A DNA stretch of 64,000 bases, taken from contig MBPM02000047.1 in the NCBI GenBank assembly GCA_001695595.3, positions 1 through 64,000 on the forward strand. The letters run 5' to 3'. Every line of letters starts with the position of its first letter. Position 1 is the stretch's first letter. The stretch is from Plasmopara viticola (lineage: Eukaryota; Oomycota; Peronosporomycetes; Peronosporales; Peronosporaceae). Both the position numbers and the translations under genes were made by a program. Shown in pieces: positions 1 through 64,000 of the stretch. Under the pieces are notes generated by a model, which was given only the letters and a program-made list of their open reading frames with translations, searched no databases and was not told the origin of the DNA.

Positions 1-22
1 GTTTGCGATATACCGGTTCGGT

Positions 23-91
23 GGCCTTGTGGTCTAGTGGTATGATCGCTTAGGGTGCGAGAGGTCCCGGATTCGATCTCCGGCAAGGCCC
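23..91 (+). tRNA. tRNA-Pro(AGG) unit 1, variant
   Basis: 69 nt. Three bases are missing from the 5' strand of the anticodon stem (GATCGC instead of GATTCTCGC); the rest is consensus. Probably impaired, or a sequence error. Confidence 0.7.
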
Positions 92-367
92 TATTGCAGC
101 TCCCTATTTTAATGGAAATTTCATTTTGCTGAATTTGTTTCTGTGCGCTTTGTGTAATCTTGCTGGCTTGGTAGATGCTTAAGAAGGGTCAGCTTCAATT
201 TCACTTTGTACGAACGGTATACTTCAATTTTTCATGGTCATACCAGCAGCTCTGTAGGGAGTGAAAGATCGGCATTGTCGTTGCATTAGTGCATCACGAA
301 AACGAGCAAGCCCACGCTGATGATATTTTATAAATAAGAAGTTGGGTTTGCGATTTACCGGTTCGGT

Positions 368-439
368 GGCCTTGTGGTCTAGTGGTATGATTCTCGCTTA
401 GGGTGCGAGAGGTCCCGGATTCGATCTCCGGCAAGGCCC
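368..439 (+). tRNA. tRNA-Pro(AGG) unit 2
   Basis: Consensus copy, followed by a type B spacer; 342 bp to the next unit. Confidence 0.94.
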
Positions 440-709
440 TATTGCAGCTCCCTATTTTAGTGAAAATGTCATTCTGCAATTTTTGTTTCTGTGCAATCTT
501 GCTGGCTTGGCTGGTGCTTAAGGAAGGGTTAATTATCGATTTAACTTTAGACGAATGGTATACTTCAATTTTATCATGATACTCAGCAGCTCTGTAAGGA
601 GTGAAAGATTGGCATTGTTGTAGCATCAGCAGATCAGAAATAAGATCAAGCCCACGCTGATGATATTGTTTATATATAAGAAGTTGGGTTTGCGATATAC
701 CGGTTCGGT

Positions 710-781
710 GGCCTTGTGGTCTAGTGGTATGATTCTCGCTTAGGGTGCGAGAGGTCCCGGATTCGATCTCCGGCAAGGCCC
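710..781 (+). tRNA. tRNA-Pro(AGG) unit 3
   Basis: Consensus copy; upstream box reads TATATATA; 353 bp to the next unit. Confidence 0.94.
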
Positions 782-1062
782 TATTTCTGTTCCTATTTTA
801 ATGGAAATTTCATTTTGCTAAATTTGTTTCTGTGCGCTTTGTGTAATCTTGCTGGCTTGGTAGATGCTTAAGGAAGGGTCAGCTATCAATTTCACTTTGT
901 ACGAACGGTATACTTCAAATTGTTTTATGGTCATATCAGCAGCTCTATAAGGAGTGAAAGATCGGCATCGTCGTAGCATTAGTGCATCACGAAAACGAGC
1001 AAGCCCACGCTGATGATATTCTTTATAAATAAGAAGTTGGGTTTGCGATATACCGGTTCGGT

Positions 1063-1134
1063 GGCCTTGTGGTCTAGTGGTATGATTCTCGCTTAGGGTG
1101 CGAGAGGTCCCGGATTCGATCTCCGGCAAGGCCC
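1063..1134 (+). tRNA. tRNA-Pro(AGG) unit 4
   Basis: Consensus copy; the following unit is short (325 bp) through many spacer deletions. Confidence 0.93.
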
Positions 1135-1387
1135 TATTGCAGCTCCCTATTTTAGTGAAATTCATTTGCAATTTGTTTCTGTGCGCTTCTTGCTGGCTTG
1201 GCTGCTTAAGGAAGGTAATATCAATTTACTTTAGACGAAGGTATACTTCAAATTTTTATGGTCATATCAGCAGCTCTGTAAGAGTGAAAGATCGGCATTG
1301 TTGTAGCATCAGCATCACGAAAAAGACAAGCCCACGCTGATGATTTGTTATAAATAAGAAGTTGGGTTTGCGATATACCGGTTCGGT

Positions 1388-1459
1388 GGCCTTGTGGTCT
1401 AGTGGTATGATTCTCGCTTAGGGTGCGAGAGGTCCCGGATTCGATCTCCGGCAAGGCCC
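1388..1459 (+). tRNA. tRNA-Pro(AGG) unit 5
   Basis: Consensus copy; 332 bp to the next unit. Confidence 0.94.
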
Positions 1460-1719
1460 TATTTCTGCTCCCTATTTTAATGGAAATTTCATTTTGCAAT
1501 TTGTTGTTTTGTAATCTTGCTGGCTTGGTAGGCTTAAGAAGGGTCATATCAATTTACTTTGTACGAACGGTATACTTCAAATTTTCATGGTCATATCAGC
1601 AGCTCTGTAAGGAGTGAAAGATCGGCATCGTTGTAGCATTAGCATCACGAAAAAGCAAGCCCACGCTGATGATATTCTTTATAAATAAGAAGTTGGGTTT
1701 GCGATATTACCGGTTCGGT

Positions 1720-1791
1720 GGCCTTGTGGTCTAGTGGTATGATTCTCGCTTAGGGTGCGAGAGGTCCCGGATTCGATCTCCGGCAAGGCCC
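1720..1791 (+). tRNA. tRNA-Pro(AGG) unit 6
   Basis: Consensus copy; one extra T in the 5' flank (GATATTACC); 347 bp to the next unit. Confidence 0.94.
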
Positions 1792-2066
1792 TATTTCTGC
1801 TCCCTATTTTAATGGAAATTTCATTTTGCGAATTTGTTTCTGTGCGCTTTGTGTAATCTTGCTGGCTTGGTAGATGCTTAAGGGTCAGCTATCAATTTAC
1901 TTTGTACGAACGGTATACTTCAAATTGTTTTATGGTCATATCAGCAGCTCTATAAGGAGTGAAAGATCGGCATCGTCGTAGCATTAGTGCATCACGAAAA
2001 CGAGCAAGCCCACGCTGATGATATTGTTTTAAATAAGAAGTTGGGTTTGCGATATACCGGTTCGGT

Positions 2067-2137
2067 GGCCTTGTGGTCTAGTGGTATGATTCTCGCTTAG
2101 GGTGCGAGAGGTCCGGATTCGATCTCCGGCAAGGCCC
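2067..2137 (+). tRNA. tRNA-Pro(AGG) unit 7, one-base deletion
   Basis: 71 nt: GGTCCGG instead of GGTCCCGG, so one C of the variable-loop/T-stem run is lost. May still fold with a shorter variable loop. Confidence 0.8.
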
Positions 2138-2410
2138 TATTTCTGCTCCTATTTTATGGAAATTTCATTTTGCTAAATTTGTTACTGTGCGCTTTGTGTT
2201 ATCTTGCTGGCTTGGTAGATGCTTAAGGGTCAGCTATCAATTCACTTTGTACGAACGGTATACTTCAAATTGTTTTATGGTCATATCAGCAGCTCTATAA
2301 GGAGTGAAAGATCGGCATCGTCGTAGCATTAGTCATCACGAAAACGAGCAAGCCAACGCTGATGATATTCTTTATAAATAGAAGTTGGGTTTGCGATATA
2401 CCGGTTCGGT

Positions 2411-2481
2411 GGCCTTGTGGTCTAGTGGTATGATTCTCGCTTAGGGTGCGAGAGGTCCGGATTCGATCTCCGGCAAGGCCC
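2411..2481 (+). tRNA. tRNA-Pro(AGG) unit 8, one-base deletion
   Basis: 71 nt, with the same missing C as unit 7. Confidence 0.8.
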
Positions 2482-2752
2482 TATTTCTGCTCCTATTTTA
2501 ATGGAAATTTCATTTTGCTGAATTTGTTTCTGTGCGCTTTGTGTAATCTTGCTGACTTGGTAGGTGCTTAAGGGTCAGCTATCAATTCACTTTGTACGAA
2601 CGGTATACTTTAATTGTTTTATGGTCATACAGCAGCTCTGTAGGAGCGAAAGATCGGCATCGTCGTAGCATTAGTGCATCACGAAAACGAGCAAGCCACG
2701 CTGATGATATTGTCTATAAATAAAAGTTGGGTTTGCGATATACCGGTTCGGT

Positions 2753-2824
2753 GGCCTTGTGGTCTAGTGGTATGATTCTCGCTTAGGGTGCGAGAGGTCC
2801 CGGATTCGATCTCCGGCAAGGCCC
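2753..2824 (+). tRNA. tRNA-Pro(AGG) unit 9
   Basis: Consensus copy; 344 bp to the next unit. Confidence 0.94.
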
Positions 2825-3096
2825 TATTTCTGCTCCCTATTTTAATGGAAATTTTTTTGCGAAATTTGTTTCTGTGCGCTTTGTGTAATCTTGCTGGCTT
2901 GGTAGATGCTTAAGGGTCAGCTGTCAATTTACTTTGTACGAACGGTATACTTCAAATTGTTTTATGGTCAATAGCAGCTCTATAAGGAGTGAAAGATCGG
3001 CATCGTCGTAGCATTAGTCATCACGAAAACGAGCAAGCCCACGCTGATGATATTCTTTATAAATAAGAAGTTGGGTTTGCGATATACCGGTTCGGT

Positions 3097-3168
3097 GGCC
3101 TTGTGGTCTAGTGGTATGATTCTCGCTTAGGGTGCGAGAGGTCCCGGATTCGATCTCCGGCAAGGCCT
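3097..3168 (+). tRNA. tRNA-Pro(AGG) unit 10
   Basis: Body is consensus, but one C is missing after CAAGGCC, so the discriminator position reads T. Confidence 0.85.
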
Positions 3169-3443
3169 ATATTCTGCTCCCTATTTTAATGGAAATTTCA
3201 TTTTGCGAAATTTGTTTCTGTGCGCTTTGTGTAATCTTGCTGGCTTGGTAGATGCTTAAGGGTCAGCTGTCAATTTCACTTTGTACGAACGGTATACTTC
3301 AAATTGTTTTATGGTCATATCAGCAGCTCTATAAGGAGTGAAAGATCGGCATCGTCGTAGCATTAGTCATCACGAAAACGAGCAAGCCCACGCTGATGAT
3401 ATTGTTATAAATAAAAGTTGGGTTTGCGATATACCGGTTCGGT

Positions 3444-3515
3444 GGCCTTGTGGTCTAGTGGTATGATTCTCGCTTAGGGTGCGAGAGGTCCCGGATTCGA
3501 TCTCCGGCAAGGCCC
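3444..3515 (+). tRNA. tRNA-Pro(AGG) unit 11
   Basis: Consensus copy; 342 bp to the next unit. Confidence 0.94.
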
Positions 3516-3785
3516 TATTCTGCTCCCTATTTTAATGGAAATTATTTTGCGAAATTTGTTTCTGTGCGCTTTGTGTTATCTTGCTGGCTTGGTAATGCTT
3601 AAGGGTCAGCTATCAATTTCACTTTGTACGAACGGTATACTTCTACTTGTTTCATGGTCATCAGCAGCTCTGTAAGGAGTGAAAGATCGGCATCGTCGTA
3701 GCATTAGTGCATCACGAAAACGAGCAAGCCCACGCTGATGATATTGTATAAATAAGAAGTTGGGTTTGCGATATACCGGTTCGGT

Positions 3786-3857
3786 GGCCTTGTGGTCTAG
3801 TGGTATGATTCTCGCTTAGGGTGCGAGAGGTCCCGGATTCGATCTCCGGCAAGGCCC
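3786..3857 (+). tRNA. tRNA-Pro(AGG) unit 12
   Basis: Consensus copy; 329 bp to the next unit. Confidence 0.94.
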
Positions 3858-4114
3858 TATTCTGCTCCTATTTTAGTGGAAATTTCATTTTGCAATTTTG
3901 TTTCTGTGCAATCTTGCTGGCTTGGTGGTGCTTAAGGAGGGTCAATTATCAATTTACTTTAGACGAACGGTATACTTCAAATTTTTCATGGTCATATCAG
4001 CAGCTCTTTAAGGAGTGAAAGGTCGGCATTGTTGTAGCATCACAGATCACAAAAAGCAAGCCACGCTGATGATATTTTAAATAAGAAGTTGGGTTTGCGA
4101 TATACCGGTTCGGT

Positions 4115-4183
4115 GCCTTGTGGTCTAGTGGTATGATTCTCGCTTAGGGTGCGAGAGGTCCGGATTCGATCTCCGGCAAGGCC
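4115..4183 (+). tRNA. tRNA-Pro(AGG) unit 13, degraded
   Basis: Three single-base losses: one G of the leading GG, one C of GGTCCCGG, and one terminal C. The anticodon arm is intact. Confidence 0.65.
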
Positions 4184-4446
4184 TATTGCTGCTCCTATAA
4201 TAGGAAATTTCATTTTGCGAATTTTTTTTCTGTGCAATCTTGCTGGCTTGGTAGATGCTTAAGGAAGGGTCAGCTATCAATTTCACTTTGTACGAACGGT
4301 ATACTTCAAATTTTTATGGTCATATCAGCAGCTCTGTAAGGAGTGAAAGATCGGCATCGTCGTAGCATTAGCATCACGAAAAGAGCAAGCCCACGCTGAT
4401 GATATTTTATAAATAAGAAGTTGGGTTTGCGATATACCGGTTCGGT

Positions 4447-4518
4447 GGCCTTGTGGTCTAGTGGTATGATTCTCGCTTAGGGTGCGAGAGGTCCCGGATT
4501 CGATCTCCGGCAAGGCCC
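4447..4518 (+). tRNA. tRNA-Pro(AGG) unit 14
   Basis: Consensus copy; 343 bp to the next unit. Confidence 0.94.
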
Positions 4519-4789
4519 TATTTCTGCTCCCTATTTTAATGGAAATTCATTTTGCAAATTTGTTTCTGTGCGCTTTGTGTTATCTTGCTGCTTGGTAGAT
4601 GCTTAAGGGTCAGCTTCAATTTCACTTTGTACGAACGGTATACTTCAAATTTTTATGGTCATATCAGCAGCTCTATAAGGAGTGAAAGATCGGCATCGTC
4701 GTAGCATTAGTGCATCACGAAAACGAGCAAGCCCACGCTGATGATATTTTTATAAATAAGAAGTTGGGTTTGCGATATACCGGTTCGGT

Positions 4790-4861
4790 GGCCTTGTGGT
4801 CTAGTGGTATGATTCTCGCTTAGGGTGCGAGAGGTCCCGGATTCGATCTCCGGCAAGGCCC
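4790..4861 (+). tRNA. tRNA-Pro(AGG) unit 15
   Basis: Consensus copy; 347 bp to the next unit. Confidence 0.94.
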
Positions 4862-5136
4862 TATTTCTGCTCCCTATTTTAATGGAAATTTCATTTTGCG
4901 AAATTTGTTTCTGTGCGCTTTGTGTTATCTTGCTGGCTTGGTAGATGCTTAAGGGTCAGCTGTCAATTTCACTTTGTACGAACGGTATACTTCAAATTGT
5001 TTATGGTCATATCAGCAGCTCTAAGGAGTGAAAGATCGGCATCGTCGTAGCATTAGTGCATCACGAAAACGAGCAAGCCCACGCTGATGATATTGTCTAT
5101 AAATAAGAAGTTGGGTTTGCGATATACCGGTTCGGT

Positions 5137-5208
5137 GGCCTTGTGGTCTAGTGGTATGATTCTCGCTTAGGGTGCGAGAGGTCCCGGATTCGATCTCCGG
5201 CAAGGCCC
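5137..5208 (+). tRNA. tRNA-Pro(AGG) unit 16
   Basis: Consensus copy; 328 bp to the next unit. Confidence 0.94.
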
Positions 5209-5464
5209 TATTTGCTCCTATTTTAATGGAAATTTCATTTTGCAAATTTTTGTTTCTGTGCAATCTTGCTGGCTTGGTAGGTGCTTAAGGGTTTCAATTT
5301 CACTTTAGACGAACGGTATACTCAAATTGTTTCATGGTCATATCAGCAGCTCTGTAAGGAGTGAAAGATCGGCATCGTCGTAGCATTAGGATCACGAAAT
5401 AGCAAGCCACGCTGATGATATTGTTTATAAATAAGAAGTTGGGTTTGCGATATACCGGTTCGGT

Positions 5465-5536
5465 GGCCTTGTGGTCTAGTGGTATGATTCTCGCTTAGGG
5501 TGCGAGAGGTCCCGGATTCGATCTCCGGCAAGGCCC
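5465..5536 (+). tRNA. tRNA-Pro(AGG) unit 17
   Basis: Consensus copy; 336 bp to the next unit. Confidence 0.94.
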
Positions 5537-5800
5537 TATTGCTGCTCTCTGTAATAGTGGAGATTTCGTTTTGCGAATTTTTTTTCTGTGCAATCTTGCT
5601 GGCTTGGCTGGTGCTTAAGGAAGGGTCAACTATCAATTTCATTTTAGACGAACGGTATACTTCAAATTTTTATGGTCATATCAGCAGCTCTGTAAGGAGT
5701 GAAAGATCGGCATCGTCGTAGCATTAGCATCACGAAAAAGCAAGCCACGCTGATGATATTTTATAAATAAGAAGTTGGGTTTGCGATATACCGGTTCGGT

Positions 5801-5872
5801 GGCCTTGTGGTCTAGTGGTATGATTCTCGCTTAGGGTGCGAGAGGTCCCGGATTCGATCTCCGGCAAGGCCC
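5801..5872 (+). tRNA. tRNA-Pro(AGG) unit 18
   Basis: Consensus copy; 349 bp to the next unit. Confidence 0.94.
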
Positions 5873-6149
5873 TATTGCTGCTCCCTATTTTAATGGAAAT
5901 TTCATTGCTAATTTGTTTCTGTGCGCTTTGTGTAATCTTGCTGGCTTGGTAGATGCTTAAGGAAGGGTCAGCTATCAATTTCACTTTGTACGAACGGTAT
6001 ACTTCAAATTGTTTTATGGTCATACAGCAGCTCTGTAAGGAGTGAAAGATCGGCATCGTCGTAGCATTAGTGCATCACGAAAACGAGCAAGCCCACGCTG
6101 ATGATATTGTTATAAATAAGAAGTTGGGTTTGCGATATACCGGTTCGGT

Positions 6150-6221
6150 GGCCTTGTGGTCTAGTGGTATGATTCTCGCTTAGGGTGCGAGAGGTCCCGG
6201 ATTCGATCTCCGGCAAGGCCC
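6150..6221 (+). tRNA. tRNA-Pro(AGG) unit 19
   Basis: Consensus copy; 348 bp to the next unit. Confidence 0.94.
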
Positions 6222-6497
6222 TATTTCTGCTCCCTATTTTAATGGAAATTTCATTTTGCGAAATTTGTTTCTGTGCGCTTTGTGTAATCTTGCTGGCTTG
6301 GTAGATGCTTAAGGGTCAGCTATCAACTTCACTTTGTACGAACGGTATACTTCAAATTTTTATGGTCATATCAGCAGCTCTGTAAGGAGTGAAAGATCGG
6401 CATCGTCGTAGCATTAGTGCATCACGAAAACGAGCAAGCCCACGCTGATGATATTCTTTATAAATAAGAAGTTGGGTTTGCGATATACCGGTTCGGT

Positions 6498-6569
6498 GGC
6501 CTTGTGGTCTAGTGGTATGATTCTCGCTTAGGGTGCGAGAGGTCCCGGATTCGATCTCCGGCAAGGCCC
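6498..6569 (+). tRNA. tRNA-Pro(AGG) unit 20
   Basis: Consensus copy; 347 bp to the next unit. The 3' flank reads CTATTTAAGG, so the usual TTTT is TTT. Confidence 0.93.
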
Positions 6570-6844
6570 TATTTCTGCTCCCTATTTAAGGAAATTTCAT
6601 TTTGCTGAAATTTGTTTCTGTGCGCTTTGTGTAATCTTGCTGGCTTGGTAGATGCTTAAGGGTCAGCTGTCAATTTCACTTTGTACGAACGGTATACTTC
6701 AAATTGTTTTATGGTCATATCAGCAGCTCTGTAAGGAGTGAAAGATCGGCATCGTCGTAGCATTCGTGCATCACGAAAACGAGCAAGCCCACGCTGATGA
6801 TATTGTTATAATAAGAAGTTGGGTTTGCGATATACCGGTTCGGT

Positions 6845-6916
6845 GGCCTTGTGGTCTAGTGGTATGATTCTCGCTTAGGGTGCGAGAGGTCCCGGATTCG
6901 ATCTCCGGCAAGGCCC
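6845..6916 (+). tRNA. tRNA-Pro(AGG) unit 21
   Basis: Consensus copy; 341 bp to the next unit. Confidence 0.94.
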
Positions 6917-7185
6917 TATTTCTCCTATTTTAATGGAAATTTCATTTTGCGAATTTGTTTCTGTGCGCTTTGTGTATCTTGCTGGCTTGGTAGATGCTTA
7001 AGGGTCAGCTATCAACTTCATTTTGTACGAACGGTATACTTTAAATTGTTTATGGTCATACAGCAGCTCTGTAGGAGTGAAAGATCGGCATCGTCGTAGC
7101 ATTAGTGCATCACGAAAACGAGCAAGCCCACGCTGATGATATTGTCTATAAATAAGAAGTTGGGTTTGCGATATACCGGTTCGGT

Positions 7186-7257
7186 GGCCTTGTGGTCTAG
7201 TGGTATGATTCTCGCTTAGGGTGCGAGAGGTCCCGGATTCGATCTCCGGCAAGGCCC
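7186..7257 (+). tRNA. tRNA-Pro(AGG) unit 22
   Basis: Consensus copy; 350 bp to the next unit. Confidence 0.94.
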
Positions 7258-7535
7258 TATTTCTGCTCCCTATTTTAAGGGAAATTTCATTTTGCTGAAT
7301 TTGTTTCTGTGCGCTTTGTGTAATCTTGCTGGCTTGGTAGATGCTTAAGGGTCAGCTATCAATTTCACTTTGTACGAACGGTATACTTTAAATTGTTTCA
7401 TGGTCATACCAGCAGCTCTGTAGGGAGTGAAAGATCGGCATCGTCGTAGCATTAGTGCATCACGAAAACGAGCAAGCCCACGCTGATGATATTGTCTATA
7501 AATAAGAAGTTGGGTTTGCGATATACCGGTTCGGT

Positions 7536-7607
7536 GGCCTTGTGGTCTAGTGGTATGATTCTCGCTTAGGGTGCGAGAGGTCCCGGATTCGATCTCCGGC
7601 AAGGCCC
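7536..7607 (+). tRNA. tRNA-Pro(AGG) unit 23
   Basis: Consensus copy; 351 bp to the next unit. Confidence 0.94.
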
Positions 7608-7886
7608 TATTTCTGCTCCCTATTTTAATGGAAACTTTATTCTGCGAAATTTGTTTCTGTGCGCTTTGTGTTATCTTGCTGGCTTGGTAGATGCTTAAGA
7701 GGTCAGCTGTCAATTTCACTTTGTACGAACGGTATACTTCAAATTGTTTTATGGTCATATCAGCAGCTCTATAAGGAGTGAAAGATCGGCATCGTCGTAG
7801 CATTAGTGCATCACGAAAACGAGCAAGCCCACGCTGATGATATTCTTTATAAATAAGAAGTTGGGTTTGCGATATACCGGTTCGGT

Positions 7887-7958
7887 GGCCTTGTGGTCTA
7901 GTGGTATGATTCTCGCTTAGGGTGCGAGAGGTCCCGGATTCGATCTCCGGCAAGGCCC
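7887..7958 (+). tRNA. tRNA-Pro(AGG) unit 24
   Basis: Consensus copy; 350 bp to the next unit. Confidence 0.94.
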
Positions 7959-8236
7959 TATTTCTGCTCCCTATTTTAAGCGAAATTTCATTTTGCGAAA
8001 TTTGTTTCTGTGCGCTTTGTGTTAGCTTGCTGGCTTGGTAGATGCTTAAGGGTCAGCTATCAACTTCATTTTGTACGAACGGTATACTTTAAATTGTTTC
8101 ATGGTCATACCAGCAGCTCTGTAGGGAGTGAAAGATCGGCATCGTCGTAGCATTAGTGCATCACGAAAACGAGCAAGCCCACGCTGATGATATTGTCTAT
8201 AAATAAGAAGTTGGGTTTGCGATATACCGGTTCGGT

Positions 8237-8308
8237 GGCCTTGTGGTCTAGTGGTATGATTCTCGCTTAGGGTGCGAGAGGTCCCGGATTCGATCTCCGG
8301 CAAGGCCC
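8237..8308 (+). tRNA. tRNA-Pro(AGG) unit 25
   Basis: Consensus copy; 350 bp to the next unit. Confidence 0.94.
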
Positions 8309-8547
8309 TATTTCTGCTCCCTATTTTAATGGAAATTTCATTTTGCTGAATTTGTTTCTGTGCGCTTTGTGTTATCTTGCTGGCTTGGTAGATGCTTAAG
8401 GGTCAGCTGTCAATTTCACTTTGTACGAACGGTATACTTCAAATTGTTTTATGGTCATATCAGCAGCTCTATAAGGAGTGAAAGATCGGCATCGTCGTAG
8501 CATTAGTCCATCACGAAAACGAGCAAGCCCACGCTGATGATATTGTT

Positions 8548-8555
8548 TATAAATA
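8548..8555 (+). promoter_or_regulatory. TATAAATA box upstream of tRNA unit 26 (representative of array)
   Basis: TATAAATA lies 39 bp before the first base of the tRNA. The same box, or TATATATA, precedes most units at the same distance, followed by a conserved stretch ending CGATATACCGGTTCGGT directly at the tRNA. In plants, TATA-like boxes at about -30 promote RNA polymerase III transcription of tRNA genes. The same role here is inferred from position and conservation. Confidence 0.6.
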
Positions 8556-8586
8556 AGAAGTTGGGTTTGCGATATACCGGTTCGGT

Positions 8587-8658
8587 GGCCTTGTGGTCTA
8601 GTGGTATGATTCTCGCTTAGGGTGCGAGAGGTCCCGGATTCGATCTCCGGCAAGGCCC
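8587..8658 (+). tRNA. tRNA-Pro(AGG) unit 26
   Basis: Consensus copy followed by a type B spacer; 345 bp to the next unit. Confidence 0.95.
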
Positions 8659-8673
8659 TATTGCTGCTCCCTA

Positions 8674-8677
8674 TTTT
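8674..8677 (+). terminator. Pol III terminator TTTT after tRNA unit 26 (representative)
   Basis: A four-T run starts 16 nt after the discriminator base. It lies in CTATTTTAATGG, which recurs after most array units. A minimal T4 run is a typical eukaryotic RNA polymerase III stop and would give a short 3' trailer. Confidence 0.7.
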
Positions 8678-8931
8678 AATGGAAATTTCATTTTTCAAAT
8701 TTCGTTTCTGTGCAATCTTGCTGGCTTGGCTGGTGCTTAAGGAAGGGTTAATTATCAATTTCACTTTAGACGAACGGTATACTTCAAACTTTATTATGGT
8801 CATATCAGCAGCTCTGTAAGGAGTGAAAGATCGGCATTGTTGTAGCATCAGCAGATCACAAATAAGATCAAGCCCACGCTAATGATATTGTTTATAAATA
8901 AGAAGTTGGGTTTGCGATATACCGGTTCGGT

Positions 8932-9003
8932 GGCCTTGTGGTCTAGTGGTATGATTCTCGCTTAGGGTGCGAGAGGTCCCGGATTCGATCTCCGGCAAGG
9001 CCC
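8932..9003 (+). tRNA. tRNA-Pro(AGG) unit 27
   Basis: Consensus copy followed by a second type B spacer; 345 bp to the next unit. Confidence 0.94.
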
Positions 9004-9276
9004 TATTTTTGCTCCTTATTTTAGTGGAGATTTCATTTTGCAAATTTTGTTTCTGTGCAATCTTGCTGGCTTGGCTGGTGCTTAAGGAAGGGTTAATTAT
9101 CAATTTCACTTTAGACGAACGGTATACTTCAAACTTTGATATGGTCATATCAGCAGGTCTGTAAGGAGTGAAAGATCGGCATTGTTGTAGCATCAGCAGA
9201 TCACAAATAAGATCAAGCCCACGCTAATGATATTGTTTATAAATAAGAAGTTGGGTTTGCGATATACCGGTTCGGT

Positions 9277-9347
9277 GGCCTTGTGGTCTAGTGGTATGAT
9301 TCTCGCTTAGGGTGCGAGAGACCCGGATTCGATCTCCGGCAAGGCCC
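9277..9347 (+). tRNA. tRNA-Pro(AGG) unit 28, variable-loop variant
   Basis: 71 nt: GAGAGACCCGG replaces GAGAGGTCCCGG, so the variable loop is one base shorter and altered. Stems are intact. Confidence 0.85.
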
Positions 9348-9625
9348 TATTTCTGCTCCCTATTTTAATGGAAATTTCATTTTGCGAAATTTGTTTCTGT
9401 GCGCTTTGTGTTATCTTGCTGGCTTGGTAGATGCTTAAGGGTCAGCTATCAATTTCACTTTGTACGAACGGTATACTTCAAATTTTTTTATGGTCATATC
9501 AGCAGCTCTGTAAGGAGTGAAAGATCGGCATCGTCGTAGCATTAGTGCATCACGAAAACGAGCAAGCCCACGCTGATGATATTGTTTATAAATAAGAAGT
9601 TGGGTTTGCGATATACCGGTTCGGT

Positions 9626-9697
9626 GGCCTTGTGGTCTAGTGGTATGATTCTCGCTTAGGGTGCGAGAGGTCCCGGATTCGATCTCCGGCAAGGCCC
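9626..9697 (+). tRNA. tRNA-Pro(AGG) unit 29
   Basis: Consensus copy; 349 bp to the next unit. Confidence 0.94.
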
Positions 9698-9974
9698 TAT
9701 TTCTGCTCCTATTTTAATGGAAATTTCATTTTGCTAAATTTGTTACTGTGCGCTTTGTGTTATCTTGCTGGCTTGGTAGATGCTTAAGGGTCAGCTATCA
9801 ACTTCACTTTGTACGAACGGTATACTTTAAATTGTTTCATGGTCATATCAGCAGCTCTATAAGGAGTGAAAGATCGGCATCGTCGTAGCATTAGTGCATC
9901 ACGAAAACGAGCAAGCCCACGCTGATGATATTGTTTATAAATAAGAAGTTGGGTTTGCGATATACCGGTTCGGT

Positions 9975-10046
9975 GGCCTTGTGGTCTAGTGGTATGATTC
10001 TCGCTTAGGGTGCGAGAGGTCCCGGATTCGATCTCCGGCAAGGCCC
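9975..10046 (+). tRNA. tRNA-Pro(AGG) unit 30
   Basis: Consensus copy; 349 bp to the next unit. Confidence 0.94.
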
Positions 10047-10323
10047 TATTTCTGCTCCCTATTTTAATGGAAATTTCATTTTGCGAAATTTGTTTCTGTG
10101 CGCTTTGTGTTATCTTGCTGGCTTGGTAGATGCTTAAGGGTCAGCTGTCAATTTCACTTTGTACGAACGGTATACTTCAAATTGTTTTATGGTCATATCA
10201 GCAGCTCTATAAGGAGTGAAAGATCGGCATCGTCGTAGCATTAGTGCATCACGAAAACGAGCAAGCCCACGCTGATGATATTGTTATAAATAAGAAGTTG
10301 GGTTTGCGATATACCGGTTCGGT

Positions 10324-10395
10324 GGCCTTGTGGTCTAGTGGTATGATTCTCGCTTAGGGTGCGAGAGGTCCCGGATTCGATCTCCGGCAAGGCCC
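10324..10395 (+). tRNA. tRNA-Pro(AGG) unit 31
   Basis: Consensus copy; 343 bp to the next unit. Confidence 0.94.
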
Positions 10396-10666
10396 TATTT
10401 CTGCTTCCTATTTTAAGGGAAATTTCATTTTGCTGATTTGTTTCTGTGCGCTTTGTGTTATCTTGCTGGCTTGGTAGATGCTTAAGGGTCAGCTGTCAAT
10501 TTCACTTTGTACGAACGGTATACTTCAAATTGTTTTATGGTCATATCAGCAGCTCTGTAAGGAGTGAACGGCATCGTCGTAGCATTAGTGCATCACGAAA
10601 ACGAGCAAGCCCACGCTGATGATATTTTATAAATAAGAAGTTGGGTTTGCGATATACCGGTTCGGT

Positions 10667-10738
10667 GGCCTTGTGGTCTAGTGGTATGATTCTCGCTTAG
10701 GGTGCGAGAGGTCCCGGATTCGATCTCCGGCAAGGCCC
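10667..10738 (+). tRNA. tRNA-Pro(AGG) unit 32
   Basis: Consensus copy; 349 bp to the next unit. Confidence 0.94.
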
Positions 10739-11015
10739 TATTTCTGCTCCCTATTTTAATGGAAATTTCATTTTGCGAAATTTGTTTCTGTGCGCTTTGT
10801 GTTATCTTGCTGGCTTGGTAGATGCTTAAGGGTCAGCTGTCAATTTCACTTTGTACGAACGGTATACTTCAAATTGTTTATGGTCATATCAGCAGCTCTG
10901 AAGGGAGTGAAAGATCGGCATCGTCGTAGCATTAGTGCATCACGAAAACGAGCAAGCCCACGCTGATGATATTCTTTATAAATAAGAAGTTGGGTTTGCG
11001 ATATACCGGTTCGGT

Positions 11016-11087
11016 GGCCTTGTGGTCTAGTGGTATGATTCTCGCTTAGGGTGCGAGAGGTCCCGGATTCGATCTCCGGCAAGGCCC
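11016..11087 (+). tRNA. tRNA-Pro(AGG) unit 33
   Basis: Consensus copy; 348 bp to the next unit. Confidence 0.94.
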
Positions 11088-11363
11088 TATTTCTGCTCCC
11101 TATTTTAATGGAATTTTCATTTTGCGAAATTTGTTTCTGTGCGCTTTGTGTTATCTTGCTGGCTTGGTAGATGCTTAAGGGTCAGCTATCAATTCACTTT
11201 GTACGAACGGTATACTTCAAATTGTTTCATGGTCATATCAGCAGCTCTGTAGGAGTGAAAGATCGGCATCGTCGTAGCATTAGTGCATCACGAAAACGAG
11301 CAAGCCCACGCTGATGATATTGTCTATAAATAAGAAGTTGGGTTTGCGATATACCGGTTCGGT

Positions 11364-11435
11364 GGCCTTGTGGTCTAGTGGTATGATTCTCGCTTAGGGT
11401 GCGAGAGGTCCCGGATTCGATCTCCGGCAAGGCCC
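11364..11435 (+). tRNA. tRNA-Pro(AGG) unit 34
   Basis: Consensus copy; 349 bp to the next unit. Confidence 0.94.
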
Positions 11436-11712
11436 TATTTCTGCTCCCTATTTTAATGGAAATTTCATTTTGCGAAATTTGTTTCTGTGCGCTTTGTGTT
11501 ATCTTGCTGGCTTGGTAGATGCTTAAGGGTCAGCTATCAACTTCACTTTGTACGAACGGTATACTTCTAATTGTTTTATGGTCATACCAGCAGCTCTGTA
11601 GGGAGCGAAAGATCGGCATCGTCGTAGCATCAGTCATCACGAAAACGATCAAGCCCACGCTGATGATATTGTTTATAAATAAGAAGTTGGGTTTGCGATA
11701 TACCGGTTCGGT

Positions 11713-11784
11713 GGCCTTGTGGTCTAGTGGTATGATTCTCGCTTAGGGTGCGAGAGGTCCCGGATTCGATCTCCGGCAAGGCCC
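11713..11784 (+). tRNA. tRNA-Pro(AGG) unit 35
   Basis: Consensus copy; 349 bp to the next unit. Confidence 0.94.
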
Positions 11785-12061
11785 TATTTCTGCTCCCTAT
11801 TTTAATGGAAATTTCATTTTGCGAAATTTGTTTCTGTGCGCTTTGTGTTATCTTGCTGGCTTGGTAGATGCTTAAGGGTCAGCTGTCAATTTCACTTTGT
11901 ACGAACGGTATACTTCAAATTGTTTTATGGTCATATCAGCAGCTCTATAAGGAGTGAAAGATCGGCATCGTCGTAGCATTAGTGCATCACGAAAACGAGC
12001 AAGCCCACGCTGATGATATTTTTATAAATAAGAAGTTGGGTTTGCGATATACCGGTTCGGT

Positions 12062-12133
12062 GGCCTTGTGGTCTAGTGGTATGATTCTCGCTTAGGGTGC
12101 GAGAGGTCCCGGATTCGATCTCCGGCAAGGCCC
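12062..12133 (+). tRNA. tRNA-Pro(AGG) unit 36
   Basis: Consensus copy; 348 bp to the next unit. Confidence 0.94.
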
Positions 12134-12409
12134 TATTTCTGCTCCCTATTTTAATGGAAATTTCATTTTGCGAAATTTGTTTCTGTGCGCTTTGTGTTAT
12201 CTTGCTGGCTTGGTAGATGCTTAAGGGTCAGCTATCAACTTCACTTTGTACGAACGGTATACTTCAAATTGTTTTATGGTCATATCAGCAGCTCTATAAG
12301 GAGTGAAAGATCGGCATCGTCGTAGCATTAGTGCATCACGAAAACGAGCAAGCCCACGCTGATGATATTTTATAAATAAGAAGTTGGGTTTGCGATATAC
12401 CGGTTCGGT

Positions 12410-12481
12410 GGCCTTGTGGTCTAGTGGTATGATTCTCGCTTAGGGTGCGAGAGGTCCCGGATTCGATCTCCGGCAAGGCCC
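12410..12481 (+). tRNA. tRNA-Pro(AGG) unit 37
   Basis: Consensus copy; 347 bp to the next unit. Confidence 0.94.
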
Positions 12482-12756
12482 TATTTCTGCTCCCTATTTT
12501 AATGGAAATTTCATTTTGCGAAATTTGTTTCTGTGCGCTTTGTGTTATCTTGCTGGCTTGGTAGATGCTTAAGGGTCAGCTATCAATTTCACTTTGTACG
12601 AACGGTATACTTCAAATTGTTTTGGTCATATCAGCAGCTCTGTAGGAGTGAAAGATCGGCATCGTCGTAGCATTAGTGCATCACGAAAACGAGCAAGCCC
12701 ACGCTGATGATATTGTCTATAAATAAGAAGTTGGGTTTGCGATATACCGGTTCGGT

Positions 12757-12828
12757 GGCCTTGTGGTCTAGTGGTATGATTCTCGCTTAGGGTGCGAGAG
12801 GTCCCGGATTCGATCTCCGGCAAGGCCC
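12757..12828 (+). tRNA. tRNA-Pro(AGG) unit 38
   Basis: Consensus copy; 350 bp to the next unit. Confidence 0.94.
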
Positions 12829-13106
12829 TATTTCTGCTCCCTATTTTAATGGAAATTTCATTTTGCGAAATTTGTTTCTGTGCGCTTTGTGTAATCTTGC
12901 TGGCTTGGTAGATGCTTAAGGGTCAGCTATCAACTTCACTTTGTACGAACGGTATACTTCAAATTGTTTTATGGTCATATCAGCAGCTCTGTAAGGAGTG
13001 AAAGATCGGCATCGTCGTAGCATTAGTGCATCACGAAAACGAGCAAGCCCACGCTGATGATATTGTTTATAAATAAGAAGTTGGGTTTGCGATATACCGG
13101 TTCGGT

Positions 13107-13178
13107 GGCCTTGTGGTCTAGTGGTATGATTCTCGCTTAGGGTGCGAGAGGTCCCGGATTCGATCTCCGGCAAGGCCC
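13107..13178 (+). tRNA. tRNA-Pro(AGG) unit 39
   Basis: Consensus copy; 347 bp to the next unit. Confidence 0.94.
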
Positions 13179-13453
13179 TATTTCTGCTCCTATTTTAATG
13201 GAAATTTCATTTTGCGAAATTTGTTTCTGTGCGCTTTGTGTAATCTTGCTGGCTTGGTAGATGCTTAAGGGTCAGCTATCAACTTCACTTTGTACGAACG
13301 GTATACTTCAAATTGTTTATGGTCATATCAGCAGCTCTGTAAGGAGTGAAAGATCGGCATCGTCGTAGCATTAGTGCATCACGAAAACGAGCAAGCCCAC
13401 GCTGATGATATTGTTATAAATAAGAAGTTGGGTTTGCGATATACCGGTTCGGT

Positions 13454-13525
13454 GGCCTTGTGGTCTAGTGGTATGATTCTCGCTTAGGGTGCGAGAGGTC
13501 CCGGATTCGATCTCCGGCAAGGCCC
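13454..13525 (+). tRNA. tRNA-Pro(AGG) unit 40
   Basis: Consensus copy; 350 bp to the next unit. Confidence 0.94.
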
Positions 13526-13803
13526 TATTTCTGCTCCCTATTTTAATGGAAATTTCATTTTGCGAAATTTGTTTCTGTGCGCTTTGTGTAATCTTGCTGG
13601 CTTGGTAGATGCTTAAGGGTCAGCTATCAATTTCACTTTGTACGAACGGTATACTTCAAATTGTTTTATGGTCATATCAGCAGCTCTGTAAGGAGTGAAA
13701 GATCGGCATCGTCGTAGCATTAGTGCATCACGAAAACGAGCAAGCCCACGCTGATGATATTGTTTATAAATAAGAAGTTGGGTTTGCGATATACCGGTTC
13801 GGT

Positions 13804-13875
13804 GGCCTTGTGGTCTAGTGGTATGATTCTCGCTTAGGGTGCGAGAGGTCCCGGATTCGATCTCCGGCAAGGCCC
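13804..13875 (+). tRNA. tRNA-Pro(AGG) unit 41
   Basis: Consensus copy; 348 bp to the next unit. Confidence 0.94.
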
Positions 13876-14151
13876 TATTTCTGTTCCTATTTTAATGGAA
13901 ATTTCATTTTGCTAAATTTGTTTCTGTGCGCTTTGTGTATCTTGCTGGCTTGGTAGATGCTTAAGGGTCAGCTGTCAATTTCACTTTGTACGAACGGTAT
14001 ACTTTAAATTGTTTCATGGTCATACCAGCAGCTCTGTAGGGAGTGAAAGATCGGCATCGTCGTAGCATTAGTGCATCACGAAAACGAGCAAGCCCACGCT
14101 GATGATATTGTCTATAAATAAGAAGTTGGGTTTGCGATATACCGGTTCGGT

Positions 14152-14223
14152 GGCCTTGTGGTCTAGTGGTATGATTCTCGCTTAGGGTGCGAGAGGTCCC
14201 GGATTCGATCTCCGGCAAGGCCC
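14152..14223 (+). tRNA. tRNA-Pro(AGG) unit 42
   Basis: Consensus copy; 350 bp to the next unit. Confidence 0.94.
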
Positions 14224-14501
14224 TATTTCTGCTCCCTATTTTAATGGAAATTTCATTTTGCTGAATTTGTTTCTGTGCGCTTTGTGTAATCTTGCTGGCT
14301 TGGTAGATGCTTAAGGGTCAGCTATCAACTTCACTTTGTACGAACGGTATACTTTAAATTGTTTCATTGTCATACCAGCAGCTTTGTAGGGAGCGAAAGC
14401 TCGGTTCGATCGTAGCATTAGTGCATCACGAAAACGAGCAAGCCCACGCTGATGATATTGTCTATAAAAAGGAAGTTGGGTTTGCGATATACCGGTTCGG
14501 T

Positions 14502-14573
14502 GGCCTTGTGGTCTAGTGGTATGATTCTCGCTTAGGGTGCGAGAGGTCCCGGATTCGATCTCCGGCAAGGCCC
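14502..14573 (+). tRNA. tRNA-Pro(AGG) unit 43
   Basis: Consensus copy, but its upstream spacer is divergent and the box reads TATAAAAA; 349 bp to the next unit. Confidence 0.94.
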
Positions 14574-14850
14574 TATTTCTGCTCCCTATTTTAATGGAAA
14601 TTTCATTTTGCGAAATTTGTTTCTGTGCGCTTTGTGTTATCTTGCTGGCTTGGTAGATGCTTAAGGGTCAGCTGTCAATTTCACTTTGTACGAACGGTAT
14701 ACTTCAAATTGTTTTATGGTCATATCAGCAGCTCTATAAGGAGTGAAAGATCGGCATCGTTGTAGCATTAGTGCATCACGAAAACGAGCAAGCCCACGCT
14801 GATGATATTTTTATAAATAAGAAGTTGGGTTTGCGATATACCGGTTCGGT

Positions 14851-14922
14851 GGCCTTGTGGTCTAGTGGTATGATTCTCGCTTAGGGTGCGAGAGGTCCCG
14901 GATTCGATCTCCGGCAAGGCCC
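14851..14922 (+). tRNA. tRNA-Pro(AGG) unit 44
   Basis: Consensus copy; 347 bp to the next unit. Confidence 0.94.
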
Positions 14923-15197
14923 TATTTCTGCTCCCTATTTTAATGGAAATTTCATTTTGCGAAATTTGTTTCTGTGCGCTTTGTGTTAATCTTGCTGGCT
15001 TGGTAGATGCTTAAGGGTCAGCTATCAATTTCACTTTGTACGAACGGTATACTTCAAATTGTTTATGGTCATATCAGCAGCTCTGTAGGAGTGAAAGATC
15101 GGCATCGTCGTAGCATTAGTGCATCACGAAAACGAGCAAGCCCACGCTGATGATATTGTATAAATAAGAAGTTGGGTTTGCGATATACCGGTTCGGT

Positions 15198-15269
15198 GGC
15201 CTTGTGGTCTAGTGGTATGATTCTCGCTTAGGGTGCGAGAGGTCCCGGATTCGATCTCCGGCAAGGCCC
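15198..15269 (+). tRNA. tRNA-Pro(AGG) unit 45
   Basis: Consensus copy; 344 bp to the next unit. Confidence 0.94.
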
Positions 15270-15541
15270 TATTTCTCTCCTATTTTAATGGAAATTTCAT
15301 TTTGCTAAATTTGTTTCTGTGCGCTTTGTGTATCTTGCTGGCTTGGTAGATGCTTAAGGGTCAGCTATCAATTTCACTTTGTACGAACGGTATACTTCAA
15401 ATTGTTTATGGTCATATCAGCAGCTCTGTAGGAGTGAAAGATCGGCATCGTCGTAGCATTAGTGCATCACGAAAACGAGCAAGCCCACGCTGATGATATT
15501 GTTATAAATAAGAAGTTGGGTTTGCGATATACCGGTTCGGT

Positions 15542-15613
15542 GGCCTTGTGGTCTAGTGGTATGATTCTCGCTTAGGGTGCGAGAGGTCCCGGATTCGATC
15601 TCCGGCAAGGCCC
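15542..15613 (+). tRNA. tRNA-Pro(AGG) unit 46
   Basis: Consensus copy; 348 bp to the next unit. Confidence 0.94.
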
Positions 15614-15889
15614 TATTTCTGTTCCTATTTTAATGGAAATTTCATTTTGCTAAATTTGTTTCTGTGCGCTTTGTGTATCTTGCTGGCTTGGTAGATGCTT
15701 AAGGGTCAGCTATCAACTTCACTTTGTACGAACGGTATACTTTGAATTGTTTTATGGTCATATCAGCAGCTCTGTAAGGAGTGAAAGATCGGCATCGTCG
15801 TAGCATTAGTGCATCACGAAAACGAGCAAGCCCACGCTGATGATATTCTTTATAAATAAGAAGTTGGGTTTGCGATATACCGGTTCGGT

Positions 15890-15961
15890 GGCCTTGTGGT
15901 CTAGTGGTATGATTCTCGCTTAGGGTGCGAGAGGTCCCGGATTCGATCTCCGGCAAGGCCC
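15890..15961 (+). tRNA. tRNA-Pro(AGG) unit 47
   Basis: Consensus copy; 348 bp to the next unit. Confidence 0.94.
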
Positions 15962-16237
15962 TATTTCTGCTCCCTATTTTAATGGAAATTTCATTTTGCG
16001 AAATTTGTTTCTGTGCGCTTTGTGTAATCTTGCTGGCTTGGTAGATGCTTAAGGGTCAGCTATCAATTCACTTTGTACGAACGGTATACTTCAAATTGTT
16101 TCATGGTCATATCAGCAGCTCTGTAGGAGTGAAAGATCGGCATCGTCGTAGCATTAGTGCATCACGAAAACGAGCAAGCCCACGCTGATGATATTGTCTA
16201 TAAATAAGAAGTTGGGTTTGCGATATACCGGTTCGGT

Positions 16238-16309
16238 GGCCTTGTGGTCTAGTGGTATGATTCTCGCTTAGGGTGCGAGAGGTCCCGGATTCGATCTCCG
16301 GCAAGGCCC
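16238..16309 (+). tRNA. tRNA-Pro(AGG) unit 48
   Basis: Consensus copy; 348 bp to the next unit. Confidence 0.94.
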
Positions 16310-16585
16310 TATTTCTGCTCCTATTTTAATGGAAATTTCATTTTGCGAATTTGTTTCTGTGCGCTTTGTGTTATCTTGCTGGCTTGGTAGATGCTTAAGG
16401 GTCAGCTATCAATTTCACTTTGTACGAACGGTATACTTCAAATTGTTTTATGGTCATATCAGCAGCTCTGTAAGGAGTGAAAGATCGGCATCGTCGTAGC
16501 ATTAGTGCATCACGAAAACGAGCAAGCCCACGCTGATGATATTGTTTATAAATAAGAAGTTGGGTTTGCGATATACCGGTTCGGT

Positions 16586-16657
16586 GGCCTTGTGGTCTAG
16601 TGGTATGATTCTCGCTTAGGGTGCGAGAGGTCCCGGATTCGATCTCCGGCAAGGCCC
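16586..16657 (+). tRNA. tRNA-Pro(AGG) unit 49
   Basis: Consensus copy; 349 bp to the next unit. Confidence 0.94.
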
Positions 16658-16934
16658 TATTTCTGCTCCTATTTTAATGGAAATTTCATTTTGCGAAATT
16701 TGTTTCTGTGCGCTTTGTGTTATCTTGCTGGCTTGGTAGATGCTTAAGGGTCAGCTATCAATTTCACTTTGTACGAACGGTATACTTTAAATTGTTTCAT
16801 GGTCATACCAGCAGCTCTGTAGGGAGTGAAAGATCGGCATCGTCGTAGCATTAGTGCATCACGAAAACGAGCAAGCCCACGCTGATGATATTGTCTATAA
16901 ATAAGAAGTTGGGTTTGCGATATACCGGTTCGGT

Positions 16935-17006
16935 GGCCTTGTGGTCTAGTGGTATGATTCTCGCTTAGGGTGCGAGAGGTCCCGGATTCGATCTCCGGCA
17001 AGGCCC
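16935..17006 (+). tRNA. tRNA-Pro(AGG) unit 50
   Basis: Consensus copy; 350 bp to the next unit. Confidence 0.94.
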
Positions 17007-17284
17007 TATTTCTGCTCCCTATTTTAATGGAAATTTCATTTTGCTGAATTTGTTTCTGTGCGCTTTGTGTTATCTTGCTGGCTTGGTAGATGCTTAAGGG
17101 TCAGCTGTCAATTTCACTTTGTACGAACGGTATACTTCAAATTGTTTTATGGTCATATCAGCAGCTCTGTAAGGAGTGAAAGATCGGCATCGTCGTAGCA
17201 TTAGTGCATCACGAAAACGAGCAAGCCCACGCTGATGATATTGTCTATAAATAAGAAGTTGGGTTTGCGATATACCGGTTCGGT

Positions 17285-17356
17285 GGCCTTGTGGTCTAGT
17301 GGTATGATTCTCGCTTAGGGTGCGAGAGGTCCCGGATTCGATCTCCGGCAAGGCCC
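17285..17356 (+). tRNA. tRNA-Pro(AGG) unit 51
   Basis: Consensus copy; the downstream run is broken (CTATTTCAATGG), so the usual TTTT is absent at +16. Confidence 0.93.
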
Positions 17357-17633
17357 TGTTGCTGCTCCCTATTTCAATGGAAATTTCATTTTGCGAAATT
17401 TGTTTCTGTGCGCTTTGTGTTATCTTGCTGGCTTGGTAGATGCTTAAGGGTCAGCTGTCAATTTCACTTTGTACGAACGGTATACTTCAAACTTTATTAC
17501 GGTCATATCAGCAGCTCTGTAAGGAGTGAAAGATCGGCATCGTCGTAGCATTAGTGCATCACGAAAACGAGCAAGCCCACGCTGATGATATTGTTATAAA
17601 TAAGAAGTTGGGTTTGCGATATACCGGTTCGGT

Positions 17634-17705
17634 GGCCTTGTGGTCTAGTGGTATGATTCTCGCTTAGGGTGCGAGAGGTCCCGGATTCGATCTCCGGCAA
17701 GGCCC
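17634..17705 (+). tRNA. tRNA-Pro(AGG) unit 52
   Basis: Consensus copy; 350 bp to the next unit. Confidence 0.94.
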
Positions 17706-17983
17706 TATTTCTGCTCCCTATTTTAATGGAAATTTCATTTTGCGAAATTTGTTTCTGTGCGCTTTGTGTTATCTTGCTGGCTTGGTAGATGCTTAAGGGT
17801 CAGCTGTCAATTTCACTTTGTACGAACGGTATACTTCAAATTGTTTTATGGTCATATCAGCAGCTCTATAAGGAGTGAAAGATCGGCATCGTCGTAGCAT
17901 TAGTGCATCACGAAAACGAGCAAGCCCACGCTGATGATATTGTTTATAAATAAGAAGTTGGGTTTGCGATATACCGGTTCGGT

Positions 17984-18055
17984 GGCCTTGTGGTCTAGTG
18001 GTATGATTCTCGCTTAGGGTGCGAGAGGTCCCGGATTCGATCTCCGGCAAGGCCC
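17984..18055 (+). tRNA. tRNA-Pro(AGG) unit 53
   Basis: Consensus copy; 349 bp to the next unit. Confidence 0.94.
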
Positions 18056-18332
18056 TATTTCTGCTCCTATTTTAATGGAACTTTCATTTTGCTGAATTTG
18101 TTTCAGTGCGCTTTGTGTAATCTTGCTGACTTGGTAGATGCTTAAGGGTCAGCTATCAACTTCACTTTGTACGAACGGTATACTTCAAATTGTTTCATGG
18201 TCATATCAGCAGCTCTGTAAGGAGTGAAAGATCGGCATCGTCGTAGCATTAGTGCATCACGAAAACGAGCAAGCCCACGCTGATGATATTGTTTATAAAT
18301 AAGAAGTTGGGTTTGCGATATACCGGTTCGGT

Positions 18333-18404
18333 GGCCTTGTGGTCTAGTGGTATGATTCTCGCTTAGGGTGCGAGAGGTCCCGGATTCGATCTCCGGCAAG
18401 GCCC
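18333..18404 (+). tRNA. tRNA-Pro(AGG) unit 54
   Basis: Consensus copy; 349 bp to the next unit. Confidence 0.94.
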
Positions 18405-18681
18405 TATTTCTGCTCCCTATTTTAATGGAAATTTCATTTTGCGAAATTTGTTTCTGTGCGCTTTGTGTTATCTTGCTGGCTTGGTAGATGCTTAAGGGTC
18501 AGCTGTCAATTTCACTTTGTACGAACGGTATACTTCAAATTGTTTTATGGTCATATCAGCAGCTCTATAAGGAGTGAAAGATCGGCATCGTCGTAGCATT
18601 AGTGCATCACGAAAACGAGCAAGCCCACGCTGATGATATTTTTATAAATAAGAAGTTGGGTTTGCGATATACCGGTTCGGT

Positions 18682-18753
18682 GGCCTTGTGGTCTAGTGGT
18701 ATGATTCTCGCTTAGGGTGCGAGAGGTCCCGGATTCGATCTCCGGCAAGGCCC
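18682..18753 (+). tRNA. tRNA-Pro(AGG) unit 55
   Basis: Consensus copy; 348 bp to the next unit. Confidence 0.94.
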
Positions 18754-19029
18754 TATTTCTGCTCCCTATTTTAAGGGAAATTTCATTTTGCTGAATTTGT
18801 TTCTGTGCGCTTTGTGTAATCTTGCTGACTTGGTAGATGCTTAAGGGTCAGCTATCAACTTCACTTTGTACGAACGGTATACTTCAAATTGTTTATGGTC
18901 ATACAGCAGCTCTGTAAGGAGTGAAAGATCGGCATCGTCGTAGCATTAGTGCATCACGAAAACGAGCAAGCCCACGCTGATGATATTGTTTATAAATAAG
19001 AAGTTGGGTTTGCGATATACCGGTTCGGT

Positions 19030-19101
19030 GGCCTTGTGGTCTAGTGGTATGATTCTCGCTTAGGGTGCGAGAGGTCCCGGATTCGATCTCCGGCAAGGCC
19101 C
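19030..19101 (+). tRNA. tRNA-Pro(AGG) unit 56
   Basis: Consensus copy; 348 bp to the next unit. Confidence 0.94.
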
Positions 19102-19377
19102 TATTTCTGCTCCTATTTTAATGGAAATTTCATTTTGCTGAATTTGTTTCTGTGCGCTTTGTGTTATCTTGCTGGCTTGGTAGATGCTTAAGGGTCAGCT
19201 ATCAATTTCACTTTGTACGAACGGTATACTTTAAATTGTTTTATGGTCATATCAGCAGCTCTGTAAGGAGTGAAAGATCGGCATCGTCGTAGCATTAGTG
19301 CATCACGAAAACGAGCAAGCCCACGCTGATGATATTGTTATAAATAAGAAGTTGGGTTTGCGATATACCGGTTCGGT

Positions 19378-19449
19378 GGCCTTGTGGTCTAGTGGTATGA
19401 TTCTCGCTTAGGGTGCGAGAGGTCCCGGATTCGATCTCCGGCAAGGCCC
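19378..19449 (+). tRNA. tRNA-Pro(AGG) unit 57
   Basis: Consensus copy; 349 bp to the next unit. Confidence 0.94.
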
Positions 19450-19726
19450 TATTTCTGTTCCTATTTTAATGGAAATTTCATTTTGCTAAATTTGTTTCTG
19501 TGCGCTTTGTGTAATCTTGCTGGCTTGGTAGATGCTTAAGGGTCAGCTATCAATTTCACTTTGTACGAACGGTATACTTCAAATTGTTTTATGGTCATAT
19601 CAGCAGCTCTATAAGGAGTGAAAGATCGGCATCGTCGTAGCATTAGTGCATCACGAAAACGAGCAAGCCCACGCTGATGATATTCTTTATAAATAAGAAG
19701 TTGGGTTTGCGATATACCGGTTCGGT

Positions 19727-19798
19727 GGCCTTGTGGTCTAGTGGTATGATTCTCGCTTAGGGTGCGAGAGGTCCCGGATTCGATCTCCGGCAAGGCCC
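19727..19798 (+). tRNA. tRNA-Pro(AGG) unit 58
   Basis: Consensus copy; 342 bp to the next unit. Confidence 0.94.
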
Positions 19799-20068
19799 TA
19801 TTTCTGCTCCCTATTTTAATGGAAATTTCATTTTGCGAAATTTGTTTCTGTGCGCTTTGTGTTATCTTGCTGGCTTGGTAGATGCTTAAGGGTCAGCTAT
19901 CAACTTCACTTTGTACGAACGGTATACTCTAAATTGTTTCATGGTCAGCTCTGTAGGGAGCGAAAGATCGGCATCGTCGTAGCATTAGTGCATCACGAAA
20001 ACGAGCAAGCCCACGCTGATGATATTGTCTATAAATAAGAAGTTGGGTTTGCGATATACCGGTTCGGT

Positions 20069-20140
20069 GGCCTTGTGGTCTAGTGGTATGATTCTCGCTT
20101 AGGGTGCGAGAGGTCCCGGATTCGATCTCCGGCAAGGCCC
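20069..20140 (+). tRNA. tRNA-Pro(AGG) unit 59
   Basis: Consensus copy followed by a chimeric B/A/B spacer; 343 bp to the next unit. Confidence 0.94.
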
Positions 20141-20411
20141 TATTTCTGCTCCCTATTTTAATGGAAATTTCATTCTGCAATTTTTGTTTCTGTGCAATCT
20201 TGCTGGCTTGGCTGGTGCTTAAGGGGGTCAGCTATCAATTTCACTTTGTACGAACGGTATACTTCAAACTTTATTACGGTCATATCAGCAGCTCTGTAAG
20301 GAGTGAAAGATCGGCATTGTTGTAGCATCAGCAGATCAGAAATAAGATCAAGCCCACGCTGATGATATTGTTTATATATAAGAAGTTGGGTTTGCGATAT
20401 ACCGGTTCGGT

Positions 20412-20483
20412 GGCCTTGTGGTCTAGTGGTATGATTCTCGCTTAGGGTGCGAGAGGTCCCGGATTCGATCTCCGGCAAGGCCC
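20412..20483 (+). tRNA. tRNA-Pro(AGG) unit 60
   Basis: Consensus copy; upstream box reads TATATATA; 349 bp to the next unit. Confidence 0.94.
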
Positions 20484-20760
20484 TATTTCTGCTTCCTATT
20501 TTAATGGAAATTTCATTTTGCTAAATTTGTTTTTGTGCGCTTTGTGTAATCTTGCTGGCTTGGTAGATGCTTAAGGGTCAGCTATCAATTTCACTTTGTA
20601 CGAACGGTATACTTCAAATTGTTTTATGGTCATATCAGCAGCTCTGTAAGGAGTGAAAGATCGGCATCGTCGTAGCATTAGTGCATCACGAAAACGAGCA
20701 AGCCCACGCTGATGATATTCTTTATATATAAGAAGTTGGGTTTGCGATATACCGGTTCGG

Positions 20761-20828
20761 TTGTGGTCTAGTGGTATGATTCTCGCTTAGGGTGCGAGAG
20801 GTCCCGGATTCGATCTCCGGCAAGGCCC
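20761..20828 (+). pseudogene. tRNA-Pro(AGG) unit 61, 5' truncated
   Basis: Five bases (TGGCC) are missing at the 5' boundary, so positions 1-4 of the acceptor stem are lost. The remainder is consensus. Only three acceptor pairs can form, so a functional tRNA is unlikely. Confidence 0.8.
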
Positions 20829-21110
20829 TATTGCTGCTCCCTATTTTAATGGAAATTTCATTTTGGTAAATTTGTTTCTGTGCTCTTTATGTAATCTTGC
20901 TGGCTTGGTAGATGCTTAAGGAAGGGTTAGCTATCAATTTCACTTAAGACTAACTGTATACTTAAAATTGTTTTATGGTCATATCAGCAGCTGTGTAGGG
21001 AGCGAAAGATCGGCATCGTCGTAGCATCAGCAGATCACAAATAAGATCAAGCCCACGCTGATGATATTGTTTATAAATAAGAAGTTGGGTTTGCGATATA
21101 CCGGTTTGGT

Positions 21111-21182
21111 GGCCTTGTGGTCTAGTGGTATGATTCTCGCTTAGGGTGCGAGAGGTCCCGGATTCGATCTCCGGCAAGGCCC
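21111..21182 (+). tRNA. tRNA-Pro(AGG) unit 62
   Basis: Consensus copy; its upstream flank differs by one base (CCGGTTTGGT); 349 bp to the next unit. Confidence 0.94.
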
Positions 21183-21459
21183 TATTTCTGCTCCCTATTT
21201 TAATGGAAATTTCATTTTGCTAAATTTGTTTCTGTGCGCTTTGTGTTACCTTGCTGGCTTGGTAGATGCTCAAGGGTCAGCTGTCGATTTCACTTTGTAC
21301 GAACGGTGTACTTCAAAATGTTTTATGGTCATATCAGCAGCTCTGTAAGGAGTGAAAGATCGGCATCGTCGTAGCATTCGTGCATCACGAAAACGAGCAA
21401 GCCCACGCTGATGATATTGTTTATAAATAAGAAGTTGGGTTGCGATATACCGGTTCGGT

Positions 21460-21531
21460 GGCCTTGTGGTCTAGTGGTATGATTCTCGCTTAGGGTGCGA
21501 GAGGTCCCGGATTCGATCTCCGGCAAGACCC
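21460..21531 (+). tRNA. tRNA-Pro(AGG) unit 63, acceptor mismatch
   Basis: 3' acceptor strand reads CAAGACC, giving one C-A mismatch in the stem. Otherwise consensus. Confidence 0.8.
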
Positions 21532-21813
21532 TATTTCTGCTCCTTCTTTTAATGGAAATTTCATTTTGCGGAATTTGTTACTGTTAGCTTTGTGTAATCT
21601 TGCTGGCTTGGTAGATGCTTAAGGAAGGGTCAGCTATCAATTTCACTTTGTACGAACGGTATACTTCAAATTGTTTTATGGTCATATCAGCAGCTCTGTA
21701 AGGAGTGAAAGATCGGCATCGTCGTAGCATTAGTGCATCACGAAAACGAGCAAGCCCACGCTGATGATATTCTTTATAAATAAGAAGTTGGGTTTGCGAT
21801 ATACCGGTTCGGT

Positions 21814-21885
21814 GATCTTGTGGTCTAGTGGTATTATTCTCGCTTAGGGTGCGAGAGGTCCCGGATTCGATCTCTGGCAAGGCCA
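21814..21885 (+). tRNA. tRNA-Pro(AGG) unit 64, variant
   Basis: 5' strand GATCTTG gives one A-C mismatch and a wobble. The D arm has TATTATT for TATGATT, the T stem has TCTGG (wobble), and the discriminator is A. AGG anticodon retained. Confidence 0.65.
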
Positions 21886-22163
21886 GATTGCTGCTCCCTA
21901 TTTTGATGGAAATTTCATTTTGGTAAATTTGTTACTGTGCTCTTTGTGTTATCTTGCTGGCTTGGTAGATGCTCAAGGGTCAGCTATCGATTTCACTTTG
22001 TACGAACGGTATACTTCAAATTGTTTTATGGTCATATCAGCAGCTCTATAAGGAGTGAAAGATCGGTATCGTCGTAGCATTAGTGCATCACGAAAACGAG
22101 CAAGCTCACGCTGATGATATTGTTTATAAATAAGAAGTTGGGTTTGCGATATACCGGTTCGGT

Positions 22164-22235
22164 GGCCTTGTGGTCTAGTGGTATGATTCTCGCTTAGAGT
22201 GCGAGAGGTCCCGGATTCGATCTCTGGCACGGCCC
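22164..22235 (+). tRNA. tRNA-like unit 65, anticodon AGA (Ser)
   Basis: Anticodon loop reads TTAGAGT, so the anticodon is AGA instead of AGG. The anticodon stem is intact. The acceptor has one mismatch (CACGGCC) and the T stem one wobble (TCTGG). Either a decaying tRNA-Pro or a potential mis-decoding tRNA. Confidence 0.7.
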
Positions 22236-22507
22236 AATTGCTGCTCCCTTTTTTAGTGGAGATTTCATTTTGCAAATTTCGTTTCTGTGCAATCTTGCTG
22301 GATTGGCTGGTGCTTAAGGAAGGGTCAATTATCAATTTAACTTTAGACGAATGGTATACTTCAAATTTTATCATGGTCACATCAGCAGCTCTGTAAGGAG
22401 TGAAAGATTGGCATTGTTGTAGCATCAGCAGATCAGAAATAAGATTAAGCCCACGCTGATGATATTGTTTATATAAGGAAGTTGGGTTTGCGATATACCG
22501 GTTCGGT

Positions 22508-22579
22508 GGTCTAGTGGTCTAGTGGTATGATTCTCGCTTAGGGTGCGAGAGGTCCTGGATTCGATCTCCGGCAAGGCCC
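22508..22579 (+). tRNA. tRNA-Pro(AGG) unit 66, acceptor altered
   Basis: The 5' end reads GGTCTAG followed by TGGTCTAG, as if the D-arm start had been copied over the acceptor strand, leaving a mismatch and a wobble. T stem has one C-to-T change. Confidence 0.6.
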
Positions 22580-22857
22580 TATTGCTGCTCCCTATTTTGA
22601 TGGAAATTTCATTTTGCAAAATTTGTTTCTGTGCACTTTGTGTTACCTTGCTGGCTTGGTCGATGCTTAAGGGTCAGCTGTCAATTTTACTTTGTACGAA
22701 CGGTATACTTCAAATTGTTTTATGGTCATATCAGCAGCTCTATAAGGAGTGAAAGATCGGCATCGTCGTAGCATTAGTGCATCACGAAAACGAGCAAGCT
22801 CACGCTGATGATATTCTTTATAAATAAGAAGTTGGGTTTGCGATATACCGGTTCGGT

Positions 22858-22929
22858 GGCCTTGTGGTCTAGTGGTATGATTCTCGCTTAGGGTGCGAGA
22901 GGTCCCGGATTCGATCTCCGGCAAGGCCC
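22858..22929 (+). tRNA. tRNA-Pro(AGG) unit 67
   Basis: Consensus copy, the last before the 1405-bp interruption. Confidence 0.94.
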
Positions 22930-23157
22930 TATTTCTGCTCCCTATTCTAATGAAAATTTCATTTTGCGAAATTTGTTACTGTGCGCTTTGTGTTATCTTA
23001 CTGGCTTGGTAGATGCTTAAGGGTCAGCTGTCAATTTTACTTTGTACGAACGGTATACTTTGAATTGTTTTATGGTCATATCACAAGCTCTGTAAGGAGT
23101 GAAAGATCGGCAACGTCGTAGCATTCGTGCATCACGAAAACGAGCAAGCCCACGCTG

Positions 23158-24562
23158 CAGGGAGAAGGGTTAAGTGCCCTGCATCCTGGATAAAGAGGGC
23201 TTCACAAGAGCAAATATACGATTAGTTGTGTCCAGTACCGACTCCGCCGAGATCACACGATGGCCGTGGTGCTCTAGTTGACTACAGTTTTCAAAAAAAT
23301 GACCACCTGAGCAGTCCAATGTAAATGGACCTGTTTTTTTTTCAAGACATCGAAGCCTCTCTGCTCTGTTCGACTTTTCAGTACTGTCACAAAAAAATAC
23401 TAGATTGTCGCTCTTCACACAAAAGCTCGAAATCCTCCCCCAACTCACTGGGGGAACCATGGGAATAAAGACATATCCCGAAATTGACTTTCACTCTGCT
23501 CAATCGCTGGCCCAGTCTGCATCAAAGTGAGAGCATGAAATTTGCGCACTGAATTATATGCAATATGGTTTTTAACATAGTAAGACTCATCACTTTCTAG
23601 CTTATTCACTGCTTGAGGAACTCTGAAATTCGTCATCCTTTCGATTACTGAATGCAGTGCAGATTTTCTGTACCTAGATCGCAAATTCAAATAAACTCAA
23701 TCAAGCTCCTCCTCAATCGAGACTTGTCTCAAGCTTGTGTCAGAGAGGACCGTTAAAATACAAAGTCATAGCTTGAAGCGAGCTTGTTGCAAATTCGCGG
23801 GCTCCGTCGTGTCGTACAAACTTGACCTTCTTAACCCTCAATACGCTTCCTCAATGCGACCACACATGTATGCCGAGCGCTTCCATCAAGTCCTTGTGAT
23901 GCGGTCCTGGTAGTCCCTTCCACGAACGAAGCATTATGTCGTAACGGCACCCAGCGCTCCGATAGTTTTTTTCGGTGAGTGTTCAGCTTTTGCTCGGCCT
24001 CCCACGAAAAGAAATGCGAACGCCACGCGCACGCGATATCCGTGTTTCAGGCTCGTGCTTTTTTTTCAGAAAGCGCTGAAATTGCGCTCAGATTTCTCGC
24101 CCTCTATGATGTATGTGGCAGCAGAGATATACGGCTATAAACCGCGAAGCAATTTGAAGGTATTGTGAGTGGCATCAATTACATCGTCTAGTGTTTGTGG
24201 CATAACGATTCTCGTTAGTTAGAAAGGACGTATCTATGGCCGTAGATCATCTATGCACTTCCAAAGAGCAGATGTACGCTTAGTTGTGTGATTAGATACT
24301 TCTTTTCTTTTATTCTAGACGCGTGCAGCTCTGAGAGATGTACACATCCAATCGCGGCAAATCAGGTCGACTTAGCCAGCAGCCTAGTAAAGCGAACATT
24401 CGCTGTTGGGAAGTGCTGTGAAGATAGTGAGAAGCGAGTTTTTCTGTGATTATTGGTACGATCCACATAGTGAGAGGTTTAGAACTACAAGAGATTGTCT
24501 TGCAGCACAAGCTTAACTTTCAGCGGTTGACGACGACTGTCGGCAAATTTGACCACCAGAGG
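23158..24562. other. 1405-bp unrelated insert inside the tRNA array
   Basis: Sequence without similarity to the repeat unit. The array spacer stops at CACGCTG and resumes at GATATTG, which in intact units are separated only by AT. I see no clear inverted termini or target duplication. Two short minus-strand frames (about 23170-23460 and 23445-23690) give unrecognised proteins of 96 and 81 residues and are not convincing genes. Confidence 0.75.
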
Positions 24563-24609
24563 GATATTGTTTATAAATAAGAAGTTGGGTTTGCGATATA
24601 CCATTTCAT

Positions 24610-24681
24610 GGCCTTATGGTCTAGTGGTATGATTCTCGCTTAGGAAGCGAGAGGTCCCGGATTCGATCTCCGGCAAGGCCC
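24610..24681 (+). tRNA. tRNA-Pro(AGG) unit 68, variant
   Basis: Acceptor base 7 is A (GGCCTTA), losing one pair. Anticodon loop is TTAGGAA with AGG retained. The immediate 5' flank is also changed (CCATTTCAT). Confidence 0.75.
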
Positions 24682-24959
24682 TATTTCTGCTCCTTATTTT
24701 AATGGAAATTTCATTTTGCTAAATTTGTTACTGTGCGCTTTGTGTTACCTTGCTGGCTTTGTAGATGCTCAAGGGTCAGCTGCCAATTTCACTTTGTACG
24801 AACGGTATACTTCAAATTGTTTTATGGTCATATCAGCAGCTCTGTAAGGAGTGAAAGATCGGCATCGTCGTAGCATTAGTGCATCACGAAAACGAGCAAG
24901 CCCACGCTGATGATATTCATTATAAATAAGAAGTTGAGTTTGCGATATACCGGTTCGGT

Positions 24960-25031
24960 GGTCTAGTGGTCTAGTGGTATTATTCTCGCTTAGGGTGCGA
25001 GAGGTCCCGGATTCGATCTCTGGCAAGGCCC
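24960..25031 (+). tRNA. tRNA-Pro(AGG) unit 69, acceptor altered
   Basis: Starts GGTCTAGTGGTCTAG like unit 66, with TATTATT in the D arm and TCTGG in the T stem. Probably impaired. Confidence 0.6.
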
Positions 25032-25313
25032 TATTGCTGCTCCCTATTTTAATGGAACTTTCATTTTGGTAAATTTGTTTCTGTGCTCTTTATGTAATCT
25101 TGCTGGCTTGGTAGATGCTTAAGGAAGGGTTAGCTATCAATTCCACTTTAGACTAATTGTATACTTCAAATTTTATTATGGTCATATCAGCAGCTCTGTA
25201 AGGATTGAAAGATCGGCATCGTCGTAGCATCAGTAGATCACAAATAAGATCAAGGCCACGCTGATGATATTGTTTATAAATAAGAAGTTGGGTTTGCGAT
25301 ATACCGATTTGGT

Positions 25314-25385
25314 GGCTTTGTGGTCTAGTGGTATGATTCTCGCTTAGGGTGCGAGAGGTCCCGGATTCGATCTCCGGCAAGGCCC
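25314..25385 (+). tRNA. tRNA-Pro(AGG) unit 70
   Basis: One change, GGCTTTG, giving a G-T wobble at acceptor pair 4. Folding should be preserved. Confidence 0.85.
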
Positions 25386-25663
25386 TTTTTCTGCTCTCTA
25401 TTTTTAAAGAAATTTCATTTTGCTAAATTTGTTACTGTGCTCTTTGTGTTATCTTGCTGGTTTGGTAGATGCTCAAGGGTCAGCTGTCAATTTTACTTTG
25501 TACGAACGGTATACTTCAAATTGTTTTATGGTCATATCAGCAGCTCTGTAAGGAGTGAAAGATCGGCATCGTCGTAGCATTAGTGCATCACGAAAACGAG
25601 CAAGCCCACGCTGATGATATTCTTTATAAATAAGAAGTTGGGTTTGCGATATACCGGTTCGGT

Positions 25664-25735
25664 GGCCTTGTGGTCTAGTGGTATGATTCTCGCTTAGGGT
25701 GCGAGAGGTCCCGGATTCGATCTCCGGCACGGCCC
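25664..25735 (+). tRNA. tRNA-Pro(AGG) unit 71, acceptor mismatch
   Basis: 3' acceptor strand CACGGCC gives one mismatch, shared with unit 65, 3500 bp upstream. Otherwise consensus. Confidence 0.8.
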
Positions 25736-26007
25736 AATTGCTGCTCCCTTTTTTAGTGGAGATTTCATTTTGCAAATTTCGTTTCTGTGCAATCATGCTG
25801 GCTTGGCTGGTGCTTAAGAAAGGGTCAATTATCAATTTAGCTTTGAGCGAATGGTATACTTCAAATTTTATCATGGTCACATCAGCAGCTCTGTAAGGAG
25901 TGAAAGATTGGCATTGTTGTAGCATCAGCAGATCAGAAATAAGATTAAGCCCACGCTGATGATATTGTTTATATAAAGAAGTTGGGTTTGCGATATACCG
26001 GTTCGGT

Positions 26008-26079
26008 GGTCTAGTGGTCTAGTGGTATGATTCTCGCTTAGTGTGCGAGAGATCCCGGATTCGATTTCCGGTAAGGCCC
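26008..26079 (+). tRNA. tRNA-like unit 72, anticodon AGT (Thr)
   Basis: Anticodon loop reads TTAGTGT, giving AGT. Anticodon stem intact. The acceptor 5' strand is the GGTCTAG form, and the 3' side is TTCCGGTAAGGCC with further changes. Likely a decaying copy. Confidence 0.6.
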
Positions 26080-26361
26080 TATTGCTGCTCCCAATTTTAA
26101 TGGAAATTTCATTTTGCTAAATTTGTTACTGTGCGCTTTGTGTTATCTTGCTGGCTTGGTAGATGCTTAAGGAAGGGTCAGCTATCAATTTCACTTTGTA
26201 CGAACGGTATACTTCAAATTGTTTTATGGTCATATCAGCAGCTCTGTATGGAGTGAAAGATCGGCATCGTCGTAGCATTAGTGCATCACGAAAACGAGCA
26301 AGCCCACGCTGATGATATTCATTATAAATAAGAAGTTGGGTTTGCGATATACCGGTTCGGT

Positions 26362-26433
26362 GGTCTTGTGGTCTAGTGGTATTATTCTCGCTTAGGGTGC
26401 GAGAGGTCCCGGATTCGATCTCTGGCAAGGCCC
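26362..26433 (+). tRNA. tRNA-Pro(AGG) unit 73, variant
   Basis: GGTCTTG (one wobble) with TATTATT in the D arm and TCTGG in the T stem. 1402 bp after the related unit 69. Confidence 0.7.
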
Positions 26434-26715
26434 TATTGCTGCTCCCTATTTTAATGGAAATTTCATTTTGGTAAATTTGTCTCTGTGCTCTTTATGTAAT
26501 CTTGCTGGCTTGGTAGATGCTTAAGGAAGGGTTAGCTATCAATTTCACTTTAGACTAATTGTATACTTCAAATTTTATTATGGTCATATCAGCAGCTCTG
26601 TAAGGATTGAAAGATCGGCATCGTCGTAGCATCAGTAGATCACAAATAAGATCAAGGCCACGCTGATGATATTGTTTATAAATAAGAAGTTGGGTTTGCG
26701 ATATACCGATTTGGT

Positions 26716-26787
26716 GGCTTTGTGGTCTAGTGGTATGATTCTCGCTTAGGGTGCGAGAGGTCCCGGATTCGATCTCCGGCAAGGCCC
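26716..26787 (+). tRNA. tRNA-Pro(AGG) unit 74
   Basis: GGCTTTG as in unit 70, exactly 1402 bp downstream of it. One acceptor wobble only. Confidence 0.85.
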
Positions 26788-27065
26788 TATTTCTGCTCCC
26801 TATTTTTAAAGAAATTTCATTTTGCTGAATTTGTTACTGTGCTCTTTGTGTTATCTTGCTGGCTTGGTAGATGCTCAAGGGTCAGCTGTCAATTTTACTT
26901 TGCACGAACGGTATACTTCAAATTGTTTTATGGTCATATCAGCAGCTCTGTAAGGAGTGAAAGATCGGCATCGTCGTAGCATTAGTGCATCACGAAAACG
27001 AGCAAGCCCACGCTGATGATATTGTTTATAAATAAGAAGTTCGGTTTGCGATATACTGGTTCGGT

Positions 27066-27137
27066 GGCCTTGTGGTCTAGTGGTATGATTCTCGCTTAGG
27101 GTGCGAGAGGTCCCGGATTCGATCTCCGGCAAGGCCC
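27066..27137 (+). tRNA. tRNA-Pro(AGG) unit 75
   Basis: Consensus copy; followed by a type B spacer. Confidence 0.93.
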
Positions 27138-27410
27138 TGTTGCAGCTCCCTATTTTAGTGAAAATGTCATTCTGCAATTTTTGTTTCTGTGCAATCTTGC
27201 TGGCTTGGCTGGTGCTTAAGGAAGGGTTAATTATCAATTTAACTTTAGACAAATGGTATACTTCATATTTTATCATGGTCACATCAGCAGCTCTGTGAGG
27301 AGTGAAAGATTGGCATTGTTGTAGCATCAGCAGATCAGAAATAAGATCAAGCCCACGCTGATGATATTCTTTATAAATAAGAAGTTGGGTTTGCGATTTA
27401 TCGGTTCGGT

Positions 27411-27482
27411 GGCCTTGTAGTCTAGTGGTATGATTCTCGCTTAGGGTGCGAGAGGTCCCGGATTCGATCTCCGGCAAGGCCC
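27411..27482 (+). tRNA. tRNA-Pro(AGG) unit 76
   Basis: Only change is A at position 9 (TAGTCTAG). A9 is common in tRNAs, so it is probably functional. Confidence 0.88.
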
Positions 27483-27810
27483 TATTGCTGCTCCCTATAA
27501 AAGTGGATATTTCATTTTGCAAATTTATTCCTGTGCAATCTTGCTGGCTTGGCTGGTGCCTAAGGAAAAGTTAACTATCAATTTAACTTTAGACGAATGG
27601 TGAACTTCAAATTGTTTTATGGTTATATCAGCAGCTTTGTAAGGAGTGGAAGATCAGGATTGTCGTAGCATTTGTGCATCACGAAAACGAACAAGTTAAC
27701 GCTGATGATAATGCTAGTGCATAAAATACAAAACAATATCGTCATATTTAAAAGGTACGTTTCTAAAGCTTGAGTGATATTAACGCTAACGAGGTTTCCA
27801 CCGGTTCGAT

Positions 27811-27859
27811 GGCCTTGGTCAAGCGGTATGATTCTCGCTTAGGATGCGAGAGGTCCCGG
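27811..27859 (+). pseudogene. tRNA-Pro(AGG) unit 77, 3' truncated
   Basis: Acceptor, D arm (GTCAAGCGG) and anticodon arm (TTAGGAT) are present, but the sequence breaks inside the T stem at GGTCCCGG and jumps into mid-spacer sequence (CTGGTATACTTC). No T loop or 3' acceptor strand. Confidence 0.85.
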
Positions 27860-28073
27860 CTGGTATACTTCAAATTTAATTATGGTCATGTCAGCAGCTC
27901 TGTAAGGAGTGAAAGATCAGGATTGTCGTAGCATTTGTGCATCACGAAAACGAACAAGTTAATGCTGATGATAATGTTAGTGCATAAAATACAAAACAAT
28001 ATCGTCATATTTAAAAGATACGTTTCTAAAGCCTAAATGATATTGACGTTAACGAGGTTTCCACCGCTTCGGT

Positions 28074-28145
28074 GGCCTTGTGGTCTAGTGGTATGATTCT
28101 CGCTTAGGATGCGAGAGGTCCCGGATTCGATCTTCGGCAAGGCCC
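28074..28145 (+). tRNA. tRNA-Pro(AGG) unit 78
   Basis: Loop TTAGGAT (AGG anticodon) and one T-stem wobble (TTCGG); otherwise consensus. The upstream flank is the alternative cassette shared with unit 77 and lacks TATAAATA at -39. Confidence 0.82.
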
Positions 28146-28417
28146 TATTGCTGCTCCCTATTTTAGTGGAATTTGCATTTTCCTAATTTTGTTTCTGTGC
28201 AATCTTGCTGGCTTGGCTGGTGCTTAAGAAAGGGTTAACTATCGATTTAACTTTGGACGAATGGTGTACTTCAAATTCTATCATGATCATATTAGCAGCT
28301 CTGTAAGGAGTGAAAGATCGGCATTGTTGTAGCATCAGCAGATCAGAAATAAGATCAAGCCCACGCTGATGATAATGTTTATAGATAAAAGATGAGTTTG
28401 CGATATACCGATTCGGT

Positions 28418-28489
28418 GGCCTTGTGGTCTAGTTGTGTGCTTTCAGCTTGCTGTGCGAGAGGTCCCAGATTCGATCTTCGGCAAGGCCC
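28418..28489 (+). pseudogene. tRNA-Pro relic, unit 79
   Basis: Acceptor and T arm are largely intact, but the D and anticodon arms are rewritten (TTGTGTGCTTTCAGCTTGC) so the anticodon stem no longer pairs. Confidence 0.75.
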
Positions 28490-28769
28490 TATTGCTGCTC
28501 CCTATTTTAATGGAAAGTGCATTTAGATATTTTTGTTTCTGCGCGCTATGTGTAATCTTGCTGGCTTGGTAGATGCATAAGGAAGGGTCAGCTTATAATT
28601 TCAGTTTAGACGAATGGTATACTTCAGGTTTTCATGGTCATGTCGGCGGTTTTGTAAGGAGTGAAAGATCGGCATTGTCGTAGCAATAGTACATCACAAA
28701 TAAGAACAAGACCACGCTGATGTAAATGTTTATGAATAAGAAGATGAGTTTGCGGTATACTGGTTTGGG

Positions 28770-28841
28770 GGCCTTGTGGTCTAGTAGTACGATTTTCGCT
28801 TAGGGTGCGAGAGGTCCCGGATCCGATCTTCGGCAAGGCCC
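28770..28841 (+). pseudogene. tRNA-Pro(AGG) unit 80, decayed
   Basis: Anticodon AGG retained, but D-arm changes (AGTAGTACGATTTTCGC) and a B-box substitution (ATCCGATC) are expected to weaken transcription and folding. Confidence 0.65.
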
Positions 28842-29113
28842 TATTGCTGCTCCCTATTTTAGTGGAATTTGCATTTTCGTAAATTTGTTTCTGTGCAATC
28901 TTGCTGGCTTGGCTGGTGCTTAAGAAAGGGTTTACTATCAATTACACTTTGTACGAATGGTAAGCTGCAAATTGTTTAATGGTCATATCAGCAGCTCTGT
29001 AAGGAGTGGAAGATCGGCATTGTCGTAGCATTAGTTCATCACAAAACCGAACAAGCCCACGCTAATAAATTGTTTATACAACAAAATATTTGGTTGCGAA
29101 GAACACGTTCGGT

Positions 29114-29181
29114 GGCCATGTGGCCTTGTGGTATGATGCTCGCTTAGGGTGCGAGAGGTCCCGGATTCGATTTCTGGCAAG
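29114..29181 (+). pseudogene. tRNA-Pro relic, unit 81
   Basis: Reads GGCCATGTGGCCTTGTGG at the 5' end, keeps the TTAGGGT loop, and loses the 3' acceptor strand after TCTGGCAAG. Confidence 0.75.
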
Positions 29182-29425
29182 TGCATTTTTTTCTGTGCAC
29201 CATGTTCTATCTTGCTGGCTTGGCGGATGTCAGAGGAACGATTAGCTGTTAATCTAAATTTGACGAACGGTAACGCTAAAGAATCCATTATTGTCCCATC
29301 AGCAGCTCTGGAAAGGGAGAGGAATCGGCATTGTCGTAGCATTTGTGCATCACAAACAAAAACAAGCCCACGATGATAATAATCTTAAAAAATAAGAAGA
29401 TGTGTTTGCGATATACCGGTTTGGT

Positions 29426-29495
29426 GGCCTTGTGGTCTAGTGGTGTGAGTCTCACTTAGGGTGCGAGAGGTTTCGGATTCGATCTCTGGGGGGCC
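29426..29495 (+). pseudogene. tRNA-Pro relic, unit 82
   Basis: Full-length outline with TTAGGGT, but anticodon stem CTCAC/GCGAG has a mismatch and the 3' end is TCTGGGGGGCC. Confidence 0.7.
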
Positions 29496-29771
29496 TATTG
29501 CAGCTCCGTTTTTTTATGAAGTGTGCTTCTAGCTTTTTATTTTCTGTGCACTGTATTTGACGAAGCTGGCTTAGTAGATGGTAAAGGAACTATTCCTGTC
29601 CATTGTACTTGCGACGAACGGTCGTGATTGGAACTATATTTTAGTCATTTGAACAGCTCTGCAAGGGGTGAAGAATTGGCCTTGTCATAGCAATAATGTG
29701 TCACAAATACAAACAAGCTCACGCTACGGTTGGCGTCTAAAAGAAAATATGTGTTTGTGATGTTTTAATTA

Positions 29772-29838
29772 GATGGTTGTTTAATGTAGTGGTATGATTC
29801 TCGCTTCGGGGGCGAGATGTCCCGAATTCCGGCGAGGA
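29772..29838 (+). pseudogene. tRNA-Pro relic, unit 83 (anticodon CGG)
   Basis: Anticodon arm CTCGC-TTCGGGG-GCGAG pairs perfectly and would give anticodon CGG, also proline. The acceptor and T arm are eroded (CCCGAATTCCGG). Confidence 0.55.
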
Positions 29839-30096
29839 TTTGTTGCTGCTCACCGTTTAAGCGAGTGTGCATTTTGCTTGGTTTTATTGTTGTGCACAAT
29901 ATTTTACACATTTATGACCTAACTGGTTGGGCAGATGCATAAAGAATGATTATCTTTTAGTTGTAGTCTCGACGAATGATAGTGCTTGGAAAATATCATG
30001 ATAATTTTAGCAGCTCTGCAAAGGGTAAAGAATCAGCAATGTCATAATGCCACGCTGTGGTTGGTTTCAGGATAAAATGTGTGTGTGATAATCGAT

Positions 30097-30161
30097 TGCC
30101 CTGTGGTGTAGCGGTATGCACTGGGTGCGAGAGATCTCGAATTCGATCTCCGGCAAGGCCC
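30097..30161 (+). pseudogene. tRNA-Pro relic, unit 84 (array edge)
   Basis: TTGCCCTGTGGTGTAGCGG, a shortened anticodon region, then a well preserved B box and CAAGGCCC end. The last recognisable unit. Confidence 0.65.
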
Positions 30162-30412
30162 TACAGCTTCATGTGAAACATCACCGAACAAAGTGTACTT
30201 TATCGAATGTCTAATTTATGCCAGTGCTTTAAACACTTTGTATCACATTCTGGTGACATTTGTAGCATTTGCAATATTCCCAATTGTTATAATAGGGTGA
30301 CCATCTTTCAAAGGGGTGACCACAAAAGCTTCCGTTATAGTGCTGGTCAGGAAGTAAAGAAAGTTCTTCTCAGAATTTATATCCCGCCCCCCAGCGAGCT
30401 TTGTTCACAAGC

Positions 30413-33231
30413 ATGCTCAACCGCTTCTCGAGTGCAGTCCAGACAGCCGTGTCCGGCGCGGCATCGGTTGCTGTCTCAGGGGCTCAAAATCTCCAGGGCA
30501 TACTGAGCGAGGAGTACTTGAAGAACTATGAGACGCCTAAGGATTGCACGGCATCAGGCGGTCACGAGCTGTCGTGGAAGATCTTCCCTGCTGTGAATCG
30601 CAAAACAAATCAGGAATACAGTGTGTTCCTCTTCGACAAGGACGATTTAAAAAGGCTTAAGAGCAAGGATGCACAGGACCGCGTTCTGGAAATTTTGCGT
30701 CAGGAGATGAAGACATTGCGTGTGCTGCGTCATCCGCACGTGCTAAAGGTTGAAGAAGTCTTTGATGAAAGCCGCCGCTTGTTGTGCTTTGTTACAGAAC
30801 GTATCACTTGTTCGCTGGCCAATGCTTGCAAAAATTTTACAAACACTGCCAACGTGACGCCCGAAGTGCTGGAGATCGGTCTCACAGAGTTCGAACTTGC
30901 ATGCGGTTTGATGCATGTGGGAGAGGCGCTTAGCTTTCTTCATCGCGAAGGACGTCGCGTGCACCTCAGTGTTAACCCAGGCAGTATATTTATCACACCT
31001 AAGGGCGAGTGGAAACTTGGAGGTATGGGTTTTTGTCGAGTTGTGGAGCCTGGACAGACCTCGCGCAGCGAATACTATAGCTTTGACGCCTCGACAGGAG
31101 TTCGAAACCCAGCCACCGGGACAATTGAAGGAAGTTGGGAGCCTCCACTCGAGTATTGTGCCCCGGAACTGGTGACGGAGCCGCGTCAATTTGATAGTAA
31201 GGCGGATATGTTCTCACTTGGTCTACTAGTCTACGAATTGTTCGTCCCCGCTCGTGCGGATGGCAGACGCAACCCGGTTTTGGATGTGCATGATGGCAAC
31301 AAGATGACTCATGGCTACAAGGTGCAGTCTCTTCACCCGATCGCGTTTCCAAACTCGGTACCGACTGCTTTTCAGAACACGATTCGCTCGTTACTCTCGC
31401 TGGAGCCTGCTAAACGCCCAGAGGCCCGTGCTTTTCTTGCGTCACCATTTTTCGATTCTGGTCCAGTAAAGACCTTGCGTTCGCTGCAAAGTCTAGTGGA
31501 GCAGGAACCGGCGGCACAAGCAAAGTTTCTGACGGCCTTGCCGGATGCCATCGATGGATTTTCGCCGCGTGTGTTGCGTGATATGGTTCTTCCAGGTCTA
31601 CAGTCCGTAGTGATTAACAAGGCGGTAGCCCCGTTTGTTATTACGCCGTTGCTTAAAATTGTGGCTAAGGTAGACAAGCAGACATTCTCGTATTCGATCG
31701 CAGCGATGATGGTTCCGTTGCTGGCCATTACAGAACCCGTGCAATGTATGCTCATGTTTGTTTCAGAGCTCGAGACTCTTATTCCGAAGGCCGAAGACGG
31801 GTACATTCGCGACCACGTTGTACCTATGCTGTGTCGCGCCCTAGATAGTACTGTGCCCGAAATTCTCGACACGGTACTTAACAAAATTGTGGACCAGGCC
31901 AGTTTATTTGAATACCGCATTTTGAAGCAGGTGATTTTGCCGCGTGTAAATAAGCTCATTCTCACACCTCCTCAACCCTCCGTGCGAATAAATGCGCTGC
32001 TCTGGCTAGCAAAATCGTTTCACGTGTTTGACAAGGACCTGCTGATCGAAAGTGTTCTTCCCACTCTTCAGCAAACACTGCAAGAAGACAAGACGCCTGC
32101 CGCGTGCATGTGCATTCTTGGTTGCTACGACAACCTCGGCAAGCACCTGGGACCTGAGTTTATCGCAAAATTGATTATACCTGCAGTTGCCCCTCTTTTG
32201 TGGGAGCTGACATTGAACAACTCGCAATTTGACATGGTGTGCGAGAAAATGCAACATATGCTAAAGGCTGTGATTAATGATCGTGACAAGTCATTTACTT
32301 CACAAAGCTCCGTGAGTACAGTTACAACAGGGATCACAACTGCTTCGGGTTTGTCGAGCGCCGTTCGCGCAGCGGAGGCGTCGAAGGAGCGTGAGTCGGG
32401 AGTTGCTGCTGCAAACAAATTGTTGTCAGAAGAATATGTTCCAAAGAAGAAGCCAGTGCCCGAAGTCGGTCAAAATCAGAGACCTGATCGATATTCGGAT
32501 GATCCATTCTATCTAGGAAAATCATCTAGCAGCACTACGCCGAGTGCAAGGACAGAATCACGTGACTCGGGCAGTCGTCGCGAGTCTGCATCGGAGCGTG
32601 CAGAATCCTTTTCCGCACGTCGCCGTGCAGGTAAGAAAGGAAGTGCTAAATCTAGTCGTCGGGCCGGCAAGACGGATGATGGAAATGCAGATTTGCTTGG
32701 ACTGAACGCCTGCGCTACTAAGGTGTGTTTGAGCGCCGATCAGCGCCATTTTATTTGTAGCTTACTTAGTTTTGATTTGTCCTTTTTCAGTCGTCTCCCG
32801 CATCAACCGATCTTCTTGATACGCTTACAATTTCATCTCCTGCTGCTCCGGGTCCAAGTTCAACTGGCGGCGATAATAGCATGTTTAATGCGTTGGGAAT
32901 GAGCTCGAATGCCAGTGCACAGTCTGGAGCCTCTCGATATACTGGCCAGAGCGCTATGGGAATGCAGGCGAACCCGATGAATCAGTCGCACGGAAATGGT
33001 GTGGTGCCTTATGGCCAAAACATGGGCAACGGAATGCACAACCAGCAACAGCAGTACAACCCAAATATGCTGCAGATGACTCCTTATGGATTGCAGCAAC
33101 AAGCGCCTGTCAGTAGTGGTTACGCGCACGCCAATATGGGACTTGCTGGTCCTGGCCAGATGCTTCAAATTCAAGCCCCATATGCCCCCCAGCAAAGCGG
33201 AGACAAATTTAGCGCTTTTGACGGGTTGTAG
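30413..33231 (+). CDS. SCYL2: SCYL2-like pseudokinase with HEAT repeats
   Basis: About 916 residues in two exons, 30413-32722 and 32791-33231, with a 68-nt intron GTGTGT...TTTCAG in phase 0. ATG at 30413 gives MLNRFSSAV, matching the SCYL2 N-terminus. Residues about 25-330 are a protein-kinase fold lacking key residues: VHLSVNPGSIF replaces the HRD loop and WKLGGMGF the DFG segment, so it is probably inactive. Helical HEAT-type repeats follow to about 640. The tail carries adaptor/clathrin-type motifs: DPF at 697, DLLGL at 760, DLLDTL near 776, then a Gln/Met/Asn-rich end finishing FSAFDGL. SCYL2 family members (CVAK104) work on clathrin-coated membranes at the trans-Golgi and endosomes; the role here is by homology. 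It converges with RPL13A, 148 bp apart. Confidence 0.9.
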
Positions 33232-33379
33232 TTAGCGTTCAAGCTGTAAGCGTAATGTATATGATTGTAGAGGCCAGGAATTTTTACTATTTTAACTACC
33301 ACGTTGTGCTAGGACCATAATACGCAAATAGCAAATTTCCTCAAGGCTTTTCATTAAAATCGGAAAAATAGTGGACACC

Positions 33380-34660
33380 TCAAAGAGCATGACCGTACTT
33401 GGCAAGCGTGGGCTTGAGCTCCGAGTTGTCGGCAAACACCTTGGCTTCCGCTTCGGCGTGACGCTTCTGCTGAGCAATCTTCTTCTTGTAAAAGGCGTCA
33501 GACTTAAGAAGTCGCTTGGCCTCGAGGCGCTTGACTAGCTCGGCGTGGCTCCAGCCAACCTCAGAGGCAAGATTGCCTAGGACGGTGTAGCGACGGCTAG
33601 CCTTTAACGGAGCACACGTAGAGCAGCAGGGATAACCATGCGCTTCTGCTTGTCGTATGGTGACGGGATACCGTCGAACACCTGCATTTTATTGCACAAA
33701 CACTTTAAAAATTGGCGGAGGGGATGCAGAGAAACTTGTATCGTCGTACCTTTAGGCGTTGCAGAGCGGCGGCGCCACGCGCCGTTTTGTGCGGTAGCAT
33801 ACCACGAATCGTGCGCCACAGCATGCGCGACGGTGCACGGTAGTGGACGGGGCCCTTCTTGGGGTTGGTGGCCGTACGCTTGTTCAAAAACTGCAAGAAC
33901 TTGAGTTTGTTGCGCACGTCTGTTGTATACGTAGAATTAAGAGCAGATGACATGAGTAATCCGTCTTAAAACTATGCAGCCAGACGGCATGACACACCGC
34001 TGCTTTGCTATAACATCATCTAAAGACGTTGCGTAGCTCAACAGGGTGTCTGCACGCAGCGACTTTTGCATGTTTAAGGAGGTCTGCAGTATGACCTTGC
34101 CACTGCCTCATCTGAGCAACTCGTGTTCGGGTCGTCATAGTCTTTTCTTGACTTGCTACGTCACAATGCAGCACCACGTTCTGTATCTATACAGTCTTAA
34201 ATTGCGGCATAACACTGACGTAGAACATGGTGGTGTAGCAAACCAAGAGAGAAACTAAGGCCGACCCGACACTCATGTTCATCAAGTCGTTGCAGTAGAC
34301 GAGCTTAACGTCAATTACTCAACGCGCGGCACTCCTTACCACATTCAAAACCCTTTTACGAAGCGAGACACTCTGCTTCACTACAAGACTCAAGGGTCCA
34401 GATAGCCCCAGAAGGCACACACAAGAGCCCGTCAGCAGCGCAGCTGAACGCATGTGTGCCTATGGTAGCACGCTGGACCTCCTTGTTGCACATGAACCTA
34501 AAATACTGAAAGTAAACGTACGTGAACCGGAGATCTCAAGCTGCTCGCAACGCACAGCAACGACGTGCTGGCCTTGCAGAAGCTCCTTAGCAATCAAAGA
34601 GGCCAAGCGGCCAACCAGGTGACCGCGGCAGTCGACAACGATAGGCTTCTCAAACACCAT
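33380..34660 (-). CDS. RPL13A: 60S ribosomal protein uL13 (L13a/L16), frameshifted in this sequence
   Basis: Large-subunit ribosomal protein. Exons on the minus strand: 34660-34522 (starts [18 protein letters not shown]), 33919-33750 ([20 protein letters not shown]) and 33681-33380. Introns begin GTACGT and GTACGA and end ACAACAG and TGCAG. The first intron is long, about 600 nt. Intended length is about 203 residues, as in animal and yeast orthologues. Exon 3 is 302 nt, not a multiple of three: after [10 protein letters not shown] the frame hits TAA near 33606, and one extra T there (CGTTTAAAG for CGTTAAAG) would restore the conserved continuation ending [10 protein letters not shown] sequencing error is the simplest reading; a pseudogene is the alternative. 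Divergent from the cyclophilin gene, with 186 bp between start codons. Confidence 0.88.
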
Positions 34661-34779
34661 TTTATTGCCAAGATTCCACTGGAAAAGAATAAGGAAATGG
34701 TCGTTGGTGCTTAAGAGCACCGCCGCCACTCGCTATTCCTAGCCAATGAGTCCCAAGTGGCGATTTCTGGCGAATCACA

Positions 34780-34794
34780 GCGCACTTTCAATTT
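34780..34794 (+). promoter_or_regulatory. Oomycete-type initiator upstream of the cyclophilin gene
   Basis: GCGCACTTTCAATTT resembles the oomycete core promoter initiator, TCAYTYYNCAWTTT, but is one base short. It sits about 53 nt before the cyclophilin ATG, a normal distance, inside the 186-bp divergent promoter shared with RPL13A. Confidence 0.45.
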
Positions 34795-34846
34795 AATTAA
34801 TGCACAAATATCAATCGATATTTACTACCTGTGCTACTAAGTCGTC

Positions 34847-36371
34847 ATGACTTATCGACCGCTGCGGCTATTCGATGTGTGTAGATATGAAAATTACGAG
34901 AATGCATCGATGTCTTATGTTTATCTTGCTGCAAACATTACAGTGGTGTGATGACAAAGTTGTGACAAAGCCAGAGGGTGTGAAGATAGCGGCATCATTT
35001 AAAAAGCGATCGCTGCAAAAATGGGAGGAGGTCCGAAAATTGCGAGACGAACCGATCCTAAATGAATTGGAGAGAGCTGTGAAGTCTTTAAAGCAGAATT
35101 TGTGCTTATCTCGCAGTATAAAGGGCTCAGATGATCCAGAATTTAAGGCGCAGGCGGCGTTTCGACTGCGTTCGCAGCAGTCGTGGCGTCGACAGCACCA
35201 GGAACTGGTGAAAGAAGCTGCGCTCATTGATGAAGGAAAACCGATTGTACGGGGAAAAGGCAGCAGCTCAGAAGCCACTCTCGTTGAAAAGCTGTTTTAG
35301 AAAGGATACGGACTAGGGTCTAGCCAGGCTGAAGAAGAAGCAGCGCAAAAGGGTGCAGAAGCCGGGATCATCGAAAGCCTAATTAAGAGCAATAGACCTT
35401 TGCTGGCGTCTCCGCAAAGTGAAGTGGAATTCAAGGATCGTCTGGTAAATTTTTACAGCAAATACAATCCCGATAAGTTAGACACAGTCAATAGGACACT
35501 GGAGATGTACAGCGGCCGTGAAGAAGAGCTATTTCAGAAACTTCACGATCGTTATGTTTCCATCATCAGTCTCAAAGAACGCAAGAAGTGTTTTATCACA
35601 AAGGAAACTGACCCCACTGTATACATGGATATTTCAATTGCTGGAAATCCAGTGGGTAGAATTGTCATGCGGCTGCTTAAAGATGAAGTGCCGATTGCTT
35701 CGGAAAATTTTCGATGCCTTTGCACGGGCGAAAAGGTAATGAATGAAATTTCTGGCCTTTAAAAAATGCATGATTTTAATGAAAACGGTCATTTGTAAGG
35801 GTGGCATACTGACATTTAAAGGCAGCAAGTTTCACCGCGTAATTAAAAACTTTGTTGTTCAAGGCGGAGGTATTTTTCTACTTGTTGATTATGGCTGATA
35901 ATGTGAGTGTTCGAGTCAGTGAGCTAACATTTAACGCGCAGACTTCACCGCGGGTAACGGTACTGGTGGCCAGAGTATTTATCGCGGTACTTCGTATGGA
36001 GATCTTTGGGGAAGTTTTAAGGATGAGAAGTTTTTACCCCATGACGATGTGGGCTTGCTATCGATGGCCAATGCTGGCAAGAATACAAATGGCTCGCAGG
36101 TATGCATACAACACACGCTTAGTGCACCATTTTGTGCGAGTAAATTATTTTATTAGCAGAAATTATCGTTTTGCTCGCATTTGGGAATGTGCAGTTTTTC
36201 ATTACGACAAAGGCAAATCTCAAGAATCTCGATGGCAAGCACGTAGTTTTTGGTGAAGTCGTTGAAGGTTTAGATGTCGTGGATGCTATGCAGAATGTGA
36301 TGGTAAGCAAGGGAGAAAACCGTCCGTTTCCAGAAAATGAAGTCAAGATCGAAGATTGTGGAGAGTTGTAA
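34847..36371 (+). CDS. Cyclophilin (peptidyl-prolyl isomerase) with long N-terminal extension
   Basis: Five exons give an open frame of 1227 nt apart from one stop: 34847-34876, 34944-35735, 35800-35869, 35942-36099, 36195-36371. Introns are GT-AG, 64-95 nt; the third contains GCTAAC. The start [10 protein letters not shown] is chosen because it splices in phase 0 into WCDDKVV. Residues about 176-217 hold an [11 protein letters not shown]...GREEELF module; residues about 232-408 are the cyclophilin domain. [14 protein letters not shown] keeps the catalytic Arg, Phe and Gln, and His of GKHVVFGEV is present. The cyclosporin-contact Trp (CypA W121) is Asn (LKNLDGKH), so lower drug affinity is expected. 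An in-frame TAG at 35298-35300 lies at the end of a possible 54-nt intron, 35247-35300. Otherwise the gene would be interrupted. Confidence 0.85.
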
Positions 36372-36435
36372 ACTTCCTACCGTCGATTGTACAACCCTGT
36401 ATTTTAGTGCGCATCAATTAAAATATGTTTTCGCT

Positions 36436-37680
36436 TTAAAAAAGCATGTGTACTAGTTCCCTTTTCACAACAATCTTATGATTATCGCTTGCATCTGTGC
36501 CGATGCGACCAACATCATTGACGAGTGCCCCACCGACTCGAACTCGAGCTTTATGGACACCACTTGAGAGCTCAGCGCGTTTAGCAGAGGATGAGCGAAC
36601 AGATAACGACGCCGGTCGGTGGAGCTTACACTGCGTGCCTCCTCCGTGTGCTGCGGCTCGCTGCGTGTCCTCGGCAGGCTTACTCTTGGAAGTATTGTGG
36701 TTCCCAGTGTTGTGACAGACTACACTTCTTAAACTTTCTTTTCTGTTAAAGCCTTGTCGCCGACTTTCGCGCATTGCATCTGCCAAACTACTGGCGTTTG
36801 AAAGGCGCCGATCAAGTTTTTCCAAAGATTGAAGCAGTTGCTGTTCTTCTTCTGCAGTAGCGAAATCGACTTCAAAAGAAACTTTACCCAAACTCTTTGT
36901 CTCCATAATTTGGATGAGAGAAGAGTTGTGAGGTGCCGGTACGGCACGTGTAGGTGAGCCAGATGACTGTGATAGAGTCTTTTCAGTCGAAGTGAAGATA
37001 TTTGAAGGGTTCCCTGTCGGTATCCAATCAATGTTACTCTTGCAAGCAAAAGAAGCAGGACTTTCGACCGATCGCAAGTCTTGTTTACTTGCTCGTACGG
37101 GTTCCGATACGACAGCGCATCGCTTGTCAACTTGTAGTTTTCGACGTCGCTGCACAAGCTTCGGTATTCTGGAAGGTTTGATGTTGGCGTACTGCTTATT
37201 TGAGATTACTTGGCTACTATCGTGGAAGTTCGACTCAGCCCTTTCACTTAACACATAAGCCGACGCTACTTGTGTTTTAATTTGATCATCATGAACTGTC
37301 GAATCTTGACGCGAGAGGCCATCCGATGGCGCTACCGACATCGAAAGGTCGAGACTGTCTGTAACTCTGAGCTTTGCTGCTCTTTCTCGGCGCATATTTG
37401 CTTGCGACAGCGACACGAAGCCCTTTGCTTTGTCACGGTCACTCAGCATCACGTCGGTGCTACTGATCAAATATCCACTTTCGCTGTTTGTATCCGACCC
37501 GCCACTTGATAGATCTGCTGGTGCCAATTCAAACTCGCAGGCGGTTTTTCGCTCTGATAGCTGCCTTTCCGGTCCTTCATTTTTTCTGTTGCGCCTCCTT
37601 TCTCGTCTTGCCTTCATAGCTTCGAGCCGCGCCGTCACGCCCTCCAGGTTGTAGTCTTCCAACAGGTTGCTTCTCTGCAT
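36436..37680 (-). CDS. Unknown Ser/Arg-rich protein
   Basis: A single open frame of 414 residues from ATG at 37680 (MQRSNLLEDYNLEGVTARL). I do not recognise the family. The N-terminus has a very basic predicted helix (RLEAMKARRERRRNRK). The middle is Ser/Thr-rich and probably disordered. Near the centre to C-terminal third, LLQSLEKLDRRLSNASSLAD could form a coiled coil. No signal peptide or membrane segment is evident. The frame could extend 15 codons upstream, but the extension includes sequence that looks like an intron end. Converges with the cyclophilin gene, 64 bp between stops. Confidence 0.65.
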   Translation of the reverse strand: MQRSNLLEDYNLEGVTARLEAMKARRERRRNRKNEGPERQLSERKTACEFELAPADLSSGGSDTNSESGYLISSTDVMLSDRDKAKGFVSLSQANMRRERAAKLRVTDSLDLSMSVAPSDGLSRQDSTVHDDQIKTQVASAYVLSERAESNFHDSSQVISNKQYANIKPSRIPKLVQRRRKLQVDKRCAVVSEPVRASKQDLRSVESPASFACKSNIDWIPTGNPSNIFTSTEKTLSQSSGSPTRAVPAPHNSSLIQIMETKSLGKVSFEVDFATAEEEQQLLQSLEKLDRRLSNASSLADAMRESRRQGFNRKESLRSVVCHNTGNHNTSKSKPAEDTQRAAAHGGGTQCKLHRPASLSVRSSSAKRAELSSGVHKARVRVGGALVNDVGRIGTDASDNHKIVVKRELVHMLF

Positions 37681-38727
37681 CGATCTCGAAACTTGAAGTA
37701 TATAGAGCCAAATTGTTACATGCACTTTGTAACCTGCAAATTGCAGTCATTAGAAAGTAATTATGAGTTAAATTTTCCCTTAATGCGTATTGCACAGATT
37801 ATAAATTGAGCCTCTTACAATTTACCTGATAACTAAACGGTGTACAGAATATAGAGCGATAGTGGGACATGCAGGGCGCTATCTTGGTAACGGTAATCTT
37901 ATTACTAGTTCAAATAGTGCTAGCCAAAATACAGGTCTAGACATATCTTGATGTGTGGTAAGCGTCTGCGATTTTACCGCATCGCCCCCGTAGTTTTATC
38001 CTGATCATCGATTCTGAGCAGATGGCATCTCTAAAGAAATTAATGCTAAATCGTACATCTTTAGTTTGTGCAGCTTTTTTGCAATGTACTAAGTTTAACA
38101 ACGAACAGTGTACCAGCAATTAAATTGTGAAGGCTAGTGATGCTATTTTAGTAGGTTTGGTAGGTGAAGTGCTACTTTGGATGTAAACCTTGAACATTAT
38201 GACTTCATTTTTACTGATTTTTTTCTAGGTGATTGCAATGTTGTACCGCTATCTCGTGACAAATACGTCTGAGCCATGGACCGCCACTGTACAGAATGTA
38301 TAAGTCGGTAAAAGTACTGATGCACATAATACGAGCACAGTTTTCACTATCAGGTTTTCTGCCAACGCCAACCAACGATATTAAAAATGTGCCAGTTAGC
38401 TGTGACTACATGGGCACCACTCCAAATATGTAAGCCCTTCACCGCAGTAAATCCTTCGGGCTCGTGTCTAGCGCCACCAGCGAACACGTGACATTTCAGT
38501 AACAACCAAGTAATACACAGGATAGACTGACAAACGCGATGCTAAGCGACGTCTTGTTAAGCTTGTAAGCTTCGTTTCAATAAAAAATTAAGGCGCGTGT
38601 ATCCGATGTTGACGATTAAATGGCCAAGTGGGTTTTCTGTTTTAAGAAAAAGAGTCATAAGCAAGTTCTACGCCGTTGCATCACGTTTTATGTAACACAG
38701 TCGCAGAGAAACATTTTCGAAAGTCAA
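37681..38727. other. Non-coding interval
   Basis: No frame with recognisable protein similarity on either strand. Likely the 5' region of the 36436-37680 gene followed by degenerate sequence leading into an LTR fragment. Confidence 0.5.
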
Positions 38728-38878
38728 TTGTCGATTAAGGCTCGGACGGCGAGCGGGACGAAGTTGGCGAAGGAGTAGTTGCTATTGTTAAAGCAAATGT
38801 AGGATTGATATTAAGTAGAGAGCTCCTGAGAATCTTTGCCATGCTACAGCCTAATTGGCGGCTTTCAGTCACTTAATG
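38728..38878 (-). mobile_element. LTR fragment of Ty3/gypsy type
   Basis: Shows clear if diverged similarity to 58645-58800: both share the order of GAGCGGG, GAAG/GAAGCTGG, GTAGTTGCT, TTAA-TA-AGAG, GCTACAG and GGCTTTCAG. Truncated on the right, before the gag remains. Confidence 0.6.
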
Positions 38879-40790
38879 TTACCATGACACTCCATTTAGA
38901 TTTTTACACATCCAATTTTTTTTGCTAATGTACATTTTTGACGTTTAGTTTCATAAGACATATGTACCTTGATTCTTGGTTTGAAAGTATGCAGCCGCAG
39001 ACTTATCTGAACAGTACCTTGCATATGTATTTTTAGCTCCAAAATAGGTCCATGCACAAAATCGGACATGTCGTCATAAGTGTATTCTCGACGTGGCATC
39101 GTATCGCCGGCAAGATCGTCGCTAGATACACTGACAAAAGTCGTGCAGAATTTATTAGCCTACACACTTCTTGACATGCCGAAAAGGCAGATTGCTTGGT
39201 CAAATAATTTCTGGTTGAATTAAATCTCTGGTCCGTTTTTAGTTCGTCTTGAACTGTTCAAAAACCTGGCGCCATTGTTTGACGGTAATACGCTCGAAAC
39301 CAGGCTTGAGCAAAACATTTTGCTCAATTTTCTCCTGTACTGAATATGCCTTGCTTTGTAGCTCTGTTCGACTGTGCTCAAACACTCGCGTAGCAATTCA
39401 AACGCCGGATTGTTCGTGTGAGATTCCCAGCCTTGGTCCTGTCGTGCTCGGCCGTGTCAAAAATGCGTGGGTTGACGTCGAAGACAGCTTCAATGTCCTT
39501 GTTGTGACGCAACTTTCTCAAAAACTGGTGAAAAAAAGCTAGCTGTGTGGTATATTTCCGGCATCGTGGCATTGTTTCCACTCGAAGTTAGAAATCCCAC
39601 GACTCTTTTATGCGAGCTTCATGCTGTCCAGCATCCTACTTGGCCGAAAGTCGCCTCGGCAGGTTTAGCCAAAACGCTTAGCGATTCTCCATGCCGATTC
39701 GAGATGTCAGCATCCTGCACTCCCGTCGGTATCTGAATTTTGCTTACGATTCCACAGCATGCCGATAGTAAAATCTTTGCTCTTAGAACACACACGACCT
39801 GGAGCCCTTCCGATGTTATAGGTAACCCAAATTTGTGCAAATAAACGTGCATGGTCTGGAGAAACGGTGCAAACCTAAAATTGACATGCATCGCCTCACC
39901 CTTGGTCACTTCAAGCTCAAGTCGCTTCACTTAGTCCTTGGGTAAACCGTTAAGACTGCAATCATTGTCGAAAGAGACATCGACAAGATTGTCCTTGACC
40001 CGGGTCTGTATACGCTTGAGCTTCTGTGCATAATCAATAATATTAGCGTGCCACAAAGAGATTGTAGTTTACATGACATCCTTTAGAACTATTTCTTGCG
40101 GTCCCATATTACTCGCTCGTATAACTTTTGTACCCGCAGTTGGAATATTACTTGCGGTTTCGAGAAGAGCATATATTGCATTTTTTATATGGTTATTCGC
40201 TTCCTTACGCTCAGGAGTGGTACATTGCGGAGACAAGTGACTGACAACGCCACAATTGTTCGCACACTGCCAATTCCATTGACATATTTAATGGTTTGGT
40301 CGATACACGGGGTGGTGTACCCGAGTGATGGGCAAACTCGAAGTTGGAGGCAAATTTAATGAATTTCTGAAGCACACTCGAGCTCTGTGCAGTCTTTTCC
40401 TTAACTTTATTCTAGAAAAAAAGTCTTCGTGGATAATGTTGTTTGCTCTAAGTGCAATGTTCTCTCGTAAAAAATTATACTGGATATTCACAGTCTCAAA
40501 AATTGGATTTTGAGTGGTGGCCATGTTTCGTGCGCTTTTATGTGCTCAAAGGTAGCTATAAAAGCACAGTACCAATTAAGCACGGACTTGTTTAGATGTA
40601 TAAGAGATAAGCGTCACAAAGTCGGATGACTTTGTTGCTGTTAAATGGCGCTTATTGGTACAGTCCTGTTCGGTTGCGAAGATCCGTAGAAAGATTTCTT
40701 TACCGAATCCCTTTTTTTCAAACATGAGGAACCTTCTTCTTCTGCTCGCCTCATGAAACGATAAGAAACTTGACGCGCTCAATAGACCGT
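38879..40790 (-). mobile_element. Degenerate Ty3/gypsy gag region
   Basis: Minus strand, many stops. A retroviral-type zinc knuckle is visible at about 40219-40275 (CANNCGVVSHLSPQC), with one residue too many between the first two cysteines. Upstream of it, sequence around 40320-40400 matches the second gag relic at 57930-57975 (both contain CCGAGTGATGGGCA followed by an GGAGGCAA core). Other fragments between 39378 and 39930 (for example KLRHNKDIEAVFDVN) are unassigned. A non-functional relic. Confidence 0.6.
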
Positions 40791-40874
40791 TGCATTTAGA
40801 CTTGCATATGAGTTTGCATTCGGGCTTGCATATGGGCTTGCATATGGGTTTGCATTTGGGCTTGCATCTGGGCT
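40791..40874. repeat. 12-bp minisatellite, 7 units
   Basis: TGCAT recurs at exact 12-bp spacing from 40791 to 40863, typical unit TGCATATGGGCT. On the minus strand it would encode MQAQ/MQTH/MQAH repeats at the start of the gag relic, suggesting an ancestral repeat-bearing Gag N-terminus. Confidence 0.85.
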
Positions 40875-41288
40875 AGGTATCGCTGTCATTGCTGAGTAGG
40901 ATGCAGCAGAAAATGTTGCATTTATAGTGTGTCTTGTCCTGTAGCTGCGAAAGAAGTCGGACTAGCCTAAGCGGTCAAATTTGTTAGGCCGCTGGCACTC
41001 GCCATATCTTGCGACGTCGGCGCTCGAAAGCGCGACGATGTCCGTAAAGCTCTTACATCATCGGGTGCGCTCATACTGCTCTGCTGACGAGTTATTGTGT
41101 TTGGAAAACGTCGCTTGACCGTACGGTCTCTTTGTTGGGCCTTACTTGATGGACTTCTCAGCTTTCTTTGTATAAGCTACCAAAACCTAATTTAAATCCT
41201 CGTAAATATAATCGAACCAAATTAAAAATTAGTTCAAGTCTTCTCTTCTCGTACAAATAAAGGAAGGAGTCTGATAAAATTACTAGAT
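40875..41288. other. Interval without recognisable genes
   Basis: Nothing convincing on either strand. Possibly the leader region of the neighbouring retroelement relic. Confidence 0.4.
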
Positions 41289-41660
41289 TTGCTTACTACG
41301 ACGCTTTGGGCTCGTAAACCAAGTCCTCGAGTCCTAACACTCCGGGTTTTTACTTTAGATGAGCTGGACGAGCTTCAGCTGATTCACCGCTTATTACTAC
41401 AAGACGTTTCAGAGCTTGTCAAGCTCCTTGCACGGCTCGTTAAGAGATTCGTAATAACACGTCATCAGCCATCATACTCTTTTTTAGGGGGGATCGGTAT
41501 TAGCTCTGGAGTTGAAAAAAAACGTTCTGAGAAACCGTCAAATGACCAGCTATCGTCAGACAAGTTCAAGAGTGATGATGGAGTCTACATCATTTGTGTT
41601 AACGAAAATAAAAGCATTCTTCTCTCGCTAACTAGATCCGGCTACATGCATTTACGTCAT

Positions 41661-44133
41661 CTATCGTGATCCGCCGGTCGCAAGCTGCTGCTGTGTATGA
41701 TAAGACTTGAGTAGTAGCTTGCGCATGCGCTCTTGTGCCTCGTAATAGCCTGCACTTTGCTCGCCTTTAGCGGGTCGTAAGTTTACAGTTGTAGGTGTGC
41801 TTATGGATGGCGTCTCATCTTCCGCAATTTCGTACACGCGCCTGACTATTGCTTCGGATTGAGTTCTGTCGTGCCTTTTAGCCGGCATTTCATTACTATT
41901 TAAACGGTCAAAGAGCATTGCAGGGTGCTGTGGGTTAGGCGGTGGAGTTCCCTTCGTGAAGTCGGCTTCTTCTGTGTTAGCATTTTTGTTCTCATTGTTT
42001 TTGATAGAAGTATTCCGCTCCAACGTCGTGACTGCAAGCGTAGCGAGTCGTTCCATAGTAAAAGCGCAGCTTGCTCCGAGAGTATTGCGTTTGGCAAAGT
42101 CAGCAACGCACACATATCCGAGCTCCTTGCCTGTACGAGAGTAGATTGGACATCCTGCAAAAAAGCGTATAAGTGGTAATGACCGCAGCGAGAAAAACTT
42201 GAGCGCCTGCTTGTCAGCACTGGCGTCCAACACGATGGTCGGAGTTGACCCCATAATTTTGTTGACAAAAATGAAGAGTTCGCCATCAAGAGCAGAGTTT
42301 AATTCGAGACCAACATCAGATCGAATAGACTTGTCCTTGTCGTCGACGATCGAGACTGAGGCGATCGGGCAGTTGAGTGTCTGGCATGCCAACTCGCACA
42401 AAAGGTCGAACATGTTGCTATGACTCCCAGTTGATAGCTTCTTTTGCTCCATCGCACAGAGTTGCGTCTTCAGACAGCGTTCGTCAATAAAGTCGTCGTA
42501 AGCTTCGTTTGGAGGATCCAGGTACGCTGTTATCGAGTGCATCGCTGCTGTGTGTCCGTCCAAATAGTTGGTGTTGGGACTTTCGGAGGGAACCATATAC
42601 TCACTAAAAGAATTGCATGACGAGGTCCTTTGGCAAGTGCTGTTGGCACTGTTGGCAGTGAGCGAAATCTGTGTGCGATTGTTATGAACGCCAGATGCCA
42701 CATCTGGGGCGCTGTGGCTGCAGCTGTCGTCATGGTGACTCGCTTGGTTGTTCTCGGTACAAGAAGATCGAGTGAACGATGAAGTGGCAGCCGACGATTC
42801 GACGTCACTGAGGCTGCGAGCACGCACAAGGTGATCGAACACATTGGTCTTGGTGATTTGCTTAAGTGGAGTGGTGCGTGCTCGGATTGAGCAAACTTTG
42901 CACAGTCGCAGCTTGGAATAGCCGATGGCAGGCAGGTCAATCGTCTCGACCGTCGAACAGTCCGAGCACACTAGTTCCCCGCAGCGACGGCAGTGGTGTT
43001 TACGCCGCAGAGCGTGAAAATTGCGCGTGCAGAGGTTGCAGGTTGTGCGTTCATTGTTTCTAACCCACGTCGCTCGCTGGATGTAGAGTTGACTGCCCAT
43101 GCGTAGATCTTCGACGATTCCTTGCAATTGATTGAGACAACTTAAAGAATTGCACTGACCATATGCGCATGCTTGGACGGAAAGCTGCCGCAGACAATGA
43201 CTTCTGTCTCGTCCTCGGACACTTTGCGCCAGAACAAGCCCAGTTTCGTAAGTGACGTCCGTGTCACGCGGTGCGTATCCTTCAGTTCCATGCAGCCAAC
43301 GCGTTCGCCGTCAGCTGACGTGAAGCACCACACGTGCACGCGCTGGCGTGGCTCCGAGTTTGGGACATATGCCAACGAGAGATAGTCTACAAGGCACACA
43401 TCTCGCTTCCCAGATATCCCTGTTTCAAAGGCCGCCCATTTTACAGTCAGCAGTTCCTCCGCTTGCTCACCGAGTCCATCAGCTGCGGCAGCCGCCTCTT
43501 CTTTCAGGTGCTCTTCTGTATTAGAGCTGCTGCATTCCGATGACAATTTACAGGTGGGAGTGTCTGTGAAGCTCGTGTCAGAGTTTTTCCGCGATTCCGT
43601 GTCAGCATTGTAGCCAGCCTTTTGCCCGGCGACTGCCGCGTCGTCCATCAATGCCATTGTGGTCTTTTTGGGATTTGAGTTTCATCACTACCACTGCCTT
43701 CAGGCTGACTATTTGAGCGAGAAGCACGCTCTGGCTGTTGCACAAAGTCAACCTCACTGGGTTTGGTGACATTGTGGATAATAAGGGTGTCGATATAGTA
43801 CTTTCCAAAGCACTTGCGTATGAACCCGCGCCAGCTTTCGGAGTTGGTATTGGCGACAACCTGGTTGACCTCGTGTTCCTGGCAACGCAGCACCGTAGCT
43901 GCCCGCACGAGTCGATACGAGACTGTCATATTGCTCGTATCCTTGCGGATCTGAGTACCGTCCTTTTCAGGAGGCACATACCTCCATTGATCATTAAATG
44001 ACTGGTTCAAGCATGCAAGAGCGTTTGCCTTAGCTAATCGATACAGCTTGTCGTTCTTGTATTTGGCCAGAGGAAGACTACGAAAAAAGTCGGATCGCAA
44101 TGGGAATCCGGAATGGCTGTGCGCATGACTCAT
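41661..44133 (-). CDS. START-FYVE-GAF domain protein
   Basis: Lipid-binding/phosphoinositide-targeted protein of a class abundant in oomycetes. ATG at 44133. Exon 1 is 44133-43692, joined through a 59-nt candidate intron GTAGTG...GGCAG (43691-43633) to exon 2 from 43632. START-like domain spans both (YRLVRAATVLR to VIVCGSFPSKHAH). Then a FYVE zinc finger, WVRNNERTTCNLC, RKHHCRRCG and VCSDC, with all eight Zn ligands, though the usual WxxD aspartate is Asn. A GAF-like domain follows (about NCPIASVSIVDDKDKSIR to ADFAKRN), then a disordered tail. The frame breaks near 43148: VSAIL is followed by TAA, and the FYVE frame resumes one base out as LSCLNQLQGIVEDLR. This is either a base error, a very short intron or a mutation. 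Confidence 0.8.
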
Positions 44134-45345
44134 TTTCCGTCTCCAACTATGCTAGAGGTCGAGCTAAGTATATCTTTCTTTGTGCACAAAGATTGGTCAG
44201 TGAGCACTGTTTACGGCTGATGTAAGGTCCTGGTTGTCGTGGTTTGAGGCGCGATGTTTAAAGAGAAAATACTGCACTGAGCTTCTGATGCATTTGCTTT
44301 GGTGCAAGTGCACTTTAAAGTAAATCTACCAAACGACAGAATGCTAGGAGCACAGAGTGAACGACAATATTGCTCGTTCAATGGGTACGCCAAAAAGCCA
44401 GCCTCCCAACACAGAAACTTTTTGATACCTTCCGTTTACAAAACAATCACATTATATCATTCGCGTATATTGCATGTTCAAAGTGTTATTATATCATACG
44501 TCGAGTCAACGGCAAAAAATAGAGAGGAGATCCCCAGTTACAATCTTACGCCAATCAAACCGACGTTTCGTCGCTGATTCGAAAAGTCCTTTTTTTAATG
44601 ATATTTGCAAGCCACTTTCGTCGAGTGAACGATCTTAGCTTGAAGTTGTTGGACTGGGCGACCATGCCTCTCCCGCCTCGTTCCTTTGGAGCGACGTGCT
44701 GGACAATCGCGTTCCTCAGTAGATGAGTACACATGACACAGACCCGCACTTTTGCGCTCCTTTCATTCTGTGGGCACGTCAAAAAGTATTTAAGCCCAAG
44801 ACCGCCATATGACCTCCATCGCTTTTCTGCTGGATCGTAGAGACTATCGCACCATCTGTTTTCTTCTGTATGATTCACAGATGGGATTCACACAGCATAC
44901 GTACTTTTTGTAATCCTAATACTTTTGTTATTCCTTTCGACCGTGAAAGCAAGCTGTACGCTAATCAACGAATACGAATGGCTATTTCTTATATTCATTG
45001 TACGCAGATGTGAAAGTCGTAAATTCGCCGACGATTAGCCAAGATTATCACGTACATTTGTCGGTGCTTGTACACCTAGGGCACGCGTTGCGCTCGTGAG
45101 TATATTTGAGAGGTGATTGCAAAGGTGAAAAAAAGAAGCATTGGAGTGTTCGGTTTGGTAGAGTAATACTTTTTAATCTATATGAGCCCTCCATGGTACA
45201 ACCATGCACATCTTTTGGTAGGAATATACATTTGTGTTTTGATTCGTCAATTTAGGCTGATGTATCTAATCAAGTGCAAGGCATCTCTGAAGGGCTCATT
45301 AACGAAGCCGCCTTGCAACCCTCGAGAAGCCCTCATACACCAGTC
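44134..45345. other. Interval without a supported gene
   Basis: Divergent promoter region of the START-FYVE and acyl-CoA synthetase genes. A minus-strand frame at 44555-44878 (107 codons, VCVMCTHLLRNAIVQH) has two Cys and a His, faintly reminiscent of a transposase zinc finger, but is too short and isolated to call. Confidence 0.5.
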
Positions 45346-47364
45346 ATGCTTGCCCGTCGCCTACTCTGTGCTACGTCCGCGCGCCCGTGTCTCTCCAATG
45401 TCAGAACGTGCACTTTGCGGCGTCCGGTCTCGCTGTCAGCATCAATCTCCCCGCTCAAGTTTCGCTCCTTCTCTACGATCATATACGACTCGCCCCACCA
45501 GGAGTTGAACATTCCCTACAAAACAATTTGGGACGTTTTTGAAGAACAGCTGAGCGTTCACGCAGACAAACCCGCTTTGATCGACGGCATCACGCATCAG
45601 CACGTGACGTTTCAACAGCTTTACGAACGGTCCCGACGATTGGCCATCGCACTCGCCAAACGCGGCATCAAAAAAGGAGACGTACGGGGCGTTTATTTGG
45701 TTGACATGAACTTGTAATACGAATATCTTGTGAATTTCTAGGGGGTTATCTTGCACGCATTAAACTGTCTTGACTATCCCACTGTGGTGCTTGGTACGTC
45801 GTCAGTTTTCGTCTTCGTGATAGCTTGGTGAGAATGCTAACAATGCTACATTCGTGTTACAGCGCTGACTTCACTTGGTGCCGTGTGCTCTCCTGCGTCT
45901 ACCATATTCGTGCCAAATGAGCTGGCCATGCAGATAAAGGCGGCAAAGGCCAAGTGCGTTATCACCCACACGCAACTCGAAAAGACAGCAATCGAGGCTT
46001 GCAAAATGTGCGGCATAGAGAAGAAACTCTTGTTTTCATTGGGCCAGTCTGCTGAAGGCCTTCAGAGTGTTGAGTACGCTACACGTTAGAAGTGTATTTG
46101 CAATTTGTGCTGATAGTTAAAGTCTTGATACTTGTAGTGATCTCGTGGAGCATGGCGATGATCCAACTTATCAATTTGAAAAGATTGACTCGGAGAGCAA
46201 CACCGTGTTACCGTTCTCGAGTGGAACGACTGGTGTTCCAAAGGGCGTTGCCTTGAGCGCTCGAAACTTATTGTCGAACGCTATGCAGATTGACCACGTT
46301 GAGGATTTGGGCGGATGTTCGCTTGGCTTGCTGCCTTTCTACCACATCTACGGCATGATGCTGCTGCATCTATCAATGTACCAGGGAGCGGCCAACGTGG
46401 TCTTGCCGCGGTTTGAGCCAGAGACGTTTCTCAACGTCTTGTCCACTTATAAGGTAAGCGTCACTGAAAATCGAGTAATGTCAGAGTTGAGGCTGATCGA
46501 TTACTGTTAAGATAGATCCGTGCAGCCCATATTGCTCCTCCTGTGGCTCTGTTCCTGGCGCACCACCCTCTAGTCGATAAATACGATATCTCGGCGACGG
46601 AGTTTTTTGTGTCTGGTGGAGCACCAATGGGTAAAGAGGTCGAAAAGCTTGTGACGGACCGACTGAAGATTTCCGTGAAACAAGCTTATGGTATGACAGA
46701 AGCTTCGCCTGCTCTCAATTGCACTGAAGACGATCATTACAAACCGGTGAGCCTACGTGTCATGCTTGAAAAAAATACGTCACTGCCGCGGCTAATGTTG
46801 TAATGATATCAGGGTAGCGTTGGTCGTTTATTGCCGAACACGCAGCTACGTGTGAGGTGCACCGTAACAGACAAAGACCTTGGTGTTGGTGAGCTCGGCG
46901 AGTTGCTGTACAAGGGTCCGCAGGTCATGCTTGGATACCTTAACAACGACGAATCAAACGAGAGCGTATTCACAAAAGACCGCTTCTTGCGTACGGGTGA
47001 TGTTGGGTTTATCGATGAGGACGGCTTTGTTTTTATAATCGATCGCGTCAAAGAGCTCATCAAATACAAGGGTCACCAGGTGGCGCCAGCCGAATTGGAG
47101 GATGTACTGAACCACCATCCACAAATAGCGGACGCGTGTTGCATACGAGGCACAGACGCCATGGGAGAAGAGGTACCAAAAGCTTTCGTGGTACTCAAAG
47201 ACCCGACAAACGCTGCTGGACTCACGGAAGAAGAAGTGATGGACTTTGTGGCCTCAAAAGTAGCGCCCTTTAAAAAGGTTCGTCAAGTTGAATTCATCGA
47301 CTCTATTCCAAAAGGGCCTACTGGCAAAATTTTGCGGCGTGAGCTCCAAGACCAAAAAAATTAG
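45346..47364 (+). CDS. Acyl-CoA synthetase / 4-coumarate-CoA ligase-like, probable mitochondrial
   Basis: AMP-forming ligase that activates a carboxylic acid to its CoA thioester. Exons 45346-45793, 45863-46073, 46138-46453, 46516-46746, 46813-47364; total 1758 nt, in frame. Introns are 62-69 nt GT-AG; the first has GCTAAC. The N-terminus (MLARRLLCATSARP, Arg-rich, no acid residues) looks like a mitochondrial presequence. Family motifs: SSGTTGVPKGV, YGMTEASP, RTGDVGFIDEDG, the hinge region with IIDRVKELIKYKGHQVAPAE, and the catalytic Lys in PTGKILRRELQ. No C-terminal peroxisomal signal. Two in-frame stops, TAA 45715-45717 and TAG 45739-45741, interrupt the segment that aligns with the family's substrate-side strand. 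Both lie in a possible 60-nt intron 45682-45741. Convergent with the next gene. Confidence 0.85.
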
Positions 47365-47442
47365 CACAAGCAGGCAGTGAACGCAGCACAAAGCTGCGTG
47401 GAACGCTTTGCTTTGTGAGACAAACTCTAGAGCAGCCGGCAC

Positions 47443-48804
47443 CTACGTAGATGGTTGCTGCTTAAGAAAGTCTAGCAAAGCAGCGTTAACTTGGTTAGAC
47501 TGATTTAACGCATGGTGGAGTCCGCGAAGGGCCTCATTCGACTGCTCAACAACTTGTTTCATTCTGTCAATTGATCGAGCCATGTCGTTCTGCACACTTT
47601 GAATCGTCTCCAATGTTTGTGCGACTTCCCTAACAATCCCCACTGTAGGTGAGTGTATATCTGTCGAAGTGTTAGATTTTCTTCTCTTCGAGGCCATATC
47701 TGTCAAATGTTCTTGTCGCGCTACTGGACAGTGAGCTTTAGAAACCATATGAAAAGGAGCTGAAGAAATCGAGGATTGCATCTGAGTCTGTTCAATCGGA
47801 GAGGGAGACGAGGAAATTTTTCCAAAAGGCTGCTTCGTCAGCTCGCTCGTCACATGAAGTGGCTGGCTGCCATTCGTTCTCGACACAACATTCTCGTGAT
47901 CTCCAACCACACTTTGGCTGTGATCGGGCACTTCGTCTCCAAAGTACTCGGCTAGTAGATCCCAACAGTGTGGATATATCACCAGTTTGCTACTGTCTCG
48001 TGCAGCTTGTTCTTCAGCACGAACTTTAAGATACTGATCTTGTAAGTACTTAAATTTCGAGCGCAATTGCAACACTGTGACTGTCTCGGCATGCATGGCA
48101 TTGAACCCTGTTTCGATCATTTTCCATAACTCGCGATGCTGCGACTGCTCTACAGCCTCAGCAAAGTGTCGACGGTGCTTGACAAGCCGCTGAATCAACA
48201 GCGACTCGATAAGTATATCCGTCCACATCATCCTGCTTGCATTCTTAGGCTTAATGGGATCAGGCGACGCCTTCTTGTTCATTGCCCGACAATGCACAAA
48301 TTGTCGCTCCGGTAACAGTGCGTCTTGACTACTCAACAAATAGCTCTTGACAACTTTACCACTTCGTACCAAATCTCTTGCTCGATACACTAGACGCAAA
48401 TGCTTTTCTAATGAAATGCCGTGGCACTGCAACACCACCGTCATCAGGGACTCAATCGAGGCCTTAGGATTTGTCTGCACGGCCCCTGCAAAAGCTGGAA
48501 GTCCTGCAATTTGCCGCGTAGAGAGACGACGCACCGAAGTGCAGCCTTCAGAGTGTTTTAAATCTAGTGATGCAATGTACCACTTGCCGTAAGTCCTTCG
48601 GTCCGCCATGCGCTGCCGATAGATCTGCACATAGAAGCCACATGGCACCTCGGATGAGCACGCCATCCGTCGATCCGATCCACTGGCGCGCTCGACACAG
48701 ACGGACTTGTGATGCGCAAGCGCATAATCTTGCACGGCGTGTGCGCTTTCTGGCCCTGTATCGAATGCCAGACCTTCCTCTAATGGAGCTGCGGTGATAC
48801 TCAT
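47443..48804 (-). CDS. DNA-binding protein: MULE-type N-terminus plus SANT/Myb-like domain
   Basis: Intact single exon, 453 residues, ATG at 48804. Residues about 12-110 resemble the N-terminal DNA-binding region of Mutator-like (FAR1/MuDR) transposases: an acidic start, SSEVPCGFYVQIYRQR, GKWYIASLDLKHSEGC. Residues about 190-270 look like a Myb/SANT-like or MADF-type helix bundle (MMWTDILIESLLIQRLVKHR...LRSKFKYLQDQYLKV). The C-terminus has a coiled coil (QTLETIQSVQNDMARSIDRM). No DDE catalytic domain is present. This may be a domesticated transposase-derived regulator; family assignment is by motif impression only. Stops 78 bp from the end of the convergent acyl-CoA synthetase. Confidence 0.7.
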   Translation of the reverse strand: MSITAAPLEEGLAFDTGPESAHAVQDYALAHHKSVCVERASGSDRRMACSSEVPCGFYVQIYRQRMADRRTYGKWYIASLDLKHSEGCTSVRRLSTRQIAGLPAFAGAVQTNPKASIESLMTVVLQCHGISLEKHLRLVYRARDLVRSGKVVKSYLLSSQDALLPERQFVHCRAMNKKASPDPIKPKNASRMMWTDILIESLLIQRLVKHRRHFAEAVEQSQHRELWKMIETGFNAMHAETVTVLQLRSKFKYLQDQYLKVRAEEQAARDSSKLVIYPHCWDLLAEYFGDEVPDHSQSVVGDHENVVSRTNGSQPLHVTSELTKQPFGKISSSPSPIEQTQMQSSISSAPFHMVSKAHCPVARQEHLTDMASKRRKSNTSTDIHSPTVGIVREVAQTLETIQSVQNDMARSIDRMKQVVEQSNEALRGLHHALNQSNQVNAALLDFLKQQPST

Positions 48805-48996
48805 GACCTATGCGCAAAGAGAGTATTAAATACAAAAAAAACACAGATTCTGTCGAAATCTGGTGACGCTGAAGATTTAAAGCGGCTTTTGTGGTAAAAG
48901 TCTAGCAAAGAGCCTTAAAAAATGGTTTTGATACACCAGATCCTAAGTTAAGTTCATTCATCTACAATTTATTGCACACGTCGATTTTCTTTACAT

Positions 48997-49007
48997 TTAG
49001 GGTAGGA
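48997..49007 (+). repeat. Left target-site duplication of the LINE insertion
   Basis: TTAGGGTAGGA, repeated exactly at 50158-50168. The first three bases are shared with the element's TTA-rich tail, so the true duplication is 8-11 bp. Confidence 0.65.
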
Positions 49008-50157
49008 TTTTCGGAAAAGGTTGGGGTGACGCCCTCCTTCCAAGCGCGGGGGCTTAATGCTCGCGCGCTTCGGGCAGGTGCTCTCGGGCATCTGCAGGTC
49101 TCTAACGAGTCTCACCCTCGACGCGACGGTCTCCAGCACCAGGCCAAACCCCCTTCCACGCCCTTAATCGCGCCAACCGCATCCGGATTGGCTCCTTTAA
49201 TGTGAATTCTCTAGGTTCGAAGCGCAAGAAGCACGTAACACTCCCCGAAGATCTCCGGCGCTACCGCGTCGATATCCTTGGCCTCCGCGAAATCAAGATC
49301 TACGATAGAGGTGAGCACCGCATTGATGACTTCCTTCTAACCCTGAAAAAAAAAAAAAACGAAGCCAAGACCGAAGTCACCGAAATCCGCCGCCACTGCA
49401 ACCCGTCGGGCGCCACTCGACACGCCCTATCCCGAGAAGAAACCTGGCACCACACTAAGAAGCTCGGAACACTCCTCGGCGATATTAAAGATCTATCCCG
49501 ACGCAAGTCCCTGGCCACCCTCGCGCTCCACCGCCTCTGGTCCGTCTGGCTCCGCCCCACGTTCATCTCACCCAAGACACGCATTCGATTGTACAACACC
49601 TACGTTCTACCGATTCTGCTGTACAACTGGGCTCTTACCAAGTCAGAGCTCCACGGCCTCGAGAGTTTCCATCGCCGCCAGCTTCGCTACGCTCTTGGCT
49701 ATCGCTACCCCCGACCCATTTCGAATGCAAGACTCTACGACCTCTGTGATGAGCGGCCGCTGAGACTACGACTGACACAAGCTCGCTGGCGCCTGTTTGG
49801 CCATGTACTTCGCCGCTATCCTGACATTCCAGCTGACCTCCAGATGCGTGCCTACTTCTTCTCCACCGCAGCATAATGGCGCGGACGTCCCCGCACCACG
49901 CTCCCCTCGACACTCGACCACAATCTTGTTTCCCGTGGCTCCGGCTTTCGACTCCGGACAGCACAAGACCTCGAAGTGGTACGTACCCTTGCACAAGACC
50001 GAAAGAAATGGAAGACCCATTTGACCTCGGTGCTGGATGCACTGCCCGCCGAACGAGACTCGACGTATGCGGACACCACTCTATGCCGTGGACTAGCCAG
50101 ACTGAGCCTAGCACGTGCATACCTTGGCAACGCGATAACGTAATACATTACATTACA
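49008..50157 (+). mobile_element. Internally deleted LINE (non-LTR retrotransposon)
   Basis: The left part ends with the start of an endonuclease domain (IRIGSFNVNSLGSK, DILGLREIKI). At a 14-base poly(A) (49346-49359) it passes directly into the C-terminal part of ORF2: RT thumb/maturase-like sequence (KSLATLALHRLWSVWLRP, RLYNTYVLPILLYN, FHRRQLRYALGYRYP). Catalytic RT is missing. An in-frame TAA at 49874 separates the last segment, WRGRPRTTLPSTLDH to LARAYLGNAIT. It ends in an ACATT repeat tail (TAATACATTACATTACATTA). GC-richer than its surroundings. Non-autonomous relic. Confidence 0.85.
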
Positions 50158-50168
50158 TTAGGGTAGGA
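50158..50168 (+). repeat. Right target-site duplication of the LINE insertion
   Basis: Exact match to 48997-49007, directly after the ACATT tail. Confidence 0.65.
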
Positions 50169-52590
50169 AGCAGTTGTTTACCGAAAAGCAGTAGGCACTC
50201 ACGCCTTCTATGTCCAAGGTGTTGTGCAACCCTGTCAATCCTGAAATTAAGCAACACTCACGCGAGTAGATTGTAGAGGTGCCGACTTGAATAAGTTTCA
50301 ACAGGCTTATGTGCTGCCAAGAAACGCAACAAGTGCTGCTTTGACTTTAAGCAATGTCAAATAATTTGTTTTTTGTTCTGGGACAGACAAAGTGTTTTCG
50401 CCTCATCTAGAGGTTTTCGAGGGCTCAAGGTAGAAATCACTCCTCAGAGCCAAGGAAGCAGTGGACACAAGTAAGGGTGGGGCACAGCGGAACATTTGAG
50501 TAATCACGATAGACGTGTGGTTAATACACACTATGGAAGCTTATTTTCTGAGAGCTTGACAGCTCTTGAAGGAGAAATTAGCAATAATGGACTTACTCAA
50601 ATTTCGGGGACATGAAATCTCGATTTAAGTCATGTAGCGTCGTATAGTTTCGCACGCAGGCAAAAGTTCGAAGAACTTATACTCCGAGAAAGAGCAACAA
50701 AAATGTTGCTGCATGCCGGTGATGATATGGCAAGCAGTAAGCCAAAGGGGTACGGACGAGGTCACTTATAGTGGCACATTAGCAGCCGAGCAGCACTTGC
50801 TTGGGTTGCTGCTTTGGCTAGCTGTAGGCCAAAAAGCTTAAGATTGATGCACATGGAGTGAATAACGCTCAGTGATTGATGTATGTCCCACGTGATATTG
50901 TCGACAAGATGTCAAAATATCCGAAGCGCTGCCTTTCTGACTCGTATGTAGCGGCATACGCATTCCAATGTGGTTAGCAAAGATCGTATATGCAAGATCG
51001 TGTCGGCACAAATTTGACGCGGACAGTCTCGAAGAGACCATCGATCTTGTGAAGAATATGGTGGCGGAATATAGCGCTGCAGGTCTTCTTTCCAGGACGA
51101 GAACGGTCCAAATAGGCATTTCATCAGCTGTCATTATATGCTCTTCTTAAGGGGGCACCGATGTAATCGAAGACACCATCTGTTTGAGGCTTTTTTCGTC
51201 AGTGAGCACTACGTTAAAGTTGGAAGAGATATTAATGACAGAGCTTAGTGAGGTTGTTTAGCCAACAGCATAGCCGAGCAAGCGTCATTTGACTTGGAAA
51301 AAATTGCTATCAAAAACACTTAGTTAATGAAGGGGAACTTTGATCCGAAATGATACATAAAGTCCGAAATAACTTTTAATAAATGAGTAACTAGATGTAA
51401 GCCCACCCCACCCACTTTGAAGTCTATCACGTGATAGGAGTGAACGTCATGCAGTTGACTCGTTTATGGACACTTTGGTTGTGCGTGACACGGTAAACAC
51501 GGTGTGATGTAATTGACGCAACTTTCCGTGTAAAGCACGAGGTGGAAGGATTTAAGGGTAGTAATTCTGCTCCACACTGACACTCTGTATATAAAAAATG
51601 AAAGAACAAGTGGTACATCATACATGCTTAAAAGAAGCCAAAGGTAGAACCAGACTTCAATTCCCAAAAAAAGTGCGTTGAAGAACCGCATAGCGGGATG
51701 TACATATACAGTGTGCTCAACGTATTGATCGAGTACCATCAAGTTCGTATGCAAAGTTTGAAGTGCGGTCAGCACCCAATCGGATTTATTTGCAAGCTGT
51801 TGGGTGCTTTGGTAAATGTTTACGGCGGTAAAACTCATTGTGGTATGGTCAAAGCTCTAAAGCTAGAAAGACGATAGGAAATTTGTCCAAATACTTACCA
51901 AGTAGAGTTTGAACAGCTCAGAAGTATTTAGGCCACTAATTTGATGGTGAAAAATGGTCAAAAGTTTCGACGCCAAGACGTGCTTGACACGTCAAGAAAA
52001 ATCTGTCCAGACGCCAAATCTGGCTGTCCCTTATCCTGATCGACCGTCCAATTTCACCAAAGATTCTTTCTTTTCGCACTGCTGCAAGCCGCAATTAAAG
52101 CTAGACCAAGTGGTCGCATTCAATTAAAACTCGACAGCTTGCTTGCAAGTAAAAATGTCTTTTCCATGCCAATGAGCTGTTTGAAATAAAGCACACTTTC
52201 ATCAAGATTGGAGCTCACCTTTTAGGCTTTTGACCATTTGCGATCTACACAGATCGTATGTCATTGCGCACTGCGATACGGTCCCCTCATCTCTTGCGAG
52301 TAGCGGCCATGTGTCTCGCCTTATGCAAATTGAAAAAAAATCGGAAAGCAAACGCCAGAGAACCAAAATGGTTTGATCGGTGTCCCAGGCGATGAGCTAG
52401 CTCATGACACAACTTTAGTCTCATTGCTTTCAGGCCTGACTCGTGGTACGTCAATGTGAGAATGGATTGGTGTCATAGCTTTCGTGATCAGTAGATTATA
52501 GACTCTGATAGAAAGTTGTCAGCACGATTAAGTGCGAGGCTATATCAAATCCAAATTGTGTATAATAGCACTGACATACCACTTAGGATG
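50169..52590. other. Interval without recognisable genes
   Basis: Short frames only. One minus-strand frame at 51464-51838 (124 codons) contains a hydrophobic stretch (FFNALFLGIEVWFYLWLLL) but has no family resemblance I can name. Probably decayed transposon sequence. Confidence 0.45.
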
Positions 52591-52870
52591 ACAATATCAG
52601 ATTTACTGAGGCTCACATTTCACAGCTTGGCGGTCATTTTGGTCGAGAGAAGATGTATGGCTTAATTACACCTACTACTGGTGCCAAGACACAAAAAGTC
52701 AATTTGATACATATGAACAAACATACGCTGTGTGTCGACAGATTTACTCAGTGCTAAATGAGGCCACACCATTAGCAAGGTTGAATGCCATTACGCTGCT
52801 GCCAGCATACGTGTTATTTGTGTTCGATCTGCTAAAAACTCAGCTGGCAACACGGACTTTGCGGTCTTTG
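52591..52870 (+). mobile_element. Ty3/gypsy integrase relic (zinc-binding region)
   Basis: Plus strand: EAHISQLGGHFGREKMY resembles the HxxxxxGHxGxxKT part of the integrase H2C2 finger. After a frame change, YYWCQDTKSQFDTYEQTY AVC follows, like the YWP...Y...C continuation. Frames are broken by stops. Opposite in strand to the 54.9-59.0 kb element, so an independent insertion. Confidence 0.5.
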
Positions 52871-53742
52871 CTAGAAAATTAAGCAAAATAACTCATTAAG
52901 CGGTTGTGCCGAATTCAGCTGACAGTGTTGGAGCATAGCGCTGTTTCTCGATCGTTTCTTTGCACATCCCGGACTCCCACAAGTAAATGTTTTTGACTGA
53001 GATCCCCGCCTCATAAGCTCTTGTCTTCAAAATATCTTCTGCAGTTAGATGGCGGAAAAAAGCAAGCAAATCCTGTCGTTAAAGTAGCTTAAGAGCGAAT
53101 TCTCCGAGGCTGTTACTCATTCAGGTTGCATTGTATAATACTGCCGATGATATAACAGGCCAAACGCTATCTATTGTGAATACGTATGCTTGACATTGCG
53201 CGTGTAAGCCTTATAAAGAAGAATCAGTCGAGTGGCTTGCTGAGATCGAATACAGAAACAAGTCAAAGACTTTGTGGTTCAAAGGTTTAGTACGACATGT
53301 ACACGACGAAATGACTACAGGTCAAATTATCAAGGGAAAATGTATGATAATTATTACTAAGCACTAAAATTTTGTTTCCAAATTTAGCTATTGCTGTATT
53401 TAAGACTGAATTGCGTCTAAGCTTCAATACTAAATTTAAGGTTATAGCCAAAAGTGTCTTGGTGCGTAAACTTTCTCTCGGTTAATGAGTGCGAGTACAG
53501 TCATCATTTAGAAACTATTCTAAAGCTTATTTTTGCCCGGGGTAAAGTTGAAATGGAATCGCTTAAGCCGAGTGTCACGGAGGCACAGCTGTGCTGTTAG
53601 ATAAATTGAAACTTTTGTTTAGGGCACGGAGTGTAAAACCTCTGTCTCGAGAAGCGGGTCGTCGTGGGCCGATGAAACTACAACTCGACGGCCGAGAGCC
53701 AGTCAAACAAAAAGTTACGGCAGTACACGATCTAATAATTAC
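52871..53742. other. Interval without recognisable genes
   Basis: Probable further remains of the 52.6-kb retroelement on the plus strand. Nothing definite. Confidence 0.4.
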
Positions 53743-54797
53743 TGTCAGGAACTACTATAAAAGATAGTGCTTTAAAACTTTACTCCACGAAATGCTTATC
53801 GATAAGTTTATTTGATACCAACTTCCATTTGGACAAATATTAACAATATATATTAATAAAAGTTATATATCTCGATACTTAGACCAACACAAACTGTTCG
53901 AGTCAGAAACATAAAGGTCTGCTACTTTTAGTGCAGAATGAGGCCCGAAATTTCAAACAAACCAAACGGCTACGTCAATATTGCTACACGTTCTTATCGG
54001 GTGTAATGCACGAAAAATCGTGTAGCCACAGGTATTGTGTGATGGAAATGATTAAAACTGATACATTAGCTCATCTCAAGTGTAAAATGCAGCCTCAACT
54101 AAGATTTTTTTCGCGTATTCCGATTTGCGTGCACTTCCACACAGTATCGAGACAGCTGGAGCCAATCTTTAATTATCAGATCGCAGCATAGCAACCACTA
54201 TGGTCTCTGCCCCAGAGTGAAATGTTGTCGCCATAGTTTTTCCAAAAGTTGATTGCAAGCTACATTGGTTTGGCCGAGGCGTCCGTCGAAGGCGTTGTTC
54301 TGATCAACGAAGACGACTTCGTTATTTTGTGTTGAAGATTCTCCGAAAGAGCATGCTTATAGCGAGAGAGTGCATATGGACGTGCAGTGATTGCTTCAAA
54401 TCTTTGTGCAGCCAAATGCTGCACTCCCGCGGGGCCAAGCAGGACTGGCAGTTTGTCGAGTCCGTCTTGTATGACCTTAACCGAGCAGGAATACTAATTT
54501 ACTATCACAAAGAATATTCCAGACGTGGATCGTCTACAAGTGCTACAAGGGCTTGCAAGACTACCATATGAACTTGTTTGAGGAAGTATGAGTTCAGCTT
54601 TTTCGCTTATTCATTACACTTCCACGCAATACCAGTCACAGATTTCTATCTGTCTACTCCAAGAGTCACTTTTAGCCTTAATATTGAGATCTTAGGAACT
54701 CTGAAACGCAAAAACGAAAACTGAATTTTATCAAGTTCTATCGATACGCGCATTGTGAGATATGTATCGCACGATTACAAAATGGTAGTTCCTGACA
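53743..54797. repeat. 1055-bp segment bounded by 16-bp inverted repeats
   Basis: TGTCAGGAACTACTAT at 53743-53758 and ATGGTAGTTCCTGACA at 54782-54797 are inverted copies with one mismatch. TG...CA termini would suit an LTR or a DNA transposon. The flanks (ATTAC and TCATG) show no obvious target duplication. Contained frames (53931-54191, 54329-54571) are unrecognised. Confidence 0.55.
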
Positions 54798-54869
54798 TCA
54801 TGTGATCATTGTATCATGTATTGCTAATTCGAAGAATTTTCTGCTATAAAGTGCTTTTTATCAATGTTT

Positions 54870-55258
54870 AAAATGTCAATTGGCTTGTGTGAGTGGGCCG
54901 AAGTCGGTAGAGAAGGAAGAGTATTAATGGCTTGAAGCTTATTGAGAAGCGATATTGGACGGAGAGCTTGTTTGACTTATATCTTTTGCCACAGTCTCCC
55001 GGTGGCTCTCAGTCATCTATAGCTACCATCCTAAAGGTTAGCACGATTCTTTAATCCATGCTTTTTACAGTTTCTTAATTATCTTCAGCTAATGAGGTAT
55101 CTTGATTTCAAATAATTATAGGACACCTAGCAATTTCTTTAGCCGTTTGATCGCCTATTCTTATGGATGGTACTAATGCATTTGTATTCTGGGAATGTTT
55201 GGTCATGTTGAATTAAAGCCGTCAACGGCAACCCTGCCGGTGACGACATTGCGTCACA
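54870..55258 (-). repeat. Left (3') LTR of the Ty3/gypsy relic
   Basis: On the minus strand begins TGTGACGCAATGTCGTCACC and matches the right LTR in order and spacing (CGCCTATTCTTATGGAT, GGACACCT, TTTCAG/CTCAG blocks). The low-coordinate edge is approximate. Confidence 0.7.
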
Positions 55259-58200
55259 TGACTTCTCTTCAGGAAGGTGCCTATTCTTAAAAACAGGACT
55301 TATCTTTTTTGAATCCCAATAGAGATCGATGAGTCGGGAATTTTGCTTGAGATTTTTTACGTATTTCCGAGTTGTTTCTTTATTGGTTTCTTCAAGCCAA
55401 CAAATTTTGTACTATATGTTTTTCTTGTACTTACGATGTTCAAGCACTGTTCTCCTGAGTTGTCCGTCGAAGCCATCTGCCAACATGCCCACCTTTACCT
55501 TTTGTCGACGCTTGGGGTCCTTGTGATACGATTTCAACAGAGAAGTATAGAACACTGGATGCAACTTCGATCTCTTCGATACTCTCAACTCATAGGAATC
55601 TCGCGAAACTTTCTTGACGAACGTGAATGGGCCAATACATCTTGGCGCGGTTTTTTCGAATGAGCGAAACCTATGCGACGGATAGCTAAATTCTTGTCGT
55701 CAAAAACTACCATGTCGCCAACTTGGAAGTCTCGGACAAGTCTATTCTTGTCATAATAGTACTTCACGCGATTTTGTGTTTCGCTCATCCGGTCCTGTGC
55801 GACCTGAAGTAACGTTTCTTGAAGTAGTGGAAACTCTTGTGCCAATTTTTCCAACTTGTGAGCTTTTTGATCTGAAGCCTCATCGTCCGGAACATAAGGG
55901 AGATATTATAGATACGCTTTAAATGGTAGCATTTCAATTATAGAGTGTACGCGTCGATTAAAGCCGGATGCATAAAGTATTTCTAATCATTCTGCGATGA
56001 AACCTCGGAGGTAATCTCCATTAGTTTTTTACGTTTGTCCATCTGTTTGTGGCCCGAAAGTCGAAGCAAAGTTGCAATGCATTCCCACAGCAGACACGAA
56101 TTCTTGCCATAGCTTCGATGTGAACTTAATGTCTCGATCGGACACAATCATCGTTGGTATGCCATAGTTCTTCATATATTTCTATATGTTGATTTTTGAA
56201 AATTCCGCGATATCGTCTGTTGTCTTTGTAGCGACGGACAGGCCCTTTTTAATTACCGATCAACAATCATCATGACGGCATTAAGATTACTTTTGATTCC
56301 GGTATTGACACGATAAAATTTATCGAAATCTCGACCCGTCTGCCTTTTGAAAAATGTAGAGTCTAAAATATATCCGGCAGTTTTTGTCTGCCTAGCCTTA
56401 TTGCGCTAACTTATTTCGCATGTGTCGACACAGCGCGGAATGTACTTCATCATTTTTGTGCAGTAGAAATTTTGATGTACGGTCAGGTAGGTTTTAAAAA
56501 AATCTAGGTGGCCTGTCGATACGAAATTATGGTTCCCACAGATGAAGCGAATTATTTGTACTATCGTAACGTGGAGTATACAGTCGTGGAGTCTCATCTT
56601 TGCCAGTTGGTATTACAAAATACTATTGTGCAATGAGTACTATGGCACATCATCTCCTTTTTCCAGCTTCTTGATGATGTACTGAAGGTCTTCTTTTCCA
56701 CGCATGCACTATCTCTGCTGATTGTGCAGCTGTAACCGTGTTCGTCCTGATTGTCACCACGATCTCGCGGGTTTTAACCGCTTCCAGTAACTATTGCAAG
56801 CTTACTTAATCAGTTTTACTCTCAAATTCCAGATTGCGTAACAGTGCATCAGCCACGATTTAAGGTTCACTGGCTGAAATATCTTAAGATCATTGAACCG
56901 TCGAGCTTATCAGCGCTGTAATCTTCTGCGTCAGGATCGTCTCAATACTTTTGTGATCGTGAACGGTCGATCGAGCAGAGACATACGCCACGCTTTTGAC
57001 GCATGCATAATTGCAAGTAGCCCTTGCTCACGAATAGGATATTCAACTTGGCTGGCTTTATAAAATTACCAGCAAAAGCAACTAAGTGCTCTTGCTCTCC
57101 CTCCTTCCTTTTCAACAAAACCCCCCCGGTCGCAAAATTTAAGGCTTACATTCGTATACCAAATAGTTTTGAAAGTTCGGAAGACTTTAAAAATGGTGAA
57201 AGTGTCAGACGATGTTGAGTTTGGTGAGGCAGCGTAGCTGATTGTTCGAGAGTTCGATCGCTTCAAAGAGACATTTTTATAAATCTGACGTGAAGTGGTC
57301 CTGTTAATTGCGCAAGTCCCTACAAAACCTTGAGACATTGACTAAAGTGCCCAAGAAGCACTCCATTTGCTGCTTTGTCTTCCGGTTAATATCTATAATT
57401 TGGTCACGAAGCCACATAATGCCGATGTTCACATCCTTGTCCTTGGAACAGGAATGACTTGGTATGTTCACGATGTTAAAAGGAGACCATGTATCGGCAC
57501 GTTCATGGGCACAGTTTGTTGAGAGCTGTGAACAATCTGTTCATCATCAAGATCGACTTGCATCACCTTATCCTTGTTTTCTCGAGATCAAGCCGCTTCA
57601 CCCAGTCTTTCGTAGATTACATTCATTGTCGATGGTAACGGGTTTTTCCTGACTAACTTCTTCAAAAGCTTGAGGTCCTGCTTCGAGGATAGCACATAGT
57701 GCACCTCTAACACAAGAACTTGCTTTCTTACATTTAAAAGCGGTGGAATGCGGTGATAAATGGCCGACAACGCCACAATTGTAACATGTTGCCGATTTAG
57801 TCCAGTTGTTGTTCTTATTCTTCCTCTTTTCTAAACGTTTTTGTTTCTAAGGTTGAGACTTGTTCGCACGATAGCCTGATACGGTAGGCACCGTCTTGAA
57901 CGACTTGGCCGATATATGATTTGATCTGCCCGAGTGATGGGCATCCTTAAAACTGGAGGCAACTTCAATGACCCACAGAGAAGTACTTGAACCCGCTTTC
58001 TTAACCTCTTTTTTCTTCCCGACTAATTTCTATTTCAGTTTGGGACATCAAGCCTTCGAAACAAGAAACTTACTCATGGGTAACTTCCCTACGTTAAGAG
58101 TAAAACACTTACTCTCAAAAATCAGGCCCGAAGTGTGCGTGCAACTGAGTCGCAAACAGTGCTTGTGTCTTGTGTACTTTCATGCGCGCGCAGTCGGCGA

Positions 58201-58640
58201 TAAAGGCACGGTACTAATTTGATGCGGATTTGCCTCAATTACTTGAGATGAGCGTCACAAAGTTTGTCGATTCTATTGTCATACAGTGGTGCTCACTGGC
58301 GTAGTACTGTTATGTTGCAATGATCTATAATTAAATATTTTCGCCAAATTTCCCGTCAGTAACAAGACAGGGATTTACAAAAAGGCAAAAAAAACCTAGA
58401 TCACAGACCAGTCCACATGTTTGTACGACACTAGCGTGCAACAACACCAATCCATCCTTGGACGTTATGCTGAAAGACAACCCTTTGTAAATTAGTACTT
58501 CCCATTATGTGGCTCGTACCAATGATAATTGATGACTAATTCTCACTATGTGACCACAACCACCCTTGTCTGTTAGTCTTAAACTTGACACGACAAATAC
58601 TACTATTCAACATAGTCGTGGAAAAAGCTTATCAAAGTCG
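55259..58640 (-). mobile_element. Degenerate Ty3/gypsy retrotransposon body
   Basis: Minus strand, order Gag, RNase H, integrase. Gag: zinc knuckle CYNCGVVGHLSPH near 57740-57790, where the last Cys is His. RNase H: QVEYPIREQGLLAIMHASK and AWRMSLLDRPFTI near 56940-57060, typical of the family. Integrase core near 56040-56180 (YGIPTMIVSDRDIKFTS, FGPQTDGQT). Integrase C-terminus 55585-55854 (QDRMSETQNRVKYYYDKNR, FQVGDMVVFDD). Numerous stops and frame changes occur. The protease/RT part between gag and RNase H appears to be deleted. A dead element. Confidence 0.85.
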
Positions 58641-59049
58641 GTCGTCGGATGAGGCTTGAGCGACGAGCGGGGTGAAGCTGGTAAAGGGAGAGGAGGAGTG
58701 TAGTTGCTCAAAGCAAATTAAGAAGTGATGTTAAATAAAGAGATCGTTTGACTTGTTTTATTTTGCTACAGTCTACCTGTTGGCTTTCAGCCATTAACTA
58801 CTATCATCCTATAGGCTATAATTCTTCTTTGCTTCCTCTGGCTTCTTACAGTCTCTAAATTATTTTTAGCCAATAGGGTATTTAGACTTCCAACGAATAT
58901 GGGACACCTCGAACTTTCTCTGGTCTAAAAAGTGCATAATCGCCTATTCTTATGGATAGTACCAATGCATGTGTATTTTTGGAAACATATGATAATATTG
59001 CGTAGAAGCTTTCATCGATAGACCTTCCGGTGACGACGATTTTGTCACA
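58641..59049 (-). repeat. Right (5') LTR of the Ty3/gypsy relic
   Basis: On the minus strand begins TGTGACAAAATCGTCGTCAC, matching the start of the left LTR; considerable divergence between the two implies an old insertion. The low-coordinate edge is approximate. Confidence 0.7.
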
Positions 59050-60438
59050 GCACTCTATATGGAGTAACATGAACTTCAATTCTCTCTCACTTATTCTCTT
59101 ACAAACTCTACGGTTCGGATTAAGGCGTTTATTGTGTACTGTGAAAGTGTAATACGTTGGATTATCCATTGAGACGACTTACTAAAGAAATAAGCTAAAA
59201 GTGGTGACAATGATAATTTTCAGTGAATTGTACCTAGCAAGATGAAGTGCGTAGTAAACAAGGAGAAATACTAAGTAAAGAGCCTTCAGGATGAACACGC
59301 TGTCACGTACAACATTGCTGGGTAATGTGGATTGCGGACACTGAATGCATAAATTTCTGTCGCCATCAGTTGCTGATAAGACGTGCGAGAGGCTTGTCAA
59401 GTTTATCTCCTAGCTGCAAGAAATGGAGAAAACACATAGCCCCAGATCGAAATGCTTATGGGCATACCAGCCAGGAAAAGTTAAAGGAAATAGTTATTGT
59501 TGTGCTCTTCTCTGGATCTGCGCTGCCTTGAATCGTAATAGGAGGCCATCAGAAAGCAGCGGGATATGCACCAGGAAGAGGTTTTCATCGTATGATCACA
59601 TGCTTTGAGAAAGCCTACCAAGATGTAAATAGGAAGAGATGAGCCGAACGTCATACACGTAAGACCTCACTTGATCTTAAGCATAAGCATTCGTGATAGC
59701 GTCCTCACACAACAGGTAGCGCAGAGCAAATATTTAAGAGGTGCTAGGACACCAAGAGTACGAAATCTAAATTATGCCGAAGCTGCTGAGATTGAAGTGC
59801 GTTCTCAATTCTACAATTTGAGCAAAAAAATCTAATCATAAGCCAGCCAACTCTATCAGAAAGAGGACTTCGGTATAGGTACGCTCGATTGAATTTGAGT
59901 GGCATATGGACGCGTGGAAAACCTTACATTGAAAAGAAATTTAGTGGGTGCCCCATCATCAGCCGCGTTAGTCTGCCTCCTTTGTGTGGTCACTGCTGGT
60001 AAACTTAGTCGATTCTTGAGACCAATTACGTGATCGCCAAATTTAGACCTGATCAGGGATGTTGTGGTGATCAGCCGAAAAAGACGATGGTAGGGGCAGG
60101 AAGGACCGAAAATTCAAATGAAACGCTAATCCTCGTTCAGACTAAAAAATTAGACTGAACACGCGAACGTTCACACTGGGCAGGTATAAAAGGTCGGCCT
60201 AGCACGGTTTTTACTACTCGTAGCTTTAGCTTTCTTGTAAGATTTAGCTGGCTCAAAACAGGTATTGTGTGGCAATTTGACGCTGAATTAAGTTCTTATG
60301 ACTGCCAAATGGCTCGTTGGTAAGCAGTCGTTCCATCGTATGTGCTGATTCTGCCACAGTCAGTTGTTTACTTCTCAACGGGTATTTTTTTCTTCGGACC
60401 CGTTGTCCTGAGAGTGCACATACACGGGATGACAACCA
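59050..60438. other. Interval without recognisable genes
   Basis: No supported frame. TATAAAA at 60185-60191 in a locally GC-rich context (GGGCAGGTATAAAAGG) could be a promoter for the frame at 60439, though TATA promoters are uncommon in oomycete genes. Confidence 0.4.
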
Positions 60439-60828
60439 GTGCCGGAACCTTTATGCGAGCAATTTGCAAAGCTTCTTGCCAGCTCCGTCAACTACAGTAT
60501 AAATTTGGAAGGCCTTGAGAATTTACCGTGGGCAGCCGACCCTGACATTTTGATCTTCGTAGTCTCCAACGTTGTTGACATTATCAACGATGGCATATCT
60601 GTTTGTAATCTACCTCTGGGATATGTTTTGGACATCCCTGTCTTGACGAGTGCATTGCTGATGAGTCTTATGCCAATTAGCAATTCCAACACTTGGCTGA
60701 TGAGTCTTATGCCAGTTAACAATTCCAACACATGGCTGATGAGTCCAATATTATCCAATTTATTAGCCAAAAGAACAAATTTGCCAAGCAGTTTCGACAC
60801 TGCTTGGCAAATTTGTTCTTTTGGCTAA
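60439..60828 (+). CDS. Possible exon with 13-residue repeats, unknown
   Basis: Open frame of 129 codons without an N-terminal ATG, so at best an internal exon or a relic. LEGLENLPWAADPDILIF and a hydrophobic middle are followed by repeats LMSLMPISNSNTW from a 39-bp tandem repeat. The frame ends inside a 36-bp perfect hairpin, so the last 20 residues are encoded by foldback DNA. Not recognised. Confidence 0.3.
   Translation: MPEPLCEQFAKLLASSVNYSINLEGLENLPWAADPDILIFVVSNVVDIINDGISVCNLPLGYVLDIPVLTSALLMSLMPISNSNTWLMSLMPVNNSNTWLMSPILSNLLAKRTNLPSSFDTAWQICSFG
60650..60746 (+). repeat. 39-bp tandem repeat, about 2.4 copies
   Basis: ATGAGTC recurs at 60661, 60700 and 60739, with CAATTCCAACAC conserved between. 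Confidence 0.85.
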
Positions 60829-60834
60829 TAAATT
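60757..60834. repeat. Perfect 36-bp inverted repeat with 6-nt loop
   Basis: Arms 60757-60792 and 60799-60834 are exact reverse complements around the loop TTCGAC. Confidence 0.95.
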
Positions 60835-62385
60835 TGATACGGCAACAATATCGGCTTTAATCGACTCTTTTGCTGACTTAGTTAAAGCAAGTGCTCACTA
60901 AGATGTTTGTGGTGCTCCTTATCATGTTTGCTACTCAAACGAAGGTATATGTAGACATTAAGGCGAAAAAGAACGGCTTCGATGCATTTTTGTCGAGATG
61001 GAAATTGAGATTTCTCCAGGGCTACCTTTGGAAAAACCACTTTTTACTTGATGTTTATGGTGCTTAGGTGAAGACGCAGTCCCAAAGCCTTTGGTGCAGT
61101 GGTCGTCTTTGAATTTCTGCAAGCTCCATGCGCGTAGCCTTTGTCAACGCTAAATGACCCGACCGACAAGCAGCCTTCCTTCTTAGTAATCGTTATGGCC
61201 AGACGTACTTTGTGTACAAGGTCATCATAGCTTTATTCCTCTCCTTTTGAACGTATTCCATATCCGTTGCATAAGTGCCGTAATGAAAGCTATAGAATTG
61301 ATGCCGATAATACTAAAGTGCGCAAATCAGTAGGTGTACTTGTCACACAAATGTATGTACCGCAGATCATGTGCTTGCAATTTTTCCTTCTATTAAAGAT
61401 CAATCGCGAACCTTCGTAAAGTGTCGCGATTAAAGTTGGAACTGTCATCAAGGCCTCATCTCAAGCTCCACCGATACGCCCACGACATTTGTTCTTATCC
61501 TCTTTGATTAAAAAAATGTAACTTTCGCCCGTGGACGATATCAAATGACTCAGCAATAAAGACATATTTCGTTAGCTTAATTGAGAAACGCGCTAAGTCA
61601 TCACCGATAGACGTTCGACCTTCTTTGAAATTGAAGGCTCCGTCTATCTATTCTTTTCTTTGAGTAAAGGGTTACCGTCCATTTTTTTTTTTGATTTAGC
61701 GCAATTCCCAGTACAAAATCTGGATAGAGCTCACAACTTAACGCACTTTCGCGCTTTATTGACCCTTAACACCCGTGTTAAGAGCACTCACATTCTTGAG
61801 CATTGTAATTAGTATTGGCCCCAGTTCTACTCTCAAATACGAATGAGCAGGCGTAATGTCCGGGCAAATTCAAAAGCAATTACAGTTAGGTCAAATTTGT
61901 ACAAATTATTCAGCTCCAAAAAAAAAGCAGTACTACCGCACAAGCCTGATGAGCAATTTGTTTGACCGGTATTCTCCAACACGCTTCGTTGGTGGGATGT
62001 GCAAGACGTCTGAGTCCTTTCTGCCATAACAAGTGCCCTCAACATGGCCTTAAATAGCCACATTAGAAGGACCTTTTCTCGGCGCTGGTATGACACCAGT
62101 GAAATTTTCGCTAGCTGCCTTGAAGTGGGCTTATAAGATGATATTAAGGTTCCACATCTAAACCTTTTTAAAGTTGTTGCTATCTATAAAAGTGACTAAA
62201 TGCTTTCACCTTGGAGGGCCTAGCGCCTCTGCAAGGAAAGTACGGTCACTAAAATGCTAGCGAGTATCTCTAGCCATCAGATAGGTAATTACTGGAGTTT
62301 ACGAGTTTATCCGGTTTGTGAAGGGGAGATTTAGAGTACAAGGACCCTTTTTAATTTAGAGATCTGCAATGTTATTATAAATATC
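60835..62385. other. Interval without recognisable genes
   Basis: AT-rich with many stops. A minus-strand 87-codon frame at 61833-62096 is unrecognised. The last part should contain the syntaxin promoter, but no clear initiator is visible. Confidence 0.45.
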
Positions 62386-63609
62386 ATGGCGTATCGCGAT
62401 CTGACGGATCGCTTTCTGGAACGACGAGCTAACTTGCGCATGCGCAATATGCGCTTTCAGATGCGAAATCGACTAAGTAACTCGTCGCTATTTAATGTGC
62501 TCTTTGTCTCAAAACAGGTGAATGTAACGAGCTGAAGACGCCGTGATGTCGCGTCCGAACCTAACTTTGATATTGCTGCCTACAGAGAAGCGAGTCGCAC
62601 GTGATGCAAAAGACACTGCTGCAAGATGCAAGCGAACTTACGATAGAAAATAATGCTATACATCGGCCGGAGTGGACACGCTTCGTTGACAGCGCAGATG
62701 ATTCTATTCGGCTCTTGCATGCCAAATGTACTTGCTTGCAAAGGATACACAGGCCTGTGAGTATTTCTTCATACTCACAGGCCTGCGTAGTGACTGATGT
62801 TTATATAATAAGCTTCTGAATATGTTCTGTCGTTGGTATATGCAGTAGAATATTTACAATTGCTACATACTCGAAGATTGATGATACGGTTCGATGACTC
62901 AGAGGTTCAGCAAGAACACGAGATTAATTGCCTTACCGATGAGATCACAGCACTATTTCACAATGCTGATCAATCCCTCAAAAAAATCACCAGCACGTTT
63001 ACTAGGGGCAAGCCAAGCCTTTCACCAGCAGAACATCTTGTGCGTTGGAATACACAGCGAGCCATTGCCGGCCGACTTCATGAGATATCGACGCAGTTTC
63101 GAACAAGGCAGCGCGAATACCTTCAGCGTCTTCAGTTACAAAAGTTTGGAAGCGAAATTTTTGACGTCGACTCGATGGAGAAAGGGACCACTGGTTTTAG
63201 CGACAGCTTTCGACTTGGCAATAAGGCTATCGCAATCGCAATGAATCGCACCGAATTCGACATCAGAACGCGAGACATCGAGATTCAAAGAATTGCAAAG
63301 TCGATTGCCGCACTGGCAAGTATGTTTAAGGAAGTCGCCGGAATGGTGATCGACCAAGGCACGTTAGTCGACAGGATTGACTACAACATGGAGCAGGTAA
63401 GGCAGTGGCTTCACATCAACCAAGAAAACTAACTTTATTCGTGTCGGTTGCGTTTTGTTTGCCAGGTCCTTGACAGAATGCGTTCTGGATTAGGCCAGCT
63501 CGGGCGAGCAGAGAAACATCAGCGCAACACGAGACCGGAGCGCTGCATCTTCGTACTGCTGACACTAATATCGCTCTGTTGCCTCACTCTCTTCATGAAA
63601 CATTTTTAA
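62386..63609 (+). CDS. STX16: Syntaxin-16/Tlg2-type Qa-SNARE
   Basis: Four exons, 62386-62517, 62586-62727, 62846-63396 and 63466-63609, give 322 residues with a single clean frame. Introns are 68, 118 and 69 nt, GT-AG; the first has CTAAC. The start MAYRDLTDRFLERR matches the Tlg2/syntaxin-16 N-terminal peptide, which binds the SM protein Vps45. An Habc-type helical region follows, then the SNARE motif at about 232-290 (RDIEIQRIAKSIAALASMF) with the central Gln in VIDQGTLVDRIDYN, and a C-terminal membrane anchor at about 302-319 (CIFVLLTLISLCCLTLFM). Acts in endosome-to-trans-Golgi fusion in other eukaryotes. The exon 2/3 junction was chosen because it yields HAKLEYLQLLH, aligning with the family. 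Confidence 0.93.
62750..62785. repeat. Perfect 15-bp inverted repeat with 6-nt loop in syntaxin intron 2
   Basis: Arms CAGGCCTGTGAGTAT and ATACTCACAGGCCTG around the loop TTCTTC, 22 nt after the 5' splice site of the 118-nt intron. Confidence 0.93.
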
Positions 63610-64000
63610 ATTGCACGTAATAAAGAGTTGCCACTTTGACGATAGAATCACAAATACTTTATCAAATAAATTGGGATTAACATGCTAAAATTATTTCTGC
63701 TTTCCAACGAATATAGAATTTATACCAGAACCATTGCAAATTGTGTACATGAGTTGCTGTCTTGGCACATTTTAAAGCTGCGATGAGTCATGCCAATGGT
63801 GTATTCGCTTTGATGAATGTCAAAGAGCATTCAACAGTCGACTGATTCTTTTTTACAAGTCGCAAAAACTTCAAAGCGTCACAAATCCGAGTATGACACG
63901 AGAAATGCCTGGTATCTCTCATAATAATAACTATTACACATGGGCTGAGTAAAGGCTGAAGTGGCCTGCCTAGAGAACACGCATAGCCGGGATAAGGGCA
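63610..64000. other. 3' flank of syntaxin gene
   Basis: No frame of note. Contains an AATAAA-like AATAAAG at about 63619-63625 that could serve polyadenylation. Confidence 0.5.

Follow-up and report, generated by a model that had tools for sequence, protein, structure and literature searches.

Arrayed tRNA genes number in the thousands in downy mildews and Phytophthora, and whether these represent expanded tRNA genes or SINE-like repeats is disputed in the literature. Phytophthora infestans possesses tandem tRNA gene arrays (Matson et al. 2022, PMC9584435), the copy numbers of such arrays having been confirmed by read depth, with unequal crossing-over suggested for their growth and a function in organising the nucleus or chromatin raised by the authors; tRNA gene number there correlates modestly with codon use (R 0.41), and the enlargement of the proline set concerns mainly the UGG family, whose codons are infrequent (PMC9584435). 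In Peronospora effusa, clusters of 10-970 genes that vary in size among isolates were classed as SINE-like, with reference to rapid expansion and a tRNA-like part within a unit of 284-1070 bp, while the same authors consider the elements unable to mobilise and lay the variation to non-allelic recombination (PMC11540230). One P. effusa cluster comprises 570 units over 412 kb and is larger than the Plasmopara viticola array analysed here (PMC11540230); together with the P. infestans arrays (PMC9584435) it overturns the view in the initial annotation that none this large is known from an oomycete. The array type is already published for relatives, and the addition made by this locus is the constancy of its interior tRNAs against drifting spacers. 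With its two spacer subtypes, its decayed edges and an alternative haplotype, it is also a locus at which the tRNA-gene and SINE-like readings predict different and checkable things, and the checks reported below, all made on sequence, favour genuine tRNA genes. An earlier description of this P. viticola Pro(AGG) array was not found in the open-licence literature; text searches of two P. viticola genome papers gave a single passing mention of tRNA in one (PMC13011855) and none in the other (PMC5394536).

The window, by which we mean the whole stretch of 64,000 nt under analysis, is the start of contig C47. Its positions 1-30161 hold, on the plus strand, the right-hand (downstream) part of a longer tRNA-Pro(AGG) array. 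Blastn with the 72-nt tRNA located 84 head-to-tail plus-strand units from 23 to 30161, in agreement with the initial annotation of a giant array of at least 84 units, and its count of 57 identical copies was reproduced exactly over the 72 nt. The accompanying statement that every unit contains a complete tRNA-Pro gene applies to most units and is slightly too strong for the whole, since 27 of the 84 deviate from the consensus (nine of them being matched only partly), ARAGORN reports 78 tRNAs [76 Pro(AGG), Ser(AGA) at 22164 and Thr(AGT) at 26008] and Rfam places 72 above its gathering score (52.8 bits for the consensus copy versus a cut-off of 29). The cloverleaf is thus accepted by a gene finder and by a covariance model, both used in place of a plain minimum-energy fold, which for the bare tRNA is not a cloverleaf. 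Tandem Repeats Finder (TRF) gave a period of 350 for an array at 1-27710, and mean unit spacing is 345 bp. Variant units cluster near the array edge in the window as well as on contigs C9 and C266 (see below).

Table 1. Coordinates of features in the window.
Feature	Position	Strand	Evidence or remark
Window array interior, mainly subtype B	6000..20500	+	unit similarity about equal at any lag (0.93)
Representative exact tRNA-Pro(AGG), 72 nt	14502..14573	+	TATAAA at -39, TTTT at +16
Right edge, diverging or decaying units	20500..30161	+	tRNA conserved only slightly better than spacer
Pro tRNA body, anticodon now AGA	22164..22235	+	ARAGORN (read as Ser), blastn
Unit-free insert	23158..24562	.	mosaic; 8 or more snippets of 63-128 bp match different contigs
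Pro tRNA body, anticodon now AGT	26008..26079	+	ARAGORN (read as Thr), blastn
Last units, truncated or degenerate	from 27811	+	blastn, unit alignment
SCY1-like (SCYL) protein kinase ORF in unique flank, 833 aa as listed	30401..32902	+	ORF

The array reaches base 1 of C47 and is therefore cut by the assembly; its continuation past the left edge, already suspected in the initial annotation, is found on contig C9, which opens inside the same tRNA-Pro(AGG) array in opposite orientation. C9:1-70000 contains 204 units, 204/204 on the minus strand and 186 of them exact, so that here as in the window each head-to-tail unit typically bears one identical, complete tRNA gene. Spot checks revealed single Pro(AGG) units at 80, 100 and 140 kb of C9, unit matches among those listed fall between 82 and 139 kb, and the array ends at 145.9 kb in a degenerate edge (C9:145499-145921). 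When C9 is flipped, both contigs run in one direction with their flanks on opposite outer sides, and we estimate the combined C9 and C47 array at roughly 510 units over no less than about 176 kb, about six times the window's part. A simple overlap of the two contigs, hinted at by a rare tRNA variant common to window position 9277 and C9:6052, was ruled out by alignment (first 70 window units against the 90 units closest to the C9 start; the most similar pair scored 0.977 and no pair reached 0.98); that the contigs are adjacent is inferred. The SCYL flank recurs on C266 with 99% identity, joined to an array edge arranged differently from that of the window: C266 has two copies of the block that includes the truncated unit, and the window has one. 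Organisation is dimeric on C9 at 8-50 kb (0.777 at lag 1, 0.889 at lag 2), whereas the window interior is monomeric. Genome-wide there are 517 exact Pro(AGG) gene cores. The 70 on the forward strand are all placed (64 in the window, 6 at C9:617 kb), the family being concentrated at one or few loci; the 447 on the reverse strand comprise 192 in C9:1-70000, 39 in the examined part of C266 and 216 elsewhere. We consider it probable that the window array is the downstream end of one P. viticola Pro(AGG) locus, split between C9 and C47 and with an alternative haplotype on C266, whose units are ordinary Pol III genes.

All contigs involved stem from a PBcR assembly of 8-kb reads from which redundancy had been removed, and an assembler might have expanded a few units into an array. 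Indeed, 160 of 197 C9 units are distinct and a stretch of 1560 bp is repeated there exactly, so the exact C9 unit number is uncertain. It is nonetheless highly improbable that the array itself arose in this way, given that 80 of 81 full-length units in the window and 53 of 54 in C266 are distinct, that the longest exact direct repeat in the window (505 bp) counts against an assembler loop, that the edge was assembled twice (C47 and C266) with differing internal arrangement, and that read depth bore out the copy numbers of similar P. infestans arrays (PMC9584435). As a warning for assemblies of this type, contigs break inside tRNA arrays: five of them (C3, C9, C25, C27 and C47) start or end within one.

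As Pol III genes, the units would each combine A and B boxes inside the gene with a TATA-like box near -39 and a T4 terminator at +16. Within 30 nt downstream of the tRNA, 319 of 342 units have a run of at least four T, against about 23% expected after shuffling, and 313 of 342 have TATAW at -50 to -16. Such a terminator is not universal, because a T4 run within 40 nt is absent from one of two Lys and both Thr units sampled from other arrays. If the unit were instead a tRNA-headed repeat multiplying as an element that is or once was mobile, in the way comparable P. effusa clusters were classed (PMC11540230), array fragments outside the main locus would be in keeping with it, and the unit is indeed not quite confined to the array: two small outlying patches lie on C9, one recent-looking (C9:617260-619892) and one old (C9:197010-198315). 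Dispersed copies, however, were not seen among forward-strand spacers. A 32-nt spacer pattern (up to 3 mismatches) matches that strand 77 times, namely 66 times in the window, 7 times at C9:617 kb and 4 times at C9:197 kb, and with 77/77 assigned to three places that strand has no dispersed copies; the 445 reverse-strand matches fall outside this place-by-place accounting, which covers the forward strand only. Moreover, the +16 terminator, lying between tRNA head and tail, would end a Pol III transcript ahead of the spacer, the cloverleaf tRNA is conserved when the spacer is not, and the P. effusa elements are themselves held to be immobile by their authors (PMC11540230). We therefore regard a SINE-like origin as quite unlikely, and these signals favour genuine Pol III genes.

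Interior tRNAs are much more uniform than their spacers, and the contrast is far weaker at the edge. Rare substitutions were counted separately in three regions: the C9 interior (tRNA 9/12731 versus spacer 157/37237, OR 0.17), the window interior (1/3023 versus 67/9035, OR 0.044) and the window edge (55/1497 versus 240/4452, OR 0.67). Pooling all 331 units abolished significance (71/23770 versus 254/69909, OR 0.82, p 0.16), because most tRNA changes come from edge units; sites and units are not independent, so these p-values are indicative. Columns with more than 20% minor base number 0/72 in the tRNA versus 39/221 in the spacer across the 331 units, a difference that is not significant in the window interior alone (0/72 versus 10/221, p 0.13). 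Polishing of the assembly with short reads (Pilon) could have erased rare tRNA variants more readily than spacer ones. Gaps per unit amount to 14-20 in the first 6 kb of the window versus 6-9 at 6-28 kb, a pattern suggestive of long-read errors left uncorrected near a contig end, and C9 has no equally clean fall in gaps away from its own end.

Conservation extends over the whole 72-nt tRNA, acceptor and anticodon stems included, and this bears on the idea that the array serves as a chromatin boundary, nuclear tether or fork-pausing zone, a function that would depend on bound TFIIIC/TFIIIB and not on the tRNA product. A copy number seemingly far above supply needs and an isoacceptor that differs between species would suit such a structural role, as would the nuclear or chromatin organisation raised by the P. 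infestans authors (PMC9584435), but it requires the A and B boxes, whereas none of the 72 tRNA columns exceeds 20% minor base; we judge it unlikely. One copy among about 500 is expected to be nearly free to mutate, and interior tRNAs nevertheless change at about 1/6-1/20 of the spacer odds. If this is no polishing artefact, a cause other than supply is conceivable, albeit doubtful: altered tRNAs may be poisonous and purged singly, or short conversion tracts may be centred on the tRNA. Some edge units carry changed anticodons. Should purging or tRNA-centred conversion hold, these arrays would offer a natural system in which to measure selection and conversion at redundant Pol III genes.

The initial annotation had also proposed a proline-decoding demand, here for CCU, CCC and CCA. 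In four window ORFs the counts are CCT 31, CCC 14, CCA 29 and CCG 28, such that AGG would read most proline codons, though 102 proline codons from four ORFs are too few to decide. The proposal is weakened by AGG being the largest proline family here [517 exact cores versus 124 for Pro(CGG) and 54 for Pro(TGG)] when that of P. infestans is mostly UGG, by the R of 0.41 in that species, whose expanded Pro family reads infrequent codons (PMC9584435), and by arrays of non-proline tRNAs in the same genome, so that demand is an improbable reason for the copy number. Besides Pro(CGG) and Pro(TGG), Asp(GTC) (103 exact cores), Lys and Thr genes are also arrayed, units of Lys(TTT) and Thr(TGT) having been found in sampled stretches; the survey for such families scored 63 of 13680 candidates.

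The insert within the decaying edge was also compared with the genome. Its eight snippets account for about 710 of 1405 bases, one being a 109-bp exact piece of a tRNA-Asp(GTC) array unit. At least 68 matches to its pieces were obtained (38 of 531 candidates scored); several pieces are multicopy, and the matches are candidate sources. A single transposable element was rejected, as there is no other full-length copy among the matches listed from these 38 of 531 candidates. The insert is not present in the examined part of the C266 haplotig.

For the Pro(AGG) locus as a set of ordinary Pol III genes, we propose that unequal crossing-over and gene conversion would grow, shrink and homogenise the array, the former suggested by the block counts (twice in C266, once in the window) and by dimeric C9 versus monomeric window organisation. 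Purifying selection may hold interior copies to the tRNA sequence, possibly with the aid of short gene-centred conversion tracts, and units displaced to the edge would escape both selection and conversion and then decay. The array would be the cell's source of tRNA-Pro(AGG); in this regard, a search for AGG copies with a base other than A at position 53 returned no matches.

Among described systems, Arabidopsis likewise has strain-variable tandem repeats of tRNA genes, one cluster of which is silenced in most tissues, yet the clusters reported there hold far fewer genes (PMC12308677, PMC10701932). Entamoeba resembles P. viticola in that its tRNA genes lie largely in tandem arrays making up a notable share of the genome, but units there contain up to five different tRNA genes, some with 5S RNA, and short tandem repeats between genes (PMC2652664), whereas the P. 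viticola units of the window and C9 have a single gene and no intergenic short tandem repeats. P. effusa, also one of the Peronosporaceae, shares the arrangement of one family per place and a tRNA that stays identical in units that otherwise vary, and differs in that its clusters are called SINE-like and tied to spacer ORFs (PMC11540230). With P. infestans the array has in common monomeric head-to-tail single-gene units, near-identical copies, mostly one locus per family, edge-grouped variants and the occurrence of dimeric arrays; unlike there, the large Pro family is Pro(AGG) instead of Pro(UGG), the unit is about 345 bp, and part of the array pairs two spacer subtypes, each with the same tRNA, in a dimer (PMC9584435).

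Searching the window with the 72-nt tRNA by blastn, we recovered 84 tRNA-Pro(AGG) units, of which 57 are identical to the consensus, precisely the numbers of units and identical copies put forward in the initial annotation; 27/84 units depart from the consensus and nine are matched only partly. ARAGORN predicted 78 tRNAs (76 of them Pro(AGG)), Rfam placed 72 tRNAs above its cut-off, and TRF reported a period of 350 across positions 1-27710. TATAWA lies at -39 in both units displayed, and TATAW occurs within -50 to -16 in 313/342 units from the window, C9 (a contig starting inside the same array) and C266 (a contig carrying an alternative haplotype of the downstream end). Similarly, a run of four or more Ts follows the tRNA within 30 nt (median +16) in 319/342 units versus ~23% after shuffling, a count that reflects conservation rather than 319 independent events, because the units share descent. 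In the T arm, position 53-61 (our numbering) is A-U in the array copies, whereas this genome's Pro(CGG) and Pro(TGG) arrays have G-C there; to our knowledge, G53-C61 is near-universal. As a search for Pro(AGG) genes with a non-A base at position 53 gave 0 matches, we identified no source of tRNA-Pro(AGG) other than the array, although a more diverged gene would escape this search.

The array extends well beyond the window. The first 70 kb of C9 (C9:1-70000) hold 204 units, 186 of them exact, and every one lies on the minus strand; 400-base samples at 80, 100 and 140 kb contained one unit each, units at 82-139 kb are among the matches listed, and samples of the same size at 155, 160, 165, 170, 180, 200 and 300 kb contained none. 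When C9 is flipped, its units read in the same direction as those of C47, the contig whose bases 1-64000 make up the window, with the unique flank of C9 upstream and the SCY1-like kinase gene of C47 (92% identical to Phytophthora sojae and Plasmopara halstedii proteins) downstream. There is no overlap between C9 and C47. On the simplest reading, the two arrays would form a single locus of at least 176 kb that was split by the assembly. At ~343 bp per unit we estimate ~425 units on C9 (whose 70-145 kb stretch was covered by samples) and 84 in the window. Genome-wide (92,937,831 bases in 358 contigs; C47, 622,198 bp; C9, 1,645,785 bp; C266, 43,307 bp), we counted 70 forward copies of the exact 43-nt gene core (64 in the window, six at C9:617 kb) and 447 reverse copies (192 in C9:1-70000, 39 in C266 and 216 outside the examined stretches).

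Location of features in and around the tRNA-Pro(AGG) array
Feature	Location	Strand	Description
Window array	window:23-30161	+	84 units
AGA unit	window:22164-22235		Pro tRNA body, in decaying edge
1.4-kb insert	window:23158-24562		Between two half-spacers; patchwork appearance
AGT unit	window:26008-26079		Pro tRNA body, in decaying edge
Border sequence	window:~30168-30295		Just beyond last unit; five 74-80% matches elsewhere (C1 x3, C75, C46), each ~90-126 bp long
Last C9 array units	C9:145499-145921		Two, degenerate
Outlying patch	C9:197010-198315	+	Four degenerate array-family units, 51 kb past array edge; anticodon AGA in two
Outlying patch	C9:617260-619892		~Seven units, 470 kb off array edge; opens with head-to-head inverted junction (617412/617413), stops inside tRNA gene; anticodon AAG in one unit

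We then compared tRNA and spacer in an alignment of 331/342 units, 11 having been left out for length or position. The spacer falls into two subtypes (A and B) with many differing columns, and a minor base exceeded 20% in 39/221 spacer columns versus 0/72 tRNA columns; in the window interior alone this column test was not significant (0/72 versus 10/221, p 0.13). Substitutions seen once or twice were depleted from the tRNA in the C9 interior (tRNA 9/12731, spacer 157/37237; odds ratio 0.17, p 2e-11) and the window interior (positions 6000-20500; 1/3023 versus 67/9035; odds ratio 0.044, p 1e-7), and less so at the window edge (20500-30161; 55/1497 versus 240/4452; odds ratio 0.67, p 0.007), the boundary having been picked post hoc, once the location of unit decay was known. 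Pooled across the 331 units, the contrast was not significant (odds ratio 0.82, p 0.16), because most tRNA changes come from edge units. The main technical rival is that short-read polishing produced this contrast between tRNA and spacer. Altered anticodons at the edge would cause codon misreading if these tRNAs were transcribed and proline-charged.

The kinase flank recurs on C266 at 99% identity, next to an array with 57 units (29 exact) in the 20 kb examined. Here the layout of the edge differs: a block with a truncated 51-nt unit is present twice in C266 and once in the window, providing direct evidence that units have exchanged with one another. Because of this different arrangement, and because 80/81 window units are distinct from one another, duplication by the assembler is unlikely. 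C9 is a dimeric repeat at 8-50 kb (similarity 0.777 to the adjacent unit, 0.889 to the next but one); the signal is weak at 50-70 kb (0.835 versus 0.863) and absent from the window interior (0.933 versus 0.929). Expansion blocks are therefore not alike along the array, as is likewise the case in satellite DNA. Most likely, and with support from the sequence, the array consists of Pol III genes arranged head-to-tail that turn over via unequal exchange, the tRNA probably being kept constant by selection or tRNA-centred conversion while the edges decay.

The insert in the window array comprises at least eight snippets of 63-128 bp matching separate contigs (C3, C77, C70, C105 and others, C62, C338, C79 and C8), including 109 bp exact from the tRNA-Asp array. 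At its junction ~2 bp of spacer are missing, no target-site duplication was seen, and 0/138 of its 31-mers were found in the examined part of C266. The insert resembles break-repair filler, with sources that are ambiguous owing to multicopy repeats among the pieces. The sequence past the last window unit may be an ancient dispersed repeat bordering the array.

Other tRNAs are also arrayed in this genome. Exact cores number 124 for Pro(CGG), with C25 and C147 accounting for the 100 listed, 54 for Pro(TGG), exclusively on C40, and 103 for Asp(GTC); sampled stretches additionally contained units of Lys(TTT) and of Thr(TGT). As five contigs terminate inside tRNA arrays (the end of C3 and the starts of C9, C25, C27 and C47), such arrays are a main break site of this assembly. 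A study of Phytophthora infestans (PMC9584435) reports 7,519 chromosomal tRNA genes and a further 3,537 on other contigs, ~64% of them in single-gene arrays whose variants are often close to one edge and whose copy numbers were confirmed by depth. For Peronospora effusa, PMC11540230 describes 33-39 clusters containing 10 to 970 genes each, proposed as SINE-like, including a 570-unit, 412-kb cluster in which the tRNA is 100% identical and the remainder of the unit variable. The tRNA-Pro(AGG) array thus belongs to an already known kind and has the same pattern as the P. effusa cluster; to our mind, a constant tRNA with a variable remainder fits tRNA genes better than SINEs.
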